This document shows positions 1 through 38,995 of a stretch of 38,995 bases of DNA, one piece after another (position 1 is the stretch's first letter; every line of letters starts with the position of its first letter). Source of the DNA: Thiobacillus sp. (GTDB taxonomy: Bacteria; Pseudomonadota; Gammaproteobacteria; Burkholderiales; Thiobacillaceae); NCBI GenBank assembly GCA_020057245.1, contig JAGVGD010000077.1, forward strand, positions 1 through 38,995, written 5' to 3'. The notes under the pieces are model-generated. The model did no database searches, had not been told where the DNA came from, and saw nothing but the letters and a program-made list of their open reading frames with translations. Position numbers and translations under genes: made by a program.

Positions 1-1113
1 CAGCATACGGTCGGTCGGCGTGAACTGGAAAAGCGCGCCCTGGAAGACACCCTGGCCGCGGTCAACGACAGCACCCCGATGCCGTCCGGGCGCGGCCGTT
101 GGGCGCCGGTTGCGCTGGCCGTGCTGATTCCGGTCGCCGCCGTGGGCCTGTATCTCAAGGTCGGTACGCCCGAGGCCATCGCACCGCTGGCGTCGCCCAC
201 GCAGGATGCGAACGCCGCGCCTGCCAGCGCGCAGGGCGGTAGTCCGCACAGTACCTCCTTTGACAGCATCCGGGCCATGGCCGAGAAACTTGCGGCCAGC
301 CTGAAAGACAAGCCGGACGATGGGGCGGGCTGGGCCATGCTGGCGCGTTCCTACAACGTGCTGGGCCGCTTTGTCGAAGCGGCTGACGCCTATGCCCGTG
401 CCGAAAAACTGCTGCCGCCCGATGCCCAGCTGCTGACCGACCATGCCGATGCGCTGGCGATGTCGCAGGGGCAGTCGCTCGAAGGCGAGCCGCTGGCCTT
501 GCTTCAGCGTGCCCTGAAAATCGACCCCGCCAACTTCAAGGCACTGGCGCTGATGGGCACTGCCTCCTTCGATCGCAAGGACTACAAGGGCGCAATTGCT
601 TACTGGGAAAAAGTGGTGCAGACGGCTCCGGCTGATTCGGAATTCACCCAGTCGGTGCAAGCCAGCCTGGATGAAGCGCGTGCCCTGGCTGAAGGACGCA
701 CCCCGACCGCCGCGCTGCCGAACATCATGCCCGCAGCAGTGGAAGCGGCTGCCCCCGCCGCTGCCGCTGGGGGGCAGGTCGGTGGCGAGGTCAAGCTGGC
801 GCCAGCGCTGGCGGCCAAAGTGGCGCCCGGGGATACGGTGTTCATTTTCGCGCGTGCTGAAAAGGGCCCGCGCATGCCGCTGGCCATCCTGCAGTTGAAA
901 GCGGGCGACCTGCCAGCCCGCTTCAGCCTGGATGATTCCAGCGCCATGGCGCCAGGCATGAAACTGTCGGCGTTTCCTGCGGTTATGGTGGTTGCCCGTA
1001 TTTCAAAAAGCGGCAACGCCAGCGCCCAAAGCGGCGACCTGGAAGGCAGCGTCGGCCCGCTCAAGCCGGGAACCCGGAATCTTCAGATCAGCATCGACCG
1101 GGTCATTCCCTGA
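1..1113 (+). CDS. ccmI: c-type cytochrome biogenesis protein CcmI/CycH (3' part, 5' end outside window)
   Basis: The reading frame is open from base 1, and the translated upstream part (ending RALEDTLAAVND before the first ATG at 79) looks like the conserved arginine/glutamate-rich loop of CcmI, so the true start lies upstream of the window. A membrane segment follows (window residues about 35-56, APVALAVLIPVAAVGLYL). Then comes a proline/alanine linker, a TPR region (about 90-200, with repeats like GWAMLARSYNVLGRFVEAADAYARAE) and a C-terminal beta-rich domain ending GTRNLQISIDRVIP. In this family the TPR part holds apocytochrome c in the periplasm and hands it to the CcmF/CcmH haem ligation complex. 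It is normally the last gene of a ccm operon, so ccm genes probably lie just outside. This fits the many CXXCH proteins downstream in the window. The call is confident; only the 5' end is missing. Confidence 0.88.
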   Translation, partial: QHTVGRRELEKRALEDTLAAVNDSTPMPSGRGRWAPVALAVLIPVAAVGLYLKVGTPEAIAPLASPTQDANAAPASAQGGSPHSTSFDSIRAMAEKLAASLKDKPDDGAGWAMLARSYNVLGRFVEAADAYARAEKLLPPDAQLLTDHADALAMSQGQSLEGEPLALLQRALKIDPANFKALALMGTASFDRKDYKGAIAYWEKVVQTAPADSEFTQSVQASLDEARALAEGRTPTAALPNIMPAAVEAAAPAAAAGGQVGGEVKLAPALAAKVAPGDTVFIFARAEKGPRMPLAILQLKAGDLPARFSLDDSSAMAPGMKLSAFPAVMVVARISKSGNASAQSGDLEGSVGPLKPGTRNLQISIDRVIP

Positions 1114-1245
1114 ATGGTTTCCGTTATTTTAGTTGTCTGCCTTTGGGGTTGAGGGAGACATTCGATCAGGATGCTCGCCCCCTCGTTTCTGTCCAGGCGC
1201 AGTCAATGTGAAATCGCGCTTAAGCAAACGAACAAACCACCGGTT

Positions 1246-1830
1246 TCAATCCAAATCCTTGCGCATCCGCGGCGGTGCCGCGTAAGTGCACCGACCCAAA
1301 GCAATCACCAAGGCAGGGGACTCGCCCGATGGAATGCCCAGCGCGGCCCTGAGCGCGGCATCGTCGAAGCCTCCGATCGGGCAACTGCCCAGGCCCAGAT
1401 GGGCTGCCTGCAACAGGATGTGCGCGGCGGCGAAGTTGCACTGGCCCCGGGCCCAGGCGGACACATCTTCCGCATGATGGAGCGCCCGATAGGATTCATA
1501 GATGGACGTCGTATCCTGACCTCGCGTTTCGGCTTCGAAACGTGCGCGCACGTAATCCGAATCCGGGTCGAGTGCGTCGACTAGGGCGACGATGCCGATG
1601 AAAGCGGCGGCCGTGGCGGCGGCGGGCTGGTCGTAGCAGGCACGGGCGATGGCCGCTCGCTCCGTCGCGTCCGTCACGCTGATGAATCGCCAGGGTTCGA
1701 GGCCGAATGCCGACGGCGCGAGCCGGCCGGCCTCGCGCAATACACTGAGTTCGTGGGTGCTGATGGTCTGCCCGGCGACGAACTGGCGGCAGGCGTAGCG
1801 TTGTTGGATAGCATCGAGCAGGCTGGGCAT
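1246..1830 (-). CDS. Nitroreductase family protein
   Basis: The 194-aa protein has the nitroreductase-fold signature. The N-terminal IQQRYACRQF carries the Arg-rich FMN phosphate contact, followed by LREAGRLAPSAFGLEPWRFI and, near the C terminus, LQAAHLGLGSCPIGGF. Members are FMN-dependent NAD(P)H oxidoreductases acting on nitro compounds, quinones or similar acceptors in the cytoplasm. The length matches the short NfsB/YdjA-like groups. The start at 1830 has a GGAG-type ribosome site about 10 nt upstream. The gene converges on ccmI and lies 69 nt downstream of a HIT-like gene on the same strand. The substrate cannot be read from sequence. Confidence 0.85.
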   Translation of the reverse strand: MPSLLDAIQQRYACRQFVAGQTISTHELSVLREAGRLAPSAFGLEPWRFISVTDATERAAIARACYDQPAAATAAAFIGIVALVDALDPDSDYVRARFEAETRGQDTTSIYESYRALHHAEDVSAWARGQCNFAAAHILLQAAHLGLGSCPIGGFDDAALRAALGIPSGESPALVIALGRCTYAAPPRMRKDLD

Positions 1831-1899
1831 CGCGGCTTTCTCCGGAGAAGCATTGGCTCAGCTTAGGACACGCCGGGATGGCTTCAATGATTCCCTGGA

Positions 1900-2934
1900 T
1901 TACAGTGCGAAACCCGCCAGTTCCAGCTCAAATGCCTGCGCGCTCAGTGCCTCGAACGTGTCGCGGCTGAACAGGGTGACGACCCCCGCCATTTCGCTCC
2001 AGCCATAGCCGCTGCACTGGGCGTTCAGCTGGCTGCTGTCCTGCGGGACGCGGGGGATGAGGTGCAGGCAATTCTGGCTGTAGATCAGGTTATAGGGGAT
2101 GTTGTGCTGGTGCAGCTGGTCGAGCTGGAACCAGGCGGCGGCCGGATCGCTGAAACGCTGGCAGGGTAGGGGGTAGGCGATGCTGCCGCCGTTGTGGCCG
2201 AAGCGCGCGTCCTGCACCGGCAGCGGGCTGGCCTGCACGAAGCTCTGGAAGTGCATGTGGTTGACCGATGCGCCTGCGCCGTAGCTGTTGTAGCCGAGGC
2301 AGAGGCCGGGTACGTTGGCTTCGGCGCAAAGTCGCCATGCCCAGCCGTGCAGTTCGGGGCTCAGGTATTGCGGCAGTTGGTGCAAGGGTTCCGGCACCAG
2401 CAGGCCATGCAGACGGGCGAACGGGAATTTGTTGTAGAGAATGCGCGCGGGTTTGCCAGCCAGTTCGCCTTCCCAGAATATTTCCTTGGCCAGAAACGGC
2501 CGGTTGAAGTGAAAGCCGTCTGGATTGAACGGGCACAGCAGGCGGTCGAATTGCAGTCCGCTGGTGCGCGGCGGGCGCAGGGCGCGGATGGGATTGAACA
2601 GCATCTCCCAGGGGCCGGCGCGGCGGCTTTGCAAGGTTTGCAGATGGGCAAATCCAATGGCGTGCAGTTTGAGAAACACCAGAATGTCGTCGTCGGGCTC
2701 GGTCAGCTTGCGGCTTTGCCGCAAGGCTGCGGTGAGGGCGTCAGCAAGTTCGGTGTGGCGTGCTGCCAGGGCGGGGCCGAGTTGTGTCCACAGGCCGGCG
2801 TCGTAGGCGGCGTTAGCCAGCACCAGGATGTAGACGCCGAGGCTGCGGTGGCTTTCCAGCATCGCGGTGAGGCGGTCGGCGAAGGCGGATTCGAGCGCAG
2901 GCGCGGAACTGAAGGGCGAAGGCGTGGCCGGCAT
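1900..2934 (-). CDS. HIT/GalT-superfamily nucleotidyl phosphorylase-like protein
   Basis: The 344-aa protein carries a HxHxQ histidine triad at residues 226-230 (in SVNHMHFQSF). This motif forms the nucleotidylated histidine in GalT, Ap4A phosphorylase and GDP-hexose phosphorylases. Supporting context around it is LYNKFPFARLHGLLVPEP (about 167-183), equivalent to the conserved NKFP and H-x-L-x-VPE elements of those enzymes, and a late HLIPR strand. The N-terminal 110 residues look helical. I therefore expect transfer or phosphorolysis of a nucleotide-linked substrate (NDP-sugar or dinucleoside polyphosphate), but cannot choose which. The start at 2934 has no good ribosome site. An inverted-repeat element (2948-3060) ends 13 nt upstream and separates it from the DUF302 gene. 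Confidence 0.7.
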   Translation of the reverse strand: MPATPSPFSSAPALESAFADRLTAMLESHRSLGVYILVLANAAYDAGLWTQLGPALAARHTELADALTAALRQSRKLTEPDDDILVFLKLHAIGFAHLQTLQSRRAGPWEMLFNPIRALRPPRTSGLQFDRLLCPFNPDGFHFNRPFLAKEIFWEGELAGKPARILYNKFPFARLHGLLVPEPLHQLPQYLSPELHGWAWRLCAEANVPGLCLGYNSYGAGASVNHMHFQSFVQASPLPVQDARFGHNGGSIAYPLPCQRFSDPAAAWFQLDQLHQHNIPYNLIYSQNCLHLIPRVPQDSSQLNAQCSGYGWSEMAGVVTLFSRDTFEALSAQAFELELAGFAL

Positions 2935-2947
2935 GCGGGGCGCGTTC

Positions 2948-3060
2948 AGCCTAGAAACCGCAGTTGGACGAGCCCGCTGGTGAACGTGATCGGAGGCAAA
3001 AAACTCAGATTCATGCGGTATTCCTCAAAGTGACAAGCGGTCAACTGCGGTTTTTAGGCT
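2948..3060. repeat. Inverted-repeat element A (MITE-like), 113 bp
   Basis: The ends are near-perfect 19-bp inverted repeats: AGCCTAGAAACCGCAGTTG at 2948-2966 and CAACTGCGGTTTTTAGGCT at 3042-3060, with one mismatch. The interior shares blocks with element B at 6377-6614: GTTGGACG near one end, TTCATGCGGT inside, and AGCGGTCAACTGCGG at the other end. It abuts the stop codon of the DUF302 gene (TGA complement at 3060-3062) and lies 13 nt from the next start. No transposase is visible. Interpretation as a non-autonomous mobile or REP-like element is inference. Confidence 0.75.
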
Positions 3061-3779
3061 CAAAGTTCGCCGTTGGCGCCTGCACGCATCACGCTGTCGA
3101 GCTTGCCGCGAATGGCGAGCGCGCCATCGCGCAGTTCCGGTGTGATGTTCAGCTGCTTGCCGGCCAGATCGATGCCGGTCACGTCCCAGTCCAGCGTCAG
3201 CACCCAGATGTTCTTGTCGGCGTCTTCCATCACGGCGATGCGGCAGGGCATGAACACCACCATTTCGGGAATCACCCGCAGCATGTCGCGGCCGACGGCG
3301 ATGTCGCAGAAGCTGAAGACTTCGATGCGCGGCGCGGCGTTGTCATTCAGCACAGCCTTGAAGTCTTTCGACATCAGGTTTTTGCCAACGAGTTTCAGGT
3401 TGACCTGGTTGGCGCGCAGCATCATCGATTCGACCACTTCGTCGAACGTGATGCCGGGCTTGGCTTTGTATTTGACGACGAAATGGTTGACCGTTTCGCG
3501 CGCGTCCATTTGCGCCATGTGGGTCGTCACCGGCATGGCCAGCTGCTGCCAGTGCTTTTTTTCCTCGGGGGTAAGAATGCGGTTCATCTGGTAGTCGCGG
3601 TAGGGGGGCGGCGCGGCCTGCTGCACGATCACGGGGCCGTAGGGGGTCTGGGTGGGATCGATCCAGCCGTTTGCCGCAAGGGCGGGTTGGGCGGCCTGCC
3701 CGGCGGGTGCGGAAGGCTCGGTGGCCATGGCCGACAGGCTGCACATCCAGGCGAAGGCGAACGAAACAAGGCGCTTCAT
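3060..3779 (-). CDS. Secreted DUF302-domain protein
   Basis: The 239-aa protein has a clear signal peptide (MKRLVSFAFAWMCSLSAMA, residues 1-19) and a proline-rich linker. The C-terminal part (about 95-235) resembles DUF302, with KYKAKPGITFDEVVESM, FSFCDIAVGRDMLRVIPEMVVFMPCRIAV and a strand-rich end. DUF302 proteins are small envelope or cytoplasmic proteins of unknown biochemistry, often near sulfur and redox genes. Two cysteines (in SFCDI and MPCRI) sit where several DUF302 proteins have them. The gene ends directly on element A. The start at 3779 lies 61 nt downstream of the histidine kinase stop. Confidence 0.75.
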   Translation of the reverse strand: MKRLVSFAFAWMCSLSAMATEPSAPAGQAAQPALAANGWIDPTQTPYGPVIVQQAAPPPYRDYQMNRILTPEEKKHWQQLAMPVTTHMAQMDARETVNHFVVKYKAKPGITFDEVVESMMLRANQVNLKLVGKNLMSKDFKAVLNDNAAPRIEVFSFCDIAVGRDMLRVIPEMVVFMPCRIAVMEDADKNIWVLTLDWDVTGIDLAGKQLNITPELRDGALAIRGKLDSVMRAGANGEL

Positions 3780-3840
3780 GATGGGTCTCCTGCGTAAGGT
3801 GGGTCTATCGTACGCGCCATGAAGCAGGCGTCAACGGCCT

Positions 3841-6375
3841 TCAGGCGCCCGCGCGAAAAGTCGCTTCCAGCGTGGCGAGTTCGCGCGCGGCGCAAGCGAA
3901 GTCGCGGTCGCGCAGACAGGCTTCGATGCGTGCGGCTGCGTCCTGAATCGCACGGGCGGTGACGCTGGCGGCGGCGCCCTTGAGTGCGTGCGCTTCCTTG
4001 CGGCAGGTATCGAGATCGGCCTGCTCGATGCCCTGTTTGAGCACGCTGAGGCTGGCTTCGGTAGTGCTGAGAAACAGGCTGGCCAGATCCTTCACCAGCT
4101 CGGGATTGCCGGGGTAGCGGGCGTGGAGGGCGGACAGGTCGAGCAGCGGGGCAGCGGCTGGCGCGCCGGCCTTGATGAGCGCATCGTCGCGCGGCAGCCA
4201 CTGCGTCAGCAGCGCACCCAGCGCGGATTCGGTATAGGGCTTGGCCAGGTAATCGTTCGCGCCCGCGGCCAGGCAGATCGCGCGGAAATCGGTGTTGGCA
4301 TTGGCGGTGAGCGCGACGATGGGGATGCGGCCGGTATCGCCCGGCATCTGGCGGATCCGCCGGGTGGCTTCCAGGCCGTCCATTTCCGGCATCTGCCAGT
4401 CCATCAGCACCAGGTCGAAATCCTCGTTTGCCAGGCGTTGCAGCACCTCGGTTCCGCTGGCGACGATGACATGCTGCAGGCCCATGGCATTGAGCTGGTG
4501 CGCCAGGACTTTCTGGTTGACCGGATGATCCTCGGCAACCAGGATGCGCCCCTGCAACTGGAGCAGGGTGGGTGCGGGCAACTCGGCCAGGGGCAGGGTG
4601 GTAGGTGCCAGCTTCAGCGCGAGGGCGAATCGGCTGCCCTGCCCCGGCGTGCTTTCGACGCTGAGCTGGCCCGCCATCAGCTGCGCCAGCTGGCTGCTCA
4701 CTGCAAGCCCGAGCCCGGTGCCGCCGAAGCGCCGGGTGGTCGACGAATCGGCTTGCGAGAATGCCTGGAACAGCCGGCTCTGGGTTTCGGTGCTCATCCC
4801 GATGCCGTGGTCCTGCACGGTGAAGCGGCAATCGATAAACCCATCGATCGCTTCAAAATTGACCGTCAACTCGATTTCGCCGGCATGGGTGAACTTGATC
4901 GCGTTGTCGACCAGATTGAGCAGGATCTGGCGGATGCGGGTGGGATCGCCGAGCAGGGCGGCGGGAGCGGTAGCGGGCAGGGTGAGCTTGAGATTGAGGT
5001 TTTTTTCCAGCGCGCGCGCCTGAAACAGGGCGACCACGCCCTGCACCAGCGCCACCGGCGAGAACGCAACCTGTTCGATTTCCAGTTTGCCGGCCTCGAT
5101 TTTAGAGAAGTCGAGAATGTCGTTGATGATGGTAAGCAGGCTTTCCGCCGAGCTTTTGAGCGTGGCGGTGTACTCGCGCTGCTGGCCGTCGAGCGGGGTT
5201 TTCAGCAGCAGGCTGCTCATGCCGAGAATGCCGTGCATCGGGGTGCGAATTTCGTGGCTGACGTTGGCGACGAATTCGGATTTTGACCTGGCCATTTTGA
5301 GTTCGGCCTCGCGTGCGGCCTCCTTGGCTGCTTCGGCCGCGCGGCGCTCAGAGACATCCCGCATGATGGCCTGGATCACCGGCTTGCCTTCCAGCTGCAT
5401 CGCATGCAGGGCGATTTCGGCGGAGAACACCGAGCCGTCCTGGCGCCGCCCCTGCCAGTCCATCACCGCATGTCCCTGTTCATGTGCCAGCTTGATGAAG
5501 CGCATGGCATGGTCTTTCGCGGTGGCGCCGTCGGCCTGCATGGTGGTGCCAAGCTGCTGGATCGGCGTGCGCAGAAAGTCGCTGACCGTATCCATGCCGA
5601 ACAGGGCCAGCGTGGCCGGGTTGCAGTCGGTGAACACCTTGTCGTTGAGAATGACGACGGCGTCGGAGTTGGATTCGAACAGGGTCTGGTATTTGAGGCG
5701 TTCGGTTTCCAGCTGCCGGGTCTGCTTCATCAGATAGCGACCCACCAGCACGGCGACCAGCGTCGCCAGCAAGGTGGCGAGTACGCCCAGCACCAGCATC
5801 AGTTTGCGGGTGGCCTGGTAGGCGGCGTAGGTTTGTGCGAGTGCAGCTTCGTTCTCTTCGCGCTGCAGGCTGGTCATGTTGTCGAGCGCTTCCACCAGCT
5901 GGTTCTGCAGGGGAATGACCTCCAGCTGTAACTGGCGCAAAGCGGCGTAATTGTTGTCGGCGAGCGCGGCCTCGACAACGTTGAATACGGCCGGCTGGTT
6001 GCTTGCAGTGGTGTCGTCCAGCTCGGCCATCAGCCGGCGTTCCTCCGGCGTTTGCAGAATGCCGACCAGCTGGTTGCGATCCTTGATGTAGCGTTCGCCG
6101 TATTCGATGAATTGCACGAACAGCTGGTTTTTTTCCCAGGGATCGGTCGATACCACGATGGTGTGCATCAGCACCGCGCGATCGCGCAGGGTGTCGCGCA
6201 TGCGCGAAGCAAGGCGGGTCTTGAGGTTGTTGACGGTGACCACGTTGGCCAGCTCGCTGTTGAGCTGCGCCATCTGGGTGACGCCCAGCCCGATCACCAC
6301 CAGCATCAGCAGCAGGGCGACGGTGAAACCGAGCCCGACATTGAACAGCAGGCCGCGTAGCGGGGATAGCGGCAT
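3841..6375 (-). CDS. Hybrid sensor histidine kinase (PAS, HisKA, HATPase, REC, Hpt)
   Basis: Starting at ATG 6375 the protein is 844 aa; an in-frame extension upstream to 6552 is only translation of repeat element B. Domains run in this order. TM1 is about 10-32, then a helical periplasmic sensor region (about 33-190) and TM2 (about 192-216). A PAS domain spans about 228-340. HisKA has H374 in VSHEIRTP. HATPase has the N box LVDNAIKFT, DHGIGM and GGTGLGLAVS. The receiver has acceptor D659 in LMDWQMPEMDG, and an Hpt domain has H796 in EAHALKGAAAS. All phosphorelay residues are present, so it resembles BarA/TorS-type kinases that pass phosphate to a separate regulator. No cognate regulator is visible nearby. 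The ligand is unknown. The gene follows the iron transporter ATPase across element B. Confidence 0.93.
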   Translation of the reverse strand: MPLSPLRGLLFNVGLGFTVALLLMLVVIGLGVTQMAQLNSELANVVTVNNLKTRLASRMRDTLRDRAVLMHTIVVSTDPWEKNQLFVQFIEYGERYIKDRNQLVGILQTPEERRLMAELDDTTASNQPAVFNVVEAALADNNYAALRQLQLEVIPLQNQLVEALDNMTSLQREENEAALAQTYAAYQATRKLMLVLGVLATLLATLVAVLVGRYLMKQTRQLETERLKYQTLFESNSDAVVILNDKVFTDCNPATLALFGMDTVSDFLRTPIQQLGTTMQADGATAKDHAMRFIKLAHEQGHAVMDWQGRRQDGSVFSAEIALHAMQLEGKPVIQAIMRDVSERRAAEAAKEAAREAELKMARSKSEFVANVSHEIRTPMHGILGMSSLLLKTPLDGQQREYTATLKSSAESLLTIINDILDFSKIEAGKLEIEQVAFSPVALVQGVVALFQARALEKNLNLKLTLPATAPAALLGDPTRIRQILLNLVDNAIKFTHAGEIELTVNFEAIDGFIDCRFTVQDHGIGMSTETQSRLFQAFSQADSSTTRRFGGTGLGLAVSSQLAQLMAGQLSVESTPGQGSRFALALKLAPTTLPLAELPAPTLLQLQGRILVAEDHPVNQKVLAHQLNAMGLQHVIVASGTEVLQRLANEDFDLVLMDWQMPEMDGLEATRRIRQMPGDTGRIPIVALTANANTDFRAICLAAGANDYLAKPYTESALGALLTQWLPRDDALIKAGAPAAAPLLDLSALHARYPGNPELVKDLASLFLSTTEASLSVLKQGIEQADLDTCRKEAHALKGAAASVTARAIQDAAARIEACLRDRDFACAARELATLEATFRAGA

Positions 6376-6376
6376 T

Positions 6377-6614
6377 ATCCTAGAAACCGTAGTTGGACGC
6401 GTCCGAGGGTGCGTCTGATCGGGTGTCTGCCGCGAAGCAACGACGCAGCAGGCCGGGGCCTGCAAGGAGGCGCGACAAAGGCAGGCGCACGAGCAGGCGC
6501 GCCATCGGATGCGTAGCGGACTCACCCAACGGGTGAACGGTATTGAAGGCACTCAATTTTGAGTTCATGCGGTGTGTACGAGGGCGGCGAGCGGTCAACT
6601 GCGGTTTCTAGGAT
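6377..6614. repeat. Inverted-repeat element B (MITE-like), 238 bp
   Basis: The ends are 19-bp inverted repeats: ATCCTAGAAACCGTAGTTG at 6377-6395 and CAACTGCGGTTTCTAGGAT at 6596-6614, with one mismatch. They match the ends of element A at 2948-3060. The interior holds further hairpins: GCAGGCC/GGCCTGC at 6448-6463, TCACCC/GGGTGA at 6522-6536 and ACTCAA/TTGAGT at 6551-6564. It lies between the ATPase and kinase genes. The ATPase stop codon (TAG on the minus strand, 6608-6610) is inside its terminal repeat, and its other end reaches to within one base of the kinase ATG. A 63-codon open frame on the minus strand (start near 6567) is probably not a gene. Confidence 0.78.
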
Positions 6615-7681
6615 TGTTCCTGCCGGAAGGCAACGACGTGATCGACTGCCAGCTTGATGCCGATCCTTTCGCCGATGGCGTGGTTGTGGTGCGAGGGCAC
6701 CAGCGACAGCGCGCGCTGGCCGCTCGGCAGCTTGAGCGTGTAGAGAAACTCGGCGCCGCGGAAGGCCTTGTTTTCGACTTCGGCCAGCAGCAGGCTGTCG
6801 TCGTCGTGGACGATATCGTCGGGCCGCAGCAGCACGTCGACGTGGCAGCTGCGCACGCATTCGTCGCAGCCGCTGGCGTCGCACTCGACCGGGATGTGGC
6901 CGTTGAGCACGCCAAGCTCGATTTCCACCTGATGGTCGTTGATGACTTCGCCGGTGACCAGCGCACCCTGGCCGACGAAGTCGGCGACGAAGCGGTTGGC
7001 CGGTTCGTGATACAGGTTGTAGGGCGTGTCCCACTGCTGGATGCGGCCCTGGTGCATGACGCCGACCCAGTCGGCCAGGGAAAACGCTTCGTGCTGGTCG
7101 TGGGTGACGATGAGCGCGGTGGTGGCTTCGCGCTTGAGGATGTCGCGCACCTCGAGCGACAGCCGTTCGCGCAGCTCGACGTCGAGGTTGGAGAAGGGCT
7201 CGTCCATCAGGATCAGGCGCGGCCGCGGCGCCAGCGCGCGCGCCAGCGCCACGCGCTGTTGCTGGCCGCCGGACAGCTGGTGTGGGAACTGTCCGGCGTG
7301 TTTCGCCAGGCCGACCAGTTCCAGCAATTCGGCGATGCGCGCTTCGCGGGCCGCTCTGGATTCGCCGCGCAGGCCGAAGCCGACGTTGTTCGCCACCGTC
7401 AGATGCGGAAACAGCGCGTAATCCTGGAACACCATGCCGACGCGGCGTTTTTCGGCAGCCAGCATCCAGTCGGGGCGGCTGACGGTTTCGCCGCCGATGC
7501 GGATTTCACCGCTCTGGATCGGCTCGAAGCCGGAGATGCAGCGCAGTGCCGTGGTCTTGCCGCAGCCCGAGGGGCCGAGCAGGCAGCCGATCGCGCCTTC
7601 GGGCAGGGTGAAGGTGAGGTCGGCGATGATTTGCCGGTTGCCGTACGACTGCGAAACCGAGTCGAGCGCCAGTTCAGCCAT
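6608..7681 (-). CDS. fbpC: Ferric-iron ABC importer, ATP-binding protein (FbpC/AfuC type)
   Basis: The 357-aa ATPase has Walker A GPSGCGKT (36-43), Q-loop VFQDYALFPHLTV, signature LSGGQQQRV, Walker B LILMDEPFSNLD and H-loop IVTHDQHEA. A C-terminal TOBE-like regulatory domain follows (about 235-350). It powers uptake through the permease encoded just upstream, which it overlaps by 8 nt. Assignment to the iron(III) class rests on the FbpA-like binding protein and the Fur box upstream. An oddity is a cysteine cluster in the TOBE region, C267-x4-C272-x2-C275-x3-C279 followed by H280, which could bind a metal or Fe-S cluster. The last residues (QEQS) and stop codon run into repeat element B. Confidence 0.9.
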   Translation of the reverse strand: MAELALDSVSQSYGNRQIIADLTFTLPEGAIGCLLGPSGCGKTTALRCISGFEPIQSGEIRIGGETVSRPDWMLAAEKRRVGMVFQDYALFPHLTVANNVGFGLRGESRAAREARIAELLELVGLAKHAGQFPHQLSGGQQQRVALARALAPRPRLILMDEPFSNLDVELRERLSLEVRDILKREATTALIVTHDQHEAFSLADWVGVMHQGRIQQWDTPYNLYHEPANRFVADFVGQGALVTGEVINDHQVEIELGVLNGHIPVECDASGCDECVRSCHVDVLLRPDDIVHDDDSLLLAEVENKAFRGAEFLYTLKLPSGQRALSLVPSHHNHAIGERIGIKLAVDHVVAFRQEQS

Positions 7682-9338
7682 GGGAATTTCCTCCGCGCCA
7701 GGTCAGCAGAATGATGGGGATCATACCGGCGATGACAATGGCGAGCGACGGCAGCGCCGCGCGTTCCCATTCCCCTTCCGAGGTCATCTCGAATACGCGG
7801 ATCGCCAGGGTGTCCCAGCCGAACGGTCGGGTCATCAGGGTGATCGGCATTTCCTTCATGATGTCGACGAAGGTGAGCGCGGCCGCGGTCAGCAGACTGG
7901 CGCGCAGCATCGGCAGATGTACCCGCGTCAGCAGGCCGGCGGTGTGGGTACCGAGATTCTTCGCCGCTTCGTCGATGTTGCGGCTGATGCGGTGCAGACC
8001 GCTGTCGATGGGGCCGAAACCGACTGCGAGAAAACGCACCAGATAGGCCAGCAGCATCACCAGCAGCGTGCCCTTGAGGATTTCGGTGCCGTCGAAACCG
8101 AACCAGGCGCGGCCGCTGTCGATCAGCCAGTTGTCGAGCGCCGCCACCGGGATGAACAGGCCCACCGCCAATACCGCGCCGGGAAAGGCGTAGCCGAGGG
8201 TGGCGAGACGCTGCGTCCACATCATCGCGTTGCCGGGGCGCTGACGCCCGGCGTAGGCGAGCAGCAAGGCCACCGCCACCACCATCAGCGCGCCGATGCC
8301 GGCCAGCAGCACCGAATGCCAGGCAAAGCCCCAGTAACGGCTGTCGAGATCGCTGGCGATGACGTCGCGCGTCCACAGCGCAAGCTGCGTCACCGGAATG
8401 ATGAAGGCCACGGCGAGCACCGTGGCCGCGTAAACGAATACCAGCGTGGCGAGACCTGGCGAAAGCTTGATGCGACGTGAGGCCGCGCTGCGCCCCACTG
8501 CACCGTAGCGCATCTGCGTGCGCGAGCGCTGCTCGAACACCACCGCGACCAGCACGAACAGGATCAGGATCGACGCCAGCTGCGCCGCCGCCGCCAGCGA
8601 GAACAGGCTGTACCACGCCTTGTAAATGGCGGTGGTAAAGGTGTCGTAGTTGAAGATCGCCATGGTGCCGAAATCAGCCAGGGTTTCCATCAGCGCCAGC
8701 ATCAGGCCGGCGGCGATCCACGGTCGCGCCATCGGCAGTGCCACCCGGAAGAAGCCCTGGGTGCGGGAGAGGCCGAGCGACTGCGCGGCCTCCAGCGCGA
8801 TCGCGCCCTGGGTGGCAAAGGCGTTCTTCGCGATCAGATAGACATAGGGATACAGCGCCAGCGACATCACCAGAATGACGCCGCCGCGCGAGCGGATCTC
8901 GGGCAGCCCGGTGATGCCCCAGCCTGCGCGCAACCAGGTTTGCAGCGGGCCGGTGAAATCCAGCAGGCCGATGGCGACGAAGGCCGTGACGTAGGCGGGC
9001 AGCGCCAGCGGCAGCAGCAAGGCCCAGTCGAACAGGCGGCGGCCGGGAAACTCGCACATCGCCGTCAGCCAGGCCAGCGACACCCCCAGCACGCTGACGC
9101 CGATGGCCACGCCGAGCACCAGCCACAGCGTGTTGCCGATCAGTTCCGGCAGAACGAATTCGGTCAGGTGGGCGAGGATGTCGCCCTCGACCTGGGCGAA
9201 CGACGAGAAGGTGACGACGACCGGCACCAGCACCAGTGCGGCCACTGCGAGGGCGAACACCCTCCAGCCGCCGGGGCGCGGCCAAACAAAAACGCCCGTT
9301 GCGGGCGTTTTTGCGAGAACGACTGCGTTATCAGACAA
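7674..9338 (-). CDS. fbpB: Ferric-iron ABC importer permease (FbpB type)
   Basis: The reading frame encodes up to 554 aa with about twelve hydrophobic segments and two binding-protein-dependent permease modules. Each carries the cytoplasmic EAA loop: EAAQSLGLSRTQGFFRVALPMARPWI in the first half and DEAAKNLGTHTAGLLTRVHLPMLRASL in the second. This double-length architecture is typical of FbpB/SfuB. The start is uncertain. The outermost candidate is TTG at 9338, with no ribosome site, and a perfect terminator hairpin (9288-9312) would then lie within codons 9-17. Internal GTG codons at 9260 or 9245 would put the start after the hairpin and still keep the first membrane helix. It lies between the binding protein and ATPase genes. 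Confidence 0.9.
   Translation of the reverse strand: MSDNAVVLAKTPATGVFVWPRPGGWRVFALAVAALVLVPVVVTFSSFAQVEGDILAHLTEFVLPELIGNTLWLVLGVAIGVSVLGVSLAWLTAMCEFPGRRLFDWALLLPLALPAYVTAFVAIGLLDFTGPLQTWLRAGWGITGLPEIRSRGGVILVMSLALYPYVYLIAKNAFATQGAIALEAAQSLGLSRTQGFFRVALPMARPWIAAGLMLALMETLADFGTMAIFNYDTFTTAIYKAWYSLFSLAAAAQLASILILFVLVAVVFEQRSRTQMRYGAVGRSAASRRIKLSPGLATLVFVYAATVLAVAFIIPVTQLALWTRDVIASDLDSRYWGFAWHSVLLAGIGALMVVAVALLLAYAGRQRPGNAMMWTQRLATLGYAFPGAVLAVGLFIPVAALDNWLIDSGRAWFGFDGTEILKGTLLVMLLAYLVRFLAVGFGPIDSGLHRISRNIDEAAKNLGTHTAGLLTRVHLPMLRASLLTAAALTFVDIMKEMPITLMTRPFGWDTLAIRVFEMTSEGEWERAALPSLAIVIAGMIPIILLTWRGGNSHG
9288..9312 (-). terminator. Rho-independent terminator/attenuator between fbpA and fbpB
   Basis: AAAAACGCCCG (9288-9298), loop TTG, CGGGCGTTTTT (9302-9312) forms a perfect 11-bp stem. 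Read on the minus strand it ends in TTTTTGTTT, a proper U-tract. It lies 38 nt after the binding-protein stop codon (9350), inside the first codons of the permease frame if that begins at 9338. It would trim most transcripts after the binding-protein gene, a common way to make SBP in excess over the transporter. Confidence 0.85.
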
Positions 9339-9349
9339 GAGGAATCACT

Positions 9350-10357
9350 TTATTTGTAGCCGGCGCGATCCATCAATTTTACGGCCTTGGCCTGCAGGCT
9401 GCCAGCGTCTTTGACGTTGATCAGGTTCTGCTTGAAGCTGCCCCAGGCTGCCACGGACTTGTCCGGCGCCACTTTCGGGTTGACCGGGTATTCCAGGTTA
9501 ACGTCGGCGAACAGGTTCTGCGCCTTGTCGGACGACAGCCATTCGATCAGCTTCTGCGCGCCGGCCGGGTTCTTGGCATGGGCTGTTACACCGGCACCGG
9601 AGACGTTGACGTGCACGCCGGCGGCCTTGTTCTTGAGGTTTTGGTTGGGCCAGAAAATCGCCAGCGGCAAGTTGGGTGTTTTCTCCATCAGGCGGCCGAA
9701 GTAATAGGTGTTGACCAGGGTGACATCGCACTGTCCGGCCGCCACGGCTTCCATTGCCTTGGTGTCGTCGGGGAAGGGCGAGGTTGCGAGGTTGGTGACC
9801 CAGCCGTGCACGATGTCCTCGGTTTTGCCTTCGCCGTATTCGGTGATCATCATCGCCACCAGGCTCTGGTTGTAGACCTTTTTCGAGGTGCGCAGGCAGA
9901 GGCGGCCTTTCCATTTCGGATTGGCCAGGTCTTCGTAGGTCGACAGGTCGGCCGGTTTGACCTTGGCCGTGTTGTAGACGATGGTGCGGGCGCGTACCGA
10001 CAGGCCGAACCATTCGTTGCTCGGGTCGCGCAGGTGGGCTGGCACGTTGGTGCTCAGGATTTTCGACTGGATCGGGCGCAACAGACCTTCTTCGGAGGCC
10101 TGCCACAAATTGCCCGCGTCTACCGTCAGCAGCATGTCGGCCGGGGTGTTCTTGCCTTCGGCCTTGAGGCGCGCCATCAGCGGGCCTTCCTTGTCGGTGA
10201 TGAATTTTACGGCGACGCCGGTGTCCCTGGTGTAGGCGTCGAACAGCGGCTTGATCAGCTGTTCGTTGCGCGCGGAATACACCACGACTTCTTCTGCAAG
10301 AGTGGGGAGAGTGGTCACGGCCAGCGTCAGGGCGGCCAAAAGGCGGGTCAGTTTCAT
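9350..10357 (-). CDS. fbpA: Ferric-iron ABC importer, periplasmic binding protein (FbpA)
   Basis: The 335-aa protein has a signal peptide ([21 protein letters not shown], residues 1-21) and then [21 protein letters not shown], the typical N terminus of mature FbpA/FutA/IdiA proteins. Other family marks are the [15 protein letters not shown] loop and the iron-binding tyrosine pair in VNTYYFGR. The C-terminal half carries [21 protein letters not shown]. In this family Fe(III) is held by tyrosines with a synergistic anion and delivered to FbpB/FbpC. It is the first gene of the iron operon. A promoter overlapped by a Fur palindrome lies 34-62 nt upstream, and a terminator follows the gene, so it is probably the most strongly expressed gene of the set under iron limitation. 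Confidence 0.93.
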
Positions 10358-10390
10358 GCTTGAAGCATCCTGTGGTGAACGAATGGTTTA

Positions 10391-10419
10391 ATCGTACTGC
10401 AAATGATAACAGTTATCAA
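10391..10419 (-). promoter_or_regulatory. Promoter of fbpA (sigma70-like)
   Basis: On the minus strand, -35 TTGATA (10414-10419) is followed by a 17-nt spacer and -10 TACGAT (10391-10396). These match the consensus at five and four of six positions. The start codon of fbpA is 34 nt further on. Confidence 0.65.
10404..10418. promoter_or_regulatory. Fur box (7-1-7 palindrome)
   Basis: TGATAACAGTTATCA is a perfect 7-1-7 inverted repeat matching the Fur core TGATAATnATTATCA at 13 of the 14 arm-type positions allowing the central C/G pair. It covers the -35 and part of the spacer of the fbpA promoter, so Fe(II)-Fur would block transcription in iron-replete cells. It might also influence the divergent HIRAN/EamA genes. 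Confidence 0.82.
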
Positions 10420-10494
10420 TAATTAACCGGTTTGGAAGAGGGAGGTACGAATCACGGCTCGTTGCGGCGGCTTTACCCTCGTCGACTCAGTAGA

Positions 10495-10899
10495 ATGAAC
10501 GGCATGTTCCGTCTGCTCCTGCTATTGCTGGCGATGGGCATGTGGGCGCCGTCGCTCCATGCCCAGGTCGCCGCCCGCATCCTGCTGCAGGATTCGCCGC
10601 TGGCGGGTTTCCAGTACCACGCCGGCAAGGAGCTGTGGCCGCAGATGCGGGTAGGCGACGCGCTCGCGCTGATCCGCGAGCCGAATAATGCCTATGACGC
10701 GAACGCGGTGCGGATCGAATGGCAGGGCCACAAGATCGGTTACGTGCCGCGCCGCGACAATGCCGATGCCGCGCGTTTTCTCGACCGCGGGCAGGCGCTG
10801 GAGGCCCGCATCAGCCGTCTGGCCGAAGGGCGCGATCCGTGGTCGCGAATCCGCTTTGAAATCCTGATTCCGTTGCTGTCGCCCGGTAAAACCGAATGA
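10495..10899 (+). CDS. Secreted or anchored HIRAN-domain protein
   Basis: From ATG 10495 the protein is 134 aa (a second ATG at 10504 is possible; an upstream TTG at 10432 adds an unlikely charged leader). It has an N-terminal hydrophobic stretch that looks like a signal peptide (FRLLLLLLAMGMWAPSLHAQ). A compact HIRAN fold follows, with LAGFQYHAGKELWPQMRVGDALALIREPNNAYDANAVRI and WQGHKIGYVPR. HIRAN domains in HLTF/Rad5 bind DNA 3' ends, but short bacterial stand-alone copies with export signals are common and of unknown role, so DNA binding should not be assumed. It overlaps the next gene by ATGA, implying translational coupling. It is divergent from the fbp operon. Confidence 0.75.
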   Translation: MNGMFRLLLLLLAMGMWAPSLHAQVAARILLQDSPLAGFQYHAGKELWPQMRVGDALALIREPNNAYDANAVRIEWQGHKIGYVPRRDNADAARFLDRGQALEARISRLAEGRDPWSRIRFEILIPLLSPGKTE

Positions 10900-11756
10900 A
10901 ATCCAGCTGGATGCTTGTCGCAGCCGCATTGTTCGCGCTGATGGGGGTACTGGTGAAACACGCCTCGATTCATTTTTCGAGCGCGGAGCTGGTGTTCTAC
11001 CGCTCGGTCTTCGGCCTGCTGGCAATCGGCGGCGTGATCGCCGTGCAGCACGGCAGTTTGCTGAAACCGCTGGCCACGCCGTATCGCCGTGCGCATTTCT
11101 GGCGTGGCCTGTCGGGCTTCGTGGCGCTGGTGTTGTTCTTCTATGCCATCGCGCGCCTGCCGCTGGCCACCGCGGTAACGCTGAATTACACCGCGCCGCT
11201 GTTTCTGGCCGCGCTGTCGGCCTGGTGGCTGCACGAAAAACATGGGCGCGGCCTGCTCGGCGCAGTGGCGCTGGGCTTCGTGGGCATCGTGCTGGTGCTG
11301 CGGCCGCAGGTGCAGGACCAGGCCTGGCTGCCTGCGCTGGCCGGGCTGGTGTCGGGCATGCTGGCAGCCGTGGCGTATGTCAACGTCAAGCAGCTGGGCC
11401 GGCTCGGCGAACCCGAGTGGCGGGTGGTGTTTTATTTCACCCTGCTGGCGACGCTTGGCGGCGGGGTGTGGATGCTGCTGGCCGGGTTTCATCGCCCGGA
11501 TGCGGCAGACTGGCCGTGGCTGATCGGGATCGGCGTAACCGCCACGCTGGCGCAGCTGGCGCTGACGCGCGCCTATCACCGCGGCCGCACGCTGATCGTG
11601 GGCGCGCTGGCGTATTCCACGGTAGGGTTTTCGGCGCTGTACGGCCTGATTCTGTTCGGCGAGGCTTTGCCGCTGTCGGCATGGACGGGCATGGCGGTGG
11701 TGGCGATTGCTGGAATCTGGGCAGTTCGAAGCGCTGCGCCGGCTGATTCGCTATAG
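10896..11756 (+). CDS. EamA/DMT-superfamily transporter
   Basis: The 286-aa protein has about ten hydrophobic helices in two EamA repeats. The first carries ELVFYRSVFGLLAI, LPLATAVTLNYTAPLF and GFVGIVLVLRP; the second carries LTRAYHRGRTLIVGALAYSTVGFSALYGLILFGEALP. Such inner-membrane carriers export amino acids, purines or other small metabolites; the substrate cannot be predicted. The start overlaps the HIRAN stop by 4 nt. A second, unrelated-looking EamA gene is at 21587. Confidence 0.88.
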   Translation: MKSSWMLVAAALFALMGVLVKHASIHFSSAELVFYRSVFGLLAIGGVIAVQHGSLLKPLATPYRRAHFWRGLSGFVALVLFFYAIARLPLATAVTLNYTAPLFLAALSAWWLHEKHGRGLLGAVALGFVGIVLVLRPQVQDQAWLPALAGLVSGMLAAVAYVNVKQLGRLGEPEWRVVFYFTLLATLGGGVWMLLAGFHRPDAADWPWLIGIGVTATLAQLALTRAYHRGRTLIVGALAYSTVGFSALYGLILFGEALPLSAWTGMAVVAIAGIWAVRSAAPADSL

Positions 11757-11784
11757 TGGAACGAGTTCACCTCAGGAGCGAAAC

Positions 11785-12153
11785 ATGATCAGCCTCAATA
11801 TCAAGAACAACCAGATTGCAGTTTCCGTCATGGGCCAGTTCACCCTCGACGACTACCGCGAATTCGAACAGGCGGTGTGTTACGGCATCCAGTTTCAGGG
11901 CAAGGTCGATCTGCTGTTCGACCTGCGCGACATGCTGTCGTACAGCCTCGACGTGGCGTGGGAAGAACTGAAATTCTCGCGCGAGCACAAGAATGACTTT
12001 GGCCGCATCGCCGTCCTCACCGACGATCAGTGGATGGCGTGGAGCATGTGGCTCAACCGCTCGTTCATGTCGGCGGAGATACATCTGTTTGATGATCTGG
12101 ACATGGCGCAGGCGTGGCTGGCCGGGGGCGATCTGCCGCTGCCGGCGGGTTGA
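11785..12153 (+). CDS. SpoIIAA-like (STAS/SEC14-like) protein
   Basis: The ATG at 11785 is preceded by AGGAG (11774-11778), so the protein is 122 aa; an upstream in-frame extension is not needed. It shows the SpoIIAA-like pattern: a beta strand ending SVMGQFTLDDYREFEQAV, a central KVDLLFDLRDMLSYSLDVAWEELKF and a late FGRIAVLTDD strand plus W-rich helix. Members of this family (PF11964 type) are small cytoplasmic proteins with a STAS/SEC14-like fold and mostly unknown function. The gene is 28 nt after the EamA gene and just before a long palindromic repeat. Confidence 0.72.
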   Translation: MISLNIKNNQIAVSVMGQFTLDDYREFEQAVCYGIQFQGKVDLLFDLRDMLSYSLDVAWEELKFSREHKNDFGRIAVLTDDQWMAWSMWLNRSFMSAEIHLFDDLDMAQAWLAGGDLPLPAG

Positions 12154-12312
12154 GAGGCTGAGAGTCTTTCGTCCGGGCTCGCCTTACCCATCAAAACGCC
12201 CTTGCTCGTCGTTGCAAATACTCACCATAGCCTTGCTATGGCTGTGCTTTGCGCCTCGGTCAAGTGCGTTTTGACGGGCCTTTCGAACACGGCCGAAAAA
12301 CGCTCAGCCTCT
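12153..12312. repeat. Long imperfect palindrome (dispersed hairpin-type repeat) at a convergent junction
   Basis: The outer arms are AGAGGCTGAG (12153-12162) and CTCAGCCTCT (12303-12312). The middle arms are TCAAAACGC (12191-12199) and GCGTTTTGA (12266-12274). The centre is CCATAGC-CTT-GCTATGG flanked by GCAAA and TTTGC. The central part has the CTCGTCGTTGCAAATACTC...CTATGGCTGTGCTTTGCGCCTCG form that I recognise as an interspersed intergenic hairpin in many beta- and gammaproteobacteria. It fills the gap between two converging genes and overlaps their last bases, so it may serve as a bidirectional transcription stop. Confidence 0.7.
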
Positions 12313-13050
12313 GAGGCGCGGCGGCCGGAACACGGCCGGGTTGGCGTAATACGCCGCCGTCGCATTGGCGGCATCCCATCCCGGCACGCCCTGCACCGGC
12401 AGCGGGGCAAGCTGGCGCGGCGAAGTGATGGCGGCGAGGGCGGCGACAGCCCGATTCTCGATTGCACTGTCGGTTGAGTCCGCATCCAGCATCAGGCATT
12501 TTCCGGTCACGGCCGGGTAGGGCGCCAGCAGCTTTTCCAGCAGGGCGTGCCCGACCACCACAAATTCCATTCGCGTTTCGACTTGCCGACGCCGCTCCCA
12601 GAACAGCTTCTGCCAGGCGTGTTCAGCCAGCAAGGTGGGCAAGGCCGGGTCGCGGCTGACCACCCACACCCCCGACTCATCCAGTACCGTCAGCGCGTCG
12701 CGCCGGCGGCCGCGCAGGGCATCTGTCTCCAGCACGATAGCCGCGCCGTGTGCCGCGTTCAGCGCCGCCTTGAAGTACGGAAAGCGCAGCCACACCAGCG
12801 CATTCATGACGTCGTGCCAGGTCTCGGCGCGGGTCGGTACCTCGCCGGTTTTCAGGATGCGGGTTTCGTAATCGCGCGCAGACAGATGCCCCGCGGCCGC
12901 GACAAAGCGCAGCGGCAGATCGCGCGCCTGGAGGGTGCCGGACGCGCTGGCCAGTGCGTTGAGTCCGGCCAGCGAGGGTGCGCTGCGGGCCAGATCGAGC
13001 GCGTCGATCAGCTGCCGGTAGGGCGCAAAAGCAGGGTGGTCGAAGTTCAA
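12304..13050 (-). CDS. DUF3025 domain-containing protein
   Basis: The 248-aa protein matches the DUF3025 pattern: an N-terminal PAFAPYRQLIDALD helix, LRFVAAAGHLSARDYETRILKTGEVPTR, the strongly conserved WHDVMNALVWLRFPYFKAALNAAH, and DALTVLDESGVWVVS. The C terminus has GVPGWDAANATAAYYANPAVFRPPR. No enzymatic activity is established for the family. No signal peptide is visible. Its start overlaps the stop of the CnoX-like gene by 4 nt (13047-13050), so it is the third gene of a coupled operon. Confidence 0.85.
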   Translation of the reverse strand: MNFDHPAFAPYRQLIDALDLARSAPSLAGLNALASASGTLQARDLPLRFVAAAGHLSARDYETRILKTGEVPTRAETWHDVMNALVWLRFPYFKAALNAAHGAAIVLETDALRGRRRDALTVLDESGVWVVSRDPALPTLLAEHAWQKLFWERRRQVETRMEFVVVGHALLEKLLAPYPAVTGKCLMLDADSTDSAIENRAVAALAAITSPRQLAPLPVQGVPGWDAANATAAYYANPAVFRPPRLRG

Positions 13051-13916
13051 TGCAAGGATTCGGAAAGCGCCTGGCGGAATTGCCGCGTCAGCGGATGCGC
13101 ACTGCCGAGCAGGTCGAACAGGGCCAACAGGCTGGTGCGGCCGATCTCGTGGCGGTAGTTGCGGTCGGTGCGGGTAATGAAGAGCAGCGCGCTCATCGCC
13201 GCTGCGAAGTCGTCTTGCGCCAGCAGCACGGCGGCGCGCTGGTAATGCGCGGCGAGGTCGTTGGGCTGTTGTGCCAGCTGCGCATCGATGGCTTCCAGTG
13301 CGGGCGCCTGGCGCGCCGTCTCGGCCAGATTCAGGTGCGCGTACAAATGGGCGAGTTCGGGCGCTTGCCGCGCTTCGGGCGGCAGGCTGTCGAGCAGCTT
13401 CAGTGCCTGCTCGCTATCGCCTTGCGACCACAGCAGCTTGGCGAGATCGCGCGGGATGGCGAGATTCTCGGGTTCAGCCATCGCCGCGTTGGCCAGCAGC
13501 ATGCGCGCCTGTTCGACCTTGCCCGACTGCCAGGCGGCGACGCCGAGCGCGTGGGCGCGGTGAGCGTCGCCGGCGATGAAGCGGTCGAGCACTTCACGGA
13601 AACTGCTGTCGGGATCGGCACCGTGTATGGTGTGGGCGACTTCGCCGCGCCAGAAAAACTTCACTGTCGGCACCGAGTTCACGCTGAAGCGTCGCGCCAG
13701 TTCCGGCAGTGCGTCGGCGTTGAGCATCACCAGCAGGAACTTGCCGCCGTATTCGGCGGCGAGCTTGACCAGGCGCGGCATCAGGATGAAGCAGGGGCCG
13801 GCCTTGGGGGTCCAGAAATGCACCAGCACCGGGCCCTTGTGCGAGTTTTCCAGCACCAGCCGGTTGAAATTGTCGGCGCTGGCGTCGAAGACGTAGGGAG
13901 ACAGGGGCGCCATCAA
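13047..13916 (-). CDS. CnoX/YbbN-like thioredoxin-TPR co-chaperone
   Basis: The 289-aa protein has an N-terminal thioredoxin fold (about 1-110, with VLVHFWTPKAGPC and NSVPTVKFFWRGE) followed by a TPR-like helical domain (about 120-285). This is the layout of E. coli CnoX (YbbN). The usual CxxC is replaced by A39-G-P-C42, so only one cysteine remains and disulfide exchange of the classical type is not possible. E. coli CnoX also lacks a working CxxC and acts as a holdase that hands proteins to GroEL or DnaK. The start overlaps the iminopeptidase stop by 4 nt. Confidence 0.83.
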   Translation of the reverse strand: MMAPLSPYVFDASADNFNRLVLENSHKGPVLVHFWTPKAGPCFILMPRLVKLAAEYGGKFLLVMLNADALPELARRFSVNSVPTVKFFWRGEVAHTIHGADPDSSFREVLDRFIAGDAHRAHALGVAAWQSGKVEQARMLLANAAMAEPENLAIPRDLAKLLWSQGDSEQALKLLDSLPPEARQAPELAHLYAHLNLAETARQAPALEAIDAQLAQQPNDLAAHYQRAAVLLAQDDFAAAMSALLFITRTDRNYRHEIGRTSLLALFDLLGSAHPLTRQFRQALSESLH

Positions 13917-14875
13917 TCAAAGGTTCCGGTGCGGGCAAAGCGGTCGCAGGCGGCGATAAGTTCGCGCGCAATCCCAGGCTCGAACGCCGAGTGGCCGGCA
14001 TCTACCACCACCACATAACGGGCCTGCGGCCAGGCGCGCGCCAGCGCGTCGGCGGTGACGATGGGGCAGACGGCGTCGTAGCGGCCCTGCACGATGACCG
14101 CGGGAATCGTGCGGATGCGGTCGATATGGTCGAGCAGGCTGTTGTCGGGCAGGAAGATGTTGTTGACGAAGTAATGCGCCTCGATGCGCGACAGCGACAG
14201 CGCGGTCTGATCGCTGCCGAATGCGGCGACCAGCTCGGGGCTCGGCAGCAGGGTCGAGCATGACGCCTCGAAGGTGGCCCATTGGTAGGCGGCAGGCTGA
14301 TGCACGGTCGGGTCGGGGTCGATCAGGCGACGGTGATACGCCGTCAGCAGGTCGCTGCGTTCCGCTTGCGGGATGAAGGATTCCAGTTGCCGCTGCGCTT
14401 CGGGAAAGAAGGCGCGGATACCCTCGAGAAACCAGTCGATTTCACTTTTTCGGCACAGAAAAATGCCGCGCAGCACCAGCCCCAGACAGCGTTCCGGGTG
14501 CACCTCGGCATAGGCGAGCGCAAGGGTTGATCCCCACGAACCGCCGAATACCAGCCAGCGTTCGATCCCGAGTTGGACGCGCAGCGCTTCCATGTCGGCG
14601 ATCAGATGCGGGGTGGTGTTGTCGGCCAGCTCGCCATGCGGCGTCGAGCGGCCGCTGCCGCGCTGGTCGAAAAGAATGATGCGGTAGCGCGCCGGGTCGA
14701 AAAACTGTCGTTGCCTGGGCGAGGTGCCGGAGCCGGGGCCGCCATGCACGAACAGCGCCGGAATGCCGTCCGGATTGCCGGAAGTCTCCCAGTAGATGCG
14801 GTGGAGACCGCCGGTTTCCATCATGCCGCTGGCGTAGGGGGCGATGGGCGGGTAGAGCGGGATTGTTGCGGACAT
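13913..14875 (-). CDS. pip: Proline iminopeptidase (S33, alpha/beta hydrolase)
   Basis: The 320-aa protein has the oxyanion motif HGGPGSG (44-50), the DQRGSGRS stretch, nucleophile S113 in GGSWGS, a late VQGRYDAVCP with the catalytic Asp, and DAGHSAFEPG with the catalytic His. These are the diagnostic features of proline iminopeptidase, which removes N-terminal proline from peptides in the cytoplasm. The length is typical (about 315 aa). It is the first gene of the pip-cnoX-DUF3025 operon, and the gene pairs overlap as ATGA. Confidence 0.92.
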   Translation of the reverse strand: MSATIPLYPPIAPYASGMMETGGLHRIYWETSGNPDGIPALFVHGGPGSGTSPRQRQFFDPARYRIILFDQRGSGRSTPHGELADNTTPHLIADMEALRVQLGIERWLVFGGSWGSTLALAYAEVHPERCLGLVLRGIFLCRKSEIDWFLEGIRAFFPEAQRQLESFIPQAERSDLLTAYHRRLIDPDPTVHQPAAYQWATFEASCSTLLPSPELVAAFGSDQTALSLSRIEAHYFVNNIFLPDNSLLDHIDRIRTIPAVIVQGRYDAVCPIVTADALARAWPQARYVVVVDAGHSAFEPGIARELIAACDRFARTGTFD

Positions 14876-15070
14876 GAGTGGAGCCTGGGTTCGAAGGTCG
14901 AATCATATCGCCTGCTCCGGTCGCGACGAAGAACCTCCGGCTGCGAATGGCGTATCGACAGACCGGGGCTGGGTACGTATGCTCTTCAAGTGCATGGCCG
15001 AATATGCCGTTGAAGCAGTCTGGCGGCGCAAACTGCCCGTCAATACAACATATTAATGAGGAGTACTGCC

Positions 15071-15460
15071 ATGAGTCAGGTTGTCAAAGTCGCCCTGTTG
15101 GGGCTGGGTGAAGTCGGAGAAACCTTCGCCGAGCATTTCCTGGAAAAAATCCAGGAAGATCATGTCCAGGTGGAAATCGTCGCCGCTGCCCACCACAATC
15201 TGGAATCGCCGGTTGCACTGGGCTTCATCCAGAACGGGGTGCCGGTATTCGAGGATGCGCTGGAAGTCGTGTCGATGGGTGCCAAGGTTGACATCATTTT
15301 CGACCTGACCGGCGATCCCGAACTGCGCAAGAAATTGCGCGTCGCCTTGCAGGAAACCCATAACCAGCACACCGTGATTGCCCCCGAAGTGGTGGCGCAC
15401 CTGCTGTGGAACTTCTTCGGCGAGGGCGAATTGCCGCACAGCGAAAAAACGGGTTATTGA
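15071..15460 (+). CDS. Small Rossmann-fold NAD-binding-like protein
   Basis: The ATG at 15071 follows a GAGGAG ribosome site (about 15059-15064), giving 129 aa. It starts with VVKVALLGLGEVGETFAEHF, a GxGxxG dinucleotide-binding turn as in homoserine dehydrogenase and dihydrodipicolinate reductase. Further Rossmann strands follow (VEIVAAAHHN, KVDIIFDLTGDPELRKKL, HTVIAPEVV). At this size it is just one nucleotide-binding domain with no catalytic domain, so a regulatory or sensory role is more likely than a dehydrogenase. The stop overlaps the FIST gene start (TGATG), so the two are probably made together and may interact. I do not recognise a named family. Confidence 0.65.
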   Translation: MSQVVKVALLGLGEVGETFAEHFLEKIQEDHVQVEIVAAAHHNLESPVALGFIQNGVPVFEDALEVVSMGAKVDIIFDLTGDPELRKKLRVALQETHNQHTVIAPEVVAHLLWNFFGEGELPHSEKTGY

Positions 15461-16557
15461 TGGCGCCTTTCAAGTCTGCCCATGCCGCAGGCGCCGACTG
15501 GACCCAGGCTGCGCAAGCCTGCATGGGCCAGCTGGGCGCCATTCCGGCTGCAGCGACGCTGGGTTTTCTGTACGTGGCGGATGCGTTCGCCGACGACCTC
15601 GGCGCAATTCTGGATTTTTTCAAAAGCGCCACCGGCGTGTCGCACTGGACCGGCAGCGTGGGCGTGGGAATCTGCGCCACCGGCGTGGAATACCTGGAAG
15701 AGCCCGCGATGGCGGTGATGCTGGGTGAATTCGCGCGCGAGGATTTCAGCATGCTGCCGGTGCTGCGCACGCCGCAGGATATCGAGGCGCAGCCCGCCGA
15801 CGCCTACTTCGCGCTGGTGCACGGCGATCCAGCCAACAATCGCATGCAGGAACTGATCGATGGCCTGTCCGCGCATGTGTCGAGCGGGTTTGTCGTCGGC
15901 GGGTTGTCGAGTTCACGCGGCGAAACGGCGCAGATCAGCGATGGCGTGGTCAGTGGTGGCTTGTCCGGCGTGCTGTTTTCCGAACGCGTCAAGCTGGCGA
16001 CGCGGCTGACCCAGGGCATTTCGCCGCTGGGTCCGCGGCATCACATCACCACAGCCAACAAGAATATTGTCGGCAGCCTGGATCACCGCCCGGCGCTGGA
16101 GGTGATGAAGGAAGAAATCGGCGAGGTGCTGGCGCGCGACCTGCAACGGGCGGCCGGCTATATCTTCGTCGGCTTGCCGGTGCGCGGATCCGACACCGGC
16201 GACTACCTGGTGCGCAACATTCTCGGCGTCGATCCGCACAATCACCTGGTGGCGATCGGCGAGTACGTGCAGCCGGGCGACGAGCTGCTGTTTTGCCGCC
16301 GCGACCAGCAAACGGCCGAAGACGATCTGTTGCGCATGCTGACGGCGATCGGCGCGCAACTGAACGCGCCAATCCGGGGCGGCGTGTATTATTCCTGCCT
16401 CGGGCGCGGCGAGCATATGTTTGGCGCGCCGAACCGGGAACTGGGGCTGATCCGCGATGCCCTGGGCGCGTTTCCGCTGGTGGGTTTTTTTGCCAATGGT
16501 GAAATTTCACACAATCGCTTATATGGCTACACCGGGGTACTGACCCTGTTTGGCTGA
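15460..16557 (+). CDS. FIST-domain sensory protein
   Basis: With ATG 15460 (overlapping the previous stop) the protein is 365 aa. It contains FIST N (about 30-215) with GVSHWTGSVGVGICATG and GFVVGGLSSSRGETAQI, then FIST C (about 225-345) with GDYLVRNILGVDPHNHLVAIGEYVQPGDELLFCRRD and the late GVYYSCLGRGEHMFG...FPLVGFFANGEIS. FIST domains are predicted small-molecule (amino-acid-like) sensing modules, usually feeding kinases or c-di-GMP enzymes. Here it stands alone, 300 nt before a GGDEF-EAL gene and coupled to a Rossmann protein. No membrane segment is visible. Confidence 0.88.
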   Translation: MAPFKSAHAAGADWTQAAQACMGQLGAIPAAATLGFLYVADAFADDLGAILDFFKSATGVSHWTGSVGVGICATGVEYLEEPAMAVMLGEFAREDFSMLPVLRTPQDIEAQPADAYFALVHGDPANNRMQELIDGLSAHVSSGFVVGGLSSSRGETAQISDGVVSGGLSGVLFSERVKLATRLTQGISPLGPRHHITTANKNIVGSLDHRPALEVMKEEIGEVLARDLQRAAGYIFVGLPVRGSDTGDYLVRNILGVDPHNHLVAIGEYVQPGDELLFCRRDQQTAEDDLLRMLTAIGAQLNAPIRGGVYYSCLGRGEHMFGAPNRELGLIRDALGAFPLVGFFANGEISHNRLYGYTGVLTLFG

Positions 16558-16577
16558 ACAGTAAAGGGATAGACATA

Positions 16578-16841
16578 ATGACTGTGCACGCAATCAAGGA
16601 AGACGACGTCGGCCTGCTGCGCGACGAAATAGAAATGCTGATGAACGAGCGCCGCCAGCTGCTGCAGGTGACCGGCGCGGCGGCCGTATTCGTCGCCAAC
16701 CTCGATACCGACAGCCTGCCGGACGAAGCCGACACCATCGACGCGGCGGAAATGCTGGCTGAGCAACTCAACAGTCTGTCCGAAGAAACGCTCAAGGACG
16801 CACTGGAATCGGTACGCGCCGAGATGGATCCGGCGACCTGA
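16578..16841 (+). CDS. Small acidic helical protein, unknown
   Basis: The 87-aa protein lies between the FIST gene (20 nt gap) and the GGDEF-EAL gene (13 nt gap), with AAAGGG about 9 nt before its ATG. It is acidic. The first helix (EDDVGLLRDEIEMLMNERRQLLQ) could form a coiled coil. A small hydrophobic stretch (TGAAAVFVANLD) and another acidic helix follow (EMLAEQLNSLSEETLKDALES). No family recognised. Its position suggests a small partner of the FIST or c-di-GMP protein. Confidence 0.7.
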   Translation: MTVHAIKEDDVGLLRDEIEMLMNERRQLLQVTGAAAVFVANLDTDSLPDEADTIDAAEMLAEQLNSLSEETLKDALESVRAEMDPAT

Positions 16842-16854
16842 CCTGTTCCTTATC

Positions 16855-19062
16855 TTGCCGCGTCTGGACCTGCCCAGCTTTGCCGAAGTCAGACGCTTTG
16901 CGCTGACTGCCGCGCTGACGGCGCTGGTTTACGCGCTGGCCGGATGGATCAGCCTCAAGGTCGCCACCTATGTGGCGGGCGTGATTGCAGCGGTCTGGCT
17001 GGCTGCCGGTGTGGGCGCGATGGCGGGCCTGCGTTTCGGGCTGGCCGGCATCACGGGCGTGGCGCTCGGTTCATTTGCCCTCATCAGCCAGGTTTTATCC
17101 ATCGATATGGCCTGGCGTCTTGCCCTCGGCGCTGCCGCGAGTTCGGCGATCATGGGCTACCTGCCACGCCATCTTCATCCTTTCAGTTCCACCCTTGAAT
17201 CGGTTCCCAGCGTCGCCAAGTTCGCCCTGGTGGCGGCCCCGCTTGGTTACGGGGTAAGCGCCCTGCTCGGGGTGACCAGCCTGTATTCTGCCGGCCTGCT
17301 GCCAGACGACCAGGTGGTGCAGGGCTTGTGGGTCTGGTGGCTGGGCGACGTGCTCGGGGTCTACCTCATCGCCCCGGTGCTGCTCACGGCCTCGCGCTGG
17401 GATTTGCTGCCGACCAGCAAGGCTGCCCGTCTGGAAGGGCTGGTGCTGGTGCTGAGCATGCTGTTGCTGACGTATGCGATGCTGGCCAACATCCAGCCCC
17501 TGCGGCCGAGCGAGGTGGTGCTGTTCGTGCTGATGCCCGGCGTGCTGTGGGCGGCCTTGCGCTTTTCGGTGACCGGGGCAAGCTTGGCCATTTTCCTCTC
17601 GGCCCTGATCGTGCTGGGGGTGGCGGTGATTTCCTCGGGCGGCGCAATCAGCAGCACCAGCCTGCGCGAGCTGTTCGCCCTGCAGGTCAGCATGCTGGCC
17701 ATGTCGCTGGCCGGCCTGTTCGTCTCGGCCGCGCTGGCCGAGCGCCGCCATTCCGAAATGCGGCTCGACATGCTGGCCAATCACGACCCGCTGACGGGCC
17801 TGCCCAACCGTTCGTATTTCCAGGATTTTCTGGGCCATGCGCTGGCGCGCGCGCAACGGGAAAAGAGCCAGGTTTCCCTGCTGTTCATCGACCTCGACCG
17901 CTTCAAGCACATCAACGACTCGCAGGGCCACGAAGTGGGCGACCAGGTGCTGTGCATCGTCGGCAAGCGGCTGGACGATGAACTGCGCGCCGACGATTTC
18001 GTCGCCCGTCTGGGCGGGGATGAATTCGCCATCATCCTGGTGCACCCGCCGGCCACGCGCGCGGCCAGCCGGGTGGTGCGCAAGCTGCTCAAGACCCTGT
18101 CCGAACCGTTCAAGCTGGAACACCGGCGGTATGCCGTGGGTGCCAGCATCGGCATCAGCGTGTACCCGGACGACGGCCTCGATGCCAACACCTTGCTGCG
18201 CCAGGCCGATCTGGCCATGTATCAGGCCAAGCAGCGCCGCAGCGGATTCGAATATTTCAACGATGAACTGAACACGGTCGCGCAGCAGCAATTGAGTCTG
18301 GAAAACGGCCTGCGCCAGGCGCTCGATCACGGTGAATTGGCCCTGGCCTATCAGCCCAAGGTGTCGCTTGGCAGCGGCCGGGTGGTGGGATTGGAGGCGC
18401 TGGCGCGCTGGCTGCCCCGGTCAGGCGGGATGATCGGCCCGGATCGCTTCATCCCGGTGGCCGAGGAAACCGGCCTGATCATGCCCCTGGGGCGCTGGGT
18501 GGCGCGGGCGTCGTGCGAACAATGGATCGCCTGGCGCGATGCCGGCCTCAATCCGCCGCCGGTCGCCATCAACCTGTCGCCGCGCCAGTTCAACGACGAG
18601 CGCCTGATCGACGACATCGACGCCATTCTGGCCGAGACCGGGATGGAGGCCGCCCAGCTGCAGCTGGAAGTGACCGAGAGCGCGGCGATGGAAAACCCGC
18701 AGCGGACATTTGAGATGCTGGACGCGCTGCGCCAGCGCGGCCTGCATGTCTACATCGATGATTTCGGCACCGGGCATTCCAATCTGGCGCAGCTGAAGCG
18801 GATGCCGATCGATGCGCTGAAAATCGACAAGAGCTTTATCGACGACGTGCTGGTCGACAGCGATGGTGCGGAAATCGTCAATGCTGTTATCAAGCTGGCG
18901 CATGCCTTGAACATGCGGGTGGTCGCCGAAGGCGTGGAATCCGCCGAACAGCTCGCGTTCCTGAAAAATCAGGGCTGCGATGAGGTTCAGGGTTTTGTGG
19001 TGGCGAAGCCTCTGCCGCCCGACCAGGTCGAAGCGTTTTTCGAACGGCAGTTCACCTTCTGA
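16855..19062 (+). CDS. MASE1-GGDEF-EAL c-di-GMP turnover protein
   Basis: The 735-aa protein starts at TTG 16855, the only start that keeps the whole first helix; no clear ribosome site is visible. Residues 1-295 form a MASE1-like membrane sensor of about eight helices, including GLWVWWLGDVLGVYLIAPVLL. The GGDEF domain (about 305-470) has an intact GGDEF at 387-391 and an I-site RADD at 378-381, so product inhibition is expected. The EAL domain (about 485-730) has E514-A-L and the other metal and catalytic elements (NLSPRQF, LEVTES, IDDFGTGHS, KIDKSF, VAEGVES). Both synthesis and hydrolysis of c-di-GMP are therefore possible. It closes the FIST cluster. Confidence 0.93.
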   Translation: MPRLDLPSFAEVRRFALTAALTALVYALAGWISLKVATYVAGVIAAVWLAAGVGAMAGLRFGLAGITGVALGSFALISQVLSIDMAWRLALGAAASSAIMGYLPRHLHPFSSTLESVPSVAKFALVAAPLGYGVSALLGVTSLYSAGLLPDDQVVQGLWVWWLGDVLGVYLIAPVLLTASRWDLLPTSKAARLEGLVLVLSMLLLTYAMLANIQPLRPSEVVLFVLMPGVLWAALRFSVTGASLAIFLSALIVLGVAVISSGGAISSTSLRELFALQVSMLAMSLAGLFVSAALAERRHSEMRLDMLANHDPLTGLPNRSYFQDFLGHALARAQREKSQVSLLFIDLDRFKHINDSQGHEVGDQVLCIVGKRLDDELRADDFVARLGGDEFAIILVHPPATRAASRVVRKLLKTLSEPFKLEHRRYAVGASIGISVYPDDGLDANTLLRQADLAMYQAKQRRSGFEYFNDELNTVAQQQLSLENGLRQALDHGELALAYQPKVSLGSGRVVGLEALARWLPRSGGMIGPDRFIPVAEETGLIMPLGRWVARASCEQWIAWRDAGLNPPPVAINLSPRQFNDERLIDDIDAILAETGMEAAQLQLEVTESAAMENPQRTFEMLDALRQRGLHVYIDDFGTGHSNLAQLKRMPIDALKIDKSFIDDVLVDSDGAEIVNAVIKLAHALNMRVVAEGVESAEQLAFLKNQGCDEVQGFVVAKPLPPDQVEAFFERQFTF

Positions 19063-19065
19063 TCC

Positions 19066-19096
19066 GGGCCGATACGCCGGGCAGGCGCATCGGCCC
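19066..19096. terminator. Hairpin terminator at a convergent junction
   Basis: GGGCCGATACGCC (19066-19078), loop GGGCA, GGCGCATCGGCCC (19084-19096) forms a 13-bp stem with one mismatch, 4 nt after the GGDEF-EAL stop and 14 nt beyond the end of the opposing gene. No U-tract is present, so it may act by stabilising 3' ends rather than as a classical terminator. Confidence 0.6.
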
Positions 19097-19110
19097 ATTG
19101 CAGCGTGGCG

Positions 19111-19449
19111 TTACAGCGGCATCGGCTTGCCGTCGTTGAGGTTGAGCCAGCCCTTGGCGATGCGGTAGATGAACCAGACGAAGGCCACGCCCAGGATCAC
19201 CCAGCCGATCAGGATGATCCAGGTGAGCGCGCCCAGTACCATCCACACCACGCCCCACCAGAAGGTGCGGATCTGCCAGGTGAAATGGCTTTCCAGCCAG
19301 GTGCCCTGAGCCTCTTCGCGCTTGATGTAGTTCAGCACGATGGCGACGATGGCGGTGACGCCGATAAACAGCGACAGCGCATACAGCGCGTAAATCACCG
19401 TGGTCATGGTTTTCAGGCTGGCGAGTTTTTCGTCGGGCGTGGTTTCCAT
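19111..19449 (-). CDS. Small membrane protein, DUF4870-like
   Basis: The ATG at 19449 has AAGGA 8 nt upstream and gives 112 aa; the much longer open frame reaching 20118 is a shadow of dapD. The protein has three hydrophobic helices (about 17-40, 64-84 and 80-100). Its sequence features are KTMTTVIYALYALSLFIGVTAIVAIVLNYIKR, a cytoplasmic or periplasmic ESHFTWQIRTFWWG and a C-terminal IYRIAKGWLNLNDGKPM. These features match small TM proteins of the DUF4870 group, of unknown function. It lies 17 nt downstream of dapD and is probably co-transcribed. Confidence 0.75.
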   Translation of the reverse strand: METTPDEKLASLKTMTTVIYALYALSLFIGVTAIVAIVLNYIKREEAQGTWLESHFTWQIRTFWWGVVWMVLGALTWIILIGWVILGVAFVWFIYRIAKGWLNLNDGKPMPL

Positions 19450-19466
19450 CGATCTGATCCTTGAAA

Positions 19467-20291
<825 letters not shown>

Positions 20292-20338
20292 GGGGTTTCC
20301 TTAAAGTGAAAAGTGAATGATTGGGTGAAGGGTTGCGC

Positions 20339-21535
20339 TCAGGCGGCTTCGCCGACGAATTGGGCCATGCGTTTGGCCGCCTCGACGCAGGCGGCGAGGC
20401 TGTCGACCAGCGCGATGCGGACGAAACCCTTGCCGGGATTGACGCCGCTGGCGTCGCGCGCGAGGAAGCTGCCGGGCAGCACGGTGACGTGCTGCTGCTC
20501 AAACAGGCCGCGTGCGAATGCGGCGTCGTCGCCGTCCGGTACCCGCGCCCACAGGTAGAAAGCGGCGTCGGGCGCGTCGAATTGCAGCACGTCCTTGAGC
20601 AGCGGCATCACGGCGGCGAATTTCTCGGCGTACTGGCGACGGTTCTCGACCACGTGCGCCTCGTCGTTCCAGGCGGCGGTGCTGGCCGCCTGCACCGCTG
20701 GGCTCATCGCGCTGCCGTGGTAGGTGCGGTAGAGCAGGAAGGACTTCATCAATGCCGCATCACCGGCCACCATGCCGGAACGCAGGCCGGGCACGTTGGA
20801 GCGCTTCGACAGCGAGTTGAACACGATCAGGTTCTTTAGACCACGGCCGAGTTGCTGAGCGGCGGTGAGCGCGCCCAGCGGTGGCTGGCCTTCCTTGAAA
20901 TAGATTTCCGAATAGCATTCGTCGGCAGCGATCACGAAGCCGTGCCGATCGGACAGCTCGAACAGTTCCTTCCAGTCGTCGAGCGACATCACCTTGCCGG
21001 TGGGGTTGCCGGGCGAACAGACGTAGACCAGATTCACCTGCTCCCACAAATCCTCCGGCACCCGCGACCAGTCCATCTTGAAGTCGTTTTCCGGCAGGGT
21101 GTTGAGAAAGAAGGGGCGGGCGCCGGCGAGCAGGGCGGCGCCTTCGTAGATCTGATAGAACGGGTTCGGCGAAATCACCACGCGGCGGCCATGGCGGCTG
21201 GAATCGACGCTGGCCTGGGCGAAGGCGAACAGGGCCTCGCGCGAGCCATTGACCGGCAGCACTTCGGTCGCGGGGTCGAGCTTCACGCCGTAGCGTCGCC
21301 CGGCCCACGCGGCGATCGCCTCGCGCAGCGCATCCGAACCCTGAGTGATGGGATAATTCGCCAGCCCGCCGAGACCGGCGACCAGCGCGTCCTTGATGAA
21401 AGCGGGCGTCGGATGCTTGGGTTCGCCGATCGACAGATTGATTGGCGACAGCGCGGGATTTGGCGTCACCCCGGCGAACAGTTCGCGCAGCTTCTGAAAC
21501 GGGTAGGGGTGGAGCTGATCGAGACGCGGATTCAT
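20339..21535 (-). CDS. dapC: Succinyldiaminopimelate transaminase
   Basis: Starting at ATG 21535 the protein is 398 aa and begins MNPRLDQLHPYPFQKLREL, the usual DapC N terminus; a TTG extension to 21565 is unlikely. It is a class I PLP aminotransferase: INLSIGEPKH, the nucleotide-cup VNGSREALFAFAQ, SPNPFYQIYEGAALLAGA, CSPGNPTG, AADECYSEIYF, the PLP lysine in FNSLSKRSNVPGLRSG, and the C-terminal FVRIALVD arginine. DapC transfers an amino group from glutamate to N-succinyl-2-amino-6-ketopimelate, directly after the DapD step. It is divergent from an EamA gene. Confidence 0.94.
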   Translation of the reverse strand: MNPRLDQLHPYPFQKLRELFAGVTPNPALSPINLSIGEPKHPTPAFIKDALVAGLGGLANYPITQGSDALREAIAAWAGRRYGVKLDPATEVLPVNGSREALFAFAQASVDSSRHGRRVVISPNPFYQIYEGAALLAGARPFFLNTLPENDFKMDWSRVPEDLWEQVNLVYVCSPGNPTGKVMSLDDWKELFELSDRHGFVIAADECYSEIYFKEGQPPLGALTAAQQLGRGLKNLIVFNSLSKRSNVPGLRSGMVAGDAALMKSFLLYRTYHGSAMSPAVQAASTAAWNDEAHVVENRRQYAEKFAAVMPLLKDVLQFDAPDAAFYLWARVPDGDDAAFARGLFEQQHVTVLPGSFLARDASGVNPGKGFVRIALVDSLAACVEAAKRMAQFVGEAA

Positions 21536-21586
21536 TGAATGGGCTGGAAACAGAGCAGTTTGCAAACCACGACATTATAAAGCCCC

Positions 21587-22480
21587 ATGCCCACTCATCG
21601 TTTCTTTGCCATCGCCAGTCTGGTCTACGCCGCTACCCTGTGGGGTCTGGTCTGGTACCCCTATCGCCTGCTGCACGAGGCGGGCGTCGGCGGCATCGCC
21701 TCGGGTTTCTTCTCCTACGCCATTCCGCTGTTGCTGGTGGGCTGGCTGCATGGTCGCGCCCTGTTGCGCGCGCGCGGACAGTGGGCGTGGCTGGCGGCGC
21801 TGGGCCTGGCCGCGGGCTGGACCAACCTGGCCTACGTGCTGGCGGTTCTGGAAGGCGAGGTGGTGCGGGTGCTGCTGCTGTTCTATCTGTCGCCCCTATG
21901 GACCGTGCTGTTCTCGCGCCTCCTGCTGCATGAAAAACTCAACCGTGCGGGCTGGGCCGTGATGGCGCTGGCGGCCGGCGGAGCGCTGGCGATGCTGTGG
22001 CAACCCGGCGAATGGCCGCTGCCGGCCAATCGGGCCGAATGGCTGGCGCTGTCGGCCGGGGTGGCGTTCGCGGCGAGCAATGTCATCAGCCGCCATCTCG
22101 ACGGCGTGGCAGAAGGCGCCAAGGCCGTCACCGTATGGGCGGGGGTGGTGGTCCTCACCGTGGTCGGGCTGCTGCTCCAACCCGCCGAACTGGATTTCAT
22201 GGCTGCGGCCGAAACGCAGACCTGGCTGCTGGTGATCGCCGTGGCGCTGGCAATCGGCAGCATGACCTACGCCGTGCAATTCGGCCTCGCGCGCGTGCCG
22301 GCCAACCAGGCCATCGTGATTTTTCTGTCCGAGCTGGTCGTCGCCGCCGTCGCCGCGTATTTCCTGTCGGCCGAGCGGATGGGCCTGCAGGAATGGATTG
22401 GCGCCGCCATGATCATCACCGCCAGCCTGTTTTCCGGGCACATGGAAGACGATCAGATAAAGGAGAAACGCGATGCCTGA
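21587..22480 (+). CDS. EamA/DMT-superfamily transporter
   Basis: The 297-aa protein has about ten TM helices in two EamA repeats (IASLVYAATLWGLVWYPYRLLHEAGVGG and VALAIGSMTYAVQFGLARVPANQAIVIFLSELVVAAVAAYFL). The substrate is unknown. No ribosome site is visible before ATG 21587. An AT-rich TATAAA-like hexamer ends only about 6 nt upstream, so a leaderless transcript is possible, though no matching -35 is seen. Its stop overlaps the next gene by 8 nt. Confidence 0.87.
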   Translation: MPTHRFFAIASLVYAATLWGLVWYPYRLLHEAGVGGIASGFFSYAIPLLLVGWLHGRALLRARGQWAWLAALGLAAGWTNLAYVLAVLEGEVVRVLLLFYLSPLWTVLFSRLLLHEKLNRAGWAVMALAAGGALAMLWQPGEWPLPANRAEWLALSAGVAFAASNVISRHLDGVAEGAKAVTVWAGVVVLTVVGLLLQPAELDFMAAAETQTWLLVIAVALAIGSMTYAVQFGLARVPANQAIVIFLSELVVAAVAAYFLSAERMGLQEWIGAAMIITASLFSGHMEDDQIKEKRDA

Positions 22481-22865
22481 GCTGCCCCCAATCCAGATCG
22501 CTGCCTTGTTGCACGCCGGCCTGCTCGTGTCCGATCTGGCGCGTGCGAAAACCTTCTACGAATCGGTGCTGGGGCTGACGCGCTACCCGAACCGTCCCGA
22601 CCTGCCGTATCCCGGTGAATGGTATGAACTGGGCGCTGGCCAGCAGCTGCACCTGATGAACCTGCCCAACCCCGATGCCACATCGGTGCGCCCCGCACAT
22701 GGTGGGCGCGATCATCACATCGCGCTGGCGATCAGCAACATGGATGCGCTGAAAAGCCGGCTTGATGCGGCCGGCGTGAAATACAGCGTGAGCCAGTCCG
22801 GGCGCGCGGCCTTGTTCTGCCGCGACCCGGATGCGAATACTCTGGAGTTTGTCGAGCCTGGCTGA
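22473..22865 (+). CDS. Glyoxalase/VOC-fold protein
   Basis: The 130-aa protein has the vicinal oxygen chelate fold: AALLHAGLLVSDLARAKTFYESVLGL, then PDLPYPGEWYELGAGQQLHLM, HIALAISNMDALKSRLDAAG and CRDPDANTLEFVEPG. A possible metal set is H of LHAGL, E of WYELG, H of DHHIAL and E of LEFVE, as in glyoxalase I and catechol-type VOC enzymes. The exact reaction cannot be named; aldehyde or antibiotic/electrophile detoxification are typical. A strong AAAGGAG precedes the ATG and it overlaps the exporter gene, suggesting a shared efflux/detoxification unit. Confidence 0.82.
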   Translation: MPELPPIQIAALLHAGLLVSDLARAKTFYESVLGLTRYPNRPDLPYPGEWYELGAGQQLHLMNLPNPDATSVRPAHGGRDHHIALAISNMDALKSRLDAAGVKYSVSQSGRAALFCRDPDANTLEFVEPG

Positions 22866-23192
22866 TCAACAAGCCATGCTGATATTTCATTAGGTGTAGA
22901 AGTTCAGGCTTGACCTGACAGACAGTGCATGTTCAGGTCGTGCTTCTCTGGTTGAATCCGCCTCCAACAGCAGACATTCCGCCCGGATTATCATTACATA
23001 TGCGGAAGACCGCCTCGACGAACTGACGATGAATCAATCAGTTCCGGTACATCAGCATGTTCTGCGAATTTCAATAATACAGACCGACCGGTCTGGTGAA
23101 TAACTGTTAGGTTTTAAAAATCAATGAAAAAGGAATTCAGGAAATCATCGGTGCGAAAACTTTCACATACCATTCATAGATGAGTCCAGTCA
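22866..23192. other. AT-richer intergenic gap with regulator-type operator
   Basis: These 327 bases carry no credible gene on either strand. Base composition drops well below that of the flanking genes, with runs such as AATTTCAATAAT and TTTTAAAAATCAATG. The gap contains the TetR/NemR-like palindrome at 23080-23095. A TGACCTGA/TTCAGGTC pair near 22910-22940 (complementary core TTCAGG/CCTGA) is also present. Confidence 0.5.
23080..23095. promoter_or_regulatory. TetR-family (NemR-like) operator palindrome
   Basis: CAGACCGACCGGTCTG is a 16-bp near-perfect palindrome. The AGACCnnnnGGTCT core is the form known for NemR-type TetR repressors, which respond to electrophiles and often control glyoxalase and reductase genes. 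It is embedded in AT-rich sequence (AATAATA to the left, GAATAACTG to the right) that could hold a promoter for the oxygenase gene downstream. No tetR gene is in the window. Confidence 0.55.
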
Positions 23193-24143
23193 TTGCTCTT
23201 ACAGCCCAAGCACCACGATTACCCATTCCCCTTTTTCTTTGTGAATGCCGCATTCTCTGAAGAACAGTGCGCTGCGCTTGAGCAGCTATTTTCGCAAGAC
23301 GGAGAATGGCAGCATCAGGACGGTGAGTTTTACCGCTGTTCTCTTTGCGATGTTAGCGAGACTATTCCAGCAACGTTTCAGAGCGAAATACTCGCCAGAA
23401 TGCGCGAGATTACTGACTTGCCACTCGTCAATCGTGTGCTGGTCACGGCTCAACGAATGCTGCCCGGACAAGTCATTGGTATACACAGCGACCGGCCGCT
23501 ATTGGGCTATGAAATTGCGCGACTGGTCGTGCAACTCAATAAGCAATGGCAAGCTGAACATGGCGGTGTGCTGGAATTATTCTCATCGCCAGAGGGCGAA
23601 GCCGTATTCAGTGTTAATCCTGAATACAACAAAGCCGTTGGCTTCCTGCTGCACGCGGATTCCTATCATGCCGTTACCGAAGTTACCCAGCCACGACTAA
23701 CCGTGGTCTTCAACTTCTGGCACATGGCGAATACACCCGAACTGGCGGCGCATGTTCAAGCCTTGTTTGCCAACCTTCATTTCTCAGAGTTTCCGGCAAC
23801 ACTCAATCCTGTTGCCTCGGCGGCAGAATCGAGTTTGCCCGAAGAGGTGACATTTCTTGCAGGCACAGCAGCGATTGCACTGCATCGCTGGGGCTATGAC
23901 GCGGCAACCGTTGTGACCGGATACCAGCACAGTGCTGGGCTTTCTACCTGCGATACTGGCGATGCGGAAACCTATGCAGCCGTGCTACTGGCAGACTGGG
24001 TGGCATACCTGTATCGGGATTCATTTGATCTGATACGCTGGAATCGCTTGCAAAGCGAGCTTGCCGGAATAGAAATGTTTCCGCGCCTGATGCCCACGTG
24101 GCAGCTTTGTCTGCCGGAATGGAAAGAATTGCCTCGGTCGTGA
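23193..24143 (+). CDS. 2-oxoglutarate/Fe(II)-dependent oxygenase-like protein
   Basis: The frame is 316 aa from TTG 23193 (the codon after an in-frame stop at 23181; a later GTG is also possible). The N-terminal part shows the prolyl-4-hydroxylase-type double-stranded helix: HxD in VIGIHSDRPLLGYEIARLVVQLN, GGVLELF, LLHADSYHAVTEV with the distal metal His, and RLTVVFNFW with the 2-oxoglutarate Arg. The C-terminal 130 residues are mostly helical with aromatic pairs (ALHRWGYDAATVVTGYQHSAG) and are not recognised. GC content and codon use are lower than all neighbours, which suggests acquisition. Substrate unknown; protein or peptide hydroxylation is plausible. It converges on the cupin gene. Confidence 0.75.
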   Translation: MLLQPKHHDYPFPFFFVNAAFSEEQCAALEQLFSQDGEWQHQDGEFYRCSLCDVSETIPATFQSEILARMREITDLPLVNRVLVTAQRMLPGQVIGIHSDRPLLGYEIARLVVQLNKQWQAEHGGVLELFSSPEGEAVFSVNPEYNKAVGFLLHADSYHAVTEVTQPRLTVVFNFWHMANTPELAAHVQALFANLHFSEFPATLNPVASAAESSLPEEVTFLAGTAAIALHRWGYDAATVVTGYQHSAGLSTCDTGDAETYAAVLLADWVAYLYRDSFDLIRWNRLQSELAGIEMFPRLMPTWQLCLPEWKELPRS

Positions 24144-24154
24144 TGATCATGCCA

Positions 24155-24168
24155 GCAACAGATGTTGC
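24155..24168. terminator. Weak hairpin between convergent genes
   Basis: GCAACA-GA-TGTTGC lies within a looser TGATC/GATCA outer pair, in the 72-nt gap between the oxygenase and cupin stop codons. The stem is short and no U-tract is present. Confidence 0.3.
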
Positions 24169-24215
24169 AGATCAGGTTTGAGTTTCTACCCATCAGGCTG
24201 ATATTCTTTAGGGTG

Positions 24216-24707
24216 CTACTTCGCTGTGTTCCTGCCTGTACTCACAACCGGCACCGCGTCCAGCGGCGACTCAAACGCAATGAAGAGGACACACGGTTCG
24301 CTGCTGGCGCAGAAGCCATCGTGGGGTCGTTTGGCCGGGCCGTATCCATAGGTTCCCGGCTTGAGGATGGCCGTCTTCTGCCCGTCATAGGTGACATGAA
24401 GCTCGCCGGCAACCAGCACCATGCGCTCTGCGGAGGTATGCCAATGCAGTGGGATGGTCGACCCGGCGGGCACTTTGAAGAACACGTCGAGATTGTCTTG
24501 CGCCGGGTCGCCGTGAAGTACGGCGATCGCACATCCTTTTGGCAAGAACGCTGGGCAAGGCCCCCACTTGAGCTGCGCATCATCGAAAGTCTGCGTCAGT
24601 GCCGGCTCGGGAATCGGCGCTTGTGCGAGGGCGAAGGGGGCGGCAAGGCCCAACCCAATCAACATGACTGCCGGGTATGAACGGTGAATGGCGGCGTGGA
24701 TTTTCAT
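24216..24707 (-). CDS. Secreted cupin-domain protein
   Basis: The 163-aa protein has a signal peptide (cleavage probably after FALAQA, about residue 30). A single cupin follows with a metal site of HWHTSAE (two His and a Glu) and, on the second motif, KPGTYGYGPAKRPHDG with the fourth His. Two cysteine pairs (GPCPAFLPKGC and CASSEPC) are compatible with disulfides in the periplasm. It resembles the ChrR-like/DUF4437 cupins that can act on or bind small molecules. The gap to the upstream papain-hydrolase gene is 52 nt with its own AAGGAG site, so it could be the last gene of the big operon. Confidence 0.8.
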   Translation of the reverse strand: MKIHAAIHRSYPAVMLIGLGLAAPFALAQAPIPEPALTQTFDDAQLKWGPCPAFLPKGCAIAVLHGDPAQDNLDVFFKVPAGSTIPLHWHTSAERMVLVAGELHVTYDGQKTAILKPGTYGYGPAKRPHDGFCASSEPCVLFIAFESPLDAVPVVSTGRNTAK

Positions 24708-24759
24708 GATGATGTCTCCTTTGGGTTGAACGCAGCGCGCGGCTGGCGGCTGCGTGGGC

Positions 24760-26778
24760 TCAGTATTTCAGGTCACGCGATGTGAACGGCCGCTTGGGCG
24801 CACTGCCTAGAACGCGGGTGAGCACTGAATTCATGGTGGCGCAGTCGTTGTCGAAGCCGCCGTGGCTGTGGCTGACGGAGGCGCCCAGCTTGATGGCGGC
24901 GGCTTCCTGGGCGGGATGGAGCGGGATGCCTTCCGAGACCACTAGCGCGGGGCGGCCGTCGACGCTTCCATCAAACAGCTTGGCGAGCGTCTTGTCGGCG
25001 TCGATGCAGGCCTTCATCCCCAGGATTGGCACCTCGCGCATCCCTTCGAAGGCGTTGGAGACGAGGTAGAGCAGCGATTTTCCATAGGGCCCCACGCTGT
25101 CATCGCGTTCCAGCTTGTCCGACAGGATGTAGAGGCTCGGCAGCGGGATATGCCCTGCTTCGAGGCCGGGCAGCAGCAGTTGCTTGAAAGTGTCGGTGCG
25201 GATCGCGGGGGCGAGGAACTGCACGCTCTTCAGCGGTATGCCCAGGTTCGCCAGCAGGGGCATGGCGTGGGCGGCGAAGATGCTGCCCGCCGAATGGCCG
25301 ACGATGTGCAGCTCCCAGCCGGCCTTGTCGTGGCTGGCCAGTTTCTTCTTGGCCAGTTCGACATAACTCGCGACAAGCTGGATGGCGCCGATGTTGTGCG
25401 GGTGGTCGGACGCCAGCCGGGCGTTTTCCTTCATCTCCCCCCACAACCGGTGGCCTGCGCGGGCGAGGGTGAGTTCGAGCACACGGTCCTTGGCCTCGGT
25501 CAGGTTTTCCATGAAGCCGCCGCCGGCGAGCTTGTCGGCTTCGGTGAACAGGTCCTTGAACAGGCCCGCGACGCTGGAGAGGAAGTCGCTCTCCCACATG
25601 ATGTGCAGGGGATAAATCTCGTTTTCAAGCATGACGTCGCGCATGGCGACGATGCGCTTGGCCGAGGCGGATTCGGAGTTGAGCCCGCCGTGCAGGTACA
25701 GCAGGATACGACGCTTCTTCCAGCCTCGGGCTTTGGCGGGGAGGGTTTCGCAGAACAGGCGTTCGATGTCGGACTCGGTGGTCCAGTATTCACCGGAATC
25801 GGACAGTTCGCCGTTGTTGGCGACGTCAATGACGTAGGGCCGGATGTCGGACAGCGGAATGGTGCGGCTGGCGCGCTGGATGCCGGAGGTGTCGATGGAT
25901 TTGTCGTCCGCCCACAGGTCCATCATGACTGGCACGCCGAGTTGTGCCACCCAGACGTCGGTGGCATGCATCAAGAAGTCTTCATAGGGCAGCAGCGCAA
26001 AACCGCCGGCGCCCCAGCCCGGCCCCCAGGAATTCTGGATGATGAAACCCTGCGGGGTGTAGCCGACGAGGGCAACGGCATGGCCGCCGTCGGCGCTGCC
26101 GCTGCGCTTGATCACGGGTAGCCTGAGCGTGACCTTGCGGCCGCGGTGCACATAGCTCACCAGCACCGGCTTGTCGCCCTTGCTAGCGCCCGGAGCGGCC
26201 CAGCCCGAATGCACCATCAGTGTGGCGTAGAGAATGCCGGTCTCGCTCAGCGCGGTGTGCATGTCGCGCACGTTGTAGGGGCGGATGCGGTAATAGGCGC
26301 CGCCCGGCGCCGCCATCGCCTGCTGGATGATGGCGTCGCTCATGTGCGTGATGCCATGCTGGTCGTCTTTCCATGCCGAGCGCAGACACACGCCGTGCTT
26401 GGACCAGGCCTTGATCGCGCCGCGTGCGGAAGAACCCTCGTAGGCCTCGCCCGGCCATTCGTCGTAGCGCCGCGCCAGTTCGTACAGCATGCGCGGGCTG
26501 ACGACGGCGGTCCGTTTCTGCTTGGCGCGCAGAAAGTTCACCACGGCTGCCAGCGCAAAGCCGGTACAGGCGCCTTCCTTGCCCTGGTCGAGAATCATCG
26601 CCGGCTTGATGAAGGCGCAACTCACCAGCGAATCCGGCAGTGAGATCAGCGCGGGCTGATAAAACCAGTCGCGCAGGTCGATGCGGTCGGGAAAGGCGTC
26701 GAGCCGCTGGCCGGTGGCCTTTTCAGCGCTGGTTTTGAGCGTTGGTTCGGACTGCGTGCGGGGGGACTTGAGGGCCAT
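24760..26778 (-). CDS. Papain-like cysteine protease fused to alpha/beta hydrolase
   Basis: The 672-aa protein has two enzyme halves. Residues about 30-285 form a papain-fold (C1) peptidase: oxyanion Q65 and nucleophile C71 in DQGKEGACTGFA, catalytic H233 in DGGHAVALVGY, and N249 in IQNSWGPGWG. Residues about 350-672 look like an alpha/beta hydrolase: YLHGGLNSE oxyanion region, nucleophile S496 in GHSAGS, a strand with VQFLAPAI, and a C-terminal SHSHGGFDND that may supply the catalytic His. No signal peptide or membrane segment is visible, so it is probably cytoplasmic. All catalytic residues needed for two activities (peptide bond; ester or lipid) appear present. Ribosome site AAAGGAAG; 29 nt after the cytochrome gene. 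Confidence 0.82.
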   Translation of the reverse strand: MALKSPRTQSEPTLKTSAEKATGQRLDAFPDRIDLRDWFYQPALISLPDSLVSCAFIKPAMILDQGKEGACTGFALAAVVNFLRAKQKRTAVVSPRMLYELARRYDEWPGEAYEGSSARGAIKAWSKHGVCLRSAWKDDQHGITHMSDAIIQQAMAAPGGAYYRIRPYNVRDMHTALSETGILYATLMVHSGWAAPGASKGDKPVLVSYVHRGRKVTLRLPVIKRSGSADGGHAVALVGYTPQGFIIQNSWGPGWGAGGFALLPYEDFLMHATDVWVAQLGVPVMMDLWADDKSIDTSGIQRASRTIPLSDIRPYVIDVANNGELSDSGEYWTTESDIERLFCETLPAKARGWKKRRILLYLHGGLNSESASAKRIVAMRDVMLENEIYPLHIMWESDFLSSVAGLFKDLFTEADKLAGGGFMENLTEAKDRVLELTLARAGHRLWGEMKENARLASDHPHNIGAIQLVASYVELAKKKLASHDKAGWELHIVGHSAGSIFAAHAMPLLANLGIPLKSVQFLAPAIRTDTFKQLLLPGLEAGHIPLPSLYILSDKLERDDSVGPYGKSLLYLVSNAFEGMREVPILGMKACIDADKTLAKLFDGSVDGRPALVVSEGIPLHPAQEAAAIKLGASVSHSHGGFDNDCATMNSVLTRVLGSAPKRPFTSRDLKY

Positions 26779-26807
26779 GCGACTTCCTTTCGTAAAGGCT
26801 TTCGGGA

Positions 26808-28268
26808 TCAGAGGGTTTTCAGGTGTTCAAGCAGCGCGGCCTTGCTGGCGTCCGGTAGGGCCGTGCCGAAGTCATGCCCCTGATTGCTGTTGCCGCGCAG
26901 CCGCGTGTCGAGTAGCGTGCCCGCGCGTTCGGCCGCCGGGCCCTGCACGACGAAGCCGACGCGTACCGGGTCGTAGACGTCGTAGCCGCGCCAGAAGACT
27001 TGCGGCCGCTGCGCGGGCGGCGTCAGCAGGTCGGACAGGGTCGGCACCGAGCCGTTGTGCAGGTAGGGGGCGCGCAGCCAGATGCCGTCGAGGAACTGCG
27101 CGACATAACCTGTCAGCGGGGCTTCGACCAGTCCTTTGCGCTGGATGCCCATGTCGCTGACGACCTTGTTGGCCTCGATCGCCGCCGGTTTGCCCCAGGT
27201 GTCGATGCGGCCGCGGTCGGTGCCGATTTCGGCAAGCGGAACGATGGTGCCGGTGCGTGCGCTGGCGTGGCAGGCCGCGCAGTTCGCATCGAACACTGCC
27301 TTGCCCTGCGCGGCGCGGGTGGCGTCGATGGGGAAGGGATATTTTGGCGCGGGCTTGTTCTTCAGGTAATCGACGAGCCAGTCGATGTGGCCGAGGAAAT
27401 CGTCCTTGTCCTTCGGTTCCGCGCCCATCAGCCCCAGTGCCGAATCGATGACGACCGAATAGGGATCGTGCGAGTCGCCGGCGAAGTTCATGCGGTGGCC
27501 TTTTTCCGGCTGGTATTTCTTCAGGTTCCACACTGACGGCATGTCAGTCGGGCCGAAGCTGTCGTCCATTGGCCAGCGGATCATGAAGTACTTGGTCAGG
27601 TTCATCGCGTCGTCGCGCCCGCGCCCCCATTCGGGAAAGTCGTGGCGGTAAAGCCACTGGAACTGGCCTTCGCGCTCGGTGAGCCGTTTCTTGGTGATGG
27701 GGATGATGAGGTAGCGATAGGCCATCCGGTCGATGAAATCGAGTTTGGAAGCGAGTTCGATCTCGGCCATCAGCGTGTCGGCGTTGAAACGCGGGTCTTT
27801 CGCGCAATCGACGAGGAAGCGGAAAAAGGCTTCGAGGTCGAGCGTGTGGTTAGGGCCGGTGACGACCAGCGTCGGCGTTTCGTCGGCTTGGGTGCGGTAA
27901 CTCGACACGTGGCAGGACGCGCAGGTGTTGGCGACGCGATCAAAACCAATCCGCCGCTTGGAGAATCCCACCGGCAGTTCGCGGCCTTCTTCCCACACCA
28001 CGCCGAAGCTGGCGTAGCCGACGCCGGGCTTGGGCAGTTTGTCGGGAAACACGCGCGGCAATACGTAGAAAATCCAGTAGGGGATGCCGGCGTCGTTTTC
28101 CGCGCCCATCGAGCCGTACTTGAAGCGGTCGTCCGGGTTGTCGAAGGCCGTCGCGCCGTAATCGCGCATCAAGCGGTTGTAGCCGACGATGCCGAGCACG
28201 ACGGCGAGGAGCAGCACGACGAGGCCGGTTATTTTCAGCCAGCGCGGACAGTTGCAAAGCGTCTTCAT
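26808..28268 (-). CDS. Membrane-anchored di-haem cytochrome c, RoxA/di-haem peroxidase type (paralogue 1)
   Basis: The 486-aa protein has an uncleaved N-terminal anchor (about 12-30) preceded by CNC at residues 5-7, and two haem sites, C116-A-S-C-H120 and C330-A-A-C-H334. Conserved blocks are DRFKYGSMGAENDAGIPYWIF, GYASFGVVWEEGRELPVG, PFPIDATRAAQGKAVF and APYLHNGSVPTLSDLL followed by RPQVFWRGYDVYDP. The last block is the pattern of RoxA/RoxB rubber oxygenases and related di-haem peroxidases and fatty-acid dioxygenases. The catalytic part faces the periplasm. It shares all blocks with the next gene (28279-29751), so the two are tandem paralogues. GAGGA ribosome site; 10 nt gap. Confidence 0.85.
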   Translation of the reverse strand: MKTLCNCPRWLKITGLVVLLLAVVLGIVGYNRLMRDYGATAFDNPDDRFKYGSMGAENDAGIPYWIFYVLPRVFPDKLPKPGVGYASFGVVWEEGRELPVGFSKRRIGFDRVANTCASCHVSSYRTQADETPTLVVTGPNHTLDLEAFFRFLVDCAKDPRFNADTLMAEIELASKLDFIDRMAYRYLIIPITKKRLTEREGQFQWLYRHDFPEWGRGRDDAMNLTKYFMIRWPMDDSFGPTDMPSVWNLKKYQPEKGHRMNFAGDSHDPYSVVIDSALGLMGAEPKDKDDFLGHIDWLVDYLKNKPAPKYPFPIDATRAAQGKAVFDANCAACHASARTGTIVPLAEIGTDRGRIDTWGKPAAIEANKVVSDMGIQRKGLVEAPLTGYVAQFLDGIWLRAPYLHNGSVPTLSDLLTPPAQRPQVFWRGYDVYDPVRVGFVVQGPAAERAGTLLDTRLRGNSNQGHDFGTALPDASKAALLEHLKTL

Positions 28269-28278
28269 GGCATCGTCC

Positions 28279-29751
28279 TCAGAAGGTTTTCAGGTATTCC
28301 AGCAGCGCCCACTTGTCGGCCGCCGGCAGCGTGGTGCCGTAGGCCGCGCCTTCGTGGCCGGCGTTGCCGTTGCCCGGAATCGCGGTGTCGTAGCGGAACA
28401 GACCGGGCGCTTCGGCGGTGACGAAGCCGAGGTGTTTCGGGTCGTAGAGATCGTTGCCGCGCCAGAAAACTTGCGGACGCTGCGCTGCGGGTTGCAGCAG
28501 ATCCCACAGCGTGGGCACCGAACCGTTGTGCAGGTAAGGCGCGCGCAGCCAGAGGCCGTCCAAGGGCGCGTTGGCGTAGCCCCAGGTTTTGCGGAAGTGG
28601 CGGAAGCGTCGATCCGGATCGGCCGAATACAGCATGCCCTGGTTCTGCGCAAGCTGCAGGGTGTAGGAATCGAGACGACCGCGGTCGGTGCCGATGACGG
28701 CAATCGGCGTGACCTTGCCGACGTAGTCGCCCGTGAAATCGCTGCCGGATTTGCCGTGGCAGGCGGCGCAGGTGGCGTCGTAGACGGCCTTGCCACGTGC
28801 GGCACGGGTGGCGTCGATGGGGAAATGTTTTCCGAACGCGGGGGGCGTGGCCGTGGCGATCCATCCCTCGATGCGCGCGATGGCGGCGTGATCGATGAGC
28901 TTGGGCGTGGCGCCGGTACCGAAGGCGGCGGAGAGATTGCGTTCCTCGACGCGGCTGTTGTTGCCATCCCAGTGCAGCTGCATTCCCTGTTTCTTCGCCT
29001 GGTTCCAGATCGCCGGGAAGTCGGATACGCCGACGAGTTCTTCTTTCGGCAGATGCTCGAAGGGCACGCCGAAAATGGCCTTCGCCGAATTGAAGGTGTC
29101 GACGCGCCCCGGCCCCCACTCGGCCTGCGCATGAATGAAGCGCAGCCGTCCGAGCAGGCCGGCGACGCCGTCGCGCATGAGGTAAATGCCGAGTGGGTAG
29201 ACCACGGTCTTGTCGAGCAGGCCGAGGCCGCCGGCTTTCTCCGCGATGCGCGGCACCACCTGCGCGGGGGTGAAGCGACGGTCGTTGACGCAGGTCTGGA
29301 CGAATTTCTGGAAGCGCATCAGATCCAGTTGATTCGCCGGCATGCCGGAAACCAGTATGGGTTGGGCCGTGGGCGACGTGCGCACGGTGGCGGTGTGGCA
29401 CACGGCGCAGTTGAGGAACACGCGGTCAATGCCCAGATGCCGCCGCTTCGACATGCCGACTGGCAGGTCGCGTCCGGGCTCGAAAATGAAGCCGAGCGAT
29501 GCGTATCCCTTGCCCGGCAGCATCTCGGGGCAGACGTCGGGCAACACCTGAAACAACCAGTAAGGGAAACCCATGTTGCGCTCGCCGCCAGTGGAACCGT
29601 ATTTGAAGTGTTCGACCGGGTCGTCGTAGGTCACCGGCCGGTCGGGCAGGAAGCGGATTGCGGCGATCAGCGCGAAGAGTAGAACCAGAAGGACGATCGC
29701 CCACAACCAGAAACGGCAGGCGCTGCACGATGGGGTGGGGGCGGGGGTCAT
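28279..29751 (-). CDS. Membrane-anchored di-haem cytochrome c, RoxA/di-haem peroxidase type (paralogue 2)
   Basis: The 490-aa protein has an N-terminal anchor (about 13-33) preceded by CSAC at 9-12, and haem sites C115-A-V-C-H119 and C328-A-A-C-H332. It repeats the blocks of the neighbouring paralogue: EHFKYGSTGGERNMGFPYW, GYASLGFIFEPGRDLPVGMSKR, FPIDATRAARGKAVYDATCAACH, LRAPYLHNGSVPTLWDLL and RPQVFWRGNDLYDP. The middle section (180-290) differs most and may carry specificity. Oxygenase versus peroxidase activity cannot be told from this view. There is no good ribosome site. The start is 7 nt after the 59-aa gene stop, implying coupling. Confidence 0.85.
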   Translation of the reverse strand: MTPAPTPSCSACRFWLWAIVLLVLLFALIAAIRFLPDRPVTYDDPVEHFKYGSTGGERNMGFPYWLFQVLPDVCPEMLPGKGYASLGFIFEPGRDLPVGMSKRRHLGIDRVFLNCAVCHTATVRTSPTAQPILVSGMPANQLDLMRFQKFVQTCVNDRRFTPAQVVPRIAEKAGGLGLLDKTVVYPLGIYLMRDGVAGLLGRLRFIHAQAEWGPGRVDTFNSAKAIFGVPFEHLPKEELVGVSDFPAIWNQAKKQGMQLHWDGNNSRVEERNLSAAFGTGATPKLIDHAAIARIEGWIATATPPAFGKHFPIDATRAARGKAVYDATCAACHGKSGSDFTGDYVGKVTPIAVIGTDRGRLDSYTLQLAQNQGMLYSADPDRRFRHFRKTWGYANAPLDGLWLRAPYLHNGSVPTLWDLLQPAAQRPQVFWRGNDLYDPKHLGFVTAEAPGLFRYDTAIPGNGNAGHEGAAYGTTLPAADKWALLEYLKTF

Positions 29752-29758
29752 GGCGGCG

Positions 29759-29938
29759 TCAGAACGGTTTCGCCGTGCGATTTTTCTCGCACAGCTTCAA
29801 GTAGGGGTCGATGGCGTGCTGCTTGAGGTCGGCCGGGCCCATTCTCCCCAGGTCCTCGATGCGTCCCTGCATGCGGTTGAGAAAGGCGTTCCATCTGGCC
29901 AGGCGGGTAGCCTGGAAGGCATCAAAGGGATGGGTCAT
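29759..29938 (-). CDS. 59-aa protein, unknown
   Basis: The ATG at 29938 has AAAGGA 6-7 nt upstream. The frame overlaps the end of the preceding cytochrome gene by 17 nt and stops 7 nt before the next cytochrome ATG. The peptide is soluble and basic, with an amphipathic helix (FQATRLARWNAFLNRMQGRIEDLGR) and one cysteine (KLCEKN). It has no signal or membrane segment. No family recognised. Ribosome site, tight packing and clean start/stop make it a likely real gene. Confidence 0.6.
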   Translation of the reverse strand: MTHPFDAFQATRLARWNAFLNRMQGRIEDLGRMGPADLKQHAIDPYLKLCEKNRTAKPF

Positions 29939-31508
29939 GTGATGTCCTTTCTGCTCGGGATGGGGTGGCGGGCGGCAGGCAGGCGCGCAGCTGCGCGTAA
30001 GGCCGGGCAAGCAGCGCTTCGGGCGAGCGGCCCTGGGCGTGCAGGCGCAGGCGCATGTCCTGCAGCAGCGCTTCCAGGCTGGGCGAGCGCGCCCATGCTT
30101 CTGCATCCATACCGCGCGCGGCGAGGATGGCGGACGGCGGCATGGGCGATTTGCCGCGCTGCGCCGTGGCGGTTTTTGCCATGCTGAGGCGATAAAAGAT
30201 GCGTTCGGCGCAATGGTCGAGGCGGGCGTCGACGCTGGCCGCATCGCCATGCAGGAAGTTCGGCGGTTCGTTCGAGGTGCTGTCGTGGCAGACGCCGCAG
30301 TGGGTGCGAAAGCGGCTGTCTTCCACCGGGCGGGGTTCGGTGCGGGCGGGGGGAAGCACAGCAATGGCGGTTTTGCGCGGCTGGCCGAGTTCGGCCGACA
30401 GGGCATCGAGTTGCGCCTGGCCGAATGGTCGGGCGGCCAGTGCGCCGCGAACGCGCAGGGTGTCGAGCACGGCGCTCAGGTCGCGCTTCGCCAGTTGCCG
30501 TACGGCAACGGGATCGAGCATGCCAGCGAGGCCGACGACGAAGGCGGTCTTGTCCGGCGCTTTCCAGACTTCCAGCGGCGGACGCGGGAGCAAGGGGTCG
30601 CTGGCCGGGTCGGGCAGCGCGGCCAGTGGGTCGCGGTTGGGCAGGTCGGGATTGGGGATGGGCAGCCCCTGTGGCCAGACGGCTTTCCAGTTGTGATCAA
30701 GCGTGGCCAGGCTGTCCGGTGCGGGCAGCTTGCCGAAGCGGGCGTAATCGAGGGCTGCAGCGAAGGCATCCCTGCGGCAGCGGTTGCCGGTTTCTCCCGC
30801 GCCGCAACCTTGCTGCCACAGCAATTGCCAGACCGGGAACAGATTGGCGCGGTCGGTCGCCGTATCAATGAAATAGGCGATGTCGGTGCCGCTGAGTTTG
30901 ACGTCGTAGAAGTCGCGCCGCGCCGTTTTCAGGCGCGCGGCAATCGCCGGATTGGCCGGCGTCTCATCCCACAGCGGACGGGCGAACATCGGCGCGGCAT
31001 TCTGGTGGCAGGCGAGGCACAGGCTGCGCCGCGCGTAGAAAACCTGCGGCGTCTTGCCTTTTTGATAATCGCGCACGATCTGGAATTCGAAGCGGCCTGC
31101 AGCATCGTTGTAGCTGATGACTTCGACGACTTCGCCCTTCTCGTGATAGCCGAGGAAGAGGCGATCTTTGAGCGGCGGAACGCCGGGTTTGTTGCTGCCG
31201 TCGGCGGCGGCGACCACGCGCGGATAGTGAAAGAAATCGGGCGCGCCGGCGTCTTTTTGCAGGGAGCGTCCCAGCGGAATCAGGGTGACTTTCAGCGGCG
31301 GCAGGCCGCCAGCGTCGGGCTGCATCTGCGCGTTGATCTGTTTTGCCAGTTTTGAAAACGGATAGGGCACCGGCGCGTGGCCGATCAACTGATCGAAGCG
31401 CGAACGACCGATGTGGGGGAGGTCATCCTGTGCGGCGGCGTCTGCGGTGGTCTGCAGGGATGTGTTCAGCATGGCAGCGAACATGATCGTGATCCAGCCC
31501 GATTTCAT
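29922..31508 (-). CDS. Secreted di-haem c-type cytochrome
   Basis: From ATG 31508 (4 nt after the lipoprotein stop) the protein is 528 aa; the GTG at 31547 is less likely. A signal peptide (ITIMFAAMLNTSLQTTADAAAQ) is followed by a mature part with two haem motifs, C164-L-A-C-H168 and C404-G-V-C-H408. The first sits in QVFYARRSLCLACHQNAAPMFARPLWDET, so the haem lies in a loop after a strand; the second in RFRTHCGVCHDSTSNEPPNFLHG. It lacks the LHNGSVP block of its neighbours, so it belongs to a different di-haem family, perhaps an electron-transfer partner. Similar proteins are annotated simply as cytochrome c. Its end overlaps the 59-aa gene. Confidence 0.8.
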   Translation of the reverse strand: MKSGWITIMFAAMLNTSLQTTADAAAQDDLPHIGRSRFDQLIGHAPVPYPFSKLAKQINAQMQPDAGGLPPLKVTLIPLGRSLQKDAGAPDFFHYPRVVAAADGSNKPGVPPLKDRLFLGYHEKGEVVEVISYNDAAGRFEFQIVRDYQKGKTPQVFYARRSLCLACHQNAAPMFARPLWDETPANPAIAARLKTARRDFYDVKLSGTDIAYFIDTATDRANLFPVWQLLWQQGCGAGETGNRCRRDAFAAALDYARFGKLPAPDSLATLDHNWKAVWPQGLPIPNPDLPNRDPLAALPDPASDPLLPRPPLEVWKAPDKTAFVVGLAGMLDPVAVRQLAKRDLSAVLDTLRVRGALAARPFGQAQLDALSAELGQPRKTAIAVLPPARTEPRPVEDSRFRTHCGVCHDSTSNEPPNFLHGDAASVDARLDHCAERIFYRLSMAKTATAQRGKSPMPPSAILAARGMDAEAWARSPSLEALLQDMRLRLHAQGRSPEALLARPYAQLRACLPPATPSRAERTSHDPSL

Positions 31509-31512
31509 GGCG

Positions 31513-32385
31513 CTAGCGCTGCGCCAGTACCCGTTTCTGCGTGCCACTCCAGCAGTCGTCCTTGATCTGGCCGGTTTCGAATTCGGCGCGGCCGGCTTTG
31601 TCGATATCTTTGCTGTAGAGCACGAAGTTGAGGATGAAGGCGTGGTCCATGTAGGCGCGGCCGAGATAGAGGCCGGGACGCACCATGCGGATTTCGTCGC
31701 GCACCTTGAGGCCGCGCCGCCCGGCGAGGAAATCGGGTTTTTCGCGGTAGCCGTGGATTTCGTCGGTGAAGGCGTAGTCGATGATGATGGATTCGCGGCG
31801 CGAGTCGATCAGGCTTTGCCCGCAGTAGAGCTTGGCGGGAAACAGCAGCCAGGCATCCTTGCCGTCGACGTCGATCTTGCCGATTTCGCCAGGGCCGATG
31901 ACGGGGCGCAGCACGGCGAGGTCTTCGATGCGGTTGCGCAGCACTTTTTCATTACGGTAGAACACCTTGCCTTTCCACAAGGCTTCGCCTGCGGTTTCCA
32001 GCATCTTGCCCTTGAAGTTGACGCCGAGGCCTTTGAGTCCGCCAATGATTTCGGCTGCGCGCAGCTTGCCCGAGCTGCCGCGCGGGAAGACGATTTCGCC
32101 GTCGAAGGGACCATCCGGCATCGGCCCGGAGCCGAGCCGTGCGTAGAGCTGGTCGAGTTCCTCCTGGTTCAGCCCGGCGAGATACTTGGGCGTGATCTTG
32201 ACGAGTTTCTTCAGCGGGATGGGGTGTTCGTATTCGACTTGGGCGAAGTCGGGCTTGCTGGCGTAGTCGTCGCCGTAGGGCGCGAAGGCGATGTCGGGTT
32301 TGCCGCCAAACAGGTCGCTGATTTTTTCGCAGCCGGATACAGGCGCGATCAGCAGGGCGGCGAGGAGCAGGATACGTGCGTTCAT
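31513..32385 (-). CDS. Lipoprotein, unknown family
   Basis: The 290-aa protein has a lipoprotein signal with lipobox VSGC (Cys19) after MNARILLLAALLIAP. No transport-retaining Asp follows at +2 (Glu), so outer-membrane sorting is likely. The mature part is a mix of strands and helices without haem motifs: VEYEHPIPLKKLVKITPKYLAGLN, an LVFPRG-like strand, GKDAWLLFPAKLYCGQSLID, and late LYLGRAYMDHAFILNFVLYSKD. I do not recognise a family. AAGGAG precedes the ATG. It is 13 nt after the 856-aa cytochrome gene, so it may be a partner or anchor for it. Confidence 0.75.
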   Translation of the reverse strand: MNARILLLAALLIAPVSGCEKISDLFGGKPDIAFAPYGDDYASKPDFAQVEYEHPIPLKKLVKITPKYLAGLNQEELDQLYARLGSGPMPDGPFDGEIVFPRGSSGKLRAAEIIGGLKGLGVNFKGKMLETAGEALWKGKVFYRNEKVLRNRIEDLAVLRPVIGPGEIGKIDVDGKDAWLLFPAKLYCGQSLIDSRRESIIIDYAFTDEIHGYREKPDFLAGRRGLKVRDEIRMVRPGLYLGRAYMDHAFILNFVLYSKDIDKAGRAEFETGQIKDDCWSGTQKRVLAQR

Positions 32386-32398
32386 GGCGTGTTCTCCT

Positions 32399-34969
32399 TC
32401 ACAGCGTCGCCAGGAAGGCGATCAGCGCGTTCTTGTCGGCATCGCTCAAGTCTTCGCCGAAGCGGTGACCGTCGTTTTCGATTTCCGCGCTGCACGAGGC
32501 ATACACCTGCCACAGCGCGGGTGTGCGGGCGCGCGCTTCCTTCACCACGTCGACCAGCCGGTTGGGATCGGACACGATGGCCTTGCCGATGGCCTGCATC
32601 TCGGCCGCAAGCTTTTGAGCCTCGGCGGCGGGCAGTACGGTGGCGAGCCGCACTTCGAGTTCGGCCGGTTTCAGCTTGGCACGCACCAGATCGACGATGA
32701 AATCCTTGTGGCGGAAGTTGCCGACGTTGCCCGCGGTTGCGCCCGCCGGCACCCGCACAGTGAAGCCGACCAGGCGTTTTTCCTCCTGGCCGTCGAAGAT
32801 GCGCGGGCCGATGTCGAGCACGATGTCCTCGTCCACCTTGGTTGCCTTGGGAATGCGTTTCGACGGGTTGAGCAGATCCTGCATCGACGCGACGTAGAGC
32901 TTGAAGCGGCCGTCGACCGAGGGATCGTATTTCCAGCACGCCGGCTGCCTGTCCTTTGCCAGCGGCGGATTGCCCGGCTGGCTCGTGTCCACATAACTGG
33001 AGCGGTACAACTCGTAGGCGTTGGTCTTGTCACCGCCCCAGCCGCACAGTTCGGGGCCGACCGCGTTGTTGTGCAGGAAGGGGGCGTGCGCCCACAGGTT
33101 GACCAGCGAGACGTTGCGGTAGTAGCCGCGCCCGCCGTCGTGCGGTTCGAGGATGCCGGATACGGTCTTGCGCGCGTGGTAATCCTCGTCGGCGAACTGC
33201 TCCCAGACGTGGCCGCGCAGGTGGTTGGAATGCAGCGAACGGCAGCGGTAGGTGCCGACTTCGGTGACCGGCGTCGGTACGTCGTTGCCCAGCCAGTCGG
33301 CGCGCAGGCCGCTCTTGCTGTCGATGGCGCGGAAGTCGACCGTTTCGAACGGCGGCTTGCCGCTGGAATGGCAACGCGCGCAGTTGGCGACGAATACCTG
33401 CTGGCCGCGCGAGACCGCGTCCTTGCCGAAATTGCTTTCGAGGTCGCGCACCAGGTCGGTCTGCACGTAGGGTGTTTGTTTCTGGTTCGCGCGTGCCTCG
33501 ACCAGGTCTTTGGCCTGACCTTCGGGGGCGGTCAGGAAGAAATCGAGCAGGTTGGGCAGCCGGTCTTCGATGGCGCGGAAGTTGGGGCAGTCGCGCCGGC
33601 ATTGACCGATGTCGAACGGCGTCTGACCGAAGTTGCGCGCCTGCGGGTCGAGCTGGCGCAGGTCGGTGAGGTGGTTGACCCAGCACTGTTCGGAGCACGA
33701 GCCGATGTTGAAATACACGCGCTGGATCGCGCCGAGCGCGCCGATCGAATCGCCGCCGCCCTTGAGGATGTGGTGGACGGTTTCAGTCTTGAGGGATTTT
33801 TCCCAGCACTTGCCGGGTTTGCCGGGTTCGCACCAGCAGGTCGATTCTTTCGCGCCGGTCGGGCACGCTGCTGCCTTGCGCCAGCGGTTGACTTTTTCAT
33901 TGGCGAAAACGGGCCGCTGCGCGGTGTTGATGAGCGCATTGATGGTGCCGGCGTTGTTCACCTGGTCGTTTGGAATCGCCGAGGTGTCCGAGGTGCCGGG
34001 ACGCGCGTGGGAGAAAATCTGCCACAGCAGGTCGTCGTGCGGCATGCCGGAGATCAGCACTTCGGAGACACGGATGTACTGGTTGCCGACCAGGCCGGAG
34101 AGGTTTTCCCACTTCGGGTGTTCGGGATCGAGCGGCGGCTTGGCCGGGTTGAAGGCCACGTGGCACGAGGCGCACGCGGTGCCGATCAGGAAGGGCGGCT
34201 CGATCGAGGCGTCGGCCAGCTTGCGCACCTTGGCGTCGGCGCGTGCCGGATCGTTCGACAGTTTGCGGTTATAGCCTTCCCAGGTGCCGAGGTTGCCGTT
34301 GACCTGTTTCCATGCCGCCGGATCGAAGCGCGGGTTGGGAAATTTGCGGAAACCGAGTGCGCCGGTGGAGGTGCCGAAGGCGAGGTTGCAGCTATCTTCG
34401 CGGCCTTTCTGGTGGCCTTCTGGATCATTGGCGTTGACGCTGGCGTCCTCGAAGTCGCAGGCGGGGTCGCGATAGCCAGGCTTGCCGACGAACTTCAGCA
34501 ATTCCTGATCGCCAGGGCACCAGTCGAAGCCGTAGGTTTCCGCGTAGCTTTTTGCCGGACAGCCGTCCGATCCGGGTTTGCAGCATCCCGGATCGTTGAT
34601 CAGTCCCCAGGTCTTGAAGCGGGTGTCGCGCGCATCGCTGCGCAGCACGCCGAACCAGTCGATCAGCGCGGTGATGCGTTGCTGGAAAGTGTAGGTGTGG
34701 AAGCGCGCGTTACCGGCCGTGGCCTTGAACCAGATTTCGCGCCCGGCGCGTGCCGACGGCGACAGGCCGGCTTCGCCTTCGTGGAAGCCGGCGTCGCTGT
34801 AGGGCGATGCAGCATCGGGCAGCGCATCTGTGGCCGGGCTGGTTGCAGATTGCACAAGGACGGGTGTTGGCGGCACGGTAGCGAACGCGGCATCGGGTTG
34901 GTGTGTGAACCATGCCAGTACGGCAAGGCTTGCGATGCTGAAGAAACCTAACCAGGTCGATGTCTTCAT
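32399..34969 (-). CDS. Large cysteine-rich di-haem cytochrome c (856 aa)
   Basis: The N-terminal signal/anchor (about 5-22) is followed by a long Ala/Pro region. The two haem motifs are C266-A-S-C-H270 and C530-A-R-C-H534. The MauG/peroxidase-like layout ends with VNLWAHAPFLHNNAVGPELCGW, matching APYLHNGSVP in the RoxA-type paralogues downstream. By my count 18 further cysteines are present, many in close pairs (GCCKPGSDGC, CWCEPGKPGKC, CSEQC, CRRDC), which suggests a disulfide-stabilised extracytoplasmic protein. It is larger than RoxA (about 680 aa). The AGGAG ribosome site and ATG at 34969 are clear. It is separated from the patatin gene by 58 nt with a small hairpin. Confidence 0.8.
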   Translation of the reverse strand: MKTSTWLGFFSIASLAVLAWFTHQPDAAFATVPPTPVLVQSATSPATDALPDAASPYSDAGFHEGEAGLSPSARAGREIWFKATAGNARFHTYTFQQRITALIDWFGVLRSDARDTRFKTWGLINDPGCCKPGSDGCPAKSYAETYGFDWCPGDQELLKFVGKPGYRDPACDFEDASVNANDPEGHQKGREDSCNLAFGTSTGALGFRKFPNPRFDPAAWKQVNGNLGTWEGYNRKLSNDPARADAKVRKLADASIEPPFLIGTACASCHVAFNPAKPPLDPEHPKWENLSGLVGNQYIRVSEVLISGMPHDDLLWQIFSHARPGTSDTSAIPNDQVNNAGTINALINTAQRPVFANEKVNRWRKAAACPTGAKESTCWCEPGKPGKCWEKSLKTETVHHILKGGGDSIGALGAIQRVYFNIGSCSEQCWVNHLTDLRQLDPQARNFGQTPFDIGQCRRDCPNFRAIEDRLPNLLDFFLTAPEGQAKDLVEARANQKQTPYVQTDLVRDLESNFGKDAVSRGQQVFVANCARCHSSGKPPFETVDFRAIDSKSGLRADWLGNDVPTPVTEVGTYRCRSLHSNHLRGHVWEQFADEDYHARKTVSGILEPHDGGRGYYRNVSLVNLWAHAPFLHNNAVGPELCGWGGDKTNAYELYRSSYVDTSQPGNPPLAKDRQPACWKYDPSVDGRFKLYVASMQDLLNPSKRIPKATKVDEDIVLDIGPRIFDGQEEKRLVGFTVRVPAGATAGNVGNFRHKDFIVDLVRAKLKPAELEVRLATVLPAAEAQKLAAEMQAIGKAIVSDPNRLVDVVKEARARTPALWQVYASCSAEIENDGHRFGEDLSDADKNALIAFLATL

Positions 34970-34983
34970 GGTGCTCTCCTGTG

Positions 34984-35004
34984 TTCAGGGTGGACAGCCC
35001 TGAA
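34984..35004. other. Intercistronic hairpin
   Basis: TTCAGGG (34984-34990), loop TGGACAG, CCCTGAA (34998-35004) forms a 7-bp stem in the largest gap inside the operon, upstream of the 856-aa cytochrome gene. No U-tract; it could modulate processing or translation. Confidence 0.4.
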
Positions 35005-35027
35005 ACTTGGTCAACAATTGGGCGCTA

Positions 35028-37706
35028 TCAGGCAGGCTCGTCACGCTGTTCGCGCAGGATTTCGCACAGCCACGGCAGGATCGGGCCACTCTCGCCGGCC
35101 ATTTCCTGCCGCTGGATCGCTTCGAGAAGTGGTGCGTGGAAAACCGCTTTGCCGATGAGGTGCCCGAGCTTGCGATAGCTTTCGAACTGCGATTCGTCGA
35201 ACCACTGGTCAGCGGTCGATTCGTGCGGAAAGCCGGCGTGGGTGCATTTGTAGTTGAGCAGGTCGGCCGGCTCGGTACCGGTGAGGCGCGGCTTGATGTA
35301 GATCAGGTAGGCATCGGGGGCATCGGGATACATCACGCGACCGACCGCGGAATAGCCGCTTTCCAGATCGTTTGCGCAGATATCGATGACCACGCCAAAG
35401 TCGGCGTAGCACTTGCGGATGGCGTTGCCCAAGTCTTCGAACTGGTTTTCACCATCCTGCCCCGCATCGATGACGACCATGCAGGCACAGCGCCGGCGCA
35501 CCAGTTCGTAAATGCCCAGATTCTCGAAATGCCCGCCGTCGGACAGGTAGACGAATTTCGAGGTGAACCGGGTCAGGCCGAACAGTTCGCTCAGCAGATA
35601 GCTGCCGCCGAAGGGCGGATCGTGCAGCGTCCAGACATTGTCGTTCGCCGGATTCGGGCTCCAGTGGCCGAGGCGGACATTGAACACCGTCATCAGGAAG
35701 GTCAGCGCGGGCGAGCTGTGATAGCCCATGTTGGGCGAGGCGGCAGCGCCCGAGATCGCCATCGCCGATCCCATCCAGACCCCTTCCATGTATTGCGAAG
35801 TGGGGCGGTAATGGCTTAACAACAGGCCTTTTTCGTCGGGCAGGGTGAAGCTGTAGCCGGTGGCCATCGGCGTGAAGGCAAACGCGGCGGCGCGGCGTTG
35901 CTGCCAGGCGAGTTGCTTGCCGGAGACCAGATTCATCGCGGTGTTGAAGATGGGATAGGGGCGTTGGCATTGCGGCTTGCCGAGCGGTGCGTTGCACAGG
36001 CTGGCCAGCTTGAGGTCGTCGCGCGGGTCGAATCCGGTGAAAGGATGCGGAACACGCAGCTTGCACCGCGATGCGCCAAGGTAGCAGCGCACCAGGCGCT
36101 GACGGTAGAAGTGATAGATCGAGAACAGGTTGACGTCGACGCGCGAGGCCAGCGCGGCGGCGGCGCCCAGACTGCCCAGACACAACACTGCAATCCAGAA
36201 AACTCCGACGTGCTGGAAGTTGAAGGCTTCCTGATAGAGCACGTCGGGCAAGTAGGTGGATGTGCTGGCGTGATGCATGCATTGTTCGCAAAACACTGGC
36301 AGCATCAGCAGTTGATGCAGGCCCAGCGACAACACGCCGAGCAGGCCGACGATGAAAATATAAGGCACGACCTGGGCGATGCGGTCGCGCCAGGTCGGGC
36401 GGGTGTCGACGGACGTTTTTTCGCTCCGTCCGAGCAGCACGCCGGTCAGCGTGGACAGCGCCCAGGTCGCGCCGCCGGCGGCGATGAAGGCCTGCGGCGC
36501 CCAGCGGAAGAAGGCGGGCGCAATGTAGACGATGCTGAACAGGGCCGCCCATACCAGCGAAGCGAGCAATACCCAGCCGCCGAGGCGCGCCCACCACTCG
36601 CGCGAGTCGTGCGAAAAATAGCGTCCCATCAGGCCGATGTGGCCGACCACGGTGAGCGAGTAGAACTTCAGCAGCAGGGCGGTGGCGAGTGCCGAGGCGA
36701 TCCAGGAACCGCTGTAGCCATGGCCGATTTGCTGGATGTAGCCTGCCACCCTGGCGAACGCGGCGAACAGCAGGCCGCCGAGTGCGCCGGCCAGCAAAGC
36801 GAAGAGCGCCATCTGGATGATCCGTCCTGGCGAAAATTCGGGTTGTTCGCGATTGCGGCCGAGGAACCGGCCCAGCACCCAGCCCGCCAGCCAGGGTGGC
36901 ACGTAGATCAGCATGCCCCACAGCACCCAGCCCTTGAGCGTGATCTGATTGAGCTGGTCGGCGCCCGCGTAGAAGCCGTAGGCGATGAGCCAGGCCGACA
37001 GCAGTGCGGGCAGGACTACCAGGGCCAGTACGCCTCTTTGCTGGGTGAAAAAGGGACGCTTTTGATAAGCGCCCCGGCTGCCGAGGTTGAGGCCGATGAA
37101 CAGCATGGCAATAAAAATGCAGCCGATGCCGCCGGCGAACAGCGGGAGCAGATTGGCCGGCGCATGGGTTTGGCCGTTTTCCCAGCCGGTGAGCCAGCGC
37201 GCAAACCACACCAGCAGGCGCGGCAGCAGCAGCAAGCCGCCCAGTGCCAGCAGCAGCAGGGTGAGATTGAGGTAGAGATTGCGCAGATAGGTGGCGACCG
37301 CGGTGAGCGTGTCGGCCGAAAACAGACTGACCTGGGGGGTGAGGTAATTGCTGTAGCTGCGCAGGAAGCGGATTGCCGGGTTCTCCTCGCCGCCAGTCTT
37401 CAACTTGTCTTCGGCGTCCTCGATCCGGCCGTTGCACTTGATATGGATGAAGGCTGACAGCCAGCCGCCGATATAGCCGCCGCCCGATACGCACGACAGA
37501 TAGTCGAATTGCCGCAGCAACCGCAGTTCGGCCAGCGCCTGGGTGATGCCCAGATTGAAGGTGGCGCTGCGGATGCCGCCGCCGGAAAACGCCAGTCCCG
37601 TCAGTGGCCGCTCGGGGCCGTCGTTGCGGCCGTCGGGCTCGCGGATGGCGGCGCGCTCCTGCGCATGAACGCTGTGCCAGTCGAGCGAGGTCGGTGCGTC
37701 GGCCAT
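35028..37706 (-). CDS. Patatin-like phospholipase with inserted polytopic membrane domain
   Basis: From ATG 37706 the protein is 892 aa; a longer open frame upstream is shadow. The N-terminal patatin half has the oxyanion loop FSGGGIRS (40-47) and nucleophile S74 in LSCVSGGGYIGGW, where the usual first Gly of GxSxG is Cys72. The matching catalytic Asp, D723 in YLSDGGHFENLGIYEL, comes some 650 residues later. Between them lie nine or ten hydrophobic segments (about 148 to 520) and a C-x2-C-x-H-H motif (C473, C476). The two patatin halves probably meet on the same face of the membrane. Expected activity is release of acyl chains from lipids. There is no strong ribosome site, and the start is 5 nt after the 80-aa gene. 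Confidence 0.85.
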   Translation of the reverse strand: MADAPTSLDWHSVHAQERAAIREPDGRNDGPERPLTGLAFSGGGIRSATFNLGITQALAELRLLRQFDYLSCVSGGGYIGGWLSAFIHIKCNGRIEDAEDKLKTGGEENPAIRFLRSYSNYLTPQVSLFSADTLTAVATYLRNLYLNLTLLLLALGGLLLLPRLLVWFARWLTGWENGQTHAPANLLPLFAGGIGCIFIAMLFIGLNLGSRGAYQKRPFFTQQRGVLALVVLPALLSAWLIAYGFYAGADQLNQITLKGWVLWGMLIYVPPWLAGWVLGRFLGRNREQPEFSPGRIIQMALFALLAGALGGLLFAAFARVAGYIQQIGHGYSGSWIASALATALLLKFYSLTVVGHIGLMGRYFSHDSREWWARLGGWVLLASLVWAALFSIVYIAPAFFRWAPQAFIAAGGATWALSTLTGVLLGRSEKTSVDTRPTWRDRIAQVVPYIFIVGLLGVLSLGLHQLLMLPVFCEQCMHHASTSTYLPDVLYQEAFNFQHVGVFWIAVLCLGSLGAAAALASRVDVNLFSIYHFYRQRLVRCYLGASRCKLRVPHPFTGFDPRDDLKLASLCNAPLGKPQCQRPYPIFNTAMNLVSGKQLAWQQRRAAAFAFTPMATGYSFTLPDEKGLLLSHYRPTSQYMEGVWMGSAMAISGAAASPNMGYHSSPALTFLMTVFNVRLGHWSPNPANDNVWTLHDPPFGGSYLLSELFGLTRFTSKFVYLSDGGHFENLGIYELVRRRCACMVVIDAGQDGENQFEDLGNAIRKCYADFGVVIDICANDLESGYSAVGRVMYPDAPDAYLIYIKPRLTGTEPADLLNYKCTHAGFPHESTADQWFDESQFESYRKLGHLIGKAVFHAPLLEAIQRQEMAGESGPILPWLCEILREQRDEPA

Positions 37707-37711
37707 GGGGT

Positions 37712-37954
37712 TTACCAGACCATGATCGAGGTTTCGGCGGCCGCTTCCGCGTAATACAGGCGGAAGCCGATCTGATAGCGCCGGCCATTGATCAGGCGCA
37801 TGTCGATGCGCGCGCGCATGGCATCGACGGCGGGGTCGAACTGCCGGGGGTTCTGGATGGGCTGCGAGCAATAGCGGATGGCTGCAGGGTCGGTTTTTCC
37901 GGACGAAGGCTTGGCTTTGGATGAAAGTTTGGCGGTTTTGGGTGATTTGGCCAT
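37712..37954 (-). CDS. 80-aa basic protein, unknown
   Basis: The first 25 residues are Lys/Ser-rich and probably disordered (AKSPKTAKLSSKAKPSSGK). The rest holds a helix (FDPAVDAMRARIDM) and two strands (NGRRYQIGFRLYY, ETSIMVW). AGGAG lies 6 nt before the ATG, 9 nt after the amidase stop. No family recognised. The small, charged nature and tight coupling to the patatin gene suggest an accessory or inhibitor role. Confidence 0.65.
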   Translation of the reverse strand: MAKSPKTAKLSSKAKPSSGKTDPAAIRYCSQPIQNPRQFDPAVDAMRARIDMRLINGRRYQIGFRLYYAEAAAETSIMVW

Positions 37955-37963
37955 GGGGTTCTC

Positions 37964-38800
37964 CTAGGTGCCGAGCGGCACGAGATATTTGCTGTGGCAC
38001 CAGCCGACGATGTCCATCACGCCGTTGACTTCGCCCACCACGTCGACCTGCCACCACAGCCCTTGCTTCAGCAGCACTTCGACTTCGGTGCCGAGCGGCA
38101 AGGGCGTGCCTGGCAGCGCGGCGAAGTCGGGGCCGGCGCCGCTGCGCACAAACAGCCGGGCGGAGGTGCGGTAGCGCTCGGGGTGATCGTCGCTGCGGCC
38201 CATGAGGCGGGCGCGCACCGATTCCATCGGAAAATCCGGGCCCGGATCGACCTTGCGGCCCGGGGCGATGTCGTCGTGGCCCAGCACATCGGCGAGACCG
38301 TAGTGTTCGACCAGCGCCATCCCGCATTCCAGGGTGGCCAGGATTTGTTCAGGGGTGTAGGCGTGCCAGCCGCTGGGGGCGGCGCCGGGCGGTTCGTTCT
38401 TGTGGGGGGCGACGGTGACGTCGCGGTCCGGGTAGCTTTTGCGCGTGAGTTTGGATACCCACTTGCCGCCGCTGCGGATCAGGATGCCGGCATTGTCGAG
38501 TTCGATGCCGATGCTGTGGCGATTCAGTCCGGAATAATGGCCCCAGCGCGACTGGCCGGCGTGCCAGGCTTCGTGGTTGAACGGCACCATCTGGGTGACT
38601 CTGCCGTCGCGCGCAATCACCAGATGCGCGGAAACTTTGGATTTAGGATCGCGGAACCAGCCGATGGTCCCCGCTGCGCTGCTGCCACCGGTGTAGTGGA
38701 TGATCATGAAATGCGGCGCGATCGTCCTGCCCGCATGCGGGCTGGCAATGTACGCCGCCTGACCATCGTCTCGCATCAGACGGTGATTGCGGACTTTCAT
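37964..38800 (-). CDS. N-acetylmuramoyl-L-alanine amidase (amidase_2, AmpD type) with SH3-like C terminus
   Basis: The 278-aa protein has the amidase_2 fold (about 20-190). Zinc ligands are H35 in MIIHYTGG, H175 in GHDDIAPGRKVDPG and D185 of the same block; SAHLVIARDGRVTQMV and GLNRHSIGIELDNAG are also typical. The C-terminal 70 residues (LFVRSGAGPDFAALPG ... WWQVDVVGEVNG ... WCHSKYLVPL) look like a bacterial SH3 domain. No signal peptide is visible, as in AmpD. In this family it cleaves the amide between muramic acid and the stem peptide. It is the first gene of the long minus-strand operon, with a palindromic operator-like site 118-133 nt upstream of its start. Confidence 0.88.
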   Translation of the reverse strand: MKVRNHRLMRDDGQAAYIASPHAGRTIAPHFMIIHYTGGSSAAGTIGWFRDPKSKVSAHLVIARDGRVTQMVPFNHEAWHAGQSRWGHYSGLNRHSIGIELDNAGILIRSGGKWVSKLTRKSYPDRDVTVAPHKNEPPGAAPSGWHAYTPEQILATLECGMALVEHYGLADVLGHDDIAPGRKVDPGPDFPMESVRARLMGRSDDHPERYRTSARLFVRSGAGPDFAALPGTPLPLGTEVEVLLKQGLWWQVDVVGEVNGVMDIVGWCHSKYLVPLGT

Positions 38801-38917
38801 TGTGTTTTATCCCCCCTGTGATGGGCGCACCGCGCGGCGGGACGGGACAATCGCAGTTCAGACGTCAGCCGTGCGGTGTGTGGCTTTCACCATAGGGCAA
38901 TGTTTTTACGATTGATA

Positions 38918-38933
38918 TACAACTTTAGTTGTA
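38918..38933. promoter_or_regulatory. Operator-like palindrome upstream of the amidase-to-cupin operon
   Basis: TACAACT-TT-AGTTGTA is a perfect 7-2-7 inverted repeat in an AT-rich patch of an otherwise GC-rich leader. TACA...TGTA-type dyads are typical of BlaI/CopY-family winged-helix repressors, but the family is inference. A convincing -35/-10 pair for the operon is not evident to me. Confidence 0.45.
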
Positions 38934-38995
38934 GTCGGAGGGGGGGCAGGGTGGGTTGGAGGCGAAGCGCTGCGGGCCGTCGCGCGCCAGCAGCA

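Follow-up and report, generated by a model that had tools for sequence, protein, structure and literature searches.

Lipid oxygenation of the oxylipin type has, to our knowledge, been described in few bacteria. The closest described system is the PA2078-PA2077 oleate-diol synthase operon of Pseudomonas aeruginosa, which in the passages of PMC4496055 drawn on here comprises a 10S-DOX and a 7,10-diol synthase, PA2077 being toxic by itself and PA2078 relieving that toxicity. PMC5155153 places the activity in the periplasm. The two ORFs measure 1905 and 1875 bp, corresponding to proteins of about 625-635 aa with F269 and F260 as the equivalents of RoxA Phe317, and papers on P. aeruginosa describe the roles of such oxygenation in prokaryotes as having been largely unidentified.

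The window analysed here, a 38,995-nt stretch of Thiobacillus sp. DNA, holds a RoxA-like pair within a longer operon. Our preferred and still tentative reading, built on gene content and on analogy with Pseudomonas, is that of a composite two-module operon in which a phospholipase would free fatty acids and RoxA-like di-haem enzymes would oxygenate them.

Operon layout, relic genes and hydrolases

All eleven minus-strand ORFs were confirmed at 24216-38800 (Table 1) and called again by a codon-usage caller whose training set consisted of nine of them, the short g2 and g7 being left out. In the order of transcription from g1 to g11, the junctions measure 9, 5, 58, 13, 4, -17, 7, 10, 29 and 52 nt. 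An earlier note on this DNA had described eleven packed genes separated by 4-58 nt or overlapping, as well as four di-haem proteins, and both descriptions hold: there is a single overlap, and two CxxCH sites were located in each of g4, g6, g8 and g9. Its 80-aa and 59-aa proteins had to be given up, as DNA comparison identifies both g2 and g7 as in-frame deletion relics; the operon thus consists of nine full-length genes, with dN/dS of 0.045-0.325 (each compared with one or two relatives), and two relics.

Table 1. Genes of the operon in order of transcription.
Gene	Length (aa)	Coordinates	Strand	Assignment
g1		37964..38800	-	AmpD-like N-acetylmuramoyl-L-alanine amidase, C-terminal SH3, no obvious signal peptide
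g2	80	37712..37954	-	relic of matrixin/astacin-like metalloprotease
g3	892	35028..37706	-	polytopic patatin-like phospholipase, predicted
g4	856	32399..34969	-	di-haem protein, distant RoxA/CcpA-superfamily member, putatively exported
g5	290	31513..32385	-	lipoprotein, lipobox by eye; no Pfam match
g6	528	29922..31508	-	di-haem protein, putatively exported; ORF opens at 31547 with GTG
g7	59	29759..29938	-	relic of class-3 lipase
g8	490	28279..29751	-	RoxA-like di-haem protein 1, N-terminal hydrophobic anchor
g9	486	26808..28268	-	RoxA-like di-haem protein 2, N-terminal hydrophobic anchor
g10		24760..26778	-	papain-like cysteine protease (N-terminal) fused to alpha/beta hydrolase
g11		24216..24707	-	cupin with N-terminal hydrophobic segment

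Relative to the intact gene, g2 has suffered an in-frame internal deletion of 882 nt. The nearest relative (locus L172) carries an intact 374-aa metalloprotease gene at this position, and the full-length form in L035 matches Pfam Peptidase_M10/Astacin. The corresponding deletion in g7 spans 624 nt and is likewise in frame and internal; between g6 and g8, L041 has an intact 267-aa Lipase_3 (Pfam 5.2e-28) and L208 an intact lipase with 82% identity to it. By this comparison, both short ORFs are surviving relics of hydrolases that are inserted or lost at gene borders.

Among the remaining hydrolases, g1 matches Pfam Amidase_2 (2.8e-29) and SH3_3 (5.3e-6). The N-terminal part of g10 matches Peptidase_C1 (1e-4) and, over residues 27-278, PDB entry 3ois (3.8e-18), and a GHSAG motif in its alpha/beta hydrolase was spotted by eye; the gene is present at seven of nine readable operon ends of relatives. 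A homologue of the cupin g11 (Cupin_2, 1.6e-11) occupies the same position at one of these nine ends (L212, 91%). The patatin g3 scores 25.6 bits against a Pfam gathering score of 27.7, and its relative in L171 scores 29.3. Its GGGxR/K oxyanion motif lies at 42, the Ser motif SGGG at 74 and the Asp motif DGGHFENLG at 723, with eight hydrophobic segments placed between the latter two. Strict oxyanion, Ser and Asp patterns recur in 80, 81 and 65 of 86 ORFs of relatives, a count that includes duplicates and contig-end pieces. In distant genomes the patatin is mostly found without the partners seen here: outside the close group, a recognised non-patatin partner lies in the same run in 15 of 76 patatin instances, a total that includes duplicate entries as well as a copy of the window itself.

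The di-haem proteins and the lipoprotein

The haem sites of g4 are CASCH266 and CARCH530; both CxxCH motifs and His835 are invariant among 12 aligned sequences, and the N-terminus is hydrophobic. Against NF040606, the NCBIfam model for di-heme-cytochrome C peroxidase, g4 reaches 29.5 bits, far under the cut-off of 150. Across 397 other genomes of the phylum, four unbiased matches to g4 were obtained, one of them with a patatin adjoining (divergent). The haem sites of g6 are CLACH164 and CGVCH404, and a distant homologue (33%) adjoins a g4 homologue in L122. The lipoprotein g5 is 84-93% identical across 12 relatives and 70% in L042; its Pfam search gave no match and its fold model is unusable (pLDDT 34.7).

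The tandem pair is more closely tied to RoxA. Haem sites are CAVCH115 and CAACH328 in g8, and CASCH116 and CAACH330 in g9. Pfam RoxA-like_Cyt-c (PF21419) matches g8 at 8.8e-17 and g9 at 2e-17, and a profile search with g8 reaches RoxA (4b2n) at E 2.7e-31. The g8 model, which is middling (pLDDT 56), matches no PDB fold other than RoxA at E under 0.001 (Foldseek 1.2e-5; VIA Z 9.0, rmsd 3.4, 118 aligned), and its superposition on the whole RoxA chain is poor (TM 0.24, rmsd 23.8). The motif PYLHNGSVP is invariant across a 22-row alignment, recurs in five proteins of Rhizobium, Sinorhizobium and Qingshengfaniella and is found in all seven proteins of the residue comparison; the haem columns and the equivalent of the axial RoxA His641 are invariant in nine aligned proteins. 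W261 and F277 of g8 align with RoxA Trp302 and Phe317, and the g9 of the window has Phe and Leu at these places. Both members of the pair retain Trp at the first place in L042, L048 and Rhizobium. Phe at the second is confined to window-type g8 (six of 14 alignment rows, L042 included); Leu, Ile or Thr takes its place in g9 and in more distant homologues. Where RoxA has Phe301, His is found in g8 homologues and some g9, and Asn in window-type g9.

This His could serve a peroxidase, and it speaks for the main rival explanation, in which the four di-haem proteins would be peroxidases or electron carriers destroying (lipid) hydroperoxides while the hydrolases clear damaged lipid, wall and protein, as a repair or detoxification system. 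Both g8 (206.9) and g9 (167.2) pass the NF040606 cut-off, and a Dyp-type peroxidase-like protein lies in a g4-GMC run in L121. The NCBIfam name is, however, only a label, one that PA2077 and PA2078 also bear in passages of PMC5155153; a search for Pfam CCP_MauG at E 0.1 gave no match for g8 or g9, and the oxygenase residues Trp302 and Phe317 are retained in g8. Such a peroxidase system appears unlikely.

Two modules at one syntenic site

The backbone of g1, g3, g4, g5, g6, g8 and g9 keeps the same order in the fifteen closest relatives, wherever their contigs extend. In all testable cases among these loci the genes are present: g1 in 13/13, g4 in 14/14, g5 and g6 in 13/13 each, g8 in 12/12 and g9 in 9/9. 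The flanking genes directly adjoin in five of ten operon-free congeneric regions compared, and other genes occupy the site in L191, L193 and L195. Among 117 genomes of the family, g4 occurs in 18, g8 in 17 and both together in 16. Order and distribution thus mark the operon as a single inherited unit that is either wholly there or wholly missing at an otherwise syntenic site.

By its gene content, this unit is also a composite. A second genus of the family carries the cytochrome module (g4, g5, g6, g8 and g9) with a metalloprotease and without an adjacent patatin; the hydrolase module, consisting of an amidase or PG-binding protein, the polytopic patatin and the papain-alpha/beta-hydrolase, is also found alone, in one case with a GH13 added. 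One genome of that other genus carries the amidase-patatin-papain set on another contig. The earlier note had taken the genes for one unit, which conserved order in close relatives and absence as a whole bear out; its eleven-part joint system is not sustained, given the two relics and the modules that lie apart in another genus. Scattering of homologues in relatives, which it had named as counter-evidence, is therefore found in part.

Further genes vary at the gene borders among relatives, including GH13, caspases and a second patatin. In L152, a caspase-domain protein, with an N-terminal hydrolase part judged by eye, replaces the papain fusion; NB-ARC proteins occur at L155 and L210, and a Sel1-caspase is inserted between g8 and g9 in L211. 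A scan for N-terminal hydrophobic segments found none on g1 or g10, nor on the relatives' metalloprotease, lipase, GH13 and PG-binding proteins. Together with patchy presence at one site, these features would suit a conflict or self-lysis cassette, in which cytosolic enzymes acting on wall, membrane, protein and glycogen are exchanged like effectors and the cytochromes sense or report the state of the envelope. That is improbable: at E 0.001, PADLOC 2.0.0 matched none of g1, g3, g8 and g10, and only the L152 caspase among ten proteins submitted; another genus has the cytochrome module without most hydrolases, all nine full-length genes are under purifying selection, and no immunity gene was noticed in passing.

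The numerous unrelated inserts, and the other genes found at the site in three loci, could also mean that there is no joint function and that unrelated genes were stacked behind one promoter at a busy insertion site. This seems quite improbable, as the seven backbone genes keep a constant order and four of the families are reunited in Rhizobium and Methylococcaceae. The site, where roughly 15-20 kb are present or absent whole and cargo is exchanged at gene borders, illustrates the assembly of a composite operon out of two modules.

Related gene sets and a possible oxylipin route

On plasmid pRL11 of R. johnstonii 3841, one co-directional run (RL_RS32270-RL_RS32240) holds a RoxA-like pair, a g4 homologue and a patatin, together with a GMC oxidoreductase, a 143-aa membrane protein and an old-yellow-enzyme-type NADH:flavin oxidoreductase. 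A literature search, not made by locus tag, found no paper on this cluster. A patatin likewise lies in a run with g4, GMC and a RoxA-like pair on S. fredii pSF45436e and in a Methylococcaceae locus (L048), and patatin, g4 and GMC share one run at L070, L077-L080 and L113. The Rhizobium patatin differs from g3, with 30% identity over 93 aa only, so that recruitment of a patatin beside these cytochromes seems to have happened more than once. A g4-GMC run in L120 holds a DUF900 alpha/beta hydrolase, and the g8 homologue of L217 is flanked by an alpha/beta hydrolase and, on the opposite strand, by a member of the animal-haem-peroxidase family, to which the cyclooxygenases belong.

In the lipid-oxygenation reading that we prefer, the patatin would release fatty acids from membrane lipids, aided by a lipase or an alpha/beta hydrolase. 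g8, with its Trp302/Phe317 pair, would add oxygen to them at the N-terminal haem on the periplasmic side, and g9, which has neither residue, would take the part that PA2078 plays for PA2077 and turn over the reactive hydroperoxide. g4 and g6 could provide electron transfer or later oxidations, and g5 might hold the substrate or the complex. The Rhizobium flavin oxidoreductase and GMC dehydrogenase would suit further processing of oxidised lipids. In favour of this reading are the repeated company of patatins with these cytochromes, the matches to RoxA and the paired logic of PA2077 and PA2078. Against it count the variation at the Trp302, Phe317 and Phe301 places, the shorter chains of g8 and g9, the middling g8 model, the patatins that stand without such partners in distant genomes, the single patatin beside four unbiased g4 matches, and the genus that has the cytochrome module with no patatin adjoining. 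The lipid remodelling coupled to periplasmic oxidation that the earlier note had offered as an example came close to this; the wall being remodelled outside the cytosol is not shown, since neither the amidase and the papain fusion nor the relatives' metalloprotease, lipase, GH13 and PG-binding proteins carry an N-terminal hydrophobic segment.

Rather more doubtful is a full oxylipin pathway with its own phospholipase, leading from lipid to fatty acid, to hydroperoxide (g8) and to a rearranged or reduced product (g9, g4 and g6). It would be spread over sulfur bacteria of the Thiobacillaceae type, over rhizobia and over methane oxidisers, and its exchangeable hydrolases would widen or gate substrate supply; in Rhizobium, the flavin reductase and GMC dehydrogenase might then, just as doubtfully, be among the late steps. 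Plants employ a sequence of lipase, oxygenase, hydroperoxide enzyme and OPR, of which such a pathway would be the prokaryotic counterpart. Should the operon carry out lipid oxygenation of this type at all, it would tie an oxygenase to the phospholipase supplying its substrate and would give a function to RoxA-like proteins currently labelled 'cytochrome c peroxidase'. R. johnstonii 3841, where a single run unites the RoxA-like pair and a member of the 856-aa family with GMC and a patatin, would then bring the question within reach.

That the operon serves to attack a hydrophobic polymer or an isoprenoid, in the way RoxA and RoxB attack rubber, is very improbable even though RoxA is the nearest solved relative of g8, given that g8 and g9 score only 48-74 bits against NCBIfam cut-offs of 900-1000 for RoxA, RoxB and RoxC and that both are probably anchored by a hydrophobic N-terminus and not secreted.

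No paper joining these gene families was found in the open-licence PMC literature, in keeping with the earlier note, which knew of no such system. Compared with the window operon, the pRL11 cluster lacks the amidase, g5, g6 and the papain protein, and its patatin comes from another branch. Like RoxA and RoxB, g8 has the MauG motif and equivalents of Trp302 and Phe317; unlike RoxA, it has His at the Phe301 place, 490 instead of 662 residues (4b2n) and other gene company. With PA2077/PA2078, compared through motifs and residues, g8 and g9 share the tandem arrangement of RoxA-like di-haem proteins with two CxxCH sites, PYxHNGSVP and a C-terminal axial His. In the window pair, as in the Pseudomonas pair according to PMC4496055, one partner has the Trp302 equivalent and the other lacks it, but both partners have it in L042, L048 and Rhizobium. 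The window pair differs in length, about 490 aa as against about 625-635, in its hydrophobic anchors and in sharing an operon with a patatin, a lipoprotein, further hydrolases and two more di-haem proteins.

Relic genes within a packed operon

Codon-usage gene calling and ORF coordinates confirmed that the eleven tightly packed genes described in the earlier note are real, with a transcription order of g1 (amidase), g2, g3 (patatin), g4, g5, g6, g7, g8, g9, g10 and g11. Nine are full length and all nine are under purifying selection (dN/dS 0.045-0.325, from one or two comparisons per gene), but the 80-aa g2 and the 59-aa g7 are deletion relics. The nearest relative, genome G823, whose g1 and g3 are 96% and 94% identical to those of the window, carries an intact 374-aa metalloprotease gene between amidase and patatin (locus L172). 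By DNA comparison, g2 retains the start and end of this gene with 882 nt gone in frame, and about six bases match both sides of the deletion junction. Similarly, loci L041 and L208 carry an intact gene for a 267-aa class-3 lipase, of which g7 retains both ends, 624 nt having been lost in frame. Both deletions preserve the reading frame and short intergenic gaps, which would fit a need to sustain downstream translation; chance would produce this in two cases with a probability of 1 in 9.

Scanning within the operon returned one promoter-like site against 2.0 expected and 17 terminator-like sites against 13.8 expected. The window is a single contig (C52) of an assembly that is 82% complete. In the patatin g3, the fold is split, eight hydrophobic segments separating the Ser half from the Asp half; judged from sequence, this even number would place both halves on the same membrane side. 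The predicted structure of the lipoprotein g5 has a pLDDT of 34.7, too low for use, and was discarded. Next to the operon, between the cupin and glyoxalase genes, a 2OG-Fe(II) oxygenase-like gene lies in a low-GC stretch (about 46-57% versus 64% around it) and has no tblastn match in the 217 retrieved loci.

Inheritance, modules and cargo

A patatin scan gave 58 loci, of which the fifteen closest (L031-L041, L043, L058, L082 and L085) show 73-94% best-segment identity to the patatin. Genes in relatives were called by codon usage; length-only ORF calling had given antisense shadow ORFs. With partial genes at contig ends counted, each backbone gene (g1, g3-g6, g8 and g9) is found in these fifteen wherever the contig extends: g1 in 13/13 testable loci, g4 in 14/14, g5 in 13/13, g6 in 13/13, g8 in 12/12 and g9 in 9/9. 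Locus L042 (patatin 60%) has every backbone gene except the amidase, and L075 (also 60%) has no other operon genes in its 10-kb flanks, with two small cytochromes beside the patatin. Among 117 family genomes, g4 occurs in 18, g8 in 17 and both in 16; the departures are G847 and G832, whose contigs end inside g6, and G785, with a distant g4 only. The operon is flanked by QueF/FGGY-kinase genes on one side and glyoxalase/EamA/DapC on the other. Twelve operon-free congeneric genomes were searched for the empty site and ten regions retrieved: the kinase directly adjoins the glyoxalase in five, other genes lie between them in three, and the stretch has no kinase in two. The backbone in every testable close locus and the direct adjacency in half of the operon-free regions bear out inheritance as one unit. 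A different patatin, about 50% identical, sits elsewhere in four of the operon-free genomes.

The earlier proposal that the packed genes share one joint task is partly supported: the backbone genes stay together in close relatives, but a different genus of this family carries the cytochrome and hydrolase modules apart. There, the run metalloprotease-g4-g5-g6-g8-g9 occurs without amidase or patatin (L206, in which g6 is split into two gene calls, and L207; partly L209 and L213), and in one genome of that genus (G779) amidase-patatin-g10 lies on a separate contig (L171). Two further relatives (L166 and L168) combine g10 and patatin with a peptidoglycan (PG)-binding protein, one of them with GH13.

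Within the close group, cargo is found at several borders: GH13 at g5/g6; a beta-propeller and a FecR protein at g4/g5; and a FecR-protein-like gene (BLAST only), an autotransporter-domain protein and a Sel1-caspase at g8/g9. Downstream of g9 are a second patatin, a caspase-domain protein, an NB-ARC protein and a nuclease-like protein. Initially g10 and g11 appeared to be window-only genes, shorter loci having stopped early; longer stretches overturned this, with g10 in 7/9 readable operon ends and the cupin g11 in 1/9. Since g10 of the window is 97% identical to that of genome G804 and g4 of the same genomes 88-89%, operon parts may differ in history, which may point to recombination between them.

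Two different caspase-domain proteins are inserted at two operon places in different relatives; in one of them the N-terminus is hydrophobic and Sel1 repeats are present. Short '(V)NI' stretches, seen by eye in the NB-ARC protein with its small neighbour and in an unrelated 654-aa protein, sit near the N-terminus in the NB-ARC and 654-aa proteins and are possibly a candidate signalling motif.

Counterparts beyond the family

The g4 family is rare, being found in 4/397 other genomes of the phylum sample by single sequence and equally by profile. A GMC oxidoreductase lies beside g4 in three of these four, the patatin, in divergent orientation, in one, a g5-like gene in one and a g6-like gene in one. 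From the patatin side, a g4 homologue shares the run in L042, L048, L070, L077-L080 and L113 (of the patatin loci, L114 corresponds to the window, and L055 and L095 to a single contig). Plasmid records matched g8 in 65 cases and g4 in 21, and 17 of the best 18 of the 65 g8 records are among the best 20 of the 21 g4 records. For instance, Rhizobium johnstonii 3841 carries the run flavin oxidoreductase, g8 homologue (45% identity), 143-aa membrane protein, g9 homologue (40%), g4 homologue (26%), GMC and a patatin of a different branch from that of the window. S. fredii has the same gene order, its last gene, annotated hypothetical, being 62% identical to the Rhizobium patatin; Mesorhizobium pOM4 has g4 and GMC, with no patatin in the stretch. 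On a Qingshengfaniella plasmid, an animal-haem-peroxidase gene is divergent to genes for an FAD-binding protein, a small membrane protein, a g8 homologue and an alpha/beta hydrolase. A catalase-like candidate in L121 was rejected after Pfam gave no match.

Coordinates of individual features in the window and in loci of other genomes
Feature	Sequence	Position	Strand	Pfam E
2OG-Fe(II) oxygenase-like gene	window	23193-24143	+	6.4e-10
Low-GC stretch	window	22700-24500		
Patatin g3	window	35028-37706	-	
g10 of G804	L211	7128-9146		
Caspase-domain protein	L152	7532-9328		
Caspase-domain protein with Sel1 repeats	L211	3947-5611		
NB-ARC protein and small neighbour	L155	8446-11134		
NB-ARC protein and small neighbour	L210	8034-10719		
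654-aa protein	L032	5221-7185		
Rejected catalase-like candidate	L121	16333-17529		none
Animal-haem-peroxidase region	L217	6043-12376		2.7e-104 (peroxidase gene)

The RoxA-like pair and the proposed task of the operon

In sequence, g8 and g9 are both related to the rubber oxygenase RoxA (PDB 4b2n; profile match at E 2.7e-31), scoring above the NF040606 cut-off and below the rubber oxygenase cut-offs; Thermus composti was the sole match to NF040606 in the control genomes. The predicted structure of g8 (pLDDT 56, used for fold rank only) matches the RoxA fold with a poor whole-chain superposition, and MauG chain 4l1q is among its fold matches at Z 3.0, compatible with a relation to MauG or with none. 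W261 and F277 of g8 align with RoxA Trp302 and Phe317, where g9 has Phe and Leu, a contrast not preserved in L042, L048 and Rhizobium.

Gene order, modules and relics were observed, together with motifs, kinship in sequence and in fold, and gene company. The most likely task of the operon would be fatty-acid release and oxygenation by haem enzymes: the patatin would free fatty acids, the haem enzymes would oxygenate them at the membrane, and the second RoxA-like protein would hold hydroperoxide in check. Here we infer the substrates, reaction direction, membrane side, role of g4-g6 and reason for wall and protein hydrolases. The strongest rival is peroxide reduction instead of oxygenation, because it is favoured by the NCBIfam label of g8/g9 and by the His that g8 and its homologues have at the RoxA Phe301 position, which is Asn in window-type g9.

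The single families are known, and our search of the open-licence PMC literature found no description of the composite operon or of its Rhizobium counterpart, in agreement with the earlier view that no such joint system is known to have been described. The closest parallel to the proposed oxygenation of fatty acids is the P. aeruginosa pair of oleate oxygenase (PA2077) and diol synthase (PA2078), which we compared with g8/g9 via published residues and motifs rather than sequence against sequence. In the passages of PMC4496055 on these enzymes, PA2077 retains both RoxA residues, PA2078 has Ser replacing Trp, and the second protein of the pair controls hydroperoxide. On this comparison, the operon is a putative case of RoxA-like fatty-acid oxygenase pairs.
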